A DNA stretch of 64,000 nucleotides, taken from the NCBI RefSeq assembly GCF_014207705.1, contig NZ_JACHIU010000001.1, positions 5,014,501 through 5,078,500 on the forward strand. Reading direction: 5' to 3'. This DNA is from Sphaerisporangium rubeum. Its GTDB lineage: Bacteria > Actinomycetota > Actinomycetes > Streptosporangiales > Streptosporangiaceae. The translations under genes were made by a program, and so were the position numbers. This document shows positions 1 to 64,000 of this stretch, in pieces. The notes below the pieces were generated by a model. That model was not told the DNA's origin. It did no database searches and saw only the letters and a list, made by a program, of their open reading frames with translations. Position 1 is the stretch's first letter. The number at the start of each line of letters is the position of its first letter.

Positions 1-2
1 TC

Positions 3-626
3 ACCGACGTGATCGCGATCAACCGGTACAGCGGCATGCAGACCGGATTCAGCGACAGCGAGCTGGTGTTCCACAACGACCGCACCGCGCACTGGGCCCG
101 CGCCGACTACATCGCGCTGCTCGGCATGCGGTGTCCCGAGGAGGAGGTCATCTACACGACCTTCGTCAGCGGCCGTTCCCTGCTGGCCTGTCTCACCGAG
201 GAGCAGCAGGAGGCGCTGCGCAAGCCGGACTTCTACACGCCGTTCGACGTGTTCTCGCGGGACACCAACCTCCGCCAGCAGATCTCGGAGGACCACCCGA
301 TTCTGGAGAACGACCACAGCTTCCGCTACGTCGAGACGCACACCACCGTCACCCCCGGGGCCCCCGCGGCGGCCAAGGACGCGCTCATCGCGATGAAGAA
401 CGCGCTGTGGCGCGCCGACAAACAGCGGCACCGGCTGATGAGAGGCGACCTGCTGCTGTTCGCCAATCAGGACGGGCTGCACAGCAGGGACCGCATCGAG
501 ATCCTCGACGCCGACCGCGCGCGCACGCGGTGGCTGCTGAAGACGTACTCCTTCCGCGACCAGGAGGCCCGCGACAGGTACGCGGGCCGCTGGCTCGGCG
601 GCGTCCCCGGCAGGATCGCCGACTGA
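3..626 (+). CDS. Fe(II)/2-oxoglutarate-dependent amino acid beta-hydroxylase, 5' truncated
   Basis: The reading frame is open to the left edge, so the N-terminus lies outside the window; the GTG at 9 is only the first start codon in view. The visible part is the catalytic half of a clavaminate synthase/AsnO-like dioxygenase. FHND supplies the H-x-D iron ligands, the distal His lies in DGLHSRDRIE, and the Arg in RTRWLLKT is placed to bind 2-oxoglutarate. Family members hydroxylate the beta carbon of free or carrier-bound Asn, Arg or related amino acids in peptide antibiotic pathways. It is convergent with the LOG gene and separated from it by three hairpins. The NRPS 3.5 kb downstream makes an amino acid substrate likely, but which one is not shown by the sequence. 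Confidence 0.8.
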   Translation, partial: TDVIAINRYSGMQTGFSDSELVFHNDRTAHWARADYIALLGMRCPEEEVIYTTFVSGRSLLACLTEEQQEALRKPDFYTPFDVFSRDTNLRQQISEDHPILENDHSFRYVETHTTVTPGAPAAAKDALIAMKNALWRADKQRHRLMRGDLLLFANQDGLHSRDRIEILDADRARTRWLLKTYSFRDQEARDRYAGRWLGGVPGRIAD

Positions 627-643
627 CCGGACCCGCGGACACC

Positions 644-789
644 TCGGCCCGGCCGTCCGGCCGGGCCGATGGCGTGCCGTGAGCCGATGCGCGCGCGGCG
701 TGCCGTGACCCGCGTCCACGTCTGTGGCGTGTACGCGGGTCACGGCACGACCGAGTGGGGCACGGCCGTGGTGGCCGTGCCCCACTCGG
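644..789. terminator. three consecutive perfect hairpins between convergent genes
   Basis: Three perfect inverted repeats fill this convergent gap: 644-654 with 659-669 (11 bp, 4-nt loop), 699-715 with 733-749 (17 bp, 17-nt loop), and 751-767 with 773-789 (17 bp, 5-nt loop). There is no U-tract. They probably terminate or block read-through from both flanking genes. Confidence 0.7.
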
Positions 790-796
790 GGGACTG

Positions 797-1417
797 TCAG
801 GCCGCGCCGAGCATGCCGGCGGCGAGGCGTGACTCGATGTGGTCGAGTGCCTCGTCCACGGTGGCGGAGACGTGGAACAGCGGCGGGCCGCCGCGGGTGA
901 AGCCGCGGCGGTGGATGTCGGCGAACAGCGCGAACAGGTTGTCGAAGATCCCGTCCACGTTGAGCAGCGTGATGGGTTTGGGGCATTCACCCAGGTAGGA
1001 CAGGGACACCACTTCGAGTATCTCGTCCAGGGTGCCGTAGCCGCCGGGGAGCGCGATGAAGGCGTCCGCCTGGTCGATCATCAGGCGTTTGCGCTCGAAC
1101 ATGTCCTCGGTCACGACGAGCCGCTGGCCGGGTTCCAGCAACGGCCGCTCGATCTCCAGCAGGGACGGGGGGATGATCCCCGTCACCTCCGCTCCCGCGC
1201 GCAGCGCGCCTCGGGCCAGCGAACCCATCAGGCCGACCCCACCGGCGCCGTACACCAGGCGGTGGCCCCGCAGTCCGAGCGCGGCGCCGACCGCCTCGGC
1301 GACCGGCGGTCCGAGCGGCGACAGGCCGGGACGCGCGCCGCAGAACACGCAGATGGACAGCTTCCTGGCCGCAGGCGTCCCCGGAGTGACGGGAGGCGGC
1401 ATGGTCGTCTCGCTCAT
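797..1417 (-). CDS. LOG-family (TIGR00730) nucleoside 5'-monophosphate phosphoribohydrolase
   Basis: 206 residues, the usual length of the family. The Rossmann-like fold motifs are clear: SICVFCGARPG at the N-terminus, MFERKRLM (about residues 93-100) and the PGGYGTLDEILE signature (about 110-121). LOG enzymes split purine nucleoside 5'-monophosphates, classically cytokinin ribotides, into free base and ribose 5-phosphate. It starts 13 nt after the stop of the isopropylmalate-synthase-like gene, so the two probably form one minus-strand operon. Housekeeping LOG genes are common in actinomycetes, but the position inside a biosynthetic cluster that also has a PurF paralogue suggests a pathway role, for instance releasing a base or removing ribose phosphate. 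That role is inference. Confidence 0.85.
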   Translation of the reverse strand: MSETTMPPPVTPGTPAARKLSICVFCGARPGLSPLGPPVAEAVGAALGLRGHRLVYGAGGVGLMGSLARGALRAGAEVTGIIPPSLLEIERPLLEPGQRLVVTEDMFERKRLMIDQADAFIALPGGYGTLDEILEVVSLSYLGECPKPITLLNVDGIFDNLFALFADIHRRGFTRGGPPLFHVSATVDEALDHIESRLAAGMLGAA

Positions 1418-1430
1418 GACCCCCCGGCCC

Positions 1431-2600
1431 TCAGTGCGTCCGCGCGCCGACCGGGACGAGCTCGGCGGCGAGGCGGCGCTCCAGCACCGTGATGTCCTCG
1501 CAGTCGGCTCCCGGCCGCTCGGTGATGTGCCTGCGGTACAGCTCCTCCAGCTTGTCGTCGCTCACCTCGACCCCGATGCGGGACAGGATGTGGCGCAGCA
1601 CGGCGCGGCCGGAGTGCCTGGCGATGAGCATGGAGCGCTCGCGGCCGAACAGCGCGGGTTCGACGAACTCGTAGGTGCTCGGGTCGCGCAGCATGCCCTG
1701 CTGGTGCATGCCGGCGGCGGTGCCGAACGCGAACTCCCCGAAAATGGCCTTGTTGCGTGGCTGCGCCATGCCGATGACCTGCCGCAACTGCGTGTAGATG
1801 GCGTACATGCCGCCGGGGTCGACATCGGTGTAGAGGCCGTACCGGTCACCCTTGTAGTGCAGCAGGGCCACCAGTTCCTCCATGGCGGTGTTCCCGGCGC
1901 GCTCGCCGATGCCGCCGATCGTGGTCTGCACACCGTCGGCGCCGCCTTGCAGGCCGGCCACGGTGTTGGCCAGCGACAGCCCGAAGTCCTCGTGGCAGTG
2001 GGTGAACAGCTGCACAGGCGGCGGGGCCCAGACCCGCATCTTCTCGGTGAGCGCGCGGTACTCGTCCGGCGTCATGCACCCGGTGGTGTCGGCGGCCCCG
2101 ACACACGTGGCGCCTTCGGCGACGGCGGCGCGGACCAGCGCGCGCAGCAACTCGTCACTGCCGCGTGAGGCGTCCTCGAGGCCGAGGGACACCGACTCGA
2201 CGCCGAGCGAGACGGCGTGCCGCACGGTATCGGCGACCTCGGCGATCGCCTCCTCGGGGGTGATGCCGCGCTTGCGCTCGATGTGCAGCTCACTGGCGGT
2301 GGCCAGTACCTGCACCTGGTGATTGCGGGTGCCGCCGGCCGCCACCGCGATGTCCACGTCCCTACGCACGGCCCGGCAGAACGTGACGAAACGGGCTGTG
2401 GTCAGGTGCCGGGAGATGAGCCGCGTGGCCTCGGCCTCAGCGGGTGACGAGGCCGGGAAGCCCGTCTCGATGGCGTCGACGCCGACGGCCTCCAGGGCCA
2501 GCGCCAAAGCGAGCTTCTGCCTCGGGTCCATGGAGTTCCCCGGCGCCTGCTCACCGTCACGCAGGCTCGTGTCATGAACGAACACCCGCCGCTTTTTCAT
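1431..2600 (-). CDS. 2-isopropylmalate/homocitrate synthase-like acyltransferase (HMGL fold)
   Basis: 389 residues from an ATG at 2598-2600 preceded by AGGAAGGAA; an in-frame extension to 2666 lacks a better ribosome site. The DRE-TIM metallolyase hallmarks are present: DTSLRDGEQAPG (about 9-20), the metal ligands in HCHEDFG (about 204-210) and GIGERAGNTAMEEL. The protein lacks the C-terminal leucine-binding regulatory domain of LeuA, so it resembles stand-alone homocitrate or benzylmalate-type synthases, which condense acetyl-CoA with a 2-oxo acid to lengthen it by one carbon. In this cluster it probably starts synthesis of a non-proteinogenic amino acid for the NRPS. No isomerase or dehydrogenase partner is visible, so these must come from primary metabolism or lie outside the window. 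Confidence 0.85.
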   Translation of the reverse strand: MKKRRVFVHDTSLRDGEQAPGNSMDPRQKLALALALEAVGVDAIETGFPASSPAEAEATRLISRHLTTARFVTFCRAVRRDVDIAVAAGGTRNHQVQVLATASELHIERKRGITPEEAIAEVADTVRHAVSLGVESVSLGLEDASRGSDELLRALVRAAVAEGATCVGAADTTGCMTPDEYRALTEKMRVWAPPPVQLFTHCHEDFGLSLANTVAGLQGGADGVQTTIGGIGERAGNTAMEELVALLHYKGDRYGLYTDVDPGGMYAIYTQLRQVIGMAQPRNKAIFGEFAFGTAAGMHQQGMLRDPSTYEFVEPALFGRERSMLIARHSGRAVLRHILSRIGVEVSDDKLEELYRRHITERPGADCEDITVLERRLAAELVPVGARTH

Positions 2601-2687
2601 GGGTCGTTCCTTCCTGTGCAAAAAGGAGAATGAAATATGTATCCACTTTTCCGGCCGCGAGGTCAATCATTCACCGATGCATTTTCT

Positions 2688-2702
2688 TCCACCTCGGGTG
2701 GA
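2688..2702. promoter_or_regulatory. palindrome TCCACC-N3-GGTGGA in the divergent promoter region
   Basis: A perfect 6-bp inverted repeat with a 3-bp spacer sits midway between the minus-strand synthase operon and the plus-strand glutamate-synthase-like/NRPS operon. The half-site TTCCACC recurs in the other divergent region of the cluster (11048-11054). It is a candidate operator for a cluster-specific regulator. Confidence 0.4.
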
Positions 2703-2813
2703 GGGCGATTTCGAGCGCTGTGAAGCCGCCGGTTTTCTTCCGGGTGGTTCTGCCGGTCACGAGGCGGGACCGTGCCTAACGTTGCCGTGTCACCGGCGAA
2801 CGGGAGCGAGTCG

Positions 2814-4082
2814 ATGAATTCCCCTCTGCGTGCCCCAGGTCTGCCCGAGGCCGCCATACGCGCACGGGCCAGGAACGGCATGGCGTGCGCCTTCCCGCCT
2901 GTCGAGGACTACGGCCGCGCCGTCTTCGGCGGCACCTCCCCCGCGTCCGCCGACGCGCTGGACACGATACGGCTGCTTCCGCCGGTCTTCATGGACGAGC
3001 GACTGGAGAAGCTCATCGAGCTCGGCAGGGAGCCGCTGTACAGCGACGTCTCCATGGCCTGCGACATCGGAGGGCTGCGGTCGGCGCTGCCGCTCTTCGT
3101 CTCGGCGTTCGGCTCCACGCACGCCGCGCGCGGCGACCTCGCGCTCGCGGTGGGACGGCAGGCCGGCCGGCTCGGCATCCCCATGGTGCTCGGCGAGAAC
3201 GTCGTGCCGGTCGTCGGGTACGGCCGCATGGAACGCGACGCCGCGCCGCGGTCGCTGCTCGCGCGGATCCGCGCGTACGCCGATGAGGCCGCCGATGGTC
3301 TCGGCGGGGTCGTCGTGCAGCAGAGCACCGAGGACGCCGACGCCGAGGTGTGGAACCTCGTGTACACCGACCCCTCGGCGCGGCCCCTGCTGGAGAGCGG
3401 CCGGCTGGCGTTCGAGCTCAAGGTCGGCCAGGGGGCCAAGCCGGGGCTCGGCGGCATGACCGTGGTGCCGCAGGACGCCGCGGCGGCCCTGCGTGAGCAG
3501 TTCGCGCTGGACCGCGCGTTCGGCGAGCTGTACCTGCGCAGCGCCAGCCCCGGCACGTACACCGAGGAGATCCTGCGCCAGCAGGTGCACCTCATGCGCA
3601 ACAACTTCCCGAGGGCCAGGATCTGGGTGAAGCTGCACCCCGGCAGGGACGTCGCGCACGCCGCGACCGTGGCGTGGGAGGCCGGGAGCGACTCGGTCAC
3701 CGTGGACGGCGCGGAAGGCGGCACCGGCTGGGCTCCCGCCGCGTTCCTCGACCACGTCGGCCTGCCGCTGGCGGACTGCCTGCGGGCCGTCGGCCGCCGC
3801 CGTGACTGCCTGCTGGTCAGCGGCCGCATGTGGGAGGGCACCAGAGCCGTCAAGTGCCTCGCTCTCGGCGCGCGCGCCGTCGGCCTCGGCCGCGCGGCCC
3901 TGCTCGCCGCCGACGAGGACCCCGAGTCCGGCCTGCTGAGGCTGGTCGAGTGCCTGACGCTCGAGATGCGGCTCCTCATCAGCGCTCTCGGCAAGTACGA
4001 CCCCGCGGCTCTGCGTGGCGAGGACATCGGCGAGCCCATGAGCGTGGAAGGAGAGATGTATGACCGGCCCCTTCGAGGATGA
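2814..4082 (+). CDS. FMN-binding glutamate synthase-like protein (stand-alone GltS catalytic domain)
   Basis: 422 residues from the ATG at 2814, which has GGGAG seven bases upstream; an alternative GTG at 2772 would add 14 residues. The central and C-terminal parts match the FMN/synthase barrel of glutamate synthase: FELKVGQGAKPGLGGM (phosphate/FMN loop), IWVKLHPGRDVA, and the DGAEGGTGWAP segment that corresponds to the DGGTGASP motif. There is no glutaminase domain and no obvious GltB cysteine cluster. The gene overlaps the NRPS start by 23 bp, with the Shine-Dalgarno inside its 3' end, so the two are translationally coupled. The likely job is a flavin-dependent amination or oxidation of an amino acid precursor; the substrate is unknown. 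Confidence 0.75.
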   Translation: MNSPLRAPGLPEAAIRARARNGMACAFPPVEDYGRAVFGGTSPASADALDTIRLLPPVFMDERLEKLIELGREPLYSDVSMACDIGGLRSALPLFVSAFGSTHAARGDLALAVGRQAGRLGIPMVLGENVVPVVGYGRMERDAAPRSLLARIRAYADEAADGLGGVVVQQSTEDADAEVWNLVYTDPSARPLLESGRLAFELKVGQGAKPGLGGMTVVPQDAAAALREQFALDRAFGELYLRSASPGTYTEEILRQQVHLMRNNFPRARIWVKLHPGRDVAHAATVAWEAGSDSVTVDGAEGGTGWAPAAFLDHVGLPLADCLRAVGRRRDCLLVSGRMWEGTRAVKCLALGARAVGLGRAALLAADEDPESGLLRLVECLTLEMRLLISALGKYDPAALRGEDIGEPMSVEGEMYDRPLRG

Positions 4083-5964
4083 CGGCGCCGCCTTCCCGCG
4101 CGGAGGGCTGCGGCCCCTCCCCGAGATGCTCGCGGAGCGCGCAGGCGACGAGCGGCCGGCGATCGTGTGCGGGGACGAGGTGCTGACGTACGCGCGGACC
4201 GAGGCACGGGTCAACAGGCTGGCGAACTTCCTGCGTGCGCGCGGCGTACGGCGCGGTGACCTCGTCGGGGTGCTGCTGGAACGAGGGACGGCGCTGCCGG
4301 TCGCGTTGCTCGCGGTGCTGAAGGCCGGTGCGGCGTACGTGCCGCTGAACCCCCGGGACCCAGGGCCGCGGATCGGGCTGATCCTGGAGGACGCGCGGCC
4401 CGCGGTCGTGCTGACCGAAGGGCCGCCGCGCGGGCTGCCACCGGGGATGCCGTGGCTGGACGTCGCCGACCCGGCGATCGGCGCGATGCCTGCCACGCCT
4501 CCCGAGGCGCGGGTGACGCTCGGGGACCTCGCGTATGTGATCTTCACGAGCGGGTCCACCGGCCGGCCGAAGGGGGTCGCGGTGCCGCACGGCGCGCTGG
4601 TCAACTTCCTGGTGTCCATGGCCGCGCGGCCGGGAATGCCGGCCTTCGGCGTGCTGGTCGCGGTGACCACGCCTTCGTTCGACATCGCGGCGCTTGAGCT
4701 CTTCCTTCCGCTGACCACCGGCGGGACGGTGGTGGTCGCGGACTCGGCCACCACCGTGGACGGCGCGCGGCTGCGCGCGCTGCTGGCGCGCTCGGGTGCC
4801 ACGCACATGCAGGCCACCCCCGCCACCTGGCGGCTGCTGCGCGGCGCACCCGAGCTGGCCGGGCTCACGGCCCTGGTCGGCGGGGAGGCGGTCACGCCGG
4901 ACGTCGCCGGGTTCCTGCTCGGCGGCGGAGCGACGGTGTGGAACATGTACGGGCCGACGGAGACGACCATCTGGTCCACCGTACGTCCCCTCGGGCCCGG
5001 CGACCTCGGCCGCTCGGGGCCGATGCCGATCGGCCGGCCGATCCGCGACACCACCTGCCACGTCCTGGACGGCTCGGGCCTGCCGGTGCCGGACGGCGAG
5101 CCAGGTGAGCTGTACATCGGCGGCGGCGGTCTGGCCCGCGGCTACCACGGCCGGGCCGGCCTGACGGCGTCCCGCTTCGTCCCCGACCCCTTCGGCCCGC
5201 CAGGCGCGCGGCTGTACCGCACCGGCGACCTCGCGCGGTTCCTGCCGTGCGGCGACCTCGAGTACCTCGGCCGCACCGACCACCAGGTCAAGATCCGCGG
5301 CCACCGCGTCGAGACCGGCGAGATCGAGGCCCACCTCGCGGCCCACCCGTCGGTGGACCAGGCCGTCGTCACCGCGCACGACTTCGGCCCCGCCGACCGC
5401 AGACTGGTCGCCTACGTGACCCCCGCGACCGTCCGCACCGGCGACACGACCTCCGGCGAGACGGCGTCCTCGCGCACCGATACCGGCGCGGACCCGGACC
5501 CGGCGCTCCTTCGGACTCACCTCGCCGAGCGCCTCCCCGCCTACATGGTCCCCGGCATCTATCTGGTGCTTCCCGAGTTCCCCCTCACCCCGAACAGGAA
5601 GGTCGACAGGAAGGCGCTCCCCGAGCCCGTCTTCCCCGCGGCGTCCCCCGAGGAGGAGCCGCTCGACGCACGCGCACAGGTGCTCACCGCGGTGGTGGCC
5701 GAGGTGCTCGGGGTGGCCGCCGTCGCGGCGGGGGACAACTTCATCGGCCGCGGCGGGGACAGCGTGTCCGCGCTGACCGTCGTACGCAGGGCACGCGAGG
5801 CGGGGCTGAACCTGACCGCCGAGGACGTGCTCGCCGGCGACGACTTCGCCGCGACGGCGCGGCGCGCGCTCCCCGTCGACGACGATCCCGCCGGGGAGGC
5901 GGCGGCCGTGCCGCTGGTGTCCCTCAGCCAGGCGGAGCTCGACGAGATCGAATCCCTGCTGTGA
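4060..5964 (+). CDS. NRPS adenylation-thiolation didomain, predicted glycine-activating
   Basis: 634 residues. The A domain core motifs are in order: A3 TSGSTGRPKGV (about 163), A4 FDIAALELF, A5 NMYGPTETTIW, A7/A8 YRTGDLAR and GRTDHQVKIRGHR (about 404), A10 NRKVDRKALP (about 512). The carrier domain follows, with the phosphopantetheine Ser in GRGGDSVSAL (about 567). Reading the ten specificity positions by alignment to GrsA gives D-I-L-Q-V-G-M-I-W-K, which is close to published glycine codes (DILQLG-L-I-W). No condensation domain precedes it, so this is an initiation module. The acidic tail SQAELDEIESLL resembles a docking segment for the next protein. Start ATG has GGAAGGAGAG just upstream and overlaps the preceding gene. 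Confidence 0.9.
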   Translation: MTGPFEDDGAAFPRGGLRPLPEMLAERAGDERPAIVCGDEVLTYARTEARVNRLANFLRARGVRRGDLVGVLLERGTALPVALLAVLKAGAAYVPLNPRDPGPRIGLILEDARPAVVLTEGPPRGLPPGMPWLDVADPAIGAMPATPPEARVTLGDLAYVIFTSGSTGRPKGVAVPHGALVNFLVSMAARPGMPAFGVLVAVTTPSFDIAALELFLPLTTGGTVVVADSATTVDGARLRALLARSGATHMQATPATWRLLRGAPELAGLTALVGGEAVTPDVAGFLLGGGATVWNMYGPTETTIWSTVRPLGPGDLGRSGPMPIGRPIRDTTCHVLDGSGLPVPDGEPGELYIGGGGLARGYHGRAGLTASRFVPDPFGPPGARLYRTGDLARFLPCGDLEYLGRTDHQVKIRGHRVETGEIEAHLAAHPSVDQAVVTAHDFGPADRRLVAYVTPATVRTGDTTSGETASSRTDTGADPDPALLRTHLAERLPAYMVPGIYLVLPEFPLTPNRKVDRKALPEPVFPAASPEEEPLDARAQVLTAVVAEVLGVAAVAAGDNFIGRGGDSVSALTVVRRAREAGLNLTAEDVLAGDDFAATARRALPVDDDPAGEAAAVPLVSLSQAELDEIESLL

Positions 5965-5987
5965 TTCCGACGTCTGGAGACCCGACC

Positions 5988-8900
5988 ATGTCACGCTCAC
6001 CCGTCGAGGACGTCCTGCCGCTGTCACCGCTGCAGGAGGGCCTGCTGTTCCACGCGCTGTTCGACCGCGAGTCCCGCAGGCTGTACGTCGCGCAGTTCGT
6101 CACGCCGCTGCACGGCCCGCTGGACGCCGCGCGGCTGCGCGCCGCCGCCGAGGCGCTGCTCGAACGTCACCCCAATCTGCGTGTGGTGTTCCGGCACCGC
6201 AGGTCAGGCGAGCCGCTGCAGGTGGTCCGCAGGGACGCGCCGCTCGACTGGACCGAGGCCGGCGCGAACGCGGGGGACGCGGCCGCGGTGATCGACGCGG
6301 ACTGGCGACGCGGGATGGACGTGGAAGGCGCGGCGCTGATCCGTTTCCTCCTGGTCAAGGAGGGGCCGCTGAGGCACAGGCTGGTCGTCACCGCGCACCA
6401 CTGCGTGATCGACGGCTGGTCGACGGCGTTGCTGTTCCAGGAACTGTTCGACCTGTACGCCGGTGAGCGGCTGCCGCCTGCGCCGTCGTTCCGCGACTAC
6501 CTCACCTGGGTGGCGCGGCAGGACAAGATCCGGGCCCAGCTCGGCTGGCGCGGGGACATGGCCGGCGCGGAACCCACGTACGTGGCCCCTGGAGCGCCGC
6601 GCGGCGAGGCCGACCCCCGTACGGTGACCGTCCGGCTGCCGGCGGGGCTGACGCGTGAGCTGTCGGCGCGGGCCCGTGAGTGCGGCGTCACCGTCAACAC
6701 GGTGGTGCAGACCGCGTGGGCCATCCTGCTCGGCCACATGACCGGCCGCGACGACGTGGTGTTCGGCACGACGGTGAGCGGCCGGCCGGCCGACCTGCCG
6801 GGTGCGGACACCATGGTCGGCATGCTGATCAACACGGTGCCGGTACGGGCCGAGCTGCGGCCGGACGACACCGTGCGGGACGTCATGGAACGCGTGCAGG
6901 AGCAGCGGTTCCGGTTGCTCGCTCACGACTACCTCGGGCTGACCGACATCCACCGGGCCATCGGCGCGGACCGGCCGCTGTTCGACACCACGGTCGCCAT
7001 GGACAACTACCCGATGAGCGATTACGCGTTCGACCTGCGGGTCGAGGGGTTGCGCGCCGACGGCGTCACCGTGCGGGAGACCTCGCACTACGCGGTGACA
7101 CTGGTCGCCGTACCGGGTGAGGAGCTGGAGCTCCACATCCACCACCGGCCCGACCTGTTCGGCCGCGCCGACGTCGAGGCGTGGGCCGCGCGCCTGACCC
7201 GCCTGTTCGAGCGGTTCGCCGACGACCCCGGCACCCGCCTGAGGCAGATCGCGCCGCTGACCCCCGAGGAGCAGGGACGCCTGCTCGCGGCGGGTACGGG
7301 GCCGAGCGCCGCCGCACCTGAGTGCGTGCACCACGCGTTCGAACGCATCGCCTCGCGCCTGCCTGACGTCACCGCGCTGATCTTCGAGGACCGCCGCGTC
7401 ACGTACGCCGAGCTGAACGAACGCGCCAACCGCCTGGCCCACCACCTCGCCGGGCTCGGCGTGCGGCCCGGCGCCTGGGCCGGTGTGCAATTCGAGCGGG
7501 GCCCCGACCTCGTCGTGGCGATCCTCGCGGTGCTCAAGGCCGGTGGCGCGTACGTACTGCTCGACACGTCTTTCCCTCCGGAGCGGCGCCGGGAGATCCT
7601 CGGCAGGGCCGGCGCGGAGGTGCTCGTCACCGGCGCGGACCTCGCGGAGCGACTCGGCGCCGAGGGGGTCGTGGTCGTGCGGTGCGACACCGACGCGGCG
7701 GCCGTCGCGGCCCACTCCCCCGCCGGCCCCCGCTCCGGCGTGACCCCCGAGGACGCCGCGTGCGTGCTGTTCACCTCCGGGTCGCAGGGCAGCCCCAAGG
7801 GGGTCGTGGCGCCGCACCGCGCGATCACGGCCACGCTCGCCGGACAGGACTTCATGGAACTGCGTGAGGGTGAGGTGACACTCCAGTGCTCCCCCGTGTC
7901 GTGGGACGCGTTCGCCGCCGAGCTGTTCGGGCCGCTGACCACCGGCGGCACGTGCGTGCTCCAGCCGGGCCCGGTGCCGGAGCCCGAGGTGATCGCCAGG
8001 CTGATGGCCGCGCACGACGTGACCACCGCGCACTTCTCGGCGAGCCTGCTCAACTTCCTGCTCGACGAGCACCCCGGCCTGCTGTCCCGCACGCGGCAGC
8101 TCCTCACCGGCGGTGAGGCCGCCTCGATGCCGCACATGCGCAAGGCGCTGCGCGACTACCCCGGCCTGCGGATCGTCAACTGCTACTCGCCGCTCGAATG
8201 CATGATGGTCAGCGTGTGGCACCGGGCCGCGCCGCAGGACCTGGCACGGCCGTCGCTGCCGCTCGGCCGGCCGACGGCAGGCAAACGGCTGTACGTGCTC
8301 GACGCGAACCTGCGGCTGGTACCGCCGGGGTTCATCGGCGAGCTGTACATCGCGGGAGCGGGGCTGGCGCACGGCTATCTCGGCCGGCCGGCGCTGACCG
8401 CCGAGCGATTCGCCGCCGACCCGTTCGGCGGGCCGGGTGAGCGCATGTACCGCACCGGGGACATGGTGCGGTGGACGCGTGACGGGCTGCTGGAGTTCGT
8501 CGGCAGGGACGACGCGCAGTTCAAGCTGCGGGGGTTCCGCATCGAGCCCGCGGAGGTCGAGGCGGCGATCACCGCACACGACGGGGTCGCGGACGCGAGG
8601 GTCATGGTGCGCGAGGACCGGCCGGGTGACCAGCGGCTCGTGGCGTACGTCATCCCCACCGACCCACGTGCCTTCGACGTCACCGCGCTGCGGGGCCACC
8701 TCACGGTCTTCCTGCCGGACTACCTGCGTCCCGCGGCATTCGTCGGGCTGGAGCACTTCCCCGTCACGCCGAACGGCAAGCTGGACCGCCGGGCCCTGCC
8801 GGTGCCTGACTACGGCGTCACCGGTGGCGAGGCGGCGCGCGACGACCGTGAGGAGATGCTGTGCGCGTTGTTCGCCGACGTGCTCGGCGTCGAGGACGTC

Positions 8901-9077
8901 GGCATCCATGACGACTTCTTCCGGCTCGGCGGCCACTCGCTGCTCGCGCTGCGGCTGATCGGCCGGCTGCGGGCCTCACTCGGCGTCGACATGGGGATCG
9001 CCACCTTGTTCCGCCACCCCACCGTGGCGGCCCTCGCCGAGCAGCTCGGCCGTGAGCACGCGCCGGATCCCGCCTGA
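5988..9077 (+). CDS. NRPS condensation-adenylation-thiolation module without thioesterase
   Basis: 1029 residues from ATG 5988 (GGAG upstream); the longer open frame to the left is not coding. The C domain has an intact HHCVIDGWS motif (about 137). The A domain has A3 FTSGSQGSPKGV (about 595), A8 GRDDAQFKLRGFR (about 840) and A10 NGKLDRRALP. The carrier has LGGHSLLALR (about 981). Its A5 motif is abnormal, NCYSPLECM in place of NxYGPTE, and the specificity residues read D-A-A-S-T-G-C-M-V-K, which I cannot assign. It should condense the glycyl unit from the upstream A-T protein with a second, probably unusual, amino acid. The protein ends after the carrier, so release needs an external enzyme or nucleophile. 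Confidence 0.9.
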   Translation: MSRSPVEDVLPLSPLQEGLLFHALFDRESRRLYVAQFVTPLHGPLDAARLRAAAEALLERHPNLRVVFRHRRSGEPLQVVRRDAPLDWTEAGANAGDAAAVIDADWRRGMDVEGAALIRFLLVKEGPLRHRLVVTAHHCVIDGWSTALLFQELFDLYAGERLPPAPSFRDYLTWVARQDKIRAQLGWRGDMAGAEPTYVAPGAPRGEADPRTVTVRLPAGLTRELSARARECGVTVNTVVQTAWAILLGHMTGRDDVVFGTTVSGRPADLPGADTMVGMLINTVPVRAELRPDDTVRDVMERVQEQRFRLLAHDYLGLTDIHRAIGADRPLFDTTVAMDNYPMSDYAFDLRVEGLRADGVTVRETSHYAVTLVAVPGEELELHIHHRPDLFGRADVEAWAARLTRLFERFADDPGTRLRQIAPLTPEEQGRLLAAGTGPSAAAPECVHHAFERIASRLPDVTALIFEDRRVTYAELNERANRLAHHLAGLGVRPGAWAGVQFERGPDLVVAILAVLKAGGAYVLLDTSFPPERRREILGRAGAEVLVTGADLAERLGAEGVVVVRCDTDAAAVAAHSPAGPRSGVTPEDAACVLFTSGSQGSPKGVVAPHRAITATLAGQDFMELREGEVTLQCSPVSWDAFAAELFGPLTTGGTCVLQPGPVPEPEVIARLMAAHDVTTAHFSASLLNFLLDEHPGLLSRTRQLLTGGEAASMPHMRKALRDYPGLRIVNCYSPLECMMVSVWHRAAPQDLARPSLPLGRPTAGKRLYVLDANLRLVPPGFIGELYIAGAGLAHGYLGRPALTAERFAADPFGGPGERMYRTGDMVRWTRDGLLEFVGRDDAQFKLRGFRIEPAEVEAAITAHDGVADARVMVREDRPGDQRLVAYVIPTDPRAFDVTALRGHLTVFLPDYLRPAAFVGLEHFPVTPNGKLDRRALPVPDYGVTGGEAARDDREEMLCALFADVLGVEDVGIHDDFFRLGGHSLLALRLIGRLRASLGVDMGIATLFRHPTVAALAEQLGREHAPDPA

Positions 9078-9103
9078 CCCGCCGGCACCGGCACTCATGC
9101 ATG

Positions 9104-9148
9104 ACGACGGAAGAGAGGTCCCGGAGTCCGGGACCCCTCTTCCGTCGT
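9104..9148. terminator. long hairpin between convergent NRPS and luxR genes
   Basis: Arms 9104-9124 and 9128-9148 pair over 21 positions with a single mismatch and a 3-nt loop. It lies between the NRPS stop and the convergent regulator stop and probably serves both directions. Confidence 0.8.
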
Positions 9149-9220
9149 GCGAACGTTCCGAGCTGTCCTCCGGCGGAGATTTTTCGCTTTCGTCCTGCCA
9201 ACGCTCCGCGCGCCGTCCCC

Positions 9221-9943
9221 TCACCGGACGAGGCGTGGCCGTCTGTCCTCTTCGACACCGCAGCCGAGCGCGGCTTGCATCAGCAGGACGGCCTCCAGGC
9301 GGTTGCGCGCGCCGAGCTTGGTGAGCGAGTGCGACACGTGGCTCTTGACGGTGGCCGGGGAGATCGCGAGGGACCTGGACACCTCGGCGGTGGACAGGCC
9401 GTCGGCGAGCAGCGCGAGGACCTCGCGCTCACGCTCGGTCAGCTCGTCCATGCGGTGGTCGAAGACCGAGCCGCCGTTCATCACCGTCGCGGGCACGCAC
9501 AGCTCGATGAGGTCGGGTGAGAGCACCACGTACCCGGAGGCGGCGGCCACGACGGCGGCGCACAGGTTCGCCACGGCCCAGTCCTTGTTCAGGCAGCCGG
9601 CCGCCCCCACGGCGAACGCGGCGTCGAGCCGGTGCTTGCTCCAGTCGACGCCGATGAGCAGCGTGCGCACCCCCGCCTCGGCGAGCGTGCGCGCGAGCAG
9701 CACGTGGTTCTCCTTCGGCCCGGAGACCAGCACCGCGAGGTCGCCGCGCCGCACGTGCCACCCCGGTGTCGCGCCACGGCCGTCGGTCGCGGCGATCAGC
9801 GTGATGTCCGGCGATGCGCTGAGTGTGCCGCCGAGCACGTGACGCGAGATGGGGTCGTTGTCCACCAGCACCACCCGAGGCGCGTCCACCGGCGCGGCCG
9901 CGGACGACGCGGCCGGGACGAAGGTCTCCCGCAGTGTGCTCAC
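9221..9943 (-). CDS. LuxR-family regulator with a pseudo-receiver domain
   Basis: 240 residues, GTG start overlapping the stop of the AsnRS-like gene by 4 bp (translational coupling). The N-terminal 120 residues follow the receiver fold (VVLVDNDPISRHVL, later CLNKDW), but the phospho-acceptor region reads DLAVLVSGP, so the canonical Asp at the end of beta-3 is missing. The C-terminus is a typical LuxR helix-turn-helix: LTEREREVLALLADGLSTAE and ISPATVKSHVSHSLTKLG (about 165-215). It is probably a cluster-situated transcription factor controlled by ligand or abundance rather than by phosphorylation, as known for atypical response regulators in antibiotic clusters. Confidence 0.85.
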   Translation of the reverse strand: MSTLRETFVPAASSAAAPVDAPRVVLVDNDPISRHVLGGTLSASPDITLIAATDGRGATPGWHVRRGDLAVLVSGPKENHVLLARTLAEAGVRTLLIGVDWSKHRLDAAFAVGAAGCLNKDWAVANLCAAVVAAASGYVVLSPDLIELCVPATVMNGGSVFDHRMDELTEREREVLALLADGLSTAEVSRSLAISPATVKSHVSHSLTKLGARNRLEAVLLMQAALGCGVEEDRRPRLVR

Positions 9944-10944
9944 GGAGACACCATCCCGGGGACCTTCGGATAAGCGGTGGCCTGCCAGACGTACTCGGCA
10001 CCCGCGAGGTACCGGGTGAAGCGCTCGACCCCGAGCCCGAAGCCGGCGCTCGGTGGCACCCCTTTGCGCACCTCCTCCATGTACCAGGCGTACTTGGAGG
10101 GGTTCTCGCCGGTCTCCCGGCAGCGGGTGATCAGCGTCGCGTAGTCCCGCTCGCGTTCACCGCCGCTGATGACCTCGCCGTACCCCTCCGGCATGAGCAG
10201 GTCGAACGTCCGCAGCACCCGGGGCCGGTCAGGGTCCTCACGCTCGATGAAGCACCGCGAGCCCTTGGGGTAGTGCGACACGAGCAGCGGTCCGTCCGCG
10301 AGTTCGGACAGCAGCCGCTCACCCTGCCAGTCGATCTCGGCGCCGGGCTCCTGCGGGTGGCCGCGGTCGATCAGGGTCCGCACCGCTTCGGTGTGGGAGA
10401 GCCGGCCGAACGGCTTGCCGAGCAGCGCCGTGAACGCGGAGGCGTCGCGGCCCAGCACCGCGAGGTCACCGGCGCAGTGCGTGACGACACCCCGCACGAT
10501 ATGCGTGATGAGCTCCTCGGCGAGCGTCATGATCGATTCCAGCGTCGCGTGCGCGACCTCGATGTCGAGCTGGTGGAACTCGGCCAGATGACGCTGCGTG
10601 GAGCAGGTCTCAAGCGGCTCCAGCCGCACGTTGGGGGCCACGAACACGATCTTGTCGAAGGCCAGCAGCGACGGCTGCTTGTAGACCCCGGCACTCGTCA
10701 TCAGTTTGTAGCGGTGACCGTAGTAGTCCACGTCGACCTGCTTGGCGCCGCGGATCCCCGGGTCGGTCACCGGGCCGATCACCGGAGGCAGCAACTCGAC
10801 GAAGCCCTCGCGGTAGAGGTACTCACGCGCGAAGCCGAGCATGCGGTGCTGGAGGCGCAGGACGGTGCGGGTCTCTTCAGAGGTGAGGTGCTCGCGTGGC
10901 GACGGCGGCAGCTTGTTCGCCGCGGCCGTGACGTGGTGTGCCAA
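9940..10944 (-). CDS. AsnRS-like asparagine synthetase-type ligase (class II core, no anticodon domain)
   Basis: 334 residues. The start is TTG at 10942-10944, the first possible start after an in-frame TAA, with GGGAG nine bases upstream. The protein is the class II catalytic core of asparaginyl-tRNA synthetase: a motif-2-like segment VRLEPLETCSTQRHLAEFHQLDIEV is split by changes from the usual FRAE..RHL pattern, and motif 3 GFGLGVERFTRYLAG is intact near the C-terminus. No OB-fold anticodon-binding domain is present. Such truncated paralogues act as ammonia-dependent asparagine synthetases in archaea. Here it probably activates a carboxylate as acyl-adenylate and forms an amide. It is the first gene of a two-gene unit with the LuxR regulator and diverges from purF. 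Confidence 0.8.
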   Translation of the reverse strand: MAHHVTAAANKLPPSPREHLTSEETRTVLRLQHRMLGFAREYLYREGFVELLPPVIGPVTDPGIRGAKQVDVDYYGHRYKLMTSAGVYKQPSLLAFDKIVFVAPNVRLEPLETCSTQRHLAEFHQLDIEVAHATLESIMTLAEELITHIVRGVVTHCAGDLAVLGRDASAFTALLGKPFGRLSHTEAVRTLIDRGHPQEPGAEIDWQGERLLSELADGPLLVSHYPKGSRCFIEREDPDRPRVLRTFDLLMPEGYGEVISGGERERDYATLITRCRETGENPSKYAWYMEEVRKGVPPSAGFGLGVERFTRYLAGAEYVWQATAYPKVPGMVSP

Positions 10945-10993
10945 TTTGGATTACTCCCGTCGTGGAGTGGCGGCCCCTAATTCTGAGAAAAGA

Positions 10994-11087
10994 CTAGGCG
11001 CGGTGGAAAGGCGCACCCGGAAGTTTCGACGGAAGAATGCAGGCAGCTTCCACCGCGCACGAACTTCTGCACGACGTTCTCGCCTAG
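10994..11087. promoter_or_regulatory. nested inverted repeats in the AsnRS-like/purF divergent region
   Basis: An 11-bp perfect inverted repeat, GCGCGGTGGAA at 10998-11008 and its complement at 11048-11058, sits inside a 7-bp repeat CTAGGCG at 10994-11000 and CGCCTAG at 11081-11087. The arrangement is roughly symmetrical between the two divergent genes. It could be a cooperative operator or an RNA structure in the purF leader. The TTCCACC element also occurs at 2687-2693. Confidence 0.5.
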
Positions 11088-11153
11088 CATCGGCGGCAGG
11101 CGCCGGCAAAGGCGCCGATTCGATTTTCACCGGCCGAATGCGGAGGGTGCCCC

Positions 11154-12581
11154 ATGTCTCTTGACGCCGTGGGAGAAGAGTGCGGGATCGTCGGTGTCCG
11201 GGCCCCCGGCGCGTCCGTGGCCTGGATGGTGTACGCGGGGTTGCTCGCGTTGCAGCACCGCGGCCAGGAGGCGGCAGGCGTGGCGGTCGGCGACGGATCC
11301 CGGCTGAGCCTGGAACGCGGCCTCGGGCTGGTCACCCAGGTGTTCGACGAGGAGCGGCTGGACCGGCTGCCCGGCCTGGTCGGCGTCGGCCACGTGCGCT
11401 ACCCCACGGCCGGCGGCGCGGCCCTCGCCAACGCGCAGCCCCTGCTCGGCGCCGCCGCCTCAGGTGAACGGTTCGCGCTGGCCCACAACGGCAACCTGCT
11501 GCGCATCGGCCGCTTCGGCGGTTCCGCCGACGGGGCCGGCGGCCGGGCTTGCGACCGCGCCGGCCGGGAGCCGGGGAGCGACAGGCGGCGGGACGGCGGG
11601 ACCGACACCCAGGCCCTGGTGGACCGGCTCGCCACCCGTGAGGGCCCGCTCGTGCAGGGACTGCGTGAGCTGCTGCCGCACGTGTACGGCGCGTACTGCC
11701 TGGTGCTCGCGACGCCGTCGGCCCTGTACGCGGCGCGCGACCCGCACGGCTTCCGTCCCCTCTGCCTCGGGGCCACCGCCACCGGCTGGGTGGTGGCGTC
11801 GGAGACGGCGGCGCTGGACGCCGTGGGGGCCCGGTTCGTGCGCGAGGTCGAGCCCGGCGAACTGCTCACCATCGACGACGACGGCCTGCGGTCGGAACAC
11901 TTCGCGGTCGCGCCGCACACGTTGTGCGTGTTCGAGCACGTCTACATCGCGCGGCCCGACTCTCTGATCAGCGGACGCCGCGTGCAGGAGGTGCGGCACG
12001 CGTTCGGCGCGGCGCTGGCCCGCGAGGCCGGGGTACCGGCCGACGTGGTCATCCCTGTGCCTGACACGGCGCGGCCCGCCGCGCTCGGCTACGCCGCCGA
12101 GAGCGGGGTGCCGTACGCCGAGGGGTTTGTCAGGAACCCCTACCTCGGCCGCACGTTCCTGCGTCCGAGCGACGCGGCGCGCCGTTCCGGGGTCCGCCTG
12201 AAGCTCAACCCGGTGCCGGAGGCGGTCGGCGGCAAGCGAGTGGTGGTGGTGGACGACTCGCTGGTGCGCGCCACCTCGATGAAGCACGCGGTCGCGCTGC
12301 TGCGCGGCGCCGGCGCGGCCGAGGTGCACGTGCGGCTGGCGTCGTCGACGATCGCGTGGCCGTGCTTCTTCGGCGTGGACATCAGCACGCAGAGCGAGCT
12401 GGCGGGCCACTTGATGACGCCTGAGCAGATCGGCGCGTTCGTCGGGGCCGACTCGCTGGCCTTCCTGTCGGTCGAGGCCATGAGCGCGGCGACCGGCGCG
12501 GGCCGGTCGCTGTGCCTCGGGTGCTTCACCGGCTCGTATCCCTCTCGCGTGCCTCTTGAACCGGCCCGGCCTGTGGCGTGA
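11154..12581 (+). CDS. purF: amidophosphoribosyltransferase (PurF) paralogue
   Basis: 475 residues, ATG with GGAGGG seven bases upstream. The N-terminus MSLDAVGEE is a short propeptide ahead of the catalytic CGIVGV cysteine of class II glutamine amidotransferases; HNGNLLR follows the usual pattern. The phosphoribosyltransferase half contains NPYLGRTFLRPS and the PRPP loop VVVVDDSLVRATSMK (about 362-376), then WPCFFGVD. Known reaction: PRPP plus glutamine gives 5-phosphoribosylamine, the first step of purine synthesis. No purL, purM or other purine gene is adjacent, and the gene sits in a biosynthetic cluster, so a pathway-dedicated copy is likely. A housekeeping role cannot be excluded from this window. 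Its last 56 bp overlap the convergent MFS gene. Confidence 0.85.
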   Translation: MSLDAVGEECGIVGVRAPGASVAWMVYAGLLALQHRGQEAAGVAVGDGSRLSLERGLGLVTQVFDEERLDRLPGLVGVGHVRYPTAGGAALANAQPLLGAAASGERFALAHNGNLLRIGRFGGSADGAGGRACDRAGREPGSDRRRDGGTDTQALVDRLATREGPLVQGLRELLPHVYGAYCLVLATPSALYAARDPHGFRPLCLGATATGWVVASETAALDAVGARFVREVEPGELLTIDDDGLRSEHFAVAPHTLCVFEHVYIARPDSLISGRRVQEVRHAFGAALAREAGVPADVVIPVPDTARPAALGYAAESGVPYAEGFVRNPYLGRTFLRPSDAARRSGVRLKLNPVPEAVGGKRVVVVDDSLVRATSMKHAVALLRGAGAAEVHVRLASSTIAWPCFFGVDISTQSELAGHLMTPEQIGAFVGADSLAFLSVEAMSAATGAGRSLCLGCFTGSYPSRVPLEPARPVA

Positions 12582-13818
12582 CCGGCGCCGGCTTCAGCAG
12601 GCGCGCGGCGAGCAACCACGCGAGCAGCAGCACCGCCGCCTGGAAGTTCAGCGCCGCGAGCGTCGGCACCAGCCCGGCGAGGACGCCGGCGAGCATCATG
12701 CCGAGCGCCTGCTGGCCGTCGGACAGCGCGATGAACGTGCTCATCACCCTGCCGCGCAGCCCCTCAGGCGTCGCCTCCTGCACCAGCGACAGCCACCCCG
12801 CCATCAGCCAGATGCCGGGGACCCCCGCCAGGGTGAACAGGCCGATGTAGAAGCCGATCCAGGCGGTCACCAGGGTGAGATTCCAGATGGCCAGGCTGAT
12901 CAGCGCGAACGACAGCAGCCCGTAGGCGAGGAACTGGTGGGCCTGCAACCGGCGCGCCATCCGGCCGGCGACGGCGCCGCCGAGCAGTCCTCCGATGGCC
13001 TGCACGCCGCGCAGCAGCCCCGCCTCCGGCTCGCCGCCGGCGATCAGGTCGGTGACGAACAGCAGGAACAGGATCACGAAGAGTCCTTGTGCCACCGACA
13101 GCAGACCGAGGATGAGCGCGACCGACCGCAGCCGCGCCGAGGAGCCGATGGCGCGCAGCCCGGTCGGCAGCTCGCGCCAGAACGCGGGCCCGGAGGTCTC
13201 GGCCCCGGGGACCACGGCGTCCTCGGTGACCCGGCGCGCGGCGCCTGAGCCCATGAGCGCGACGAGCACGACAGTCACCACCAGCATGGCGACCGACGTC
13301 AGCACGACGCTGGCCATGCCGGTGAACCCCAGCAGGAACCCGCCGACGGGACTGCCGACCAGACGGCCGAGGTTGCTGTTCAGGTTGATGGACGCGTTGG
13401 CCCGCACGAGCTGTCCTGAGGGCACCAGCGTCGGCACCACGGCGTTCTTCACCGACTCGAACATGCCGGTGAGGCCGGACTCGGCGGCCATCACGAGGTA
13501 CACGATCCACAGGTCGCCCTCGCCGGCGACGAGCAGCAGGGGGAGCAGCAGCAGGGCTCTGGTGCCGGCCAGCCACGCCATGAGCGGCGCCGGCCGCCAC
13601 CGGTCGGCGAAGACGCCGGCCAGCGGCGTGAGGATCAGGCTCGGCAGCAGGCCGAGCATCGCCACGGTGGAGGTGACCAGCGCCGAGCCGGTGAGGGTCA
13701 GCGCGTACAACGGCAGCGCGATCAGCAGGGACCACCTGCTGATCTCGGTGAAGAAACTCGCGGCCCAGATGTATAAGAACCGTCGTTGGCGCAGCGGGTG
13801 CGCAGGCGTCGTGCTCAT
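12526..13818 (-). CDS. MFS efflux transporter
   Basis: 430 residues from ATG 13816-13818; a longer open frame upstream runs through the ArsR gene and is not coding. The protein has the hydrophobic pattern of a 12-helix major facilitator, with ADRWRPAPLM after helix 2 and GRMARRL in the central loop, and resembles macrolide/DHA3-type exporters. It lies 44 nt behind the ArsR-like regulator on the same strand, so the pair probably forms a regulator-exporter operon. It is the natural candidate for exporting or conferring resistance to the cluster product. The 3' end overlaps the convergent purF by 56 bp. Confidence 0.85.
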   Translation of the reverse strand: MSTTPAHPLRQRRFLYIWAASFFTEISRWSLLIALPLYALTLTGSALVTSTVAMLGLLPSLILTPLAGVFADRWRPAPLMAWLAGTRALLLLPLLLVAGEGDLWIVYLVMAAESGLTGMFESVKNAVVPTLVPSGQLVRANASINLNSNLGRLVGSPVGGFLLGFTGMASVVLTSVAMLVVTVVLVALMGSGAARRVTEDAVVPGAETSGPAFWRELPTGLRAIGSSARLRSVALILGLLSVAQGLFVILFLLFVTDLIAGGEPEAGLLRGVQAIGGLLGGAVAGRMARRLQAHQFLAYGLLSFALISLAIWNLTLVTAWIGFYIGLFTLAGVPGIWLMAGWLSLVQEATPEGLRGRVMSTFIALSDGQQALGMMLAGVLAGLVPTLAALNFQAAVLLLAWLLAARLLKPAPVTPQAGPVQEARERDTSR

Positions 13819-13862
13819 GGTCTCAGGCTCCGATCGTGGGGGGCGGCCGACCGGCCGGGGAG

Positions 13863-14471
13863 CTACTGCTTCCGTGTTCCCCGGATCGGGAAACCATGCA
13901 TGACGTACATGACGCGCTCGACCCCGGGAGGGGGCGACTGACGGGTCTGCCGCCAGCGCGTGCCGAGCATGGCGTACCGGTCGATCACGGCCTTCAGTTC
14001 GGCGTGCATGCGCGCGAGCTCGTCGCTGGTGAGGTCGACGGTGCCGTCGGTCATGAACGCCGCGTCGAGCCAGTCGCCGTCCCAGTCCTTCTCCTCGCTC
14101 GCGAACTCCTCGATGAACCTGACCTGCTCGCGGATCGCGCTGCCTTTCACCATGGAGGCGACCGCCGCGGCGTCGGGTGCGTCGAGCACGGTGGAGGCGT
14201 CCCACCCCACCCTCTTGCCGCTGAGCTGCCACCAGCGCTCGCGCCGGTCGCGCGCGTACTGCGGCACCTCCTCGATGAAGCCGTACTGGTGCAGCTGGTG
14301 GAGGTGGTAGCTGACCTGCGCGATCGGGGAGCTCACCGAGGCGGCGAGCTGGGACACCGACGCCGCTCCGGCGTTTCTGAGGCTGTAGTAGAGGCGGACG
14401 CGCATGGGGTGCGCGAAGGCTTTCAGCACGCTGACACCGTCACTTCCCTTGCTCGTCTCCCCGCGGCTCAT
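13863..14471 (-). CDS. ArsR-like winged-helix transcriptional regulator
   Basis: 202 residues with an N-terminal winged helix: VLKAFAHPMRVRLYYSLR, then SQLAASVSSPIAQVSYHLHQLHQYGFIEEVP (about 15-70). This is the ArsR/HTH_20 type often found next to MFS exporters in actinomycetes. No metal-binding cysteine pair is seen; the C-terminal 120 residues are helical and probably sense a ligand or mediate dimerization. It precedes the MFS gene by 44 nt and probably represses that operon from a site in the AT-richer region upstream. Confidence 0.8.
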   Translation of the reverse strand: MSRGETSKGSDGVSVLKAFAHPMRVRLYYSLRNAGAASVSQLAASVSSPIAQVSYHLHQLHQYGFIEEVPQYARDRRERWWQLSGKRVGWDASTVLDAPDAAAVASMVKGSAIREQVRFIEEFASEEKDWDGDWLDAAFMTDGTVDLTSDELARMHAELKAVIDRYAMLGTRWRQTRQSPPPGVERVMYVMHGFPIRGTRKQ

Positions 14472-14828
14472 GCGAGCCGCCGGAGCGGTGGCTGGATGTG
14501 CTCTTTCACAATGCTCAAGCCTAGGTCCACTACGATGCGTTACTCAAGCTTTCTTGTTCAATGTTTATTGTGCTGTTATATAGCAGTTTTGCAGCGCTCT
14601 CACCTGCATGAATGTAAGATCGCCGCGAGAGCTCCGGGTCGAGCAGCCCGTCGATCTCACCAAAAGTTGCGCAAGGACTCTTGCACAAGTCCGGTGTCAT
14701 CTCAGATGATGGGCTTCACTGAGCGGTCTTACCGAGACGGTCAGAGGTCATCACGCGGACACCGGGGAGATCGCGGGACTCATCGGCCCGGGTGGCACCG
14801 GGCCGGGTCGGCCGGAAGGAGCACCGAG
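14472..14828. other. AT-richer intergenic region with direct repeats and a quasi-palindrome
   Basis: No gene is supported here. Base composition drops well below that of its surroundings between about 14505 and 14610. CTCAAGC occurs at 14514-14520 and 14543-14549. A quasi-palindrome, CTGTTATATAGCAG, lies at about 14572-14585. These are candidate promoter and operator elements for the divergent ArsR-like and XRE genes. Confidence 0.45.
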
Positions 14829-15311
14829 GTGAGCAGCAGTGAATTCCCACGATTACTCGTGCACCACCGGTCGCGGGCCGGCATGACCCAGCAACAATTG
14901 GCGGATCTCTCCACCATCAGCACCCGCGCGATCCGCGACATCGAAAAAGGCGAGACCTGTCACCCGAGAAAAGAAACCGTGCGCCTGCTCGCCGAGGCCC
15001 TCAGAATTCATGGCCACGAAAGAGACGTATTCGAGCGTTCCGCGCAGCGCGCCGCCGATTTCGGCGTCCTCGGCGACGGGCCTTTCCCGATTCCCTCCCC
15101 CGCCGGGCCCATGGACGGCGCCGACCCGAAGGTCGAGTACCGCACCGTCCCCCTCCGCTGCGCCACCACCTCCCCCGTCGACGACCAGTGGGGTGACACC
15201 CTGAGCCAGGAGGCCAGGTACGGCTGGCGCCTCGTCACCGTCGACCACGGGGTCGCCTTCATGGAGCGCCGCGTCACCGACGCCTACTCCGGCGGCGGCT
15301 TCACCGTCTGA
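14829..15311 (+). CDS. XRE-family helix-turn-helix regulator containing a TTA codon
   Basis: 160 residues from GTG 14829, with GGAAGGAG seven bases upstream; the long open frame to the left is not coding. The N-terminal HTH is clear: RSRAGMTQQQLADLSTISTRAIRDIEKG (about 14-41). The C-terminal 80 residues have no recognisable enzyme motif. Codon 9 (14853-14855) is TTA, the codon that makes Streptomyces genes depend on the bldA tRNA. The N-terminal half also uses more A/T-ending codons (AAA, AGA, GAA) than the C-terminal half, which suggests a mosaic or recently acquired DNA-binding part. Its target is not evident. Confidence 0.75.
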   Translation: MSSSEFPRLLVHHRSRAGMTQQQLADLSTISTRAIRDIEKGETCHPRKETVRLLAEALRIHGHERDVFERSAQRAADFGVLGDGPFPIPSPAGPMDGADPKVEYRTVPLRCATTSPVDDQWGDTLSQEARYGWRLVTVDHGVAFMERRVTDAYSGGGFTV

Positions 15312-15324
15312 CCGCGCCGGCCCT

Positions 15325-15906
15325 TCAGCCGTTCCTCGGCCGCAGGCCGTCCATCGCGAGGTCGAGCAGGCGCTCGGCCTGGGGACGCTGCTCCGGTGCG
15401 CGCGTGGCGAGCGCGACGCCGACGACGCAGGCGAGCAGGTCGTCGGCGCGGACGTCGGCGCGGACACCGCCGTCGGCCACCCCGGCCGCGAGCAGGGACG
15501 ACAGGGACGCCAGCATCATCTCGCGGCTGCGCTCGCAGGGGTTGCGGCCGGTGTCGACGACGGCGCGCAGCGCGTCGGCCATGCCGTGCTTGGCGCAGGC
15601 GTAGTCGATGTAGAGACCCATCCAGGCGCGGATGGCCGCACGCGGCGTCATGGTGGCGAGCAGCACGGGGGCCGCGTCGCACAGGCGCGCGAGCTCGTTG
15701 CGGTAGGCGGCCTCGACGAGGGCCTCCCTGGTGGGGAAGTTGCGGTACAGGGTGCCGGCGCCGACGCCGGCCTCCTTGGCGATCTGGTCGAGGTTGGCCT
15801 CCAGGCCCCTCTCGGCGAAGACCCGCACGGCGGCGGAGAGGATCTTGTCGCGGTTGCGCCGCGCGTCCGAGCGCAGCGGCCGGTCGGGGTCGAGAGCGTT
15901 GACCAC
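15325..15906 (-). CDS. TetR-family repressor of the adjacent MFS pump
   Basis: 193 residues from GTG 15904-15906, preceded by AAGGAG eight bases upstream; the open frame continues upstream through the operators and is not coding there. The HTH is standard: RDKILSAAVRVFAERG, then LDQIAKEAGVGAGTLYRNFPTREALVEAA (about 18-65). The C-terminal ligand domain is of the usual length. The divergent MFS gene starts 165 bp away and the gap carries two matching palindromes, so autoregulation plus repression of the pump is the straightforward reading. Confidence 0.9.
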   Translation of the reverse strand: MVNALDPDRPLRSDARRNRDKILSAAVRVFAERGLEANLDQIAKEAGVGAGTLYRNFPTREALVEAAYRNELARLCDAAPVLLATMTPRAAIRAWMGLYIDYACAKHGMADALRAVVDTGRNPCERSREMMLASLSSLLAAGVADGGVRADVRADDLLACVVGVALATRAPEQRPQAERLLDLAMDGLRPRNG

Positions 15907-15948
15907 GCGAGGCGCTCCTTCCGGGTGCAGGGGCCGATAAGGGTTTGC

Positions 15949-16000
15949 TAAGTGGAGGCGTGTCCACTTAGCATCGTAGAAGTGGAGGGTTCTCCACTTC
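15949..16000. promoter_or_regulatory. two TetR operators
   Basis: TAAGTGGA-N6-TCCACTTA at 15949-15970 and GAAGTGGA-N6-TCCACTTC at 15979-16000 are each perfect 8-bp inverted repeats with 6-bp spacers. Their centres are 30 bp apart, about three helical turns, so two repressor dimers would sit on one face of the DNA. Confidence 0.85.
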
Positions 16001-16071
16001 CAGTTTAAATCGACCTCGCGCCTTCGCGGTGCCGTTTCGCGCGACCGCACGCCGGGGAAAGGACTGCACGC

Positions 16072-17652
16072 GTGTCAGCACACACCGACCGCACCGATGG
16101 CCACGAGACGCCGGAGGACCGGTCGCCGCCGAGACCCGTCAGCGACAGAGCCGTCGTCGCCACGCTCGCCGCCACCGGCCTGGTGTCGGCGTTCATGATG
16201 ACCCTGGTCACACCGCTCGTCCCCGAGCTGCCGGCCATCCTCGGCGCGCGGCCGAGTGACGTGCAGTGGGTGCTCACCGTGACGCTGCTGGCCGCCGCCG
16301 TCTCCACCCCCATCGCCGGACGCCTCGGCGACCTCTACGGCAAGAAGCGTGTCGTCCTCATCCTGCTCGGGCTGGTCGGGCTGGGCTCGGTCATCGCGAT
16401 GTTCTCGTCCTCGCTGATCCCGCTGGTCGTCGCGCGGGCCTTGCAGGGCACCGGCATCGGCGTCATCCCGGTCGGCCTCAGCATCCTGCGTGACACGCTG
16501 CACCGCGACCGGCTCAGCGGCGGGATCGCGCTGGTCAGCGCCACGCTCGGCGTCGGCGGAGCGGTCGGGCTGCCGTTGTCGGCCTACATCGCGCAGTACC
16601 TGGACTGGCACCTGCTCTTCGTGATGTCCGGCCTGCTGAGCGTCGCAGGCGCGCTGCTCGTGTGGCGGGTGGTCCCCTCCGGCGGGCCGCGCGACCACGG
16701 ATCGTTCGACCTGATCGGCGCGCTCGGGCTCGCCGCCGGACTGGTGGCGCTGCTGCTCGGCGTGTCGGAGGGCAACACCTGGGGCTGGACGAGCCCCGCG
16801 ACGCTCGGATGCCTCATCGGCGGCGTCGTCGTCTTCGCGATCTGGGGCCTTTACGAGCTGCGCGTCCCGAGTCCACTGATCGACCTGCGGGTGGCCGCGC
16901 GCCGGCCCGTGCTGTTCACCAACATCGCCTCGATCACCGTCGGCTTCGGCTTCTTCGGCACCGTGGTGATGTTCCCGCAGATCCTGGAGTCCCCCACCGG
17001 CACCGGTGTCGGCCTCGGCCAGAACATGCTGGTCGCCGGCCTGTGCCTCATGCCGTGCGGCCTGGTCATGTGGGCCACCTCGCCGTTCGCGGCACGTCTC
17101 ACGAGGTCGCGCGGGCCGCGGGTGCCGCTGCTGATCGGCATCATCCTCATCGGGGTCACCTACGCCGTCAGTCTCGTGCTGATGACCGAGGTCTGGCACA
17201 TGATCCTCACCTCGGTCCTCATCGGCTTCGGCGTCGGGTTCGCCTACGCCGCGATGCCGAACCTGATCATGAGTGCCGTTCCGGCCTCGGAGACCGCCGC
17301 GTCCAACGGCCTCAACGCCGTCATGCGGACCTTCGGCTCCACCGTCGCGAGCGCCGTGCTCGGCGCCGTGATGGCCGCGCACACCGTGACGTCCGGCACG
17401 GTCACCACGACCAGCGCCGCCGGTTTCCGCGTCACCTTCGTCATCAGTGCCGCCGTCACCGTCGTCGGCGCCGTGTTCACGCTGCTCATCCCCCGCCACC
17501 GGCCGCCGTACCGCGACGCGAGCGTCCCGGACGCCGGGGAGGTCCCCTCCGCCGCACCGGTGCGGCCCGCCGCGCGTGCCGCGCTGGTCACCTTCTCCCC
17601 CCGCCGCGCCGGCACGGGCCACCGCGGCAGGCACGCCACCGCCAGGCAGTAG
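16072..17652 (+). CDS. 14-helix MFS drug transporter (DHA2 family)
   Basis: 526 residues, GTG start with GGGGAAAGGA upstream. The sequence shows the DHA2 pattern: motif A in GRLGDLYGKKRVVLI (about 83-97), motif C-like glycine-rich segment ATLGVGGAVGLPLSAYIAQ, and about 14 hydrophobic helices ending near residue 480. The last 45 residues are a polar, basic cytoplasmic tail. It is divergent from, and probably repressed by, the TetR gene. Proton-driven export of a cationic or amphiphilic drug is the family function. The 3' end is 4 bp from the convergent coiled-coil gene. Confidence 0.9.
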   Translation: MSAHTDRTDGHETPEDRSPPRPVSDRAVVATLAATGLVSAFMMTLVTPLVPELPAILGARPSDVQWVLTVTLLAAAVSTPIAGRLGDLYGKKRVVLILLGLVGLGSVIAMFSSSLIPLVVARALQGTGIGVIPVGLSILRDTLHRDRLSGGIALVSATLGVGGAVGLPLSAYIAQYLDWHLLFVMSGLLSVAGALLVWRVVPSGGPRDHGSFDLIGALGLAAGLVALLLGVSEGNTWGWTSPATLGCLIGGVVVFAIWGLYELRVPSPLIDLRVAARRPVLFTNIASITVGFGFFGTVVMFPQILESPTGTGVGLGQNMLVAGLCLMPCGLVMWATSPFAARLTRSRGPRVPLLIGIILIGVTYAVSLVLMTEVWHMILTSVLIGFGVGFAYAAMPNLIMSAVPASETAASNGLNAVMRTFGSTVASAVLGAVMAAHTVTSGTVTTTSAAGFRVTFVISAAVTVVGAVFTLLIPRHRPPYRDASVPDAGEVPSAAPVRPAARAALVTFSPRRAGTGHRGRHATARQ

Positions 17653-17656
17653 CCCG

Positions 17657-18526
17657 TCACACCAGGTCGCGTGCCTCCTGCGCCTGGCGGCGGGCCTCGG
17701 CGGCGCGGCGCTCGGCGCGGGTGTGTTCCCGCTCGGCGGTCTCCAGGCGCCTGGTCAGGGACTCCTGTCGCGCCAGGGTCTCGCGCAGGCGCTCACGCAG
17801 GCGGCCGGCCTCCTCGGTGACCTCGGCGCACTCGCGGCGGGCCTCGTCCCGCTCGGCACTCCACTCCGCGAGCGCCTCGGCCGCGGCGTCCGCCTCCGCC
17901 TCCGCGGCCCTGGCGCGCTCCTCGCGTCGCCTCCTGCGGCGTTCCTCTTCCCTGGCGCGACGGTCCTCTTCGCGGGTACGGCGGTCCTCGGCGGAGGGCC
18001 GGGGCGCCTTGGCGGGGGTCTTCTTCTCCTGCCGCGGCTCAGGCGCGCGGGCCGGGGCCGCGGGGGCGAAGCCGACATGGCGGCGAGGCCGGGAGAGGTG
18101 GCCCGCGCGTACCTCGTCCGACACCACCGGGTCCATGGTGGCGGCGTACAGGGTGTCCTCGGCCTCCCGGGCCGCCGGCTCGCGCAGGGGACGACCGGCG
18201 GAGGCGGCGAGCGCGGACGCGGTGCGCATCAGCGCGGTGACCAGTCCGGCGCGCCGCTGGTCGAGCCCGGCCACCGGCTCCCCCGCCTCCCAGGCCGACC
18301 GCAGTCGCTCACCGAGGTCCAGCAGGTCATCCAGCTCGGGTGGAGAGGCACGGACCAGGTGGTTGACGGCCCAGGCCGAGACGGTGGGCCGGCGCAGGGC
18401 CGTGACCTGCTTGGCCAGCACGGGATCGCCGTCGCGCTTGGCCTCGGCGGCCAGACGGGTCCGCGCGGCGGTGAACTCCTCAGGCGCGAGGCCGTAGAGC
18501 TCGTCCGCCGCCGTCGCCAGGTCCAC
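17657..18526 (-). CDS. actinobacterial coiled-coil protein of unknown function
   Basis: 289 residues, GTG start. The N-terminal 130 residues are a helical domain (LYGLAPEEFTAARTRLAAEAKR, later SAWAVNHLVRASP) conserved in actinobacterial hypothetical proteins. A proline/lysine-rich linker around 150-180 is followed by about 110 residues of Glu/Arg/Ala-rich coiled coil to the C-terminus. No signal peptide or membrane segment is visible. I do not recognise a biochemical function. Confidence 0.7.
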   Translation of the reverse strand: MDLATAADELYGLAPEEFTAARTRLAAEAKRDGDPVLAKQVTALRRPTVSAWAVNHLVRASPPELDDLLDLGERLRSAWEAGEPVAGLDQRRAGLVTALMRTASALAASAGRPLREPAAREAEDTLYAATMDPVVSDEVRAGHLSRPRRHVGFAPAAPARAPEPRQEKKTPAKAPRPSAEDRRTREEDRRAREEERRRRRREERARAAEAEADAAAEALAEWSAERDEARRECAEVTEEAGRLRERLRETLARQESLTRRLETAEREHTRAERRAAEARRQAQEARDLV

Positions 18527-18593
18527 ACCGGGTCTTTACCCACCCGGCCGCGCCACCGATCGCGCGCATACCCGCGTCCGGTGGGCCCGTGTG

Positions 18594-19007
18594 TCAGGTG
18601 GGTCTGAGGCGGAACAGTTCCTCGGCGACCGAGACGCAGGAGGCGCCGAGTTCGTGGGACGAGAAGGTGTGGAGGTTCTCCTCGGTCTCGATCTCCAGCA
18701 TGTCCCAGCGCAGGCCGTAGCGCGCGTTGGGTTCCACCCTGATGCGGGTGACGTCGCGCCAGGGGACCAGGTGGCGGGCCTTGAGGCCGGTCACCACGGT
18801 CAGGCCGAGGTCGTCGGCGGCCAGGCGGACGGGGGCCAGGGTGTCGCGCACGGCGAAGCCGCCGAGCAGGACGGCGCCGCCGGCGCACAGCAGCATGCCG
18901 CGGCGGTCCACTGCCAGCAGCACCACGGCGATCACCGCGAACCCGGCCGCGCCGGCCCATTTGGCAAGGGTGAACTCACGCCGTACCCGCCACTGAACCT
19001 CACGCAT
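18594..19007 (-). CDS. PH domain-containing small membrane protein
   Basis: 137 residues. Two closely spaced hydrophobic segments lie at about 14-50, followed by a bacterial PH-like domain: LGLTVVTGLKARHLVPWRDVTRIRVEPN, the common pattern in which a WRDV/I motif precedes the last strands. Proteins of this kind are frequent, mostly uncharacterised membrane proteins of actinomycetes. It is probably its own transcription unit. Confidence 0.75.
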   Translation of the reverse strand: MREVQWRVRREFTLAKWAGAAGFAVIAVVLLAVDRRGMLLCAGGAVLLGGFAVRDTLAPVRLAADDLGLTVVTGLKARHLVPWRDVTRIRVEPNARYGLRWDMLEIETEENLHTFSSHELGASCVSVAEELFRLRPT

Positions 19008-19085
19008 GCGTGCACGCTACCGCCACACGCGGGCCCGCGACTCCCGCGTCCCGGCCCTGGCGGCGGGGACGCGGGTGGCGACGGC

Positions 19086-20738
19086 CTACGGCATGTACCT
19101 TTCGTCGGGGACGCAGTGCGTCATGGTGAGGCCGGTGACGTCCCTCGCCGGATTCTTGCCGAGGTTCGCCAGGCGGTCCAGCTCCTCGTCGTCGAGGATC
19201 TGGCCGGGAAGCGGCTCCAGGTGCGCGACGTCCTCGGGTGACAGGCCGATGCCTTCGCCGACGCGCAGGCCGAGGTCGTTCTCCACCATCAGGAAGTGCC
19301 AGACCATGCGCTCCTGGATGGGCCGGGGGCACTGCCGCAGCGCGTCGGTGAAGTTGAACACCAGGTCGTCGCGCTCCCACGGCTCCATCAGCAGGTAGCG
19401 CTGGCCGGCCTGCTTGTAGTCGTTGGTCCGCGGCAGGCGCTTGCGGGTGAGCCGGGCATTGATCACGGGGCCCTGCTCGTCGTGGCCGGGGGCGGGGGCC
19501 TCACGCGGGCCGCCGAGGATGGACGGCTCGTAGTTGACGTGCGGGGACTCCTCGGCGTTCCCCTGGTCGTAGGCCATGAAGCCGTCCCGCTGGTTGGTGC
19601 GGACGTCGGCGTTCTTGGCGCGGTTGACCGGCAGTTGCAGGTAGTTCGGCCCGACGCGGTACCGCTGGGTGTCGCTGTAGGAGAACGTGCGGCCCACCAG
19701 CATCTTGTCGTCGGAGAAGTCGAGCCCGTCGACCAGCACACCGGTGCCGAACGCGATCAGCTCGTTGTCGGTGAAGAAGTTGCTCACGTTGCTGTTGAGC
19801 ACCATGCGTCCCACCAGCCGCGGCGGGAACTGCTCCTCCGGCCAGGTCTTGGTGTCGTCCAGCGGGTCGAAGTCCAGCTCCGGGTGCTCCTCGTCGCTCA
19901 TGATCTGCACGACCAGCCGCCACTGCGGATGGTCGCCGCGCTCGATGGCCTCCTGCAGGTCCCTGGTGGCGTGCCCGAGATCCCCTGCCTGCACCTTGGC
20001 GGCGTCGGCCGCCGTCATGCTGCGGACGTTCTGCTCAGGCAGCCAGTGGTACTTCACCAGGTGGGTCTCGCCGCGCTCGTTCACCCACTTGTAGGTGTTG
20101 ACGCCGAATCCCTGCATGTGCCGGTAGTCGGAGGGGATGCCGCGCGGGCTGAACAGGTTGACGAGCATGTGCATGCTCTCCGGCGTCTGCGACATGAAGT
20201 CGAAGATCCGGGCCGGTTCCTGCCGGAAGGTGACGGGGTCGGGCTTGAGCGCGTGGATGACGTCCGGGAACTTGATCGCGTCGCGGATGAAGAACACCCC
20301 GAGGTTGTTGCCGACCAGGTCCCAGTTGCCGTCCTCGGTGTAGAACTTGACGGCGAAGCCCCTCGGGTCGCGCGCGGCCTCGGAGGAGTCGCGTCCGCCG
20401 ATCACCGTGGAGAAACGCACGGCGACGTCGGTGCGCTTGCCGGGGGTGGCGAACAGCTTGGCCCTGGTGTACCGGGAGATCGGTTCGTCGCCGAGCAGGC
20501 CGGTGGCCTCGAAATATCCGAAGGCGGTGATGCCACGCGCGTGCACGACCCGCTCGGGGACGCGCTCACGGTCGAAGTGGCTGATCTTCTCCAGGAAATG
20601 GTAGTTCTCCAGCGTCGCGGGGCCTCTGGCGCCGACAGTGCGCTGGTTCTGGTTGTCGTACACCGGGTGTCCCTGCCGGTCGGTCAGCACCGGTCGGTCG
20701 TCTCCCCGGCCGGCTCCGTTGTGCGGCGTCGCGGCCAT
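19086..20738 (-). CDS. monofunctional haem catalase
   Basis: 550 residues, ATG with AGGAAGGA seven bases upstream. The catalytic His is in [15 protein letters not shown] (about 65), the conserved Asn in [13 protein letters not shown] (about 138), and the proximal haem Tyr in [16 protein letters not shown] (about 350). It converts hydrogen peroxide to water and oxygen. Length and the absence of a C-terminal flavodoxin-like domain place it with the smaller-subunit catalases. Direct repeats in its upstream region could bind a peroxide-responsive regulator, but no fur/perR-type gene is adjacent. Confidence 0.92.
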
Positions 20739-20762
20739 GACGGTTCCTTCCTGCTTACTGGC

Positions 20763-20792
20763 TGATTGGTCATCCCCTGTCCGTTGATTGGT
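20763..20792. promoter_or_regulatory. direct repeats TGATTGGT upstream of catalase
   Basis: TGATTGGT at 20763-20770 and 20785-20792 are 22 bp apart, about two helical turns, 25-54 bp upstream of the catalase start. In the catalase direction they read ACCAATCA. They are a candidate operator. Confidence 0.4.
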
Positions 20793-21019
20793 AGAAGTAA
20801 CCCCAGAAAGGGGTCAGAAAGGTATATTTTCGGCCGTTGACACCTCTTCCGGACTTCCCCTGGTCACGACCGTCTGCGGACGGCCCGCGGCGGTCTTCGG
20901 CCGCCTTCCGCCGGCCCTCCACGGGAACCGACCCCGGTCAAGGCATCGAGAAAGCGTCAGGAACTGGTAGGAAGGGAGGCAACGCCTGCCGTGAAACCCG
21001 CAGGTCTGAGGGAGTGATC

Positions 21020-21547
21020 ATGCAGCACGGGGCCGAGCCGCGACCGGGGCTCACCGTCTCATCGCACAAAAGAGACGACGTTATCGTCGTCAGCGCGGAG
21101 GGAGACCTCGACTACCGTTCCTCTTTCGCCCTACGGTCAGGGTTGACCACCGCCTGGGACGCACCAGGGGTGGACGCGCTCGTCCTCGACCTGACCGGGG
21201 TCGGCTTCTGCGACTCCGTCGGCCTCAGCGAGCTGATCAGCGTGCTGCGGCGCAGCCACGAGACCGGCGTGCCGCTCCGCGTCGCCGGTGTCCACGGCAC
21301 GTTGCTGCGCATCCTGACGATCACCGGCCTGTACGGGTCGTTCGAGATGTACGACGATCTCGGCACCGCGCTCGGGCTTCCTCCTGGCAGCCTCGGCCCG
21401 GGTGGCGGCTCCGGTGGCGGCCCGGATGGCGGCTCGGTCACGCCGGCCGGTGAGACCGCCGACCGGCCCGCGCGCGACATCCCGCCGTCCGCCGTCGAGT
21501 GGCGTTCCCTGCCGCCGGACCCCGGAGACCTCGTCCCGGCGACCTGA
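21020..21547 (+). CDS. STAS-domain anti-sigma factor antagonist
   Basis: 175 residues from ATG 21020, with GGGAG five bases upstream; upstream open frame is not coding. Residues about 10-115 are a SpoIIAA-like STAS domain: VIVVSAEGDLDYRSSFALR, LVLDLTGVGFCDSVGLSELI, in which the Ser of CDSVG is the phosphorylatable residue. A Gly/Pro-rich tail of about 55 residues follows, longer than usual. The family binds anti-sigma kinases in partner-switching. No kinase or sigma gene is adjacent, so its partner is elsewhere. Confidence 0.85.
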   Translation: MQHGAEPRPGLTVSSHKRDDVIVVSAEGDLDYRSSFALRSGLTTAWDAPGVDALVLDLTGVGFCDSVGLSELISVLRRSHETGVPLRVAGVHGTLLRILTITGLYGSFEMYDDLGTALGLPPGSLGPGGGSGGGPDGGSVTPAGETADRPARDIPPSAVEWRSLPPDPGDLVPAT

Positions 21548-21571
21548 CGGCCGCCGGGCCTGGTGGTCGCC

Positions 21572-21994
21572 TCAGAACCGGACCTCGTACTCGGGGGAAC
21601 GACGGCGGCCCGGCTGTCCCGGCTCGGCGACCGGTTCCACCTTGCGGATGTAGCCAGCGCCTTCCAGCAGGTCGAGAGCGGGGACCATCGCGGCGACCGT
21701 CTTGAAGCGGCGGGCCATGCGCCGGAACACGTCACGCCGGCGGAACCGCTCGGCTCCGATGCGCCGCAGGCAGTCGAGCAGCGCTCTGGCGTCCTCCGGC
21801 AGCGAGTCGTCCGAGCGCGCGGGCTGGAGGATCGGCCTGATCTGCATCCGGGAGGCGCTCTCGTTCCTGATCCTGGAGATCTCCAGGATCAGGTCGTCCA
21901 GATCGACCAGCATCCGGGTCGCGGCCCGGAAGCGCTCGAAGTCGTCCTGGATCGTCAGCAGGCGCTCGGTTTCCTCGCGCAAGGCGTCTCGCAT
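21572..21994 (-). CDS. small helical protein with a C-terminal winged-helix-like segment
   Basis: 140 residues. The N-terminal two thirds are predicted helical and charged. The C-terminus has RRDVFRRMARRFKTVAAM, then LEGAGYIRKVEP, and ends SPEYEVRF. This pattern is like the small winged helix found at the end of some primase-related and DUF3987-type proteins, but no catalytic domain is present. It could be a remnant or a stand-alone DNA-binding module. Function unknown. Confidence 0.6.
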   Translation of the reverse strand: MRDALREETERLLTIQDDFERFRAATRMLVDLDDLILEISRIRNESASRMQIRPILQPARSDDSLPEDARALLDCLRRIGAERFRRRDVFRRMARRFKTVAAMVPALDLLEGAGYIRKVEPVAEPGQPGRRRSPEYEVRF

Positions 21995-22051
21995 GGGTGA
22001 ATAATGTCATTTCTGGCAATTATGGCAACACCCCCGTGGGAGGACCTGCGT

Positions 22052-24148
22052 TCAGTCCTCGGTGCGAGCGGCGCCGTCGGTGCCGTCCGTGCCGGCGGGG
22101 ACCGGTGACGGCGGCTCCAGTGCGTACGCGACGGCGGCCTCGACGTCCATGGCCCGGCCGCGCTGGAAGGCCGCGGTGAAGTCGTCCGCGCCGAGCGCGG
22201 AGCGGGCCAGATCCTCGGTCGCCTCGCGGACGTCGTCCGGCGGGGAGATCGACACGCGCAGCCCGAAGCTGAGCTCGATGAGCTCGCTCACGCCGAGCAG
22301 ACGTGCCGCGCGTTCCATGTCCCGGCTCCTCGCCGCCGCCGCGGCGAGCGCGGAGACGGCCGTCGTCATTCCGAGGCTGTCACCGAGCAGGTGCTTGGCC
22401 CGCAGCGACGCGCGGAAGAACCGCGCCGCCGACGCCGCGTCCCCCTCCTCCAGCTCGATGAAGCCGCGCACCCAGTCCCCCGACGACCGCATCCAGATGT
22501 CCCCGAGCGAGTCGCACAGGGACCTGTGCCGGCGCAGCCGCGCCATGGCCTCCTCGCGGCGGCCGAGCCTGGCGAGCACGTACGCCTCCCCCACCAGGGC
22601 CGTGGCGAGCCCCGCGCCGAGGTCGCCGCCTTCCTCATGGGTCCGGCGGGCCCGCTCGTACATGCCGAGCGCCTCCGGCAGGTACCCCCAGCGCAGCCCC
22701 GTGGTGGCACAGCACGCCGTGGCCCAGCCCGCCGACGCGCGGTCCAGCACGGCGAAGGACCGCGACATGCACTCGGTGGCGAGGTCGTTGGCCTGGTCGA
22801 GGTCCCCCTGGACGTCGGCCAGCCAGGCCCCCACCCACAGCGCGCGGTTCACCCCCTCCCCCGGCGGCACGTCCGGCAGGTGCGACAGCGCAGCACTCAG
22901 ATAGCGCCGGCCGTCGCAGACGAACCCGCAGGCGATCCAGAAGTACGCCAGCCGTGCCGCCATCTCGACCCCGCGCGCCTGCTCGGCGGGGTCGGCGAAC
23001 GAGAAGTCGAGCGCGGCGCGCAGGTTCGGCAGCTCGCGGATCATGCGGTCGTGCCAGTCCATCTGCGACGGCCCGAACCACTCGCGGTCGAACCGCCGCG
23101 CGAGCGCCAGGTAGTGGTCGCGGTGCCGCCGCCGTGTCTCGCCTTCCAGCCCGAGCCGCCGCAGCCACTCACCGCCGTACTCACGCACCGTGTCCAGCAT
23201 CCGGTACCGCACGACCCGGCCCGAAACCACCCTCTGCACGATCGACCGGTCCACCAGCCGCGACAGCACGTCCTCGGCCTCCGGCACCCCACCGGCCGCG
23301 GCCGGCCCCGCGCACACCGTTCGCGCCGCCGGCAGGTCGAAGTCCCCGGAGAAGACCGACAGGCGGGCCCACAGCATGCGTTCCTCGGGCTCGCACAGCT
23401 CATGGCTCCACCCGATCGCCATCCGCAGCGTCCGGTGCCGCCGCACCGGCGTGCGCGCGAACCCCGACAGCAGCGAGAACCGGTCGTCGATCCGCCCCAT
23501 GATCTGGTCGAACGACATCGTGCGCAGCCGCGTGGCCGCGAGCTCGATGGCCAGCGGTATGCCGTCCAGCCTGCGGCACAGCAACGCGACCTCCGGCGTC
23601 GGCACGAACCCCGGCATCAGCCCGGCCGCACGGTCGGCGAACAACGTCACCGCCTCCGGCTGTCCCCCCGCGCTCCCGTCGGCCGATCCGTCGATCGGCA
23701 GCGGCTCGACCTGGTACGCCGACTCCCCCACGGCCCCGAGCACCCGCCGGCTGGTCACCATGACCCGTAGCCCAGGCGTCCCCGAGATCAACTCGTCCAC
23801 CAGCGGCCCCGCGCTCTCCACCAGATGCTCACAGTTGTCGAGCACGAGCAGCGACCGCCGCACCCCTCCGGCCTCTCTCTCCCCGATCGCCGAACGGATC
23901 GCCTCCCTCAGCGACTCGGGCCTCCGCACCGAGGACAACTCCACCAACCGCACACCCCCGGGAAACCGCGCTCTGACCTCACGCACCACCCGAAGAGCAA
24001 GCCGCGTCTTCCCGACGCCACCCACCCCCGTCAGCGTGACCAGGCGCGATTCCTCAAGCGCACGCACCACATCGGCGACCTCCCGCCGCCGACCGACAAA
24101 ACTCGTCGCCTCCACGGGCAGAAAGCCCGCACCCTCACCAGCAGGCAC
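22052..24148 (-). CDS. AfsR/LuxR-like STAND NTPase with TPR region, no DNA-binding domain
   Basis: 698 residues, GTG start. The NTPase part has Walker A in LTGVGGVGKTRLALRV (about 38-53), Walker B LLVLDNCEHLV, and the TSRRVLG sensor motif (about 133). A helical sensor region follows, with TPR-like stretches (SAARFFRASLRAKHLLGD) to about residue 620. Proteins of this class usually have an N-terminal SARP or a C-terminal LuxR domain; here the chain stops shortly after the AVAYALEP segment where the LuxR domain would begin. It may work as a signal-sensing ATPase with a separate effector, or be a truncated regulator. No LuxR remnant is evident just downstream. Confidence 0.8.
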   Translation of the reverse strand: MPAGEGAGFLPVEATSFVGRRREVADVVRALEESRLVTLTGVGGVGKTRLALRVVREVRARFPGGVRLVELSSVRRPESLREAIRSAIGEREAGGVRRSLLVLDNCEHLVESAGPLVDELISGTPGLRVMVTSRRVLGAVGESAYQVEPLPIDGSADGSAGGQPEAVTLFADRAAGLMPGFVPTPEVALLCRRLDGIPLAIELAATRLRTMSFDQIMGRIDDRFSLLSGFARTPVRRHRTLRMAIGWSHELCEPEERMLWARLSVFSGDFDLPAARTVCAGPAAAGGVPEAEDVLSRLVDRSIVQRVVSGRVVRYRMLDTVREYGGEWLRRLGLEGETRRRHRDHYLALARRFDREWFGPSQMDWHDRMIRELPNLRAALDFSFADPAEQARGVEMAARLAYFWIACGFVCDGRRYLSAALSHLPDVPPGEGVNRALWVGAWLADVQGDLDQANDLATECMSRSFAVLDRASAGWATACCATTGLRWGYLPEALGMYERARRTHEEGGDLGAGLATALVGEAYVLARLGRREEAMARLRRHRSLCDSLGDIWMRSSGDWVRGFIELEEGDAASAARFFRASLRAKHLLGDSLGMTTAVSALAAAAARSRDMERAARLLGVSELIELSFGLRVSISPPDDVREATEDLARSALGADDFTAAFQRGRAMDVEAAVAYALEPPSPVPAGTDGTDGAARTED

Positions 24149-24759
24149 ACTCCTCGCCGCCCTACGTCACCCGGCTTCGAATGTTCCGCAATAGTAAGTC
24201 ACCGCACGTCCGAGGAAAAGATCCCAGATAATCGTTCGGATTCTTTCCGCATCGCGCACTCATCTCTGACCTCGCATGTGGACAGCCGATTTCGGCCGGT
24301 GTAAAACCGCGGACACGTCCACGGAGCAGGCATGTAACCGCGTAATCACGCACACCTCCCGGTCCTTCCCGGCACAGGAATTCCCGGCGGGGACCTTCCA
24401 CTCCACACGTGACCCGATCACGTGCACGCGCGCACGGCCCACGTGAGCGGATCATCAGCCAACAACCGGCACCGGCCCGTTGTGAGATAAGGAATCCGTC
24501 CGGATAGGCGCGCCTTTCTTTCCCGGCCACGACCCCTTCTCGCGCGGCACGTCCCGGACCGGCCGCACACCATCAGCCCACCACCGGGGAGTGCGCATGG
24601 CCAGCGGCACAGGGGTGACCAGACAATCCGACAAAACCCCACAAATCACCCATATCCCACGCTTGCCGCCTTGCAGGAAATTTCTGAAAACCATTGCATA
24701 GGCTGCAAGATCTGAGTAACTTCCGGGCAACGCCTGTGAAATACGACATTGGAGGCCCT
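24149..24759. other. 611-bp intergenic region upstream of amylopullulanase
   Basis: No coding potential is supported. GC content is lower than in the flanking genes. Three CACGTG hexamers occur at 24406, 24419 and 24440. The 3' part carries the TTGC-rich control region described separately. Confidence 0.5.
24662..24709. promoter_or_regulatory. MalR-type CTTGCAG elements upstream of amylopullulanase
   Basis: CTTGCCG at 24662-24668 and CTTGCAG at 24670-24676 form a close direct repeat; TTGCA follows at 24694-24698, and the inverse CTGCAAG lies at 24703-24709. CTTGCAG-type repeats are known in Streptomyces amylase and malE control regions as MalR targets. The MalR-like gene at 44569-45597 is the likely partner. 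Confidence 0.6.
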
Positions 24760-27700
24760 GTGATCCGGCCGTCCTGCTCATGGTCCGTCAGATGGTCGAG
24801 TGCGCGAGGACGGCGGGGAGTGGCGGCCCTGGTCGTGCTGCTGGCCGGGGTGGGACTGGCCGGTACGGGGCCGGGGGCCGTGGCGGAGGCCGAGGGTGGG
24901 AAGGCAGGGGTGGTCGCGCGGGAAGCGGTGGGGCCGCTGGTCTCGGGGACGCGGCGGGACTTCGAGGCGGGGGACATGGAGCTGGCGCGGGACGCGCCTC
25001 GGGGGGATCTGTCGCGGGAGCGGTTCTACTTCGTGATGACCGATCGGTTCGCCAACGGAGACGCCGGCAACGATCGGGGTGGGATGTCGGGGGATCGGCT
25101 GGTCACGGGGTTCGACCCGCAGGACAAGGGGTTCTACCAGGGTGGGGATCTGGCGGGGTTGATCTCGCGGCTCGACTACATCAAGGGAATGGGGTCGACG
25201 GCGATCTGGCTGACGCCGTCGTTCAGGAATCGTGCCGTTCAGGGGAGCGGGAACGACGTGTCGGCGGGGTACCACGGATACTGGATCACCGACTTCACCT
25301 CCATCGATCCGCATCTCGGGACGAACGCGGATATGAAGCGCCTGGTGCGGGAGGCGCACCGCAAGGGGATGAAGGTCTTCTTCGACATCATCACCAACCA
25401 CACCGCCGACGTGGTCGACTACCGCGAGAAGACGTACACCTACCGGAGCAAGGGTGCCTATCCGTACGTCGACACCTCGGGACGGCCGTTCGACGACCGT
25501 GATTTCGCGGGGGGTGACCGGTTCCCCGAGGTGGACGCGGATTCTTTTCCTTACACGCCTGAGGCGCGTAAGGGGGTGAAGACGCCGGGGTGGCTGAACG
25601 ATCCGACGATGTACCACAACCGGGGGAACTCGTCGTTCAGCGGGGGCGAGAACGACGAGTACGGGGATTTCTCGGGGCTCGACGATCTGTGGACCGAGCG
25701 GCCCGAGGTGGCCCGCGGGATGATCGACATCTACCGGACGTGGGTCAAGGAGACCGGGATCGACGGGTTCCGCATCGACACGGCCAAGCACGTCGACATG
25801 GGGTTCTGGCAGCGGTTCGCGCCGGCGCTCGACGGGTACGCGGCGAAGCTCGGCAACGACCGGTTCTTCATGTTCGGTGAGGTGTACTCCGGGGACCCGG
25901 CGGTGACCAGCAGGTACTCCACGCGGGGCCGGCTGGACGCGACACTCGACTTCCCGTTCCAGGAGGCGGCGCGGTCGTTCGCCGGCGGGACGGCGGGGGC
26001 CGACCGGCTGGCGCGGCTGTACGACGGCGACGACCGGCACACCAAGCCGGACGGGGGTGCGCAGTCGCTGCCGACGTTCCTCGGCAACCACGACATGGGC
26101 CGTATCGGCAGGTTCGTCACCCAGGACAGGCCGGGGGCCGCGGACGCGGAGCTGCTGCGGCGTGACCTGCTGGCGCACGAGCTGATGTACCTCACGCGGG
26201 GTCAGCCGGTGGTGTACTACGGCGACGAGCAGGGGTTCACCGGCAAGGGAGGCGACAAGGACGCCAGGCAGACGATGTTCGCGTCCCGTACGGCGAGTTA
26301 TCTCACCGACGACCTGATCGGCACGGACGCCACGCACGCGCGGGACAACTACGTGACGACGCATCCCGTCTACCAGGGGGTCAAGGCGCTGGCCGCGCTG
26401 CGTGACGCGCATCCGGCGCTCGCCGACGGCGCGCAGGTGGAGCGGCTCGCCGAGGGTGGCCTGTACGCGTTCTCGCGGATCGGCGCGAAGGAGCGGGTCG
26501 AGTACGTCGTCGCCGTCAACAACGCCGCGACGGCCGCGACCGCGGACGTGCCGACGTACTCGGCCGGCCTGGGCTTCACCAGGGTGTACGGCGGCGGCGC
26601 TGCCTCGGTGACCTCGGCGCGGGACCGCACGGTGCGGCTGACGGTGCCGCCGCTGTCGGCGGTGGTCTACCGCGCGGCGGCGCCACTGGCCGCGCCGGCG
26701 CAGGGGCCGGCGGTGGCGGTGGTGCTGCCGGGGGCCGAGCTCGTGCCGCCGGCCGACGACCGGGTCCCGGTCGGGGCTACCGTCCCCGGTGCCGGGTTCG
26801 ACCAGGTGACGTTCGCCGTGAGGATCGGCGAGGGTGCGTGGAAGGTGCTCGGCACCGACGACGCGCCGTCCCTGGTGGACGGCCGGCGGCTGTTCCGCGT
26901 GTACCACGACCTCGACGGGCTGGCCCCCGGCACCAAGGTCACCTACAAGGCGGTGGTGAAGGACTCCGCGGGCCGGATCGCCTCGGCGTCCGCCGGCGCG
27001 ACGGTCGGGAAGCCGGAGGATCCGCCGGCGCCTGGCGCGGTCACGCGGGACTGGTTGGTGGTGCACTACAAGCGCGACGCGTACGACGGCTGGGGCCTGC
27101 ACGTGTGGGGGGACGTCGAGAACCCCACCGCGTGGGACGCGCCGGTGCCGTTCGACGGCGAGGACGCCTACGGCCGGTTCGCCTGGATCAAGCTGAAGCC
27201 CGGCGCCACCAGTGTCGGGATCATCGCGCACAAGGGGGACGAGAAGGACGGCGGCGACCGGCTGATCGACCCCGCGCGGAACGGCGAGGTCTGGCTGGCG
27301 GAGGGAAAGCCGGACACCTTCACCTCTCGCGCCGCCGCGCAGGGCTTCGCCACGATCCGCTACCACCGGCCCGACGGCCGGTACGACGGCTGGGGGCTGC
27401 ACCTGTGGGGTGACGCGATCGCCGACGGCGCCGGCACCGACTGGGCCGCGCCGCGCGTGCCGGACGGCACCGACTCCTACGGCGCGTTCTGGCACGTCCC
27501 GTTGAAGGACCCGGCCGCGCCGCTGAACTTCATCGTGCACAAGGGTGACGCCAAGGACCCCGGCCCCGACCAGTCGTTCGTGCCGGCCACCCGGCCCGAG
27601 GCGTACGTGAACTCGCAGGACGCGACGATCCACCCGACGCGGGCCGCGGCGGAGAACGTCGCGGTGCTGCATTACCGCCGCGCGGACGGGAACCACGACG

Positions 27701-30591
27701 GCTGGGGGCTGCACGTCTGGAGCGGCGCGGCGAACCCCACCGAGTGGGCCACCCCGATCCGGCCGGCGGGGAGCGACCGCTTCGGGGTGTACTTCCGGGT
27801 GCCGCTCGCCGAGGGGGCGACCAGCCTGAGCTACATCATCCACAAGGGTGACGACAAGGACCTGCCGGACGACCAGTCGCTGGACCTCGCGGCCACCGGC
27901 GGCGAGGTGTGGCTGCTCGCGGCCACCCCGGGCCACCTGCTGCCGCAGCCTCCCGCGCGGGGTGCGGACGCCGACCTGTCGAAAGCCCGCGCGCACTGGA
28001 TCGACCGGAACACCGTCGCCTGGGACGTCAAGCCGTCCGCCTCGTCGGCGTACGCGCTGGCGTTCTCCCCCAAGGGGGACATCGCGTACGCCGGCGGCGA
28101 CCTCACCGGTGACATCCACCTGGTCCGCCTCACCCCCGGCGCCGGCCTGAGCGACGCGCAGAAGGCCAAGTGGCCGCACCTGGCCGCCTACAGCACGTTC
28201 ACCGTGGACTCCAGAGACGCCGACCTGGTGCGCACCGCCTTGCGCGGCCAGGTGGTGGCGCTGGAACGGAGCGCCGCGGGGGTTCTGCTCACCGCGACCG
28301 GCGTGCAGATCCCCGGTGTCCTCGACGACCTGTACGCCGCGGCCACCGGGGCCGCGCTCGGGCCGGTCTGGTCGTCCGGCACGCCGCGGGTGTCGGTGTG
28401 GGCCCCGACGGCGGCCAAGGTCGAGCTGGCCCTGTACCGCGACCCGCGCGGCGGTCCCCGTACCGTGCACGAGATGCGGCGCGACGACGCGACCGGCGTG
28501 TGGTCGGTGCGCGGCGCGGCGTCGTGGCGGGACCGCTACTACGCCTTCCTGGTCACGGTGTACGCGCCGGCGGCCCGCGGTGTGGTCGTCAACGAGGTGA
28601 CCGACCCCTACAGCGTGTCCCTGGCGGCCGACTCGGCGCGCAGCCAGCTCGCCGACCTGTCCGACCGCGCGCTGCGGCCCGCCGGGTGGGCCTCGCTGCG
28701 CAAACCGCCGGCGGTGCCGCAAGGCAGAGCGTCGGTGTACGAGCTGCACGTGCGGGACTTCTCCGCCTCGGACGCCACGGTGCCGGCGGCCAGGCGCGGC
28801 ACGTACGCGGCGTTCACCGGAGACTCGGCCGGCATGAAGGAGCTCAAGGCCCTCGCCGCCGACGGCCTCACCCATGTGCATCTGCTGCCGGCGTTCGACA
28901 TCGGCAGCGTGCCGGAGCGGCGCGCCGACCGTACCGAACCGGACTGCGACCTCGCCGCCATGCCGGCCGACTCCGAGCAGCAGCAGGCCTGCGTGGCGCG
29001 CACCGCCGCCAAGGACTCGTTCAACTGGGGTTACGACCCGGTGCACTACACCGTGCCTGAGGGTTCCTACGCCTCCGACCCCGACGGCACGCGCCGTATC
29101 GGCGAGTTCCGCGAGATGGTGGCCGGTCTGAACGGCGCGGGGCTGCGTGTGGTGATGGACGTGGTCTACAACCACACCTACGCCGCCGGCCAGGACCCCA
29201 AATCGGTGCTGGACCGCGTCGTGCCGGGCTACTACCACCGGTTGCTGGAGGACGGCACCCTCGCCACGTCGACCTGCTGCGCGAACACCGCGCCTGAGCA
29301 CGCCATGATGGGGAAACTCGTCGTCGACTCGGTGGTCACCTGGGCCAAGGAGCACAAGGTGGACGGCTTCCGCTTCGACCTGATGGGCCACCACCCGAAG
29401 GCGAACATGGTGGCGGTGCGGGCCGCGCTGGACAAGCTGACGCTCGCCAAGGACGGCGTGGACGGCAAGGCGATCGTCCTGTACGGCGAGGGCTGGAACT
29501 TCGGCGAGGTGGCGGACGGCGCGCGGTTCCCGCAGGCCACGCAGGCGAACATGGCCGGGACCGGCATCGGCACGTTCAACGACCGGCTGCGGGACGCGGT
29601 GCGCGGCGGCGGCCCGTTCGACGCCGACCCCCGCGTGCAGGGCTTCGGCTCCGGTCTCGCCGGGACCCCCAACGGCTCCCCCGCCAACGGCGACGCGGCT
29701 CAGCAGGCCACGCGGCTGCGCCACTACGAGGACCTGATCAAGGTGGGACTCGCGGGGAACCTCAAGGACTACCGGTTCACCGGGTCCTCGGGGCAGGAGG
29801 TGACCGGCGCGCAGGTCGACTACAACGGCTCCCCCGCCGGGTACACCGCGGCGCCGGGTGAGGCGGTGACGTACGTCGACGCGCACGACAACGAGACGCT
29901 GTTCGACGCGCTCGCCTACAAGTTGCCGCCGTCCACCCCGATGGCAGAGCGGGTGCGCATGCAGTCGCTGTCGCTGGCGGCGTCGGTGCTGTCCCAGGGG
30001 ACCGCGTTCTGGCACGCCGGCAGCGAGCGGCTGCGGTCCAAGTCGCTGGACCGCAACTCCTACGACTCCGGTGACTGGTTCAACCGGTTGCTGTGGGACT
30101 GCGCGGCCGGCAACGGCTTCGGCGGCGGCCTGCCACCGGCCGGGGACAACGCGTCCAAGTGGCCGTACGCGCGGCCGCTGCTGGCCGACCCGGCGCTGCG
30201 GCCGGACTGCGCGGCGATCGGTGCGGCCCGCGCGCAGTCCGGGGACCTGCTGCGGGTACGCGCGTCCTCGCCGGCCTTCGGCGGGCTCGGGTCCCTGGCC
30301 GAGGTGCAGCGGCGGCTGACGTTCCCCGTGCAGTCCGGTGACCCCGGCCTGATCGCCATGCACCTGGACACCGCCGGCGTGGACCCCAGGTGGAAGTCGA
30401 TCACGGTGGTGTTCAACGCGACCCCCGGTGAGCGTACGGCGTCGGTGCCGGCGCTGCGCGGCGCGACGGCGGCGCTGCACCCGGCGCAGGCGGCAGGCCG
30501 CGACCCGGTGGTCAAGCGGTCGGCGTTCGACGCCGCGACCGGCGCGATCACCGTGCCGGCCCGCACGGTCGCGGTGTTCGTCCGGAGCTAG
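24760..30591 (+). CDS. secreted bifunctional amylopullulanase (two GH13 domains, three PUD domains)
   Basis: 1943 residues from GTG 24760 (GGAGG five bases upstream), beginning with an Arg-containing signal peptide and a hydrophobic core ([13 protein letters not shown]). The first GH13 alpha-amylase domain (about 85-640) has [25 protein letters not shown] and FLGNHDMGR. Three pullulanase-associated domains follow at about 765-860, 865-960 and 968-1060, each with the WGLHVWG or WGLHLWG signature. Then come an N2-like region, a CBM48-like segment near 1200 and a second GH13 domain of pullulanase type with [36 protein letters not shown] and DAHDNET (about 1325-1710). Both catalytic sites look intact, so it should cut alpha-1,4 and alpha-1,6 bonds of starch outside the cell. 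Confidence 0.93.
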
Positions 30592-30627
30592 CGGCGCAAG
30601 ACGTCCCCTCCCGTCCCCGGAGGGACG

Positions 30628-30657
30628 CCGGGCCGGGTGTCGCCGCACCCGGCCCGG
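30628..30657. terminator. 12-bp perfect hairpin between amylopullulanase and alpha-amylase
   Basis: Arms 30628-30639 and 30646-30657 pair perfectly around a 6-nt loop. There is no T-run. It may terminate most pullulanase transcripts or stabilise their 3' ends while some read through into the amylase gene 37 nt further on. Confidence 0.65.
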
Positions 30658-30693
30658 CGGGGAACCCGTCCATCGAGCCTGGAGGCCCCCCGC

Positions 30694-32436
30694 GTGAGAT
30701 CCCGCACATCACCCCGATCACGTCCTCGTCCCCTTGCCGCGCCGGCCGCGCTGGTCGCGTGCCTCGCGGCCCTGCTCACCGTGCCGCAGCCGGCGCAGGC
30801 CGCGCCACCCGGCACCAAGGACGTCATCGCCAACCTGTTCACCTGGAACTGGCCGTCGGTGGCCGCCGAGTGCACGAACGTGCTCGGCCCCGCCGGGTAC
30901 GGCGGCGTGCAGGTGTCCCCGCCGCAGGACTCGCTGAAGCGCTCCGGCACGCACTCGTGGTGGGAGCTGTACCAGCCAGCCGCGTACGACGTGAACGGTC
31001 GGCTCGGCACGCGCGCGCAGTTCGCCTCGATGGTGCAGGCGTGCCACACCGCCGGGATCAAGGTGTACGCCGACGCCGTCGTCAACCACATGACCGGTCA
31101 GGGCTCGGTGTCGTACGGCGGCAGGAGCTTCACCAAGTACACCTACCCCGGCACGTACTCGGGGGCCGACTTCCACTACTACCCCGCCGCGTGCGGCAAC
31201 TCCGACAACCTGATCCACGGCGGCGACTACACCGGCAACGCCGCGAATGTGCAGCGGTGCGAGCTGGTCGGGCTGGCCGACCTGGACACCGGGGCCGAGT
31301 ACGTGCGGTCCCGCATCGCCGCCTACCTCAACGACCTGACGTCCCTCGGGGTGGACGGCTTCCGGGTGGACGCGGTCAAGCACATGAGTCCCACCGACCT
31401 GTCGTCGATCTACGGCAGGCTGACCGGCTCGCCGTACATCTTCCAGGAGGTCATCTACGGCGCCGGTGAGGCCGTGCAGCCGAGCCAGTACACCGGGCTC
31501 GCCGACGTGCTGGACTTCCAGTACGGCCGCTACCTCAAGGAGAAGTTCTCCGGATCGATCTCCGACCTGCAGACCTTCGGCGCCACATGGGGAGGCATGC
31601 AGCCGAGCGCCAAAGCCGTCACGTTCGTCACCAACCACGACACCGAGCGCGACGGCTCCACCCTCACCTACAAGGACGGCGCGACCTACACCCTGGCGAA
31701 CATCTTCCAGCTCGCCTGGACGCACGGCGCGCCGCAGATCTACGACGGCTTCACGTTCACCGACAACGACGCCTCGCCGCCGTCGGACGGCAACGGGTAC
31801 GTCACCGCGGCGAACTGCTCGTCGGGGTGGACGTGCCTGCACCGCGACGCGGCGGTCACCGCCATGGTCGGCTTCCGCAACGCGGTGCGCGGCACCTCTG
31901 TGACGAACTGGAGCGCGCCGGACACCGACGTCATCGCGTTCGGCCGCGGGTCCGCCGGATGGGTCGCGATCAACAACGGCGGCGGCCCGCACACCGGTAC
32001 GTTCCCCACGGGCCTGCCTGCCGGGACGTACACCGACCTGATCGGCGGCGGCGCGGTGACCGTCGCCGCCGGCGGGACCGCCACCGTGACCGTACCGGCC
32101 AAAAGTGCGGTGGCCATCAGGGTCGGCGGCCCGCCGCCGGCGGCGTCGGTCGCGACGTCGTTCGGTGTGGACGCCACGACGTACTGGGGCCAGAACGTCT
32201 TCGTGGTCGGCGATGTGGCGGCGCTCGGCGCGTGGAGCCCGGCGGCGGCGGTGCCGCTGTCGTCGGCGGCCTACCCGGTGTGGCGCGGCACGGTGAACCT
32301 GCCGGCCGGCACGGCGATCCAGTACAAGTACATCAAGAAGAACCCCGACGGCTCGGTGACCTGGGAGAGCGACCCGAACCGTTCCTTCACGACCCCCGCC
32401 TCCGGCGCCGCGACCAGGAACGACACCTGGCGCTGA
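30694..32436 (+). CDS. secreted alpha-amylase (GH13) with C-terminal CBM20
   Basis: 580 residues from GTG 30694 with GGAGG upstream. The signal peptide ends near AQAAPP (about 36). The catalytic domain has DAVVNHM, GFRVDAVKHM (nucleophile Asp), IFQEVIYG (acid/base Glu) and FVTNHDTER; the NLFTWNWPSVAAEC opening is typical of actinobacterial alpha-amylases. From about residue 484 a starch-binding CBM20 follows (TYWGQNVFVVGDVAALGAWSP, QYKYIKKNPDGSVTWE). It hydrolyses internal alpha-1,4 bonds of starch outside the cell. It lies just behind the amylopullulanase and probably shares its regulation. Confidence 0.95.
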   Translation: MRSRTSPRSRPRPLAAPAALVACLAALLTVPQPAQAAPPGTKDVIANLFTWNWPSVAAECTNVLGPAGYGGVQVSPPQDSLKRSGTHSWWELYQPAAYDVNGRLGTRAQFASMVQACHTAGIKVYADAVVNHMTGQGSVSYGGRSFTKYTYPGTYSGADFHYYPAACGNSDNLIHGGDYTGNAANVQRCELVGLADLDTGAEYVRSRIAAYLNDLTSLGVDGFRVDAVKHMSPTDLSSIYGRLTGSPYIFQEVIYGAGEAVQPSQYTGLADVLDFQYGRYLKEKFSGSISDLQTFGATWGGMQPSAKAVTFVTNHDTERDGSTLTYKDGATYTLANIFQLAWTHGAPQIYDGFTFTDNDASPPSDGNGYVTAANCSSGWTCLHRDAAVTAMVGFRNAVRGTSVTNWSAPDTDVIAFGRGSAGWVAINNGGGPHTGTFPTGLPAGTYTDLIGGGAVTVAAGGTATVTVPAKSAVAIRVGGPPPAASVATSFGVDATTYWGQNVFVVGDVAALGAWSPAAAVPLSSAAYPVWRGTVNLPAGTAIQYKYIKKNPDGSVTWESDPNRSFTTPASGAATRNDTWR

Positions 32437-32612
32437 CCGTCACCGCACCGGCCGTGCGCGTCCCGCGGCGCGGCCGGTGCCGTCATTACGGCCGTGTCGA
32501 TCGGGTGAGAGGCCGGACACGGCGAATTTCCGCCGGGACATGGGGCTGAAACGCGCTCGTGTGATTCTCCTGACAGAAGTCATCGCCGACGAGTCACGGA
32601 GGGTGATCCCAG

Positions 32613-32981
32613 ATGGCGTCCATATACGACCAGGTTGGCGGGGCCGCGGCGGTATCCGCCGTCGTCGACGAGTTCTACTCGCGCGTGCTGGCCGACCCCA
32701 CGCTCGCCGGCTACTTCGCCGAGATCGACGTGACGAAGCTGAAGGCCCACCAGCGCGGCTTCGTGGCCGCCGCGCTCGGCGGTCCGCAGGAGTACCGCGG
32801 CCGGACGATGGGTGAGGCGCACGCCGGCCTCGGCATCACCACGGACGCCTTCGACAGCGTGGTCACCCACCTCGCCGGCGCGCTGGCGCACCTCGGGGTG
32901 CCGGACGAGACGATCCTCGGCATCGCGGGGACGCTCATGCCGCTGAAGGAGCAGATCACCGGCGGCCAGGCCGCGGCCTGA
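32613..32981 (+). CDS. truncated haemoglobin, group I-like
   Basis: 122 residues, ATG preceded by a GGAGGG box. The 2-on-2 globin pattern is clear: YDQVGGAAAVSAVVDEFYSRVLADP at the N-terminus and the proximal haem His in MGEAHAGLGIT (about 70). Group I proteins detoxify nitric oxide or handle oxygen; a nitric oxide synthase lies 16 kb away in this window, but no operon link exists. The gene stands alone between the alpha-amylase and a convergent endonuclease-like gene. Confidence 0.9.
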   Translation: MASIYDQVGGAAAVSAVVDEFYSRVLADPTLAGYFAEIDVTKLKAHQRGFVAAALGGPQEYRGRTMGEAHAGLGITTDAFDSVVTHLAGALAHLGVPDETILGIAGTLMPLKEQITGGQAAA

Positions 32982-33011
32982 CGCACGGAGCACCCCAAGG
33001 CCTCCGGCGCG

Positions 33012-33959
33012 TCACAACCGCAGCCGCGCGTACAGCGGCGCGTGGTCGGAGTCGGTGGCGTTCCTGCGCGGGCCGGGGTCCTCGGTGACCGACGGCAGGC
33101 CGTGGCCGACGACCGAGCGCATCTCGTCGACCTTGTCGAGCAAGGCCCTGCTCACCAGGATGTGATCGATCAGCTCACCGCGGCCGTTGTGCACCCGCGA
33201 GAAGCGCTCCCCCTCGGGGAGCAGCGAGTACAGGTTCCACAGCCGCCACGGGTCGCCGCGGTCGGGCCGGAACGCGCCGGGGGTGCCGAGCTCGGAGCCC
33301 GGCGGGCCGAGGACGATCTGCGTGGTGGCGGCCTGCGGCTCGTCGTTGAAGTCGCCGCACACGACCACCGGCCGATGCTGCCCCTCGCCGCCGGTCAGCC
33401 GGTCGGCGACGCCGCGCAGGGTCGTGGCCTCGGCGGCACGCCGGTACAGCGCGTAGGCGCCGTACCTGGCGCGTTCCCCCTCGTCGCGTGGCTGGAACCG
33501 GCCGCCGGGGAAGCTCAGCAGCTTGGACTTCAGGTGGACCACGACGACGTCCAGGGTGACGCCGGGGGCCGGTTCGGTGCGTACGGCCAGCATGCCGCGG
33601 CTGGTCTGGCCGGTCAGCGGCCCGGTGTCGGCGGTCTGCACGGCGGCGAGCGGCGCGGTGAACGCCGTGACGTCCGCCTGCGCGGCGAGGGGGAGCCGGC
33701 TGATCACCCCGACCCTGATGCCGCGCGCGTCGGGGTGGCCCGACAGCACCGTGTGCCACTCGCCGCCGAGCTCGGCCACCAGGTCGGCGAGCGCTTCGGG
33801 CTGTCCGACCTCCTGCACACCGAGCACATCGGGGGCGAACCCGTTGATCGTGGCGGCCATCGCGGCCAGCTTGGCCCGGTAGTCCTGCTCGCCGACCGGC
33901 CCGAACTCACCGCCGGGCCGGTAGAGGTTCTCCAGGTTCCATGTGCCGACGACGACCAT
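33012..33959 (-). CDS. endonuclease/exonuclease/phosphatase family protein
   Basis: 315 residues from ATG 33957-33959, with GGGAG six bases upstream; the extension to 34010 is unlikely. The family motifs are present: VGTWNLENLYRPGG at the N-terminus, DVLGVQEVG (metal-binding Glu), VVVVHLKSK, VVCGDFNDEP (catalytic Asp and Asn) and the terminal SDHAPLYA (His). Substrates in this superfamily range from DNA to phosphoesters; the closest actinobacterial relatives are uncharacterised. No signal peptide is visible, so it is probably intracellular. Confidence 0.85.
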   Translation of the reverse strand: MVVVGTWNLENLYRPGGEFGPVGEQDYRAKLAAMAATINGFAPDVLGVQEVGQPEALADLVAELGGEWHTVLSGHPDARGIRVGVISRLPLAAQADVTAFTAPLAAVQTADTGPLTGQTSRGMLAVRTEPAPGVTLDVVVVHLKSKLLSFPGGRFQPRDEGERARYGAYALYRRAAEATTLRGVADRLTGGEGQHRPVVVCGDFNDEPQAATTQIVLGPPGSELGTPGAFRPDRGDPWRLWNLYSLLPEGERFSRVHNGRGELIDHILVSRALLDKVDEMRSVVGHGLPSVTEDPGPRRNATDSDHAPLYARLRL

Positions 33960-34150
33960 CGACCGCTCCCACCCCTCGTGCGGGCCGCCGTCGTGGCCCG
34001 CTGTGACCACTATTCAGCACCGCGTGGCCACCGTTCCAGCTTTTCCCTCTTTTAGCGTGGATCGATCTTTATGTGGGTTTATCGGCTGAAGGAACGGCTA
34101 GGGCGGGACTAGACCGGACGAACCCAAACCCAACCCAGCGAGGAGACGTA

Positions 34151-34438
34151 ATGCTCACGCTGACCGATACCGCCGCCAAGGTGATCCGCGACCTGAACGC
34201 GCAGGCCGACGAGCCCGGCGAGAGGGGCATCCGCATCTCGTCGCAGGACGAGGACGCCGGTTCGCTGATGCTGTCCGTGGCCGAAGGGCCGGAGAGCAGC
34301 GACAAGGTCGTCGAGAGCGCGGGGGCCAGGGTCTACCTCGACCCGGTCGCCGCGAGCGTCCTCGACGACAAGTCGCTCGACGCCGACGTGGACGACCAGG
34401 GCGGCGTCTCCTTCCACGTCGCCAACCAGATCGTCTGA
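34151..34438 (+). CDS. HesB/IscA-like protein lacking all cysteines
   Basis: 95 residues with GAGGAGA just upstream. The fold pattern follows the A-type Fe-S carrier family: LTLTDTAAKVIRDLNAQ at the N-terminus and ARVYLDPVAASVLDDKSLDAD in the middle. The three cluster-binding cysteines of IscA/ErpA are absent; the chain contains no Cys at all. It cannot carry a cluster in the usual way. Such cysteine-free relatives are seen in actinomycetes, often annotated as HesB-like or adhesin, with unknown function. Confidence 0.8.
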   Translation: MLTLTDTAAKVIRDLNAQADEPGERGIRISSQDEDAGSLMLSVAEGPESSDKVVESAGARVYLDPVAASVLDDKSLDADVDDQGGVSFHVANQIV

Positions 34439-34480
34439 CGGCCGCCGGGCCCGCGTCCCGCACACGGGACGAGGGCCGTC
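34437..34480 (+). terminator. hairpin after the HesB-like gene
   Basis: CGTCCCG-CACA-CGGGACG at 34454-34471 is perfect, and the flanking GACGGCC near 34437 and GGCCGTC at 34474-34480 can extend the structure. It overlaps the stop codon region and has no U-tract. Confidence 0.6.
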
Positions 34481-35091
34481 AGCCCGGCCGCACGGCCGGG
34501 GTCCGCAGCGAGGCGTCCGCCGGGAGCCCGGTGGCGGGTGTGGTGACCGCGTCCGCCGTCCGGGCCCCGGCGGACGCTTTCTCATGCGGTGAGGGTGCCG
34601 GGAGACGGTGCGTCCTCCCTCCCCCGGCACCCCGATCGGGGACGCGGGTCGATACGCGCGGGCTGTTCGCAGCTTAAGTCGGCGTACAGATGTCCGCAAT
34701 CTTTTGACGGAAGTCGGCAAGCATACGACTGATCCGTGCCAGTCAGTCGCCAGACCGACGTCCGACGATGCCGGCGGCACCAGGTTGCCGACCAGATGCG
34801 GCGGCAGGCGTCGCCTCTTCCGGGATTCCGCCTCACCTTTGCGACCCCGGCGACCGCCGGATGGTCCGTCGATCCCGGCGAACACGGGTATCGCGCCAGC
34901 CAGGAGGCGTCCTCGGCCCGCCTCCTCTGCCGTACCGACCCCGAGCCAGAACACTGTCACTTTTTTGCATCACACTAACCAGGGTCTTGCTGACATATGT
35001 CTGTCTCTATATGTTGCTCCCAACCGGTTCGCGATGCCTGATCACGACCTCAGCCTCGTCGTCGGGGGCACGTCCAGGAGGGAACAGACCC
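34481..35091 (+). promoter_or_regulatory. intergenic region with candidate promoter for the sugar ABC operon
   Basis: No gene is supported in this stretch. Near its end a promoter can be read: TTGCTG at 34987-34992, a 17-bp spacer and TATGTT at 35010-35015. The -35 overlaps CTTGCTG (34986-34992), one mismatch from CTTGCAG, and more TTGC elements lie at 34965 and 35014. This fits control by the MalR-like protein. A ribosome site (AGGAGGGA, about 35076) precedes the ATG at 35092. Confidence 0.5.
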
Positions 35092-36465
35092 ATGAAACCC
35101 CGCAACCTCGCGATCCTGCTCACCGCAGGGCTCGCGCTCGCCGCCGCGGGATGTGGCGGCTCCGGCAACACCCCCGGCGCCGGTTCGTCACCCGCGGGCC
35201 CGGCGGCGGCCGACGCTCCTGTGACGATCTCGGTGGGGTGCCAGCCGCCGAAGAGCAACCCCAAGGAACGCGCGCAGTGGGACGCCGACGTGGCGGCCTT
35301 CCAGAAGCTGCACCCGAACATCACGATCGAGAGCAAGGACGCCTTCCCCTGCATCGTCCCCGAGACGTTCCAGGCCAAGCTCGCCGGCGGCGAGATGGAG
35401 GACCTCTTCTACGTCTACTACACCGACGTACGCAAGATCATCGCGTCCGGCCAGGCGGCCGACATCACGCCGTACGCCTCCACCCTCACCACGCTGAAGG
35501 ACATGCGGCCCGACGTCATCAGCGTCTTCAAGGAGGGAGAGAAGCTCTACGGCGTCCCGCGCACCAACTACGGCACGGGCCTGGTCTACAACCGCAAGCT
35601 GTTCACCCAGGCCGGTCTCGACCCCGACGCGCCGCCGAAGACCTGGGCCGAGGTGCAGGCCGCCGCCAAGAAGATCGCGGCACTCGGCCCCGGCTACGTC
35701 GGGTACGGCGAGTACAGCGCCGGCAACACCGGCGGCTGGCACTTCACCTCCTCCCTGTACGGCCGCGGCGGCGACATGGTGACCCCCGACGGCAAGAAGG
35801 CGGCGTTCAACTCGCCTGAAGGCAAGGCCGTGCTGGAGAACCTCAAGCAGATGCGCTGGACCGACGACAGCATGGGGACCAAGCAGCTGCTGCGCTGGGA
35901 GGACCTCATGCGCATGATGGGCAGCGGCAGGCTCGGCATGATGATCGGCGCGCCGGACGTGGTTCAGGCCGTCAACAACGACTTCAAGGGCAAGTTCGAG
36001 GACTACGGCGTCACGTCACTGCCGGAGGCCACGTACTCGCTGAGCGGCGGCGACGGGTACATGTTCAACCCCAAGGCCACGCCTGAGCAGATCAAGGCCG
36101 GTCTGCTGTGGCTGGAGTACCGCTTCCTCACCCCCGGCCAGGGCCAGTTCGACTACGAGCGCGCCAAGAACGACGGGTTGCCGGTCGGCCTGCCGGCCAC
36201 CGACCTGTACGGCGCGACGGCACCCGGCCAGAAGATCAACGAGCTGCGCACGCAGTTCGCCACGGTGCCGGTGGACCACTTCAAGCCGTACGTCGACGGC
36301 ACGGCCAACGTCCAGTTCAAGCTGGAGCCCCCGAAGGCGCAGGAGATCTACGCGATCCTCGACACCGCGATGTCGGCCGTGCTCACCAGGCAGGACGCGA
36401 ACATCGACCAGCTACTCTCCGACGCGGAGAAGAAGGTCGACACCATGCTGGCCAGGTCCAGCTGA
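35092..36465 (+). CDS. sugar ABC transporter substrate-binding lipoprotein
   Basis: 457 residues from ATG 35092. A lipoprotein signal peptide ends at LALAAAGCGG, with Cys21 as the lipidated residue. The rest is a type 1 extracellular solute-binding protein: PVTISVGCQPP, AFQKLHPNITIES and many aromatic residues typical of carbohydrate binders. It should capture an oligosaccharide for the two following permeases. The neighbouring alpha-glucosidase points to maltodextrin or another alpha-glucoside. A strong hairpin separates it from the permease genes. Confidence 0.9.
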   Translation: MKPRNLAILLTAGLALAAAGCGGSGNTPGAGSSPAGPAAADAPVTISVGCQPPKSNPKERAQWDADVAAFQKLHPNITIESKDAFPCIVPETFQAKLAGGEMEDLFYVYYTDVRKIIASGQAADITPYASTLTTLKDMRPDVISVFKEGEKLYGVPRTNYGTGLVYNRKLFTQAGLDPDAPPKTWAEVQAAAKKIAALGPGYVGYGEYSAGNTGGWHFTSSLYGRGGDMVTPDGKKAAFNSPEGKAVLENLKQMRWTDDSMGTKQLLRWEDLMRMMGSGRLGMMIGAPDVVQAVNNDFKGKFEDYGVTSLPEATYSLSGGDGYMFNPKATPEQIKAGLLWLEYRFLTPGQGQFDYERAKNDGLPVGLPATDLYGATAPGQKINELRTQFATVPVDHFKPYVDGTANVQFKLEPPKAQEIYAILDTAMSAVLTRQDANIDQLLSDAEKKVDTMLARSS

Positions 36466-36470
36466 CCTCC

Positions 36471-36507
36471 GGGGTACCCGGCCCCGCGACCCGGGGCCGG
36501 GTACCCC
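36471..36507 (+). promoter_or_regulatory. 16-bp perfect hairpin between binding-protein and permease genes
   Basis: Arms 36471-36486 and 36492-36507 pair perfectly around a 5-nt loop. Intercistronic hairpins at this place are known in malE-malF type operons to protect the binding-protein mRNA and lower permease expression. Confidence 0.8.
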
Positions 36508-36534
36508 GCCGCGACCGCCGAAGGAGACCAACCG

Positions 36535-37440
36535 ATGACCACCATGACCACGCGCCGCGATCCCGGCGGGTTCCGGCGCGCGTTCCGCCGCAACCTGACG
36601 GCGTACGGGTTCCTGTGCGCGGCGCTCATCTGCTTCGCGTTCTTCTCGTGGTACCCGATGGTGCGGGAGTTCCTGCTCAGCTTCCAGAAGACGAACTTCG
36701 TCGGGCCGGCCGAGTGGGTCGGGCTGGACAACTTCCGCACCGTCATCGAGGACTCGGCGTTCCCCGCGGCCTGGCTCAACACCGCGGCGTTCACCGGGCT
36801 CGCGCTGCTCGTCGGGTACGCGGTGCCGTTCGTCATCGCTCTCGTGCTCAACGAGCTGCGGCACGCCACGGCGTACCTGCGGTTCGTGGTCTACCTGCCG
36901 GTGATGCTGCCGCCGGCGGTGGCGGTCCTGCTCTTCAAGTGGTTCTACGACCCCGGCCCGGGCCTGTTCAACCAGATACTCGGCCTCGCGCACCTGCCGG
37001 CGCTGAGCTGGCTCGACTCCACCAGCACGGCGCTGATCTCGCTGGTGCTCGTGTCCACCTGGATGAACCTCGGCACCGGCACACTGATCTACCTGGCGGC
37101 GCTGCAGAGCATCCCGAGCGACCTGTACGAGGCCGCCGAGCTGGACGGCGCGGGGCTGCTGCGCCGGGTGTGGCACGTCACGATCCCGCAGACCAAGCTG
37201 ATCCTGCTGGTCATGCTGCTGCTGCAGATCGTCGCCACCATGCAGGTGTTCATCGAGCCGTACCTGCTCACCGGCGGCGGCCCGGAGAACGCGACCGTCA
37301 CCGTGGCGTACCTGATGTACCAGTACGCGTTCAGCTTCGGGAACTTCGGCGGCGGCGGCGCGCTCGGCCTGATGCTGATGCTCGTCCTCATGGTGTTCTC
37401 GGCCGTCTACCTCCGCGTCTCGCGGGACGACGCGAACTAA
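36535..37440 (+). CDS. sugar ABC transporter permease (MalF type)
   Basis: 301 residues, ATG with AAGGAG eight bases upstream. Six hydrophobic segments are visible, and the EAA loop that contacts the ATPase reads YEAAELDGAGLLRRVWHVTIP (about 198-218). It pairs with the following permease. No ATP-binding gene is in the operon, as in Streptomyces sugar importers that share the MsiK ATPase. Confidence 0.92.
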   Translation: MTTMTTRRDPGGFRRAFRRNLTAYGFLCAALICFAFFSWYPMVREFLLSFQKTNFVGPAEWVGLDNFRTVIEDSAFPAAWLNTAAFTGLALLVGYAVPFVIALVLNELRHATAYLRFVVYLPVMLPPAVAVLLFKWFYDPGPGLFNQILGLAHLPALSWLDSTSTALISLVLVSTWMNLGTGTLIYLAALQSIPSDLYEAAELDGAGLLRRVWHVTIPQTKLILLVMLLLQIVATMQVFIEPYLLTGGGPENATVTVAYLMYQYAFSFGNFGGGGALGLMLMLVLMVFSAVYLRVSRDDAN

Positions 37441-37454
37441 GGAGTGGCGTACCG

Positions 37455-38435
37455 ATGTCGCACGGCACCGTCCAGGACTCCGGCCCCCGGCTGCGGCCGA
37501 GCCGCCCCCCGCTCGCGCCGCCACCGGCCCCCGAGAAGCGCCGCCGCAAGGCGCCGCGTCAGCAGTTCAGAGGCCTGGTGTCCCCGCACACGCTCGGCAC
37601 CACCCGGGGCCGGGTGATCTACTGGATCGTCCTTTCCTCCGTGGTGCTCGGCTTCACCGCGGTCTTCGTGTTCCCGCTGTACTGGATGGTCACCGGCGCG
37701 CTGAAGTCCCCCGACGAGCTCGCGCGGATACCGCCGTCGTTCTTCCCGGACGAGCTGAACTTCGACGTGTACGCCGAGGCGTGGGACCAGCTCGAACTCG
37801 GCACGTTCCTGCGCAACACCGTGATCTACGCCGCCGGCGCGTGGCTGTTCACCCTCGCCATCGACGTCACCGCGGCGTACGCGCTGTCCAAGCTGCGGCC
37901 GGTGCTCGGCAAGGCCGTGCTCGGGCTGATGCTCGCCACGCTGATGATCCCGCCGATGGTGATCCTGCTGCCGGCGTACCTGACGGTGAAGGACCTGCCG
38001 ATCCTCGGGTTCAACCTCATCAACACGCCGTGGGCCATCTGGCTGCCGGCCGCGGCCAACGGGTTCTTCATCTTCCTGCTCAAGAGGTTCTTCGACTCGA
38101 TACCGCGTGAACTGCTCGAAGCCGCATCGATCGACGGGGCCGGGCCGGCACGCATCCTGTGGTCGGTGGTGCTGCCGGTGTCCCGGCCGATCATCGGAGT
38201 CGTGTCGATCCTCGCGGTGGTCGGCGTGTGGAAGGACTTCGTCTGGCCGCTGCTGGTGCTGCCGGACTCCGACAAGATGCCGATCAGTGTCGGCATCTCC
38301 TCGCTGTCGGCGCAGATGCCGCAGAACGTGCTCATGGCGGCACTCGTCATCGCCAGCATCCCGGCCATCGTGATCTTCTTCGTGTTCCAGCGCAGCATCA
38401 TGGCGGGTCTCACCGCCGGAAGCCTGAAAGGTTGA
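37455..38435 (+). CDS. sugar ABC transporter permease (MalG type)
   Basis: 326 residues from ATG 37455; its AAGGAG overlaps the stop of the previous permease, 14 nt away. A basic, proline-rich cytoplasmic head of about 55 residues precedes six membrane segments. The EAA loop reads LLEAASIDGAGPARILWSVV (about 219-238). It completes the membrane part of the importer. Confidence 0.92.
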   Translation: MSHGTVQDSGPRLRPSRPPLAPPPAPEKRRRKAPRQQFRGLVSPHTLGTTRGRVIYWIVLSSVVLGFTAVFVFPLYWMVTGALKSPDELARIPPSFFPDELNFDVYAEAWDQLELGTFLRNTVIYAAGAWLFTLAIDVTAAYALSKLRPVLGKAVLGLMLATLMIPPMVILLPAYLTVKDLPILGFNLINTPWAIWLPAAANGFFIFLLKRFFDSIPRELLEAASIDGAGPARILWSVVLPVSRPIIGVVSILAVVGVWKDFVWPLLVLPDSDKMPISVGISSLSAQMPQNVLMAALVIASIPAIVIFFVFQRSIMAGLTAGSLKG

Positions 38436-38508
38436 CGCGGCCGCACCGTCCCCCCACCGCCGCGTCCACCGGCCCGACCGGCCCCGGCCGGACACCAGAG
38501 GTAACCGA

Positions 38509-38607
38509 CCCGGCACACGCCGTATCTGTCCACGGCGCGCGCCACACACGATCCGAACCCGGCGCACGCCGTGCCTGTCCACGGCGTCCGCCACACACCG
38601 ATCCGAG
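38509..38607. repeat. 49/50-bp tandem duplication upstream of alpha-glucosidase
   Basis: Copies at 38509-38557 and 38558-38607 differ at a few positions. The second contains a perfect inverted repeat ACGCCGTG-N6-CACGGCGT at 38566-38587; in the first copy the stem is shortened to six pairs. The block ends just before the ribosome site of the alpha-glucosidase gene. It may be a duplicated operator or an intercistronic RNA structure. Confidence 0.7.
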
Positions 38608-38623
38608 AAGGAGACACCCCAGC

Positions 38624-40174
38624 ATGTCCGAAACGTGGTGGCGGGGAGCCGCGATCTACCAGGTCTACCTGCGCAGCTTCGCCGACGGGAACGGCGACGG
38701 CGTCGGCGACCTGGCCGGACTCCGGGCCCGCCTGCCGTACCTCTCCGAACTCGGTGTCGACGCGATCTGGCTCAACCCGTGGTACCCCTCCCCCATGGCC
38801 GACGGCGGCTACGACGTCGCCGACTACCGGGACATCGAGCCGCTGTTCGGCACCCTCGCCGAGGCCGAGGCGTTCATCGGGGAGGCACACGACGCCGGCA
38901 TCAAGACCATCATCGACGTCGTGCCGAACCACGGCTCCGACCAGCAGGAATGGTTCGTGCAGGCCGTCTCCGCCGGCCCCGGCTCCCCCGAGCGCGAACG
39001 GTTCTGGTTCGCCGACGGACGCGGCGACCAGCCGCCGAACGACTGGCAGTCCATCTTCGGCGGCCCCGCGTGGACCCGGGTGCCGGACGGCCAGTGGTAC
39101 CTCCACCTGTTCGCCCCCGAGCAGCCCGACTTCAACTGGAGCAACCCCGACGTCGCCGCCGAGTTCCACGACGTGCTGAGGTTCTGGTTCGACCGCGGCG
39201 TCGACGGCATCCGCATCGACTCGGCCGCCGTCCTCATCAAGGACTTCACCAGCGTCACCGAGTCCTACACCGACCACGACGGGGTCCACGACATCTACCG
39301 CGGCTGGCGCGCCGTCGCCGACGAGTACGACGACCGCATGCTCATCGGGGAAGTCTGGCTCCCCGACCAGGAACGCTTCGCGCTGTACCTGCGTCCCGAC
39401 GAGCTGCACACCGCGTTCAACTTCGACTTCCTCTCCTGCCCCTGGGACCCGACGGCCCTGCGCAAGTCCATCGACACCACCTTGGCCACCCACCAGCCCG
39501 TCAACGCACCCGCCACCTGGGTCCTGTCCAACCACGACGTCACCCGTCCCGTCACCAAGTACGGCCGCGCCGACACCTCCTTCGACCACGCCGACCGCAA
39601 ACACGGCATGCCATCGGACCCCGTCCTCGGACTGCGCCGAGCCCGCGCCGCAGCCCTCCTCGCCATGGCCCTCCCCGGCAGCATGTACATCTACCAGGGA
39701 GAAGAACTAGGCCTCCCCGAGGTCGAGGACATCCCCGGCCACCTCCGCCAGGACCCCATCTGGACCCGCTCCGGCCACACCGACCCCGGCCGCGACGGCT
39801 GCCGCGTCCCCCTCCCCTGGTCCGGCACCACCCCTCCCTTCGGCTACACCACCGGCACCCCCTGGCTCCCCATGCCGACCGACTGGGCCCCCCTCACCGC
39901 CGAGTCCCAATCCACGACCCCCACCTCGATGCTCACCCTGTACCGCCAGGCCCTGAGAATCCGCCGAGACCTTGGCGGCGACGGCACCCTGACCTGGCTC
40001 GACACCCCCGACTCCGTCCTCGCCTTCACCCGGGACACCGGCCTCACCTGCATCACCAACCTTTCCCCCACCCCCACTCCCCTCCCCCGGAACACCGAGA
40101 TCCTCCTCACCAGCACCCCCCTGGCCTCCGGCCTCCTCCCCCCCGACACCACCGCCTGGCTCCGCGGCTCCTGA
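38624..40174 (+). CDS. intracellular alpha-glucosidase (GH13)
   Basis: 516 residues from ATG 38624 with AAGGAG ten bases upstream. It has no signal peptide. The oligo-1,6-glucosidase/alpha-glucosidase pattern is clear: WWRGAAIYQVYLRSFADGNGDGVGDL split over the first 30 residues, DVVPNHGSD, GIRIDSAAVL (nucleophile Asp), MLIGEVWLPDQ (acid/base Glu) and VLSNHDVTR. It should release glucose from imported maltodextrins. The 3' fifth has many C-rich synonymous codons and a poorly conserved beta domain, but the frame is intact. It is the last gene of the transporter operon. Confidence 0.93.
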   Translation: MSETWWRGAAIYQVYLRSFADGNGDGVGDLAGLRARLPYLSELGVDAIWLNPWYPSPMADGGYDVADYRDIEPLFGTLAEAEAFIGEAHDAGIKTIIDVVPNHGSDQQEWFVQAVSAGPGSPERERFWFADGRGDQPPNDWQSIFGGPAWTRVPDGQWYLHLFAPEQPDFNWSNPDVAAEFHDVLRFWFDRGVDGIRIDSAAVLIKDFTSVTESYTDHDGVHDIYRGWRAVADEYDDRMLIGEVWLPDQERFALYLRPDELHTAFNFDFLSCPWDPTALRKSIDTTLATHQPVNAPATWVLSNHDVTRPVTKYGRADTSFDHADRKHGMPSDPVLGLRRARAAALLAMALPGSMYIYQGEELGLPEVEDIPGHLRQDPIWTRSGHTDPGRDGCRVPLPWSGTTPPFGYTTGTPWLPMPTDWAPLTAESQSTTPTSMLTLYRQALRIRRDLGGDGTLTWLDTPDSVLAFTRDTGLTCITNLSPTPTPLPRNTEILLTSTPLASGLLPPDTTAWLRGS

Positions 40175-40297
40175 CCGGCGGCCTCACATCTGCGTGCCTC
40201 CCTCCGAAGCGGTGCCGGCATTCGGCGGGTGCGCGGCAGATGAGGACGTCGGACAATGAGAGGGTTCTCTCCCCGGTGAGGAAGGCGGTTCGCAGGC

Positions 40298-41134
40298 ATG
40301 GTGGCCGAGCGGCGGGTCCTGTTCGTGCACGCGCATCCGGATGACGAGTCCATCGGGACAGGCGCGACGATGGCGCGGTACGCGGCGGAGGGAGCCCATG
40401 TGTGCTTGGTGACCTGCACCCTCGGTGAGGAGGGGGAGGTGATTCCGCCGGAGTTGCGGCATCTGTCGGGGGACGCGCTCGGGGAGTACCGCGCCGGGGA
40501 GCTGGCGAAGGCCTGCGCGGCGCTCGGGGTGGACGACCACCGGTTTCTCGGCGGGATGGGCCGGTGGCGGGACTCGGGGATGATGGGGGCCCCGTCCAAC
40601 GAGCATCCGTCCTGTTTCTGGCAGGCGGATCCGGACGAGGCGGCGGCCGAGCTGGTGCGGGTGGTCAGAGAGGTGCGGCCGCAGGTGATGGTCACCTACG
40701 ACGACAACGGCTACTACGGCCACCCCGACCACATCCAGGCGCACCGGGTGGCGTGGCGCGCGTTCGTCAAGGCGGCGGACCCCGCGTTCGGGGAAGGTGA
40801 GCCCTGGCGCACGTCGCGGTTCTACGCCACCGCGATGCCGCTGTCGGTGCTGGCCGAGGGGGTGGGGACCGGCCCGTTCGAGCTGCCGGCCTCGGTCGAG
40901 GAGTACGGGTTCGGCGTTCCCGACGACCAGGTCACGACCCGCGTGACCGGCGACGGCGACGCCAAGACCGCCGCGCTGCGCGCTCATCGCACGCAGGTGA
41001 CCGTGGAGGGCTCGCACTTCGCGCTGTCCAACGACGTCGGCCAGCCGATCCACGGTGTGGAGTACTACACCCGCCTGGCGGGGGAACCTGGTCCGCTCGG
41101 TGCGGACGGCCGCGAGACCGGTCTGTTCGCCTGA
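40298..41134 (+). CDS. mshB: N-acetyl-GlcN-inositol deacetylase, mycothiol biosynthesis
   Basis: 278 residues. The zinc-dependent PIG-L/LmbE fold is shown by [11 protein letters not shown] (zinc ligands, about 11-21) and [10 protein letters not shown] (about 143-152). Over its full length it follows MshB, which deacetylates the pseudodisaccharide precursor of mycothiol; the neighbours that distinguish MshB from Mca, such as SGMMGAPSN and the C-terminal [12 protein letters not shown], are present. It stands alone here. Mycothiol synthesis supports an actinobacterial host. Confidence 0.9.
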
Positions 41135-41177
41135 CAGCGCAGGCGGGAGACGGCCGAGAGACGGCCGGCGTCACCTA

Positions 41178-41249
41178 TGACGTCACCCCGAAACACAGTG
41201 ACGTCATCGCTGGCTTGACATGACGTCATGATGACGTCATAGTTGTGGC
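41178..41249 (+). promoter_or_regulatory. leaderless promoter overlapped by four TGACGTCA palindromes
   Basis: TGACGTCA occurs at 41178-41185, 41199-41206, 41221-41228 and 41232-41239, that is with spacings of 21, 22 and 11 bp, all near whole helical turns. A -35 TTGACA at 41215-41220 and a -10-like CATAGT at 41238-41243 are 17 bp apart, so the last two palindromes lie between and over the promoter elements. The ATG of the next gene starts 6 nt after the -10, which implies a leaderless mRNA. Confidence 0.8.
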
Positions 41250-41774
41250 ATGGATCTGATGCCGTACGTCGAGAAGCTCCGCCGTGAGCTCGCCGTGGCC
41301 GCCGAGGCCGGCGGGCCGGAAGCCCGTGCGCTGACCGAGAGGCTTGTCGCCGCGCTCGAGTCGGCCACGCGGCTCACCCTGCTGGAGGCGTTGTCGGCGG
41401 CGGCGGACGAGATCACGAGTGATCTCGCGCCGGGGTCGGTCGAGGTGCGGCTGCGCGGTGGGGATCCGGCGTTCGTGGTGACGCCGCCGCAGCCGGTGGC
41501 GTCCACCGGCGGTGGGGAGCCGGTACAGGACGCCATGCCGGCGCCTGCCGCGGTGCCGTACGCCGAGGAGGGGGGGACGGCGCGCATGACGTTGCGGCTG
41601 CCTGAGCATCTCAAGGTGCGGGTGGAGGAGGCGGCCACCAGACAGGGGCTTTCGGTCAACGCCTTCCTGGTACGGGCCATCTCGGCGGCGTTCGAACCCG
41701 GCGCGGCGCCGCGTCCCGCGGAACGGCCGCAGCCGCCGCAGGGAGGTCGCAGCTACACCGGCTGGGTGCGCTAG
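41250..41774 (+). CDS. ribbon-helix-helix (HicB/Arc-like) transcriptional regulator
   Basis: 174 residues. The C-terminal segment ARMTLRLPEHLKVRVEEAATRQGLSVNAFLVRAI, split at about 112-146, is a ribbon-helix-helix domain. The N-terminal 60 residues are helical and a Pro/Ala-rich linker joins the two parts. No toxin gene is adjacent, so it is probably a repressor and not an antitoxin. Its promoter carries four identical palindromes and it heads a run with a DUF4097 protein and an ABC exporter, an order I recall as recurrent in actinomycetes. Autorepression and control of the exporter is the likely role. Confidence 0.8.
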   Translation: MDLMPYVEKLRRELAVAAEAGGPEARALTERLVAALESATRLTLLEALSAAADEITSDLAPGSVEVRLRGGDPAFVVTPPQPVASTGGGEPVQDAMPAPAAVPYAEEGGTARMTLRLPEHLKVRVEEAATRQGLSVNAFLVRAISAAFEPGAAPRPAERPQPPQGGRSYTGWVR

Positions 41775-41866
41775 CGGCAGCCGCCGGCGCGGCGCCACAC
41801 GTCTTACTCACTTCGCCTGGCCCTGAGGCCGGGACGCTTCACCGGACCCATGAGGAGGGCTCCGCC

Positions 41867-42712
41867 ATGCCGAATTTCGACACCCCCGAGCCGATCACCG
41901 CTGAGATCGACATCTATGGCGGTCAGGTACGTATCAACGCGAGCGACCGTGCCGACACCGTGGTCGAGGTGCGGCCCAGCAACCCGTCCGGTGAGGCGAG
42001 TGTGCAGGCCGCCGAACGGACAATCGTGGAGTTCTCCAACGGACGGCTGCTGGTCAAGGGGCCGAAGCCGAGCGCGCTCGGGTACCTGCTGCCGTGGCGC
42101 GGGTCTGTCGACGTGACGGTCGACCTGCCGACGGGATCAGGTGTGCGAGCCGAGGGGCCGGCGGATTTCGTCGGCACCGGGACGCTCGGTGAGGTCAGGC
42201 TGAACTGCCCGCACGGCGACCTCAACTTCGAGGAGACCGGACCGATCAGGGCCAAGGCGTCCAACGGCGACATCTCCGTCGACCGGGTGGCGGGAACCGT
42301 CGAGGTGAACACCTCCAACGGGACCATCCGGCTCGGCACGCTCGACGGAGGCGGCCTGGTGAAGTCCTCCAACGGCGACATCGTCGTCGGTGAGGTGACC
42401 GGTGACGTGGAGGTGAGGACCGCGCACGGTGACGTCACGGTCGGCCGTGCGCTGGCGGGGCTGACCGCGCGGACGGCGTACGGCCGGATCAGGGTCGGCG
42501 CGGTGGTGCGGGGCACCGTGCGCCTGGAGAACGGCTACGGCAAGGTCGGCGTCGGCATCGCCGAGGGCACGGCGGCCTGGCTCGACCTGCGTTCCAAGAA
42601 CGGCGTGGTGCGCAACAACCTCACCCCTTCGGACGGACCCGGGACCAGCGACGCGGTCGTCGAGGTACACGTGCAGACCAACTGGGGCGACATCGACGTC
42701 CACCGGTCCTGA
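41867..42712 (+). CDS. DUF4097 beta-strand repeat protein
   Basis: 281 residues, ATG with AGGAGGG upstream. The chain is a parallel beta-helix-like series of short strands with the repeated pattern SNGDI, SNGTI, AHGDV, AYGRI, typical of DUF4097 (putative adhesin) proteins. No signal peptide or membrane anchor is seen, so it is probably cytoplasmic. It sits between the RHH regulator and the ABC transporter and may act as an accessory or sensor protein for them; the function of the family is not established. Confidence 0.85.
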   Translation: MPNFDTPEPITAEIDIYGGQVRINASDRADTVVEVRPSNPSGEASVQAAERTIVEFSNGRLLVKGPKPSALGYLLPWRGSVDVTVDLPTGSGVRAEGPADFVGTGTLGEVRLNCPHGDLNFEETGPIRAKASNGDISVDRVAGTVEVNTSNGTIRLGTLDGGGLVKSSNGDIVVGEVTGDVEVRTAHGDVTVGRALAGLTARTAYGRIRVGAVVRGTVRLENGYGKVGVGIAEGTAAWLDLRSKNGVVRNNLTPSDGPGTSDAVVEVHVQTNWGDIDVHRS

Positions 42713-42743
42713 CCTCACGGAAACAAGCCAAGGAGAAACCCTC

Positions 42744-43715
42744 ATGAGTGACGCGATAACCGCCGAAGGGCTGGTCAAGCGGTACGGCAAGGTGACGGCC
42801 CTCGACGGGCTGAGCTTCTCGGTGCCGAGAGGCACGGTGCTCGCTCTGCTCGGGCCGAACGGCGCGGGCAAGACCACCACGGTGCGGGTGCTGACCACGC
42901 TGGTGGTGCCGGACGGGGGACGGGCCACGGTCGCCGGGTTCGACGTCGTCGGGGACGCGAGGCGGCTGCGGGAGCGCATCGGGTTGTCGGGGCAGTACGC
43001 GGCGGTGGACGAGCACCTGACCGGTGCGGAGAACCTGGAGATGGTGGGACGGCTGTACCACCTCGGGGCCAAGCGGAGCAAAGCCCGCGCACGGGAGTTG
43101 CTGGAGCGTTTCGACCTGGCCGACGTGGCGGACCGGCCGGTGAAGGGATACTCCGGCGGCATGCGGCGCCGGATCGACCTGGCCGGCGCGCTGGTCGCCG
43201 ACCCGCCGGTGCTGTTCCTCGACGAACCCACGACGGGGCTCGATCCGCGTGCGCGTGCCGCGCTGTGGGACACCATCGCGGAGCTGGTCGCGGCGGGTGG
43301 CACGTTGCTGCTGACCACGCAGTACATGGAGGAGGCCGACCGGCTCGCCGACCGGATCCTGGTGGTGGACCACGGCCGCGCCATCGCCGACGGCACGGCG
43401 GACGAGCTGAAGGACCAGGTCGGCGGCAGCCGCATCGAGCTGACGGTGACCGGCGCCGCCGAGCTGGAGACCGCGCGGCGGACGCTCGCGGGAGTCGCGG
43501 TCGGGGCCTTGCAGGTGGTGCCGGAGTCGCTGCGGATCACGGTGCCGGTCACCGACGGGGCCGCGACGCTACGGGACGTACTCGGGCTGCTCTCCGACGA
43601 AGGGGTGCGGGTGCGGGACGCCGGGCTGCGGCGGCCGACCCTCGACGACGTCTATCTCGCCTTGACCGGACGCCAGACGTCCGGCACCGAGGAAATGGCA
43701 CAGGAGGCCTCCTGA
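42744..43715 (+). CDS. ABC transporter ATP-binding protein (DrrA type)
   Basis: 323 residues. Walker A is LLGPNGAGKTTTVRV (about 34-48), the signature is YSGGMRRRIDLAGAL (about 136-150) and Walker B is PPVLFLDEPTTGLDPRAR. The C-terminal 90 residues match the DUF4162-like extension of DrrA-type daunorubicin resistance ATPases. It forms an exporter with the next gene, whose start overlaps its stop by one base (TGATG). Confidence 0.94.
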   Translation: MSDAITAEGLVKRYGKVTALDGLSFSVPRGTVLALLGPNGAGKTTTVRVLTTLVVPDGGRATVAGFDVVGDARRLRERIGLSGQYAAVDEHLTGAENLEMVGRLYHLGAKRSKARARELLERFDLADVADRPVKGYSGGMRRRIDLAGALVADPPVLFLDEPTTGLDPRARAALWDTIAELVAAGGTLLLTTQYMEEADRLADRILVVDHGRAIADGTADELKDQVGGSRIELTVTGAAELETARRTLAGVAVGALQVVPESLRITVPVTDGAATLRDVLGLLSDEGVRVRDAGLRRPTLDDVYLALTGRQTSGTEEMAQEAS

Positions 43716-44518
43716 TGAACGCGCTGACCATGCCGATCGCCGATGGCTGGACCATCGCCAGGCGCAACACCTTGAAGATCCGGCGGTCACCCGACCTGCT
43801 CGGCGCCGCGGTCACCTTCCCCGTCGTGATGGTGCTCCTGTTCGCCTACGTCTTCGGCAGCGTCATCGACATCCCCGGCATGTCGTACCGGGAGTTCTTG
43901 CTCCCCGGCATCTTCGTGCAGGCCGTGATCATGAGCGCGCAGATCACCGGCTACTCGCTGACCCTGGACCTGCAGCGTGGCATCTTCGACCGGTTCCGTT
44001 CGCTGCCGATGGCCCCGTCCGGTGTGCTGATCGGCCAGACCGTGAGCGACCTGCTGATGAACCTCGCGAGCCTGGTCGTCATGGCGGCCATGGGGCTGGT
44101 CGTCGGGTGGCGGGTGCACACGTCGCCGTTTGAGGCGCTCCTCGGTTTCGGGTTGCTGCTGCTGTTCGCCTACGCGTTCTCGTGGCTCACCGCGACCGTC
44201 GCGCTGGCGCTGCGCACCCCGGAGACGTTCAACAACATCGCGACGATGCTGTCGTTCCCGCTGGTGTTCGTCTCCAACGCCTTCCTCGACAGCTCGAAGC
44301 TCCCCACCCCGCTGCGTGTCGTCGCCGAGTGGAACCCGGTGTCGACGTTCACCCAGGCGGTACGCGAACTGTTCGGCAACACCAGCCCGTTGATGAAGAC
44401 CGCGGCCACCTGGCCGCTGCAGCACGCCGTCACGGCGTCACTGCTGTGGATCGCCGTCATGCTGGTCGTGTTCGTCCCGCTGGCGACCCGCCTGTACAAG
44501 AAGGCGGTCAGCGGCTGA
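43715..44518 (+). CDS. ABC-2 type permease (DrrB type)
   Basis: 267 residues from ATG 43715, overlapping the ATPase stop. Six hydrophobic segments and the ABC-2 signature region (SNAFLDSSKLPTPLRVVAEW, then NPVSTFTQAVRELFGN) identify a DrrB-like exporter subunit. With the ATPase it should export a hydrophobic compound, a lipid or a drug. The gene is followed by a bidirectional hairpin. Confidence 0.92.
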   Translation: MNALTMPIADGWTIARRNTLKIRRSPDLLGAAVTFPVVMVLLFAYVFGSVIDIPGMSYREFLLPGIFVQAVIMSAQITGYSLTLDLQRGIFDRFRSLPMAPSGVLIGQTVSDLLMNLASLVVMAAMGLVVGWRVHTSPFEALLGFGLLLLFAYAFSWLTATVALALRTPETFNNIATMLSFPLVFVSNAFLDSSKLPTPLRVVAEWNPVSTFTQAVRELFGNTSPLMKTAATWPLQHAVTASLLWIAVMLVVFVPLATRLYKKAVSG

Positions 44519-44531
44519 CCCCGTGCCACGG

Positions 44532-44567
44532 GACAAGGCGCCACTCCACGCGGAGCGGCGCCTTGTC
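44532..44567. terminator. bidirectional terminator hairpin
   Basis: Arms 44532-44542 (GACAAGGCGCC) and 44557-44567 are perfectly complementary, with a small additional inner stem. It lies between the convergent permease and lacI-type genes. Confidence 0.85.
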
Positions 44568-44568
44568 G

Positions 44569-45597
44569 TCATTTGACCAGAGCAGGAGGCCGGACGCGCG
44601 CGGGGGCCGTGGAGCCGCGCACCACCAGCTCGGGTTCGAAGAGCAGCTCCTCGGAGGTGACGCTGGCGCCTTCGATCTGGCCGACGAGGAGGGTGACGGC
44701 GGTGCGGCCCATGGCCTCGATCGGCTGGCGGACCGTGGTGAGCGGCGGGTTGGTGCAGTTCATGAAGGCCGAGTCGTCGAAACCGACGACGGACACGTCC
44801 TCGGGGACCGACAGGCCGACGCGGCGTACGGCGCGGATGGCGCCGAGCGCGAGGGGGTCGCTGGCGCAGATGACGCCGGTGACGCCGCCTCGCAGGAGCC
44901 TGCTGACGACGGCCTGGCCGCCTTCGGGGGAGAACAGGGTGCGTTCCACCAGGTCGTCGCCGATCTCGATGCCGGCGGCCTCGGCGCAGGCGCGGAACGA
45001 CGCGAGCTTGCGGCGGGACGGGATGTGGTCCTCGGGGCCGAGCACCAGGCCGATGCGTTCGTGGCCGAGTGAGGTGAGGTGACCGAAGGCCTGCTCGACG
45101 GCCACGGCGTCGTCGGTGGAGACGCGGGGGAAGCGGAGGTCGTCGTCGGCGGCGTTGACGAGGACCACGGGGAGGCCCAGCTCAAGGAGGCGGTGGTAGT
45201 GCTCGTGCGGCGCGTCGGCCTCGGCGTAGTGGCCGCCGGCGAACACGACTCCGGAGACCTGCTGGTCGAGCAGCATCTCGACGTAGTCGGACTCCGACAG
45301 GCCGCCGGCGGTGCGGGTGCACAGCACGGGGGTGAAGCCCTGCTGGGCCAGTGCGCCGCCGACCACCTCGGCGAGCGCCGGGAAGATCGGGTTGCCGAGT
45401 TCGGGGAGCACGAGACCGACCAGGCGTGCGCGTTCGCCGCGGAGCTGGGTGGGTCGTTCGTAGCCGAGCACGTCGAGTGCCGTCAGCACGGCGGCACGGG
45501 TCGCGTCGGCGACGCCGGGTTTGCCGTTCAGCACCCGGCTCACCGTCGCCTCGCTGACCCCTACCTTCTTCGCCACTTCCGCAAGTCGCCGAGTCAC
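44569..45597 (-). CDS. malR: LacI-family repressor, MalR-like
   Basis: 342 residues, GTG start. The HTH at the very N-terminus reads RLAEVAKKVGVSEATVSRVLNGKPG, split over residues 4-28, with the hinge LDVLGYERP. The effector domain (LVGLVLPELGNPIFPALAEVV, later VVGFDDSAFMNCTNPPLTTVRQP) closely follows Streptomyces MalR/Reg1 as I remember it. It should repress the amylase, pullulanase and maltodextrin transporter genes 5-20 kb away, released by a malto-oligosaccharide. A -10-like TATCAT (45604-45609, minus strand) ends 6 nt before the GTG and no Shine-Dalgarno is seen, so the mRNA is probably leaderless. Confidence 0.82.
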   Translation of the reverse strand: MTRRLAEVAKKVGVSEATVSRVLNGKPGVADATRAAVLTALDVLGYERPTQLRGERARLVGLVLPELGNPIFPALAEVVGGALAQQGFTPVLCTRTAGGLSESDYVEMLLDQQVSGVVFAGGHYAEADAPHEHYHRLLELGLPVVLVNAADDDLRFPRVSTDDAVAVEQAFGHLTSLGHERIGLVLGPEDHIPSRRKLASFRACAEAAGIEIGDDLVERTLFSPEGGQAVVSRLLRGGVTGVICASDPLALGAIRAVRRVGLSVPEDVSVVGFDDSAFMNCTNPPLTTVRQPIEAMGRTAVTLLVGQIEGASVTSEELLFEPELVVRGSTAPARVRPPALVK

Positions 45598-45722
45598 GGC
45601 GCAATGATAGGTCAGTGTCCTGCAAACCGCTTGCGGCCGCAGGACACCGACTCCAAACCTTCACCCCTTATGACCATGCATATCCGTTTTCACGGTTTGC
45701 ATGCGGTTGCAGTGATTTGCGG
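45598..45722. promoter_or_regulatory. malR promoter region with GCAA/TTGC operators
   Basis: GCAA-N5-TTGC at 45622-45634 is a near-LacI-type operator. It lies within a perfect 9-bp inverted repeat GTGTCCTGC at 45615-45623 and its complement at 45639-45647. Further upstream TTGC recurs exactly every 10 bp at 45697, 45707 and 45717. The set suggests cooperative autoregulation. Confidence 0.6.
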
Positions 45723-46553
45723 TCAGCTCCAGAAGACCGACAGCCGTCCGGCGAGTGCCAGGCCCTGCCGGTACCCGGCCTCGGCGGACGGTGTGCGCAC
45801 GGCCGGGTCCAAGGGGTCGGCGCCCATCGCCGCCGCCGACTCCTCGTCCGGGATGACAAGCTCGACCCGGCCGCTCTCCTCCAGCAGGTCGATCTGGCCG
45901 GCGAGCTGCACGTCGTCCATCGGCGCGAGGATCAGCACCCGCTCGTACCCGGCCACGAGGTCGGCGTTGACCCCGGACCGCACGCCGCCGTCCATGTACC
46001 GGGTCGCGCCGATCGTCACCGGCGGCCACACCCCCGGCACGGCGCAGCTCGCCGCCACCGCGTCGACCAGCCCCACGCCGGAGCCGCGGTGGAACACCTG
46101 ATGCTCGCCGGTCGCGGTGTCCACCGCCACCAGCTCGATCTCGGCGTTCGCCGGCCACTCGTGGCGCGGCAGCCGCGAGGCGATGACGCCGTGCCGTACC
46201 GGCTCCGCCACCGTCTCGGCGGCGAGCGCCAGCGTGCCGGCCTCCTTGCGCATGGTGGCGAGGTCGGACTCCCGCCGGTACATGCCTTCGAACAGCACCA
46301 CCAGGCTCCCCACCGAGACGCCGCTGCGCAGCTCGGTGTTCTGCAGCACGGGATCGGCCTGACGGCGGAACAGCTCCTCCATCGGCAGCCCGCTGGTGAT
46401 CTGCGCGGCCACCGTGGCCCCGGCGGACGTGCCGAGGATCTTGTCGGCGGCCAGGCAGTCGACCCCACCCGCGGCCAGGCCGGCCAGCACTCCGGTCTCC
46501 CAGGCGATTCCGGCGACACCGCCGCCCCCGAGCACCAAAGCTCGCTTCGTCAT
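45723..46553 (-). CDS. patatin-like phospholipase family protein
   Basis: 276 residues from ATG 46551-46553 (GGGAG four bases upstream; a GTG codon directly before it is the alternative). The oxyanion glycine loop LVLGGGGVAGIAWETG (about 7-22), the nucleophile Ser in GTSAG (about 43) and the catalytic Asp in DGGVRSG (about 188) give an intact Ser-Asp dyad. It is probably an acyl hydrolase on lipids or esters. No signal peptide is visible. Confidence 0.9.
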   Translation of the reverse strand: MTKRALVLGGGGVAGIAWETGVLAGLAAGGVDCLAADKILGTSAGATVAAQITSGLPMEELFRRQADPVLQNTELRSGVSVGSLVVLFEGMYRRESDLATMRKEAGTLALAAETVAEPVRHGVIASRLPRHEWPANAEIELVAVDTATGEHQVFHRGSGVGLVDAVAASCAVPGVWPPVTIGATRYMDGGVRSGVNADLVAGYERVLILAPMDDVQLAGQIDLLEESGRVELVIPDEESAAAMGADPLDPAVRTPSAEAGYRQGLALAGRLSVFWS

Positions 46554-46690
46554 CACACTCCCTTGTGTCGTCCCGCACTGAGGTTAACCAAGGTCGCCAA
46601 GCGCCGGTCCACCCCCGTCGTACCGGGAGACCCCGCGCCGCTGGATAAGCTACGACGGACTTTTCACCGAGACGTGGAGGCCGTTTCGTC

Positions 46691-47812
46691 ATGCGGGTCG
46701 CCGATGCTTTCGAGGCCGCGTACGGCCGTCCCGCCGACGTCGTCTGGCACGCACCCGGCCGGGTCAACCTGATCGGGGAGCACACCGACTACAACGACGG
46801 TTTCGTCCTGCCGTACGCACTTCCCTGGGGGGTGACCGCGGCGCTGTCACGACGCGATGACGACACCGTACGACTGCTGTCGCTGCAGAACCCCGGCGAC
46901 CCCGTCGTCATCGCCGGCGACGACGATTCCACCGGCTGGACCCGGTATGTCTACGGCGTGGTCTGGGCCATGCGCCAGGCCGGTCACCCCGTGCGCGGCG
47001 CCGACGTCGCCGTCGACGGCGACGTGCCGCGGGGTGCGGGGCTGTCGTCGAGCGCCGCGCTGGAGGTGTCGGTCGCCTCCGCGCTCAACGAGCTGTACGG
47101 CCTCGGCCTCGCACCGCTCGACCTGGCGCTCCTGTCCCAGAAGGCCGAGAACGACTTCGTCGGCATGCCGTGCGGCATCATGGACCAGGCCGCGTCCGCG
47201 CTCGGCCGCGAAGGCCACGCGCTGTTCCTCGACTGCCGCAGCCTCGGCACGCGTCCCGTCCCGCTGGACCTCGCCGCCGCCGGCCTGGAACTTCTCATCA
47301 TCGACACCGGGGTGCACCACGAACTGGCCGACGGCCAGTACGCGCGCCGCCGCCGCGACTGCGAGAACGCCGCACGACACCTCGGCGTGAAATCGCTGCG
47401 CGACGTGACCGACCTCGCGTCGGCCCTGTCCACGCTCACCGGCGACGAGCGCGCACGCACCCAGCACGTCGTCACCGAGAACCACCGGGTGGAGGCGGTC
47501 GTCGGCCTCCTGCGCGCCGGCGTCCCGGAGGAGATCGGCGCGCTGCTGAACGCCTCCCACCTGTCCCTGCGCGACCAGTACGAGGTGTCCTGCGCCGAGC
47601 TGGACGTCGCGGTCGAGGCCGCCGTGCGCGGCGGCGCGCGAGGCGCGCGCATGACCGGCGGCGGCTTCGGCGGCTCGGCCATCGCGCTCGTCCCGGCGGG
47701 CCGTCTCGACGCGGTGCGCGCCGAGATCACCACCGCGTACGCCGCGAACTCCTGGGCCGAGCCGCGTTTCCTCCAGGCCCCGCCGTCCGCCGGGGCCCGC
47801 CGCGTGGCCTAG
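46691..47812 (+). CDS. galK: galactokinase
   Basis: 373 residues, ATG with GGAGG nine bases upstream. The GHMP kinase motifs are in order: the galactokinase signature GRVNLIGEHTDYNDGFVLP (about 24-42), the ATP loop PRGAGLSSSAALEV (about 114-127) and motif 3 MTGGGFGGSAIAL (about 321-333). It phosphorylates galactose at C1 in the Leloir pathway. galT and galE are not next to it. Its stop overlaps the convergent enoyl-CoA hydratase stop by 4 bp. Confidence 0.95.
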   Translation: MRVADAFEAAYGRPADVVWHAPGRVNLIGEHTDYNDGFVLPYALPWGVTAALSRRDDDTVRLLSLQNPGDPVVIAGDDDSTGWTRYVYGVVWAMRQAGHPVRGADVAVDGDVPRGAGLSSSAALEVSVASALNELYGLGLAPLDLALLSQKAENDFVGMPCGIMDQAASALGREGHALFLDCRSLGTRPVPLDLAAAGLELLIIDTGVHHELADGQYARRRRDCENAARHLGVKSLRDVTDLASALSTLTGDERARTQHVVTENHRVEAVVGLLRAGVPEEIGALLNASHLSLRDQYEVSCAELDVAVEAAVRGGARGARMTGGGFGGSAIALVPAGRLDAVRAEITTAYAANSWAEPRFLQAPPSAGARRVA

Positions 47813-48588
47813 AGCGAGAGCGGCGGGAAGGCCGGGGGCCGGCGTTCGACGAAGCTCGCCACGCCTTCGGCGAAGTCGGGGCGGGTGAAGGCCTCCAGCA
47901 TCAGGTGGACGGCGTCGGTACTCGCCGTGTCCAGGGTCTTGTCCAGGTCGGTCCAGACCTGGCGCTTGATGACGGCCATGGAGGCCGGAGAGCTGTGGAC
48001 GGCCAGGTCTCGTGCGTAGGCCAGGGTTTCCTCCATGAGGCGCGCGGCGGGGACGGCGCGGGTGGCGAGGCCCAGGGTCGCGGCCTCCGCGCCGAGGAGG
48101 GTGCGGCCGGACAGGAGGAGGTCCATGGCTTTGGCCTGGCCGATGAGTCTCGGCAGGAGCCAGGCCAAGCCGTACTCGGCTATCAGGCCTCGCCTCGCGA
48201 AGGCGGTGGTCCACTTGGCCTCATCGGCGGTGAAGACCAGGTCGCAGGCCAGTGCGTGGACCATGCCGAGGCCGGCGCAGGCGCCGTTGACGGCGGCGAT
48301 GATCGGCTTGCGGATGGTCGTGGGGTGGGTGGCGGGCCGTTTGTCGTGTTCCTCGTCGTAGGTGCCGTCCTGGATGGCGTCGAGGGTCTGGAAGTCGGCG
48401 CCGGCGCAGAAGGCGCGGCCGGCGCCGGTGACGACGATGACGCGGACGGCGGGGTCGCGTTCGGCTTCCTCCAGCAGGTCGAAGTAGCGGCGGCCCATGG
48501 GGGCGGTCCAGGCGTTCATGCGGTCGGGACGGTTGAACGTGAGAGTGAGGACGGCGTCCTCCAGGGACGACAGGACCAGCTCGGGCAT
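47809..48588 (-). CDS. enoyl-CoA hydratase/isomerase family protein
   Basis: 259 residues from ATG 48586-48588 with GGAGGGGG upstream. The crotonase fold is shown by TFNRPDRMNAWT, GAGRAFCAGADF (oxyanion hole, about 55-66) and PIIAAVNGACAGLGM (about 98-112). One of the two catalytic Glu positions of true hydratases reads ARRGLIAEYG, so an acid residue is kept near the second site. The exact acyl-CoA substrate cannot be told. It is convergent with galK and overlaps it by 4 bp. Confidence 0.9.
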   Translation of the reverse strand: MPELVLSSLEDAVLTLTFNRPDRMNAWTAPMGRRYFDLLEEAERDPAVRVIVVTGAGRAFCAGADFQTLDAIQDGTYDEEHDKRPATHPTTIRKPIIAAVNGACAGLGMVHALACDLVFTADEAKWTTAFARRGLIAEYGLAWLLPRLIGQAKAMDLLLSGRTLLGAEAATLGLATRAVPAARLMEETLAYARDLAVHSSPASMAVIKRQVWTDLDKTLDTASTDAVHLMLEAFTRPDFAEGVASFVERRPPAFPPLSL

Positions 48589-48632
48589 TTGACCCCCTCC
48601 GGATCGGCGCACCACTACAGAACTATGTTCTA

Positions 48633-49871
48633 TCACTTGTCCGGGGGATGGTGGACGAACGCCGGGGACAGCGGGACGTCCTCGTAGTACCGGTGGAAGA
48701 CCGGCGTCGTCGAGCCCGACAGCGGAGGAACGATCCACGACCAGTCGGCGGGGCAGAGGCGGCCGGACCGTTCCTCCCGTTCCAGGTGGGTCAGGAAACG
48801 ACGGGACTCGGTGTGGTGGTCGGTGATGGTGACGCCGGCCGCGGCGAACGAGTGGAGCACCGCGACGTTCAGCTCCACCAGCGCCTGGTCCTTCCACAAG
48901 GTGCGGTCGCTGGAGGTGTCCAGGCCGAGTCCCGCGGCGACCGCGCCGAGACGGTCGTAGCGGTCGCGGTCGGCCAGGTTGCGCGCACCGATCTCGGTCC
49001 CCATGTACCAGCCGTTGAACGGTGCGCAGGGATAGCAGACACCGCCGATCTCCAGGCACATGCCGGAGATCGCGGGGACGGCGTGCCAGCGCAGACCGAG
49101 ACCGGCGAACCAGTCGTGGACCGGGTGGACGAGCGGGACCTCCAGCACCGCGTCAGGCGGAAGCGTGGCGAGCAGAGGTGGCCGGCCACCGGCCTCGATC
49201 ACCAGGGGAAGCACGTCGAAGTCGGTGCCTTCGGCCCCGGCCCAGCCGAGGCGCAGGGCCAGCTCGGTGATCTCGACGTTGCGCGCGTCACCGATGACGC
49301 CGCCGGGCCCCAGGTGGCCGATGTGTTCGTGCGCGTCACCGGTGACGGTGGCGCCGGGACGGAGGTAGCCGGCATACCGGATGAGTTGCTCGTTGCGGAT
49401 GCGTGGGCCGGGTCGGCCGGGACGGTCCTGTGCGAACACCGTGATGGTGGGCCGTATCCGGCCGCGGCCGGTGGCCTCACGCAGGTGGGTGACGCATCCG
49501 GCGGCCACCCCGTGCGCGTCGTCCACGAAGCGGCGGTCGCGGACCCGCAGCGAGCGCCAGTACAGCCGTCCGATGCACCGGCTGCTGTTGCGCCACGCGA
49601 CCCTGGCCCCGTATGCCAGCTCCGCCGCGGTATGGGTGTAGGTGCCGTACCGCGCGATGTGCCGCAGCACCTCCCGCAGCCGCGGCCCGAGCGGCCCCGC
49701 GTCGGGGTCCTCCGCGTGGTACATCCGCAGGAACCGTTCCGCCTCACCGGGATCCACCGGTCCCGTCCCCCCGCCGCGGTGCGGCGGCGGGGCCACCGGC
49801 GACACGGGGCACAAAGGGGACGAGAGAGACGAAGGGGATGACGGCAGCCGTGATCTCAGCCACGCCAGCAT
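48633..49871 (-). CDS. nos: bacterial nitric oxide synthase oxygenase
   Basis: 412 residues from ATG 49869-49871; the open frame continues to 50219 but with poor coding character. After a Ser/Pro-rich head of about 45 residues the NOS oxygenase domain is complete: the haem-thiolate Cys in WRNSSRCIGRLYW (about 115), the arginine-binding Glu in NGWYMGTEIGARN (about 285), and the pterin-binding C-terminal part WSWIVPPLSGSTTPVFH. No reductase domain is attached, as usual in bacteria, so electrons come from separate flavoproteins. It makes NO and citrulline from arginine. No nitration enzyme is adjacent, which argues for a stress or signalling role. Confidence 0.93.
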   Translation of the reverse strand: MLAWLRSRLPSSPSSLSSPLCPVSPVAPPPHRGGGTGPVDPGEAERFLRMYHAEDPDAGPLGPRLREVLRHIARYGTYTHTAAELAYGARVAWRNSSRCIGRLYWRSLRVRDRRFVDDAHGVAAGCVTHLREATGRGRIRPTITVFAQDRPGRPGPRIRNEQLIRYAGYLRPGATVTGDAHEHIGHLGPGGVIGDARNVEITELALRLGWAGAEGTDFDVLPLVIEAGGRPPLLATLPPDAVLEVPLVHPVHDWFAGLGLRWHAVPAISGMCLEIGGVCYPCAPFNGWYMGTEIGARNLADRDRYDRLGAVAAGLGLDTSSDRTLWKDQALVELNVAVLHSFAAAGVTITDHHTESRRFLTHLEREERSGRLCPADWSWIVPPLSGSTTPVFHRYYEDVPLSPAFVHHPPDK

Positions 49872-50074
49872 GTGCGCTCTTTCACGGGTGACGTCACCGT
49901 TTCCGGGCGGTGGCGTGCACCCCGAATGGCAGCGGCCTCTCCCCGCTGCACTCGGCATGATCCGCGGCGCCGGGCCTGGCGGTGACCACGGTGACAGCTC
50001 GTACACGTGGTGCCACAAAGCACGGCAGATCCACATCTTGCGGTATGGACGCTGGTTTGTCCCGCCATACCAGG

Positions 50075-50341
50075 AATGATCAACAGTTGCGGCAACGACG
50101 GGGTCCGAAGGATCACCGGTCTCGGAGACGGAGGGGTCCCAAGGATCACCGGTTGCGGGGGGCCCGGGATCCGGGGAAGGTGGCCGCGTGTTCCCCGGAG
50201 CGGTTCTCGGGGCCGACATCAGATCTCGGACGTTCGAGGCTGGTGCCGGGTCGCGAACTTTCGGGACTGGTACCAGTCCGTGGAGGTTCGGGGCCGCTGA
50301 CGGGTCGTGGACGTCCGGGCTGGTATCGGGTCGTGGAGACG
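50075..50341. repeat. two short degenerate tandem-repeat arrays upstream of nos
   Basis: Between the nos start and the tRNA there is no gene in 512 bp. At about 50075-50160 a 32-33 bp unit with GATCACCGGT recurs about three times. At about 50209-50341 a unit of about 27 bp with GGTCGTGGA and CTGGTAYCGG recurs four to five times with many substitutions. Confidence 0.6.
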
Positions 50342-50342
50342 G

Positions 50343-50372
50343 AAAAGCCCCGGGGGACGTGGCCCCGGGGCT
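50343..50372 (-). terminator. rho-independent terminator of tRNA-Asn
   Basis: On the minus strand a perfect 10-bp stem (50363-50372 with 50346-50355) with a 7-nt loop is followed by TTTT. It lies 11 nt beyond the tRNA 3' end. Confidence 0.9.
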
Positions 50373-50383
50373 GTGGTGGTGCT

Positions 50384-50459
50384 TGGCTCCCGCGATAGGA
50401 CTCGAACCTATAACCTGCCGGTTAACAGCCGGCTGCTCTGCCGATTGAGCTACACGGGA
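50384..50459 (-). tRNA. tRNA-Asn (anticodon GTT)
   Basis: 76 nt including an encoded CCA. On the minus strand the acceptor stem TCCCGTG pairs with CGCGGGA, the anticodon arm has CTGTTAACC with GTT, and the T arm carries GGTTCGAGTCC. It is a complete cloverleaf with its own terminator. Confidence 0.97.
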
Positions 50460-50687
50460 TCGTGCGGCGCGCCGCCGCTGGAGGGCTTCTGCCCTGTCGT
50501 GCGGCGCGGAACTAGATTAGCGCATTCCGGGGGGTGCGTGTCGCACGTGGACCGCTCGACGGGGTGGCGAATGCGGCAAAACCACCTTCGGACCCGAACA
50601 GGTGCGCATCGGGAACCATAACCCCTCGCCGCGAGGGTAGGGGAGGCGGAGAGCAGGGATGCCGGGAGCGGCACACGGAGGTGAAGG

Positions 50688-50990
50688 ATGCGATACAAGA
50701 TGACGTTCACCGTGGGGCTGGCCATCGGCTATGTCCTCGGCAGCCGGGCGGGACGGGAACGGTACGAGCAGATCAAGCGGCTCGCGCAGCGGGTGTCCGA
50801 CAACCCCATGGTGCAGCAGGCGGCCGGCCTCGCCGGCGCGCAGGCCACCAAGGCGGCGGAGGCCACGCGGCACAAGCTGGGTGATGTACTCGGTGACCGG
50901 GTGCCCTTCCTCCACCGCAACGGCTGGAGCGCCGCAACTGAGGACACCGGCACGGGATGGCCTGAGCGGGAGATGAACCGCGTCACCTGA
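50688..50990 (+). CDS. small YtxH-like membrane-associated protein
   Basis: 100 residues with GGAGGTGAAGG directly upstream. The N-terminus MTFTVGLAIGYVLGSRAGRERYEQIKR is the widespread actinobacterial YtxH-like pattern split over residues 5-30: one short hydrophobic helix with glycines, then SRAGRERYEQI and an amphipathic helix. Function unknown; a membrane-anchored stress-related role is often assumed. Confidence 0.8.
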   Translation: MRYKMTFTVGLAIGYVLGSRAGRERYEQIKRLAQRVSDNPMVQQAAGLAGAQATKAAEATRHKLGDVLGDRVPFLHRNGWSAATEDTGTGWPEREMNRVT

Positions 50991-51034
50991 GCGCCATAGG
51001 ACCGCGGCCCGCATGAGCTCCCCTCATGCGGGCC

Positions 51035-51403
51035 GCTTCCATGTTCGGGTCCGAACTTCCATGGTCCGGTGGAGACGTCCATGGTCCGGTGGAGACTTCC
51101 TCGTGCAGGTCGCGTGCGAGCTGCTCGCGTTCCAGCAGCTTGACCCGCCATGGCCCGGTGGAGACGTCCATGGTCTCGGCGGAGACGTCCATGGTCGGGT
51201 GCGGACCCCGCCATCGGATCCGCACCTCCATGATCGGGGTTCGGCGATGTCACGGTCGGTTCAGACCCCGCGATCGGGTTCGAACCTCCATGGTCGGGTT
51301 CGGACCCCGTGATCAGATGTGGACCTGCACGATCGGGTTCACACCCGCCTGATCAAATTGATCTTCCGTGATGGTGTTCATCCTCTGACCCTCGCGATCG
51401 GGT
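51035..51403. repeat. degenerate tandem array with a period near 20 bp
   Basis: About sixteen diverged copies of a CCATGGTCCGGTGGAGACGT-like unit run through the intergenic space, best preserved at 51058-51098 and 51149-51205, later drifting to a GATCGGGTTCGGACC-like form. The period of 20-21 bp is about two helical turns. No unique spacers are present. The array ends at the stop codon of the next minus-strand gene. Confidence 0.75.
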
Positions 51404-51880
51404 TCAGACCCCCATGGTGCGGCGCAGGTCCTCCAAGGCCTGTTCTGCCGCGGCGCGGAGGCCGGGGTCGGTGGGGTCGAGGCCGGGGTCGAAGACCAGG
51501 TCCCACTCTGCTGTGTCGCTGCCGGGTAGGCGGCGGGCCACCAGGCGGACGCCGCCGCGGTCGCCGAGGCGGACGTGGCGGTTCACCAGGATGGAGGAGG
51601 TGACGCGTTCGCGTACCGCCTCGGGTACGCGGCCGGGGTCGGGGACCAGGACGCGGTGTGTGGCGCCGTCGGTGGCGGTGACGTTCAGGCCTTCCTCGTC
51701 CCACTGTGCGCGGTCGATGCGGTGCCACGGCAGCGGTGCCGCGCCTGGCAGGTGCAGGGCCCGGTCGGTGACCACGATGAGGCCGTCCGGGGTGGAGGCG
51801 TGGACGAGTACCCGTTCGCCGCGCTCCAGCGTGACGGCCGCGTCGGCGGGAAGGCTTCGCGAGCCCCAGGGAAGTCGCAT
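51404..51880 (-). CDS. conserved actinobacterial hypothetical protein
   Basis: 158 residues. The sequence has a PH-like beta pattern: VTLERGERVLVHAS, GLIVVTDRALHLPG, LPWHRIDRAQWDEEGLNV, then a helix-rich C-terminus ending ALEDLRRTMGV. Such proteins are common in actinomycetes without known function. No signal peptide or membrane segment is visible. Codon use is typical of the genome. Confidence 0.75.
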   Translation of the reverse strand: MRLPWGSRSLPADAAVTLERGERVLVHASTPDGLIVVTDRALHLPGAAPLPWHRIDRAQWDEEGLNVTATDGATHRVLVPDPGRVPEAVRERVTSSILVNRHVRLGDRGGVRLVARRLPGSDTAEWDLVFDPGLDPTDPGLRAAAEQALEDLRRTMGV

Positions 51881-51911
51881 GTCGAGAAATTTATCCCCGC
51901 TTCAGGAGCGG

Positions 51912-51948
51912 CCGGTCACCGGCGGGTGCGGGACCCGCCGGTGACCGG
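51912..51948 (-). terminator. 16-bp perfect hairpin downstream of the 15-bp repeat array
   Basis: Arms 51912-51927 and 51933-51948 pair perfectly with a 5-nt loop. It would terminate transcripts of the minus-strand DoxX gene after they pass through the repeat array. Confidence 0.75.
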
Positions 51949-51952
51949 GCTT

Positions 51953-52178
51953 GTCAGAGCCTCGCGGACTCCGGCCAGGCTTTGTCAGAGCCCTGCGTGT
52001 CAGAGCCCCGCGTGTCAGAGCCCCGCGTGTCAGAGCCCCGCGTGTCAGAGCCCCGCGTGTCAGAGCCCCGCGTGTCAGAGCCCCGCGTGTCAGAGCCCCG
52101 CGTGTCAGAGCCCCGCGTGTCAGAGCCCCGCGTGTCAGAGCCCCGCGTGTCAGAGCCCCGCGTGTCAGGGCCTTGCGG
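51953..52178. repeat. 13-copy perfect 15-bp tandem repeat
   Basis: GTCAG recurs every 15 bp from 51984 to 52164, giving 13 units of TGTCAGAGCCCCGCG; the inner units are identical and the two end units carry single substitutions. A further related copy lies at 51953. The array is in the 3' untranslated region of the DoxX gene. Because 15 is a multiple of three, it leaves artificial pentapeptide-repeat open frames. Confidence 0.95.
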
Positions 52179-52193
52179 GGCTCTGGACGGCCG

Positions 52194-52673
52194 TCACGAC
52201 CCGGATGACTGCGTCCGGGCGAAACGTGCGAGGCCGAAGGCGGGCTTGGCTCCGGCGGTGGACGCGCGGGCCGGGGAGCGGCCGAGGAGGGAGTCGAGGG
52301 ACCAGATGCCGGGGCCGGCCGCGACGATCAGCAGGAAGGCCCAGGCGAACATCGCCGCGGCCTCCCCGCCGTTCTGCAGCGGGAGGAGCTGCTGCGGCTG
52401 GTGGACGACGAAGTACGCGTACGCCATCGAGCCCGACGCCAGGGTGGCGGCGACGCGGGTGAACAGGCCGGTGAGGACCAGTGCGCCGCAGATGAGCTGG
52501 ATGAGCGCGGCCCACCAGGTGGGCCAGACCGCGACCGCGACGGCGTGACCGGAGCCGCGGTGGCCCCCGAACACGCCGAAGATCGACGCCGCGCCGTGCA
52601 ACGTGAAGAGGAATCCAATGACCATGCGGAACAACGCGTAGATCGGTTCGCCGAGTCGATCGAGCTTGGGCAT
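52194..52673 (-). CDS. DoxX family membrane protein
   Basis: 159 residues from ATG 52671-52673 with GGAGAAAGG upstream. Four hydrophobic segments are seen, with the DoxX pattern YALFRMVIGFLFTLHG at the N-terminus, ALIQLICGALVLTGLFTR in the middle and AAMFAWAFLLIVAAGPG near the C-terminus. DoxX proteins are small integral membrane proteins linked to thiol or oxidative-stress redox systems in mycobacteria. The 3' untranslated region contains the 15-bp repeat array. Confidence 0.88.
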   Translation of the reverse strand: MPKLDRLGEPIYALFRMVIGFLFTLHGAASIFGVFGGHRGSGHAVAVAVWPTWWAALIQLICGALVLTGLFTRVAATLASGSMAYAYFVVHQPQQLLPLQNGGEAAAMFAWAFLLIVAAGPGIWSLDSLLGRSPARASTAGAKPAFGLARFARTQSSGS

Positions 52674-53338
52674 GGCAAACAACCTTTCTCCACCCCTGAT
52701 TTTTCGGGGGAGTCGTGGAGAGATGCCGGTCACACCGGGACGTCGAGCGTTTCCCTTGCCATGGCGGGACCCGTCCCGTGCACCGGGCACTCACTGGTCA
52801 GCGGCATCACGTGTGGTGATCCGGGCTCGCGCCGTCGAGTTGCCCGGGTGATGCCGAAGAGCTAGCACTGTGCGGTCGACCGTGGTGCACCCACAGCGTG
52901 GAGCGGGCTGCCACATAGTGTCAATCAGGACTGGATCCATTACACCGTGATATATAGGTGAACCCGATTGACCTGGTGGTATACCGCTGTCGACCCTGAA
53001 ACTACCCCAGTTGAAATTTCATCGACCCCAGTTTCTGGGTGCCGCGCGCGCACCGTTCCAACGGCCCGCGACCGGTCCTTGACCAGCCCGCGCGCGGGTC
53101 GCGAGGGTGGCGTCCACTGAGGTGGTGCAGGAGTTTCCGCTCCTGACCGAGGTGGAGTCGGGGAATGACGACGGCCGCCGCGTGGCCCTCCCGGGTACCG
53201 GACCAAGACCGAAGGAGAAAGGCGGGGGCCCTGAACGACGGTGTGAACCCGACAAGCCGGCCAAGCAGATCGAGACTCAGGATCCGGATCTGGTGCGGTC
53301 TGTGGTGAAACCACGGCCGAAGCGTTGATGCCGGCGAC
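52674..53338. other. gene-poor stretch of about 660 bp
   Basis: I see no convincing gene. An AT-rich segment near 52915-52990 (GTGATATATAGG and similar) looks promoter-like. A 73-codon plus-strand frame at 53107-53328 starts with GTG, has only moderate third-position GC, and encodes a very hydrophilic peptide without a recognisable domain. The stretch may be decayed DNA. Confidence 0.4.
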
Positions 53339-53698
53339 AACCGGTCGCGCCACCATGTCCGCCACCCCGGTCGGACACCGAGGTCGCGCCGCCGCACATG
53401 CGGCGCCGGACGTGTCGCGACACCAAGTCACGCGGCCACCCCGTGTCGACCCGGACGTTCGCGGCACACATGTCATGCGGCCACCCATCTCGTGCCGGAC
53501 GTGTCACGGCACACAGATCACGCCGCCACCCATCTCGTGCCGGACGTGTAACGGCACACAGGTCACGCCGCCACCCATCTCGTGCCGGACGTGTCACGGC
53601 ACACAGATCACGCCGCCACCCATGTCGTGCCGGACGTGTCGCGGCACACCTGTCGCGGCGCCGTCCCTGGTGCGCCGCGCATGTCCGCCTCCTATGCG
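53339..53698. repeat. 45-bp tandem repeat array with a hairpin in each unit
   Basis: Units of 45 bp start at 53474, 53519, 53564 and 53609; these four are nearly identical. Diverged units at 53339, 53384 and 53429 precede them and one decayed unit at 53654 follows. Each well-preserved unit contains GTGCCG-N9-CGGCAC. No unique spacer is present. It lies downstream of the sigma factor gene. Confidence 0.9.
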
Positions 53699-53757
53699 GA
53701 AAGCCGGTGACCCGGGGCATGGCCAGGTCACCGGCTTCGGTGGCGCGGATCCCCGCT

Positions 53758-54906
53758 CTACTCCAGGTAGTCCCTGAGCATCTGCGCGCGGGTGGGGTGG
53801 CGCAGCTTGGCGAGGGTCTTGGACTCGATCTGGCGGATGCGCTCGCGCGTCACGCCGAACTCGCGGCCGACCTCCTCGAGGGTCCTCGGGTGGCCGTCGG
53901 ACAGGCCGAAGCGGAGCTGGATGATGCGTTGCTCGCGGTCGGACAAGGTGGCGAGAATGTCGTCGAGCTGGTCCTGGAGCATGATGAAGGCGGCCGCCTC
54001 CATCGGCACCACGGCGTCGGCGTCCTCGATGAAGTCGCCGAGGTCGGAGTCCTCCTCGCCGATGGGTGACTGCAGCGACACCGGCTCCTGCGCGATGCGC
54101 TGGATCTCCACCACGCGGTCCACCGGCAGGTCCATCTCCAGCGCGATCTCCTCGGGAGCGGGCTCCCTGCCGAGATCCTGGTGGAGCTGACGCTGCACCC
54201 GCACCAGCTTGTTGATCGTCTCGACCATGTGCACCGGTATGCGGATGGTGCGCGCCTGGTCGGCGATGGCCCGGGTGATCGCCTGCCGGATCCACCACGT
54301 GGCGTAGGTCGAGAACTTGTAGCCCTTGGTGTAGTCGAACTTCTCGACCGCGCGGATCAGGCCGAGGTTGCCCTCCTGGATCAGGTCCAGGAACAGCATG
54401 CCGCGTCCGACGTACCGCTTGGCGATCGACACCACGAGCCGCAGGTTGGCCTCGATGAGCCGCTGCTTGGCGCGGACCCCCTCCCAGACCAGTTCCTCGA
54501 ACTCGGGTTTCGCGAGCCGCAGCCCGAGGTCGCACAGCTTGTCCTCGGCGAACAGGCCGGCCTCGATGGCTTTGGCGAGCTCCACCTCCTCCTCGGCCGT
54601 CAGGAGCGGGACGCGGCCGATCTCCCTGAGGTAGATGCGGACCAGATCGCTGGTCGGCGCGCGCTTTCCGACGTCCTCCTCGTCGGGCCGGACGGTGTCG
54701 TCGTCGCCCGGGGGCTCGAGCACCTCCACACCCTTTTCGGCGAGCATGCGCACGACGCGTTCCAGCGCGTCGGCCGGCAGCTCGGAGCGGTCGAGCGCGG
54801 CGGCCACGTCGTCGACGGTGACGGCCCCGCGCTCCCTTCCTCTCGCGACTAGATCCGCCACCTGGTCGACAGACGGCGGTCCGCTTGGCAGCACCGATGC
54901 ACCCAC
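53758..54906 (-). CDS. rpoD: primary-type RNA polymerase sigma factor (RpoD/HrdB family)
   Basis: 382 residues; the GTG at 54904-54906 is the likely but not certain start. Region 1.1-like helices ([21 protein letters not shown]) are followed by [21 protein letters not shown] (1.2), [20 protein letters not shown] and [17 protein letters not shown] (2.1-2.2), [17 protein letters not shown] (2.3-2.4) and the region 4 [24 protein letters not shown]. This is the full primary sigma architecture, shorter than Streptomyces HrdB because the acidic, lysine-rich N-terminal extension is small. It follows dnaG on the same strand, resembling the dnaG-rpoD order of the macromolecular synthesis operon, but a 139-bp AT-rich gap suggests its own promoter. 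Confidence 0.93.
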
Positions 54907-55045
54907 GCGTCATAGTCTGCGGTATGGCATACAGAAAAGGGCAGGCCTATTTTTGTCACCGATGGTAAGGCGGCGGTCATTACCGAATCGATATCTCAGG
55001 AATGTTTGGCCGCGTTGACCAGCGGAAAGTAAAGTTAATTACGCG

Positions 55046-56902
55046 TCAGACGGCACGTTCTCTAAACACCCGCCGTTGTTGTTCGAGCGCCACGAGTTCG
55101 CCGAACAGGCGGTTGTACTCCTGCTGCTGCTCAACCGGGTTGAGCCGCTCCATGCGCGCCTTGATCTGCACCAGCGCGCGGGTGACGGCCACCTCGGCCA
55201 GCCGGGCCAGCACGGCCGCGCCGTAACGCTCCTCGTCGGCCAGGTCGGCGCGCAGCGGCTCCACGGCGAACCGCGTGACCATGGCCCGCACGGCGCCGTC
55301 CTCGGTGGCCCCGAGCAACCGGTCGACCCACTCACGGCCGCCGGGCCCGGCCGCCACGGTGCCGCCGGCCGTCACGATCACCTCGTACAGGGCCGCGTGG
55401 CCCGGCACGGTGAACACGGCGGCCCCGAGCGCGTCGAACTCGGGCCCCATGAGCGCCGGACGCTGCACGGCGAGCTTCAGCGCCTCGACCTCGACGCGCA
55501 CCACCGGGTCGGCGGGGTCGGGGGCCGGCGGCGCGGGACGGCGCGAGCCGCGCGCGGAGGTCTGGCCGCCGGACCGGCCACCGACCTCCTGGATGCGGCG
55601 CAGCACCATGCGCTCGTCCATGAATCCGAGCCATCGGTCGAGGTCGACGGCGTAACGGCCGCGCAGCGCCGGGTCCTTGATGCCGGCGACCAGCGGCGCG
55701 GCGGCGTCCAGCGCGGCGACGCGGCCTTCGTTGCTGTCGAGGTCGTAGCGGGAGATGACGCTGCGGATGGCGAACGCGAACAGCGGCTCGCGGCCGGCGA
55801 TCAGGTCGCGCACGGCGCCGTCGCCGTGCTTGACCCGCAGGTCGCAGGGGTCGAGACCGTCGGGCTGCACCGCCACGAAGGTCTGGGTGACGAACTTCTG
55901 CTCGTCGGCGAAGGCCCGCAGCGCGGCCTTCTGACCCGCCGAGTCGCCGTCGAAGGTGAACACGACCTCGCCGCGGAACTCGGCCTGGTCGAGCAGCAGC
56001 CGGCGCAGCACCTTGATGTGGTCCTCGCCGAACGACGTGCCGCAGGTCGCCACGGCGGTCGGCACCCCCGACAGGTGGCAGGCCATCACGTCGGTGTACC
56101 CCTCGACGACGACGGCCTGGGAGCGCTTGGAGATCTCGCGTTTGGCCAGGTCGATGCCGTACAGCACGGTGCTCTTCTTGTAGATGGGGCTGTCCGGCGT
56201 GTTGAGGTACTTGGGGCCGTCGTCGGAGTCGAGCAGCTTGCGCGCGCCGAAGCCGATGACGTCGCCGGTGATGTCGCGGATCGGCCACACCAGCCGGCCG
56301 CGGAAGCGGTCCACCGGCCCGCGGCGGCCCTCGCGCGCCAGGCCGCCTTTGACCAGCTCGTTGACGGTGTAACCGCGGCCGAGCAGGTGGCGGGCCAGGC
56401 GGTCCCACTCGGCGGGTGCGTACCCGACGCCGAAGTGCTCCGCGTCGGCGCGCTCGAACCCTCGCTCGGCGAGGAACCTGCGGCCGGGGGCCGCCTCGGG
56501 GGCCTCGAGCAGGCCGGTGTAGAACTCGGCCGCCGCCTTGTGCGCCTCGATCAGCCGGGTGCGCTCGCCGTGCTCGCGGCCGGGGACGTACCCCCCCTGC
56601 TCGTAGCGGAGCTGGATGCCGGCGCGCTGCGCGAGCCGCTCGATGGCCTCGCTGAACGTCAGATGCTCCAGCCTGCGCACGAACGTGATCACGTCGCCGC
56701 CTTCGGCGCAGCCGAAGCAGTACCAGTACCCCCGGGTGGGGGTCACGTTGAACGACGGGGACTTCTCGTCGTGGAAGGGGCACAGGCCCTTGAGGTTGCC
56801 GCCGCCGGCGTTGCGGAGCTGGATGTGCTCCCCCACGACGTCGGCGATGGGTGAGCGCTCGCGCACGAGCGCGATGTCGTCGTCACTGATCCGCCCGGCC
56901 AC
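55046..56902 (-). CDS. dnaG: DNA primase
   Basis: 618 residues, GTG start. The CHC2 zinc ribbon is complete: CPFHDEKSPSF and YWYCFGCAEGG (about 41-68). The catalytic Toprim domain has VVVEGYTDVMACH (Glu) and VVFTFDGDSAGQKA (DxD) at about 263-325. The C-terminal 190 residues form the helicase-binding part. It makes RNA primers for replication. Its neighbours rpoD and dgt on the same strand are the usual actinobacterial surroundings, although the nSTAND and M23 genes are inserted between dgt and dnaG on the opposite strand. Confidence 0.96.
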   Translation of the reverse strand: MAGRISDDDIALVRERSPIADVVGEHIQLRNAGGGNLKGLCPFHDEKSPSFNVTPTRGYWYCFGCAEGGDVITFVRRLEHLTFSEAIERLAQRAGIQLRYEQGGYVPGREHGERTRLIEAHKAAAEFYTGLLEAPEAAPGRRFLAERGFERADAEHFGVGYAPAEWDRLARHLLGRGYTVNELVKGGLAREGRRGPVDRFRGRLVWPIRDITGDVIGFGARKLLDSDDGPKYLNTPDSPIYKKSTVLYGIDLAKREISKRSQAVVVEGYTDVMACHLSGVPTAVATCGTSFGEDHIKVLRRLLLDQAEFRGEVVFTFDGDSAGQKAALRAFADEQKFVTQTFVAVQPDGLDPCDLRVKHGDGAVRDLIAGREPLFAFAIRSVISRYDLDSNEGRVAALDAAAPLVAGIKDPALRGRYAVDLDRWLGFMDERMVLRRIQEVGGRSGGQTSARGSRRPAPPAPDPADPVVRVEVEALKLAVQRPALMGPEFDALGAAVFTVPGHAALYEVIVTAGGTVAAGPGGREWVDRLLGATEDGAVRAMVTRFAVEPLRADLADEERYGAAVLARLAEVAVTRALVQIKARMERLNPVEQQQEYNRLFGELVALEQQRRVFRERAV

Positions 56903-57036
56903 GTCCGTGAGTCTACGGCCCGGACGGGAGGCGCCGGACGACGGCCGAGCATGATGGGTGATTTTTCGTGAATGGTGCGTGATGTAGGTGGAGGTCCGTT
57001 ACAAAGGAAACGCTCATTTTCGGTAACGTCTGACGG

Positions 57037-57984
57037 GTGGGGATCATGCGATCGGGGCGATTGGCGGCCATCGCCGCGGCGGTGCTGGTCACCACCGCGG
57101 GTACGGCCTGCGCGGCGCCTGGCGGAGTGGCCGGCATCAGCACGTTGCCACCGGCGCCGTCCGCCTCCGACCCGGCGACGGACCCGGCAGGTGACCCGGC
57201 GACCGACCCGGTGACCGCCACGGAGACCGGCCCGGCGGCGTCGGCCGGCCCGAGCGGCGGCCCCGAGGCGAGCCCGGACGCGATCGACCCCGCGTCGCTC
57301 GACCCCACCGCGACCCCCGGTGCGGCCGTCCCCAAGGGGGACCCCCCGGTGCGGGTGCCGCCGCCGAAGCTGTCACCGTTCAAGTACGTCTTCCCGGTGC
57401 GCGGCTGCCGTGTCACCTACCCGCGCCAGCAGGCCGCCGTACCGAGGACCACCGTGTGGGCCGGCAAGGGCTGCGCGTTCGTGGCACCCGTGGACGGCGT
57501 CGTGCACGAGACCAACACGCGCAACCGCTGGACCGCGTCGACCGACCGCGGCGCCGACCGGGTGGGCCGGTTCGTCACCGTCGTCGGCAAGGACGGTGTC
57601 CGCTACCTCGGCGGCCACCTCGACTCGGTGGGGAACGGCATCCGTCCCGGTGTCGCCGTGCGCGCCGGCCAGGTCCTCGGCACCGTCGGCGACTCCGGCG
57701 ACGGCAAAGGCGGGTCGTCGGGCCTGTACTTCGCGATCTCCTGGCAGACCTCCTCGGCGTACTGGTGGGTCCGCCGCGGCATGGTCGACCCGTGGTCCTA
57801 CCTGGACGCCTGGATGACCGGCAATCCCACCCTCTCCCCCGGCACCGAGGTCGCCTCCATGCGGGCCCGCCTCGGCGCCACCCCCCGCTGCCAGGCCGAG
57901 TGCGCCGCCAAATCCACCCCCAGGCCGCGGCCCACGGCCACCCAGCCGAATCACCAGCCGACTCCTCAGGTCACCCGCGGCTGA
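57037..57984 (+). CDS. M23-like lipoprotein with degenerate metallopeptidase site
   Basis: 315 residues. The start is GTG 57037 or ATG 57046; neither has a spaced Shine-Dalgarno. A -10-like TAACGT (57024-57029) ends 7 nt before the GTG, so a leaderless mRNA is possible. A lipoprotein-like signal ends at TTAGTACAAP. A low-complexity Ala/Pro/Asp/Thr linker of about 85 residues precedes a LytM-type domain (about 115-265). The zinc ligands are not conserved: the H-x(n)-D motif is replaced around KGCAFVAPVDG and the final HxH reads LYFAISW. Only the GGHLDSV His remains. It is probably a non-catalytic envelope protein that binds peptidoglycan or regulates an amidase. Confidence 0.8.
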   Translation: MGIMRSGRLAAIAAAVLVTTAGTACAAPGGVAGISTLPPAPSASDPATDPAGDPATDPVTATETGPAASAGPSGGPEASPDAIDPASLDPTATPGAAVPKGDPPVRVPPPKLSPFKYVFPVRGCRVTYPRQQAAVPRTTVWAGKGCAFVAPVDGVVHETNTRNRWTASTDRGADRVGRFVTVVGKDGVRYLGGHLDSVGNGIRPGVAVRAGQVLGTVGDSGDGKGGSSGLYFAISWQTSSAYWWVRRGMVDPWSYLDAWMTGNPTLSPGTEVASMRARLGATPRCQAECAAKSTPRPRPTATQPNHQPTPQVTRG

Positions 57985-58299
57985 CCCGGCTCGGCCGCCG
58001 GAGAGACCGTCACCGACCGGAATACTGCAACTTTCACACGTTTCCCGGTCCATCTTTCCCGACGGCAACGCACGCCATCACACGCTTCATCACCCCCGCA
58101 CCAGCGGAAAGCTGAACCGGTATAGCCGCACGCGAACCCCCCTGCGGCCGCTCTGACCCTCTCCATGACTCCTGACGCGAGAAAAATTGAAAGTTCACCT
58201 TTCCACGAGCGGAGTGTCCACTGATAATTGCGACGACCGTGTAGCGAGTGCCGCTACGGCGCGATATCTCTACGTGACGCGAAGCGCGCGGGGATACGC
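57985..58299. other. intergenic region upstream of the nSTAND1 gene
   Basis: No gene is supported. A possible -10 element GATAAT lies at 58223-58228 in an AT-richer patch that starts near 58180; no good -35 is placed before it. No strong terminator for the upstream gene is evident. Confidence 0.4.
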
Positions 58300-61200
58300 A
58301 TGCCGGTAGAGCCCGGGGAATCCGGCGGCGAGCGACCGGCCCGCTCCGGCGGGGACGAGGGCGAGGCCGCCCCCGTCCCGGCCGAGGACGGTGTCTCGCT
58401 CGCGAAGACTCACGCGCGGCGTGGCGTCAAGGCATGGGCCGTACGGCTCGGTCGGCGTCCGGGCCAGGCCGTGGCCCGCGCCACGCCGCGCGTGGCCTTC
58501 GCCGGTCTGTGCGCCGGAGCCCTGGCGCCGCTGGCGGTGGCCGGGCTGGAACCGGGCCTGCTGGCGGCCGGCGCCGGGGTGGTGGGCTCCGTCGGCGCGA
58601 ACCTGCTCACCGAGGTGATCGGCCAGTCGCTGAACGCGGCACGGGACAAGGCCGACCGGCCGCCGTCCACCGAGCAGGTGGAGGCCGAGCTGTCGGCCCG
58701 GCTGGAGGCGATGCTCCAGGCCGGCGACGCGCACGCCGAGCACCTGGCCGAGATCCTCTCGCGGGTGCTGCGCGAGCTGGACGTCGTCCAGACCGTGGTG
58801 ATCGACGCGTTCCAGCGAGGTGAGCACCGGCTGCTGGCCCAGCTCGGCGAGGGGTTCGCCGAGCTCGGCGGCCGGGTGTCGGCCGTGGAGCCCCTGCTCG
58901 CCGAGCTGATCGAGGCGATGGAACGGCACGAGCGGGACGAGTACCGGAACCGTGCCGAACGCCGTCACGACCGCGACCGCGCCGAGGCGTCGCTGTACGA
59001 GCTGAGATCGCTGCGTGACGACCTCACCAAGGTGCTGCGCCAGATCACCGCGCGGCACGTGGCCCTCCCCGGGACCCCGGAGCGGCCGGCGTGGACCGAC
59101 GGCTGCCCCTACCAGGGCCTCGCGCCGTTCGGCAGGGACAAGGCCGCCGTGTTCTACGGCCGCGGCACGGCCACCGCCAGGCTCGCGGCGCTGATCGCCG
59201 CGGGACTGCGCAGCGGACCGGGCCGCGTGCCGGAGGCGCCGGAAGCCGGGAAGCCGTCATCGCCGCGACCGGGCCTGATCCTCATGACGGGGGTGTCCGG
59301 CGCCGGGAAGTCGTCGTTGCTGCGCGCCGGCCTGCTCCCCGGCCTCGCCGACGGATCGGTGACCGTGGACCCGGCGGCGCGGCACTGGCCCGACCTGTGG
59401 CTCACCCCAGGTGACGAGCCGCTGCGAGCGCTGGCCACGCACCTCGCCATCGCGTGCCGCGCCGACGCCGATCGAGTGCTGGACGATCTGCGGCGCGATC
59501 CCGCGCACGCGACGGTCCTCGCGGGCCGGATCCTCGTGGCCGACGCCATGGAACGGGAGACAAGAGGCACACCTCCCCCGGCGGGACCGCGCCGCCTGAT
59601 CGTGGTGGTCGACCAGCTGGAGGAGATGTTCACCGGGGTCACCGGCCAGGAGTCACGGCGCGCGGAGGACCGCGAGCTGTTCCTGGCGGCGCTGGACGCC
59701 GTCGCCACCACCCCGCTGACCCCCGGCGGCGAACCGGCCGGCGTGGTGGTGGCCGCCGTACGCGGCGACTACATCGACCGCTGCGCCGCGCATCCCGTGC
59801 TCGCCGAGGCACTGGAACGGCGCGGCTTCGTGCTCGGGCCGATGAGCGACGAGGAACTGATCCGCGCGATCACCGGTCCCGCCGCCGCGGCCGGCGTGCC
59901 GGTGGAGGACCACCTGGCCGACATGGTGGTGCGCGACCTCGCCGCCCCGTCCCGTGGCGGACCGCGCACCGGAGCGCTGCCGCTGCTGTCGCTGGCCATG
60001 CGGCGCGCCTGGGAGCACCGCGAGAACGGCATGCTCACCCGGCGCTCCTACGACCGCTTCGGCGGTGTGGCCCACGTCGTGCAGAGGACCGCCGAGGAAG
60101 CCTACCAGAGCCTCGACGAACCGCACCGGGCCGCGGCGAGACCGGTCCTGCTGCTGCTGACCAGCGTCGCCGACGAGCCGGCGGTACGGCACAGGATGGC
60201 GCGCGACGACCTGGTCGAGGCCTGCCGTCCGGTGCCGGCCGATCAGGTGCTGAAGGTGCTGGAGGTCTTCCTCGAAGCACGGCTGATGGTGACGTGGCAG
60301 CCGTTCACCGAGGTGAGCGGCGCGGCCCCGGGACCCGTCATGGTCGAGCTGGCCCACGACGTGCTGCTGACCGGCTGGGAGCGGCTCGCCGAATGGCTGG
60401 AGGACGAGCGATCGGTACGCAGGGACGTCGACAGGCTGGTGCGTGACGCCGAGCAGTGGCAGGACGCGCACCGTGACCCCGACTTCCTGTACACCGGCAC
60501 CCGCCTCACCGCCGCGCGCACGACGCGCGGCGCCTGGGAGGCCCGCGACCTGGCCCTGCCGCCTCCCGCGACCGGCTTCCTGGAGGCGGCGGAACAGGCG
60601 GAACGGGACCGCGTGCGGGCCGCGCGACGCGACCGGCGGCAACGGCGTCAGATGTCCACCGTCCTCGCCGCCACGCTGGCGTTGGTGTTGGTCGTGACGA
60701 CCTGGGCCGTCGTGTCCAACCGTGCGGAGACCCTCCGGCACGCGGAGGGTCTGTCGCGTGAGATCGCCGCCGCCGTGGAGCGCACGGACGACCCGATCCT
60801 GAGGCGCAGGCTCGCCGTGGCGGCCTGGCGGATCTCCCCCACCGACGAGGCCGCCGCCGCGTTGACGGCGCTCGTCGCCGAGCGCCGCACGGTCCTGGTG
60901 GGTCACACCGAGGACGTGTCGGCCATCGCCTACAGCCCCGACGGCCGATGGCTGGCCTCGACGGACTGGGCCGGTGTGGTCCGGCTGTGGGATCCGCGTA
61001 CCGGCCGCCGCGCCGGCGTCCCCATCCAGGGCCGGCCAGGCGTGAAGGAGTGGATCGCGTTCGGCGCCGGCGGACGGCTGGCGCTGATCGGCCCGGACGG
61101 CAGGATCCAGCTGTGGCGGCCCGGCGGCGGCAGGGAGGCCGTCTCCGTGGCGGACGGCAACCTGGTGACCGGCCCCGGCGGCCGGCTGCTGGCCGAGAGC

Positions 61201-62871
61201 TTCACGCGGGTGACGAGCACCGATCCCCGTCACGGCGACCGGCTCGTGCTGCGGTTGCGTGACGTGCTCACCGGACGGCCGTACGGCCACGCGGTGACCG
61301 GCGACCTGTACGAGCACACCTCCACGGTGATCTCGCCGGACGGCCGCCTGCTGGCCACCGGCCACAAGAAAGGCGTCGTCCACCTCTGGGACCTGAGGAA
61401 CGGCGAGCACGCCGGCACGCTGCGGGCCGGGGACACCGCGGACGACCCGGCGATCGCCTTCAGCCCGGACGGCCGTCTGCTGGCCACCTCCGGCTACAAG
61501 AGCACCACGCGGCTGTGGGACCCGCGGACCCGCCGCCTGCTCCGTTCCCTGACGGTGACCCCCGCCACCGATACGTACCGTCTGGCGTTCGGCCCGGACG
61601 GCGATGTGCTGGCCACCACGCACAGCGACGGCACCGCACGGTTGTGGGACCCCGCCACGGGACGGCAGAAGGTGGTGCTCACCGGCCACACCGGCATACG
61701 GGAGTCCGTCCCCGCGTTCAGCCGGCCCGTGGTGTGGGCCGTCGCGTTCAGCCCCGACGGCCGCCAGGTGGCCACCGGCGGACTGGACCACACCGTACGG
61801 TTGTGGGACCCGGGGACCGGCCGGCCCTACGGCACCGCACCGGACGGCGTCGGCCGGGCCTTCTCCCTGGCCTTCAGTCCGGACGGCCGGCTGCTCGCCG
61901 CCGGCACCGACGGCCTGGAGTCGAACCTCGTGCTGCTCGACCCCCGGACCGGCCACCGCACCGGCCCGGTGTGGCCGACCGGCGACGGCAAGAACGTGCT
62001 GCGGGTGGCGTTCCGCTCGGACGGACGCCTGCTGGCCTCCGGCGAGTACAACGGCAACGTCCGCCTGAGGGACCCGCTGACCGGCGCCGACGTGGGACCC
62101 TCCGACGGCCTGCTGCTCCTCGGGGAGAAGGCGCTGGCCTTCGTACCCGGTGGTTCGCTGCTGGCCACCACCGGCTTCCACGGCGACACGGTCGTCCTGG
62201 TCGACCCGGCGACGCTGAAGGTGGTCAGGAAACTCCCCGAGGGCCGCACGGTGGAGGCGCTCGCCTTCAGTCCCGACGCGCGGACGCTGGTGACCGTGGA
62301 CGACCGGGTCCGGCTGTGGGATCCCGGCACCGGCCGCCTGCTCCGCGAACTCCCCACCGGCGAGACCGGACAACCCAAGGCGGTGGCCTTCAGTCCCGAC
62401 GGTGCTCTGCTGGCCGTGACGGGGAACGTGTACCCGGACGACGTCCCCGCCTCAGGCGGCGTCCTCCTCCCCGCGAGCAGGACGGTGCTGTGGGACCCGG
62501 CGACGGGCCGCCGCGCCGGCGCGCTGCGGCACGACGACGGGGCTCATATGACGGCGGGTCCGGTGTTCACCGCCGACGGCACGCTTCTGGTCACCGGTCA
62601 CCGCGACGGGACCATCCGGCTCTGGGACCCTCGGACCGGCGACCAGGTGGGTGCGCCGATGGCCGGTCACAGCGGACAGGTGCTCGCCGTGGCGCCGAGC
62701 CCGGACGGCCGCCTGCTGGTCTCTTCGGGGGACGACGCCGTCCTGCGGTTCTGGGATCCGGCACTCCATCGTGATCCGGTCCGCGCGCTGTGCGCGGACG
62801 CCGGCGCGCTCACCGCGAGGGAGTGGGCCAGGTACGCACCCGACGAACCCCTGCCGGCGACCTGCTCCTGA
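58300..62871 (+). CDS. nSTAND1 NTPase with 14 WD40 repeats and membrane segment
   Basis: 1523 residues from ATG 58300 (weak GGGG box); the open frame begins 24 codons earlier. The N-terminus has a basic stretch, then a hydrophobic glycine/alanine-rich region (about 65-110) and a charged helical region to about 270. The nSTAND1 NTPase follows: CPYQGLAPFGRDKAAVFYGR, Walker A GVSGAGKSSLLRAGLL (about 329) and Walker B LIVVVDQLEEMFT (about 434). A single transmembrane helix (VLAATLALVLVVTTWAVV) lies at about 788-805. From about 866 to the end I count 14 WD40 blades with SPDGRLLA and RLWDP motifs, enough for two seven-bladed propellers. Such proteins are signal-sensing scaffolds in actinomycetes; some STAND proteins act in defence. 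Confidence 0.88.
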   Translation: MPVEPGESGGERPARSGGDEGEAAPVPAEDGVSLAKTHARRGVKAWAVRLGRRPGQAVARATPRVAFAGLCAGALAPLAVAGLEPGLLAAGAGVVGSVGANLLTEVIGQSLNAARDKADRPPSTEQVEAELSARLEAMLQAGDAHAEHLAEILSRVLRELDVVQTVVIDAFQRGEHRLLAQLGEGFAELGGRVSAVEPLLAELIEAMERHERDEYRNRAERRHDRDRAEASLYELRSLRDDLTKVLRQITARHVALPGTPERPAWTDGCPYQGLAPFGRDKAAVFYGRGTATARLAALIAAGLRSGPGRVPEAPEAGKPSSPRPGLILMTGVSGAGKSSLLRAGLLPGLADGSVTVDPAARHWPDLWLTPGDEPLRALATHLAIACRADADRVLDDLRRDPAHATVLAGRILVADAMERETRGTPPPAGPRRLIVVVDQLEEMFTGVTGQESRRAEDRELFLAALDAVATTPLTPGGEPAGVVVAAVRGDYIDRCAAHPVLAEALERRGFVLGPMSDEELIRAITGPAAAAGVPVEDHLADMVVRDLAAPSRGGPRTGALPLLSLAMRRAWEHRENGMLTRRSYDRFGGVAHVVQRTAEEAYQSLDEPHRAAARPVLLLLTSVADEPAVRHRMARDDLVEACRPVPADQVLKVLEVFLEARLMVTWQPFTEVSGAAPGPVMVELAHDVLLTGWERLAEWLEDERSVRRDVDRLVRDAEQWQDAHRDPDFLYTGTRLTAARTTRGAWEARDLALPPPATGFLEAAEQAERDRVRAARRDRRQRRQMSTVLAATLALVLVVTTWAVVSNRAETLRHAEGLSREIAAAVERTDDPILRRRLAVAAWRISPTDEAAAALTALVAERRTVLVGHTEDVSAIAYSPDGRWLASTDWAGVVRLWDPRTGRRAGVPIQGRPGVKEWIAFGAGGRLALIGPDGRIQLWRPGGGREAVSVADGNLVTGPGGRLLAESFTRVTSTDPRHGDRLVLRLRDVLTGRPYGHAVTGDLYEHTSTVISPDGRLLATGHKKGVVHLWDLRNGEHAGTLRAGDTADDPAIAFSPDGRLLATSGYKSTTRLWDPRTRRLLRSLTVTPATDTYRLAFGPDGDVLATTHSDGTARLWDPATGRQKVVLTGHTGIRESVPAFSRPVVWAVAFSPDGRQVATGGLDHTVRLWDPGTGRPYGTAPDGVGRAFSLAFSPDGRLLAAGTDGLESNLVLLDPRTGHRTGPVWPTGDGKNVLRVAFRSDGRLLASGEYNGNVRLRDPLTGADVGPSDGLLLLGEKALAFVPGGSLLATTGFHGDTVVLVDPATLKVVRKLPEGRTVEALAFSPDARTLVTVDDRVRLWDPGTGRLLRELPTGETGQPKAVAFSPDGALLAVTGNVYPDDVPASGGVLLPASRTVLWDPATGRRAGALRHDDGAHMTAGPVFTADGTLLVTGHRDGTIRLWDPRTGDQVGAPMAGHSGQVLAVAPSPDGRLLVSSGDDAVLRFWDPALHRDPVRALCADAGALTAREWARYAPDEPLPATCS

Positions 62872-62881
62872 CCCGCGCGGG

Positions 62882-64000
62882 TCAGGGGCCCGCGTACGTC
62901 AGCGAGTGGTGCAGGGACGTGGCGGAGGCGTCGGTCAGGGAGGCGAGCTGATCGATGACGACACGCAGGCGCGCGGGGTCGTCGGGGGCCTCGGTGTACA
63001 GGGGACGCAGCGCCGGTTCCAGGGTGGCCGGCGCACCCAGGGTGATCATGGCGGCGAGCTCGGCGACGAGGGTGCGCTGACGGGCCAGGTTGGCGTTGTG
63101 GTCGGCGCGGGACATGACGTAGTGCGCGGTGACGCCTTTGAGCAGCGCGCATTCCAGGCGGATGCGCCTCGGGACGATCAGGTCGGCGCGGTGGCGGGTG
63201 AGCCCCGGGCCGTACGCCTGGAGGGTGGCCTCCTGCGCGCTGTGGCAGAAGCGGCCGATCAGGTCGCTGGTGAACGACTTCAGGACGACCAGGTCGCGCA
63301 TGGACCCCTCGAAGCGGGTGGGCCACATGGGTTCGGCGACCAGGTCGGCGAGGGTCTCCTCCAGCTCGTTGAGGTCGGCGTCGGAGGCGTACCACTTGAG
63401 GGTGCGCTCGCACACGTCGCGGCGCTCCTCGGGGTCGCGGAGCGTGGCGGGGGTGACGTGGCCGGAGTGGAGCGCGTCCTCCAGGTCGTGCACCGAGTAG
63501 GCCACGTCGTCGGCCCAGTCCATGACCTGGGCCTCGAAGGCGACCTCACCGGCGGGGACGCCGGCGCGCACCCACTCGAAGACGGGGAGGTCGTCGGCGT
63601 ACACACCGAACTTGGGGCCGTGCGCGGACGTCCAGGGGTACTTCAGCGCCGAGTCGAGGGTGGCGCGGGTCAGGTTGAGGCCGGCGCTGCGGCCCTCGGA
63701 GGTGAGGACCTTGGCCTCAAGGCGGGTGAGCAGCCGCAGGCTCTGCGCGTTCCCCTCGAAGCCGCCGCATCTGGCGGCCAGTTCGTTGAGCACCCGCTCA
63801 CCGTTGTGGCCGAACGGCGGGTGGCCGAGGTCGTGCGCGAGGCACGCGGTCTCCACCAGGTCGGGGTCGCAGCCGAGGGCCTTGCCCATCTCGCGGCCGA
63901 TCTGCGCGCACTCCAGGGAGTGGGTCAGCCGGGTGCGCGGCACGTGCCTGCCGTGGTCGCGGACGTCTCCCGGCCCGACCACCTGGGTCTTGGCCGCGAG
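62882..64000 (-). CDS. dgt: deoxyguanosine triphosphate triphosphohydrolase-like protein, N-terminus outside window
   Basis: 373 codons are in view and the frame is open to the right edge, so the start lies beyond it. The HD-domain metal site is intact: [16 protein letters not shown], then [17 protein letters not shown], and the third Asp in [16 protein letters not shown]. Dgt enzymes cut dNTPs to nucleosides and tripolyphosphate. The edge sequence LAAKTQVV matches the usual family segment before the HD motif. In actinomycetes dgt commonly precedes dnaG; here the two are 6 kb apart. Confidence 0.92.

Follow-up and report, generated by a model that had tools for sequence, protein, structure and literature searches.

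An NRPS cluster of Sphaerisporangium rubeum combines a widespread AsnRS-like/GltS-like gene pair with an isopropylmalate-synthase-like enzyme and lacks glutamate mutase

Gene content and extent of the cluster

The window analysed here is a 64,000-nucleotide stretch of the genome of Sphaerisporangium rubeum, a soil actinomycete (contig NZ_JACHIU010000001.1, positions 5,014,501 to 5,078,500). Its left edge cuts through a nonribosomal peptide synthetase (NRPS) cluster of about 26.8 kb, nearly half of which lies outside the window on the left side (Table 1). All genes and domains named in an initial annotation (oxygenase, LOG, isopropylmalate-synthase (IPMS)-like synthase, GltS-like, NRPS, AsnRS-like, PurF, regulators and exporter) were present, and the couplings that it described proved exact: the GltS-like gene overlaps NRPS1 by 23 bp (4060-4082), the AsnRS-like gene overlaps the LuxR gene by 4 bp (9940-9943), and the IPMS-like and LOG genes are separated by 13 nt (1418-1430). 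The same annotation had correctly placed the left border outside the window, where we found a methyltransferase, MbtH, a third NRPS module with thioesterase, an M20 amidohydrolase, an aminotransferase, and LeuA, LeuC and LeuD paralogues. The two-module NRPS without thioesterase that had been described was therefore an artefact of the window edge, and the cluster is complete in module types (A-T loading, C-A-T elongation and C-A-T-TE release, plus MbtH). The hairpins thought to border the coupled genes were not above chance in number, with five terminator-like sites in positions 1-15300 against 3.5 +/- 2.0 in shuffles, and no inverted repeat was found in 2600-2790.

Table 1. Features of the cluster, in window coordinates (negative positions lie to the left of the window).
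Feature	Position	Strand	Evidence and remarks
NRPS3, C-A-T-TE	-10901 to -6897		third module, left of window
AsnO/clavaminate-synthase-type Fe(II)/2-oxoglutarate oxygenase, C-terminal part	1..626	+	TauD domain E 2.4e-7; gene start -369, outside window
LOG-family phosphoribohydrolase-like	797..1417	-	TIGR00730 144 bits vs cut-off 96; PGGYGTLDE motif
IPMS/HCS-fold condensing enzyme without regulatory domain	1431..2600	-	HMGL-like E 2e-66; HCS_D2 1.7e-17
GltS-like FMN-barrel protein (SlgE3-like), 436 aa	2772..4082	+	Glu_synthase E 7e-22; FMN_dh 2.8e-13
NRPS1, A-T loading module	4060..5964	+	AMP-binding E 7e-77; PP-binding 5e-6; code DILQLGMIW
NRPS2, C-A-T module	5988..9077	+	Condensation, AMP-binding, PP-binding; code DAAHLGCMV
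LuxR-type response-regulator-like	9221..9943	-	GerE E 1.3e-18
AsnRS-like asparagine synthetase A-type enzyme (SlgZ-like)	9940..10944	-	NF005052 416 bits vs cut-off 368; motif GLGVER
PurF paralogue	11154..12581	+	TIGR01134 445 bits vs cut-off 350
MFS exporter (predicted)	12526..13818	-	MFS_1 E 2.8e-24
ArsR/HTH_20 regulator, right edge of conserved cluster	13863..14471	-	HTH_20 E 4e-8

Gene-by-gene comparison by tblastn over seven stretches including this locus (here a stretch of 44 kb) revealed that the core genes co-occur elsewhere and form a single biosynthetic cluster. Six related clusters, this locus included, carry the IPMS-like synthase and LeuC where others have a glutamate mutase, and these six constitute a single clade (SH-aLRT 100). 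Homologues of the oxygenase (68-75% identity), the IPMS-like synthase (68-72%) and the LuxR-type protein (59-60%) were present in all four other synthase-type clusters compared. Matches to the MFS and ArsR genes were each found in six of the seven stretches, at 37-40% and only 26-30% identity, respectively, beyond the three closest. Of the genes that follow past ArsR, TetR had no match in the seven stretches and MFS2 only a match of 26%. The co-occurrence that the initial annotation had proposed as a check thus holds for the core, but only in part for PurF and LOG, found in four and three of the seven stretches and together in only two. The mutase-type locus of Nonomuraea solani keeps homologues of the MFS, LOG, M20, AsnRS-like, GltS-like, NRPS1, NRPS2, aminotransferase and PurF genes, shows a weak ArsR match, and has a mutase while lacking the synthase and LeuCD.

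The metal motif HND of the oxygenase lies at residue 148 of the full-length protein, and domain and NCBIfam scans on the 207-aa part within the window left the GntD, Cs1 and VioC models far below their equivalog cut-offs.

The AsnRS-like/GltS-like pair and glutamate mutase

The pairing of an AsnRS-like with a GltS-like gene is widespread among actinobacteria. GltS-like proteins occur in 14 of 341 genomes of the family, and a species-level genome collection contained 236 relatives, 80 named loci of which were examined with up to 10 kb of flank on each side. An AsnRS-like gene was present in all 80 of these loci and in 15 of 15 other GltS-like neighbourhoods of the family; reciprocally, 16 of the family's 17 close AsnRS-like genes had a GltS-like gene no more than 10 kb away.

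The sole domain found in the AsnRS-like protein was tRNA-synt_2, with the class II motif kept and no anticodon-binding domain, and its nearest solved relatives were AsnRS and archaeal AsnA. A role as tRNA enzyme was rejected on the missing anticodon domain and the match to the asparagine synthetase A model. Archaeal-type asparagine synthetase A, whose NCBIfam model scored above its cut-off here, shares this architecture of a class II catalytic domain that lacks an anticodon domain; the AsnRS-like genes differ in being located in NRPS clusters, close to a GltS-like gene. In the GltS-like protein, a domain scan of all 436 aa found no N-terminal glutaminase domain, and alignment of 16 family members revealed no invariant cysteine past residue 336, whereas GltS carries its 3Fe-4S cysteine motif after the FMN barrel; the protein therefore lacks both hallmarks of a ferredoxin-dependent glutamate synthase. 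Its predicted structure, of middling quality (mean pLDDT 72.8), matched IDI-2 and hydroxyacid oxidases, which would place it in the FMN-barrel superfamily and nothing narrower. An oxidase role, in which it would turn the product of the AsnRS-like enzyme into something exotic, was dropped as lead reading because streptolydigin has the same type of pair and another genome (G120) has a mutase and an AsnRS-like gene without a GltS-like match. The G120 case also counts against the reading that we favour below, in which the GltS-like enzyme may take part in amination.

For the enzyme set as a whole, which the initial annotation could match to no known pathway, a literature search found no matching paper, and a narrower set yielded only the Streptomyces lydicus genome paper. 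The pair, however, has the same make-up as SlgZ/SlgE3 in streptolydigin biosynthesis, so that part of the set does resemble published work. SlgE1/E2-SlgE3-SlgZ is reported to be tied to 3-methylaspartate and tetramic-acid supply (PMC5357945). Compared by make-up, SlgE1-SlgE2-SlgE3-SlgZ of S. lydicus resembles this locus in having AsnRS-like and GltS-like proteins that serve an NRPS, whereas this locus is devoid of glutamate mutase and has the IPMS-like synthase, LeuC, LeuD and AsnO-like oxygenase instead.

Glutamate mutase is the usual source of 3-methylaspartate. Its E subunit gene was found in 70 of the 80 named pair loci, whereas all six synthase-type clusters lack it. The 44 kb stretch of this locus contained neither a mutase E nor a mutase S match, and four of the six synthase-cluster genomes had no mutase E match anywhere at E 1e-20. 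The S. rubeum genome has a single mutase E match at 7.25 Mb, within another cluster, and one relative among the six likewise has a mutase elsewhere, so that 3-methylaspartate could be supplied in trans in these two. Moreover, a single clade underlies the exclusion of the mutase, which may therefore be a single event.

The leucine-pathway-type enzymes and the adenylation domains

No equivalog cut-off was reached among the 25 NCBIfam matches listed for the IPMS-like synthase, and a domain scan did not find the LeuA_dimer regulatory domain. Its best solved relative is 6e1j (E 6.9e-60), which we take to be a methylthioalkylmalate synthase (MAM). With that enzyme of plant chain elongation it shares the lack of a regulatory domain and a Gly/Ala where IPMS has serine; in contrast, the synthase here is bacterial, NRPS-linked and surrounded by other partner enzymes. 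The initial description as homocitrate-synthase (HCS)-like stands at the level of fold and domains, but the His and Arg with which HCS binds 2-oxoglutarate align with Phe and Ser here. Four of the five residues in the HCS/IPMS pocket table (PMC12961565) were compared, and the Leu/Glu/Ser/Asn of the IPMS pocket is Phe/Ser/Gly/Gly in the synthase of this locus, a pocket typical of neither IPMS nor HCS. It differs from both enzymes in 5/5 clusters aligned, and the loop of the cluster LeuD differs from that of the genome's housekeeping LeuD in 5/5 as well.

These changes, together with two Streptomyces clusters that have no LeuA when read across 58-61 kb, led us to reject leucine supply as the sole explanation of the cluster core. 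LeuA was found in two of the seven stretches, one of the seven ending short of its place. A full LeuA in two of the four clusters with a readable LeuA position would suit plain leucine supply and counts against the explanation that we favour below. The S. rubeum genome has one housekeeping LeuB candidate, and tblastn with this query gave no match in any of the seven stretches; a dehydrogenase that would stop at a 3-substituted oxaloacetate was not found, a further point against the favoured explanation.

NRPS1 has a glycine-type code, DILQLGMIW, which presumably specifies glycine, in line with the glycine-containing peptide that had been proposed from the window. The NRPS3 code was of the Asn/Asp type in all three clusters read. 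In a tree of 123 A domains, all taken from pair loci and with no unlinked A domains included, the NRPS2 domains of the six clusters formed one group (support 100) inside a clade of 45 members found repeatedly in pair loci. As the tree holds pair-locus domains only and the codes of this clade are, as we take them, valine-like, membership is weak proof of substrate. Other pair loci showed A-domain codes of the DxYYWG- or DLTKVGEVA-type.

Proposed route and alternatives

We know of no product or metabolite of this cluster. Our tentative reading, somewhat short of probable, is a product of tripeptide scale that contains a beta-substituted asparagine; its substituent would come from an alkylmalate route that replaces the mutase supply. 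The complete NRPS cluster would then make such a product, its right half being the part inside the window. From the enzyme families present we infer that the IPMS-like synthase and the LeuC/LeuD paralogues would convert a 2-oxo acid and acetyl-CoA to a 3-substituted malate, which would be oxidised and then aminated, by the aminotransferase and/or the GltS-like enzyme, ahead of decarboxylation, to which 3-substituted oxaloacetates are prone. The aminotransferase is also found in the mutase-bearing N. solani locus and in six further mutase-type loci among the 80, and is therefore not specific to the proposed alkylmalate route. The AsnRS-like enzyme would amidate the side-chain carboxylate of the 3-substituted aspartate. 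NRPS1 would load glycine (serine in some relatives), NRPS2 the beta-substituted asparagine, and NRPS3 a residue of the Asn/Asp type, which the AsnO-like oxygenase may hydroxylate at the beta position, after which the NRPS3 thioesterase would release the chain.

A likeness to this route is offered by cystargolide and belactosin, where an isopropylmalate-synthase homologue is reported to give a 3-alkylmalate to a short peptide with no onward leucine. Those compounds, however, are beta-lactones made with no NRPS genes, whereas three NRPS modules, LeuCD and an asparagine-forming pair are present here. Isopropyl-asparagine terms, 3-isopropylaspartate and alkylaspartate were unmentioned among the matches listed in the substituted-asparagine literature.

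Somewhat unlikely, in our estimate, is a homologation in which the synthase, LeuCD, a housekeeping LeuB and the aminotransferase would make a chain-extended amino acid for NRPS2, with the pair and the oxygenase separately providing (hydroxy)asparagine to NRPS3. Homologation to homophenylalanine and homotyrosine is reported to employ HphA, HphCD, HphB and an aminotransferase, and this locus shares the IPMS-fold condensing enzyme, the LeuCD-type isomerase and the aminotransferase; its synthase pocket differs from HphA, with Phe in place of Ala73. The housekeeping LeuB candidate, the Asn/Asp-type NRPS3 codes and the hydrophobic, presumably valine-like NRPS2 clade codes would fit as well, but HphB/LeuB is absent from all seven stretches, and a dedicated asparagine synthetase would be odd for plain asparagine. 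Moreover, the NRPS2 homologue of N. solani is the only A domain read there besides a serine-type domain, alongside the mutase and the pair and with no LeuCD, and should therefore take the product of the pair.

The PurF paralogue is full-length and, unlike the housekeeping PurF that the S. rubeum genome retains, has the PPi loop PDTARPAA and the PRPP loop VRATS. The PPi loop is changed from PESGTPAA to PDTARPAA in all four cluster PurF copies, which split from eight others in the tree (support 100/100). This copy, and perhaps LeuA, might be an insensitive or extra primary-metabolism copy for producer protection or precursor boost and not for tailoring, and both genes indeed belong to the variable part of the gene set. 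We nevertheless consider this unlikely, as the altered loops could equally signal a new reaction, PurF is single-copy in the three Streptomyces genomes that carry such a cluster, and we know of no target or bioactivity for the cluster; amidophosphoribosyltransferase was unmentioned among the matches listed in the PurF self-resistance literature. A protective or boosting role is compatible with the alkylmalate route and competes with it for PurF and LeuA only.

Very improbable is a ribosylation, in which PurF would make phosphoribosylamine, the AsnRS-like enzyme would couple it to an activated carboxylate and LOG would remove ribose phosphate, with a primary amide or an N-ribosylated compound as the outcome. 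The start of PurF is only 209 bp away from the AsnRS-like gene, and the catalytic motifs are kept in PurF (glutaminase cysteine, PRPP motif region) and LOG (PGGxGTxxE), but the two genes are together so seldom in the stretches compared, and within 10 kb flanks PurF occurs in only 3 and LOG in 2 of the 80 named pair loci. The N-ribosylation suggested from the window has accordingly gained no positive evidence, with 77 of these 80 loci showing no PurF within those flanks. LOG scored above the broader TIGR00730 cut-off and fell short of its NCBIfam equivalog model (112 bits against 300).

To our knowledge, the route to beta-substituted aspartates and asparagines in actinomycetes requires a B12-dependent mutase. 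Returning to the alkylmalate route, it is possible, if doubtful, that these clusters represent a second, B12-independent route, in which an IPMS-fold synthase and retuned LeuCD would yield a 3-substituted malate that undergoes oxidation and amination, not decarboxylation, and feeds a SlgZ-type asparagine synthetase along with an NRPS module. Aspartates and asparagines with a beta-substituent are useful building blocks that are difficult to make, and a leucine-pathway-type substitute would, if true, permit other side chains and transfer to other hosts. With 236 GltS-like relatives, 80 of them examined, the SlgZ/SlgE3-type pair extends far beyond one antibiotic and offers an entry point to peptides that contain substituted asparagines. 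The six mutase-free clusters form a natural experiment in which the supply seems swapped and the assembly module kept; if so, glutamate mutase would have given way to a modified leucine pathway, which would have left the beta-substituent free to vary.

Extent and gene content of the cluster

The window occupies positions 5,014,501-5,078,500 in a single-contig genome of 7.5 Mb. All genes and couplings named in the initial annotation were found to be present, and its claim that the left border lies beyond the window was borne out when reading 20 kb leftward (stretch L009) revealed more cluster genes. The conserved NRPS cluster is real and bigger than the window shows, spanning roughly -12.3 to 14.5 kb when this leftward gene set is added to the genes of the window. 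Past 14,471, the TetR gene had no match in the other cluster stretches compared, and the second MFS gene had a sole match of 26% in one stretch. We know of no product of this cluster.

Cluster genes reached by reading leftward (negative coordinates lie left of the first base of the window)
Feature	Position	Strand
Methyltransferase	-12299 to -11067	-
MbtH	-11080 to -10898	-
NRPS3, C-A-T-TE	-10901 to -6897	-
M20 amidohydrolase, carbamoylase/allantoate-amidohydrolase type	-6900 to -5641	-
Branched-chain aminotransferase	-5644 to -4568	-
LeuA	-4197 to -2509	-
LeuD	-2507 to -1905	-
LeuC	-1897 to -482	-
AsnO-like oxygenase	-369 to 626	+

Just left of the cluster, L009:2385-7649 encodes three secreted-looking proteins in tandem (463-673 aa as called) that resemble each other across most of their length. 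Weak terminator-like hairpins are located at 9163-9176 (gap after NRPS2) and 11099-11116 (gap before PurF) of the window, while the total count of such hairpins was no higher than chance.

The AsnRS-like/GltS-like pair

According to one account of streptolydigin (PMC5357945), 3-methylaspartate supply involves SlgE1-E2-E3, with SlgE3 described as a glutamate synthase of the ferredoxin-dependent type, and tetramic acid formation involves SlgZ, which is AsnRS-like. At the level of gene content, the pair in our cluster has the same make-up. SlgE1 and SlgE2 are presumably the mutase subunits, and the product a methylasparagine. On sequence grounds, the label "glutamate synthase" is doubtful for the GltS-like protein, because the glutaminase domain is missing and no invariant cysteine occurs past residue 336 (16 members). 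Its structure model (mean pLDDT 72.8) matches type 2 IPP isomerase and hydroxyacid oxidases.

A family-wide search found 16 copies of the GltS-like protein in 14 of 341 genomes, and each of the 15 copies outside the window likewise has such an AsnRS-like gene in its neighbourhood. The two genes directly adjoin each other in 14 of these 15 neighbourhoods, and are 5.9 kb apart in the window and 7.4 kb apart in Acrocarpospora. The reverse search yielded 17 close AsnRS-like genes in the family (at least 53% identity and at least 379 bits; next match 124 bits), 16 of which were located at most 10 kb from a GltS-like gene. The remaining one, in genome G120, had no GltS-like gene within 10 kb. Its locus L156 (G120:C16:35500-55499) contains glutamate mutase and the AsnRS-like gene next to an NRPS, and no GltS-like match was obtained in L156 or the rest of that genome at E 1e-20, making it a natural test for whether the GltS-like enzyme is needed. 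Scanning a species-level genome collection returned 236 GltS-like relatives, and in the loci of the best 80 (up to 10 kb each side) the AsnRS-like gene was present in 80 and glutamate mutase E in 70. The ten loci without mutase E were five IPMS-like-synthase clusters, two loci on contigs of at most 7.2 kb, and loci L057, L059 and L079.

The window's genome carries a second pair in another NRPS cluster (G000:C1:7,226,000-7,266,000; L033, L034), which also encodes glutamate mutase E and has an adenylation (A) domain with the code DALQMAGGF. Nine pair loci (L062, L080, L087, L096, L125, L127-L129 and L133) contain a class I methionyl-tRNA-synthetase-like gene, accompanied in eight of them by a gene resembling N-hydroxylases (sequence-based naming by eye in both cases). 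This combination is that of known N-N bond-forming pathways, and the asparagine pair may work alongside hydrazine chemistry at these loci.

Synthase clusters and glutamate mutase

The IPMS-like synthase was found in six clusters, namely those of the window, Sphaerisporangium sp. TRM90804, Acrocarpospora phusangensis, Streptomyces sp. BK208, S. alfalfae and Streptomyces sp. Z26. Mutase E was present in none of these six versus 70 of the 75 other named loci (Fisher p 1.4e-6), although the p-value overstates the case and the absence may be a single event, because the six form one clade (SH-aLRT 100). No mutase E match was obtained at E 1e-20 in four of the six genomes, and the window's genome and TRM90804 carry mutase E at a place other than the synthase cluster.

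Longer stretches were compared for seven loci (five of the six synthase clusters, Nonomuraea solani G176, and G120), with S. alfalfae covered only to 10 kb each side. All five synthase clusters have synthase, LeuC, LeuD, AsnO-like, GltS-like, AsnRS-like, NRPS2 and LuxR genes. M20, aminotransferase, NRPS3 and methyltransferase occur in four, the fifth (Acrocarpospora) reaching a contig edge straight after LeuD. PurF occurs in three of the five, and LOG and LeuA in two each (the Acrocarpospora contig does not reach LeuA's place). LeuB is absent from all seven stretches, and the window's genome has one LeuB candidate and one more member of that family, both distant from the cluster, as well as housekeeping LeuC and PurF separate from the cluster copies. 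The missing LeuB is consistent with a 3-substituted malate that escapes decarboxylation, or with one processed by housekeeping LeuB.

The synthase was compared at four of the five residues in a published table of HphA, HCS and IPMS (PMC12961565). Five sequences, placed by eye on printed alignments, have Phe at the position of HCS His/IPMS Leu, Ser at that of HCS Arg/IPMS Glu, Gly or Ala for IPMS Ser, and Gly, Ala or Val for IPMS Asn. The LeuD loop, which sets substrate choice in the LeuD/homoaconitase family, reads ARF[CF]T[NG] in all five clusters versus AVWLKQ in the housekeeping LeuD of the window's genome. Judged from these residues, the changes in both enzymes argue against ordinary leucine supply.

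The most telling relative is the N. solani cluster, which has homologues of MFS, LOG, M20, AsnRS-like, GltS-like, NRPS1, NRPS2, aminotransferase and PurF; its ArsR match is weak (26%). Glutamate mutase stands there in place of synthase, LeuC and LeuD, and no AsnO-like gene was found in the stretch. The aminotransferase is therefore not specific to the alkylmalate route, and its presence in mutase-type loci (six besides N. solani among the 80 named loci) counts against our reading of such a route.

Adenylation-domain codes and accessory genes

A-domain codes were read at positions fixed by sequence landmarks. The NRPS1 code is DILQLGMIW (glycine type) in the window, DILQLGMVW in TRM90804, of serine type in Acrocarpospora and N. 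solani, and DVYQ(I/V)ILVA in the Streptomyces clusters. NRPS3 reads DMPKVGEVA in all three cases read, resembling the Asn/Asp group, and NRPS2 reads DAAHLGCMV in the window and DAFHLGAMV in the other five synthase clusters. When 123 A domains drawn exclusively from pair loci were placed in a tree, the six NRPS2 domains formed one group (support 100) inside a 45-member clade (support 100), 38 members of which have DALxxGGxF-like codes. These codes resemble those of valine domains, so that clade membership alone does not prove loading of a substituted asparagine. A stronger argument comes from the N. solani stretch, where mutase and pair are present and only two A domains were read: the DALHLGGIF domain should take the pair's product, because the other is of serine type. 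The six NRPS2 codes share altered positions at the code end, in keeping with a non-methyl substituent. DxYYWG-type codes characterise a second group of pair loci, and DLTKVGEVA domains occur in G012 and G215b; the A-domain type thus differs between clusters.

The cluster PurF groups with the TRM90804, Acrocarpospora and N. solani copies (100/100; four against eight), the last on a long branch. The PPi loop of all four reads PDTARPAA rather than PESGTPAA, and their PRPP loop has VRA rather than VRG. The cluster LOG retains its characteristic motif, and LOG and M20 genes adjoin in N. solani and lie near each other in Kibdelosporangium banguiense. Gene proximity is the sole support for the ribosylation raised in the initial annotation, and PurF is no less likely to protect the producer or to serve in supply. 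Further sources were PMC6603273, PMC8468904, PMC11408123 and PMC11427300. Next to mutase and pair, K. banguiense carries an M20 amidohydrolase gene, two LOG-like genes and one resembling GHMP kinases (L104:1852-7077; the second LOG-like gene and the kinase-like gene were named by eye), and that genome has one PurF match.

A known type of asparagine-supply pair accounts for part of the oddity of this cluster, whose enzyme set the initial annotation could match to no pathway. What is new is that retuned leucine-pathway enzymes appear to have taken the place of glutamate mutase.
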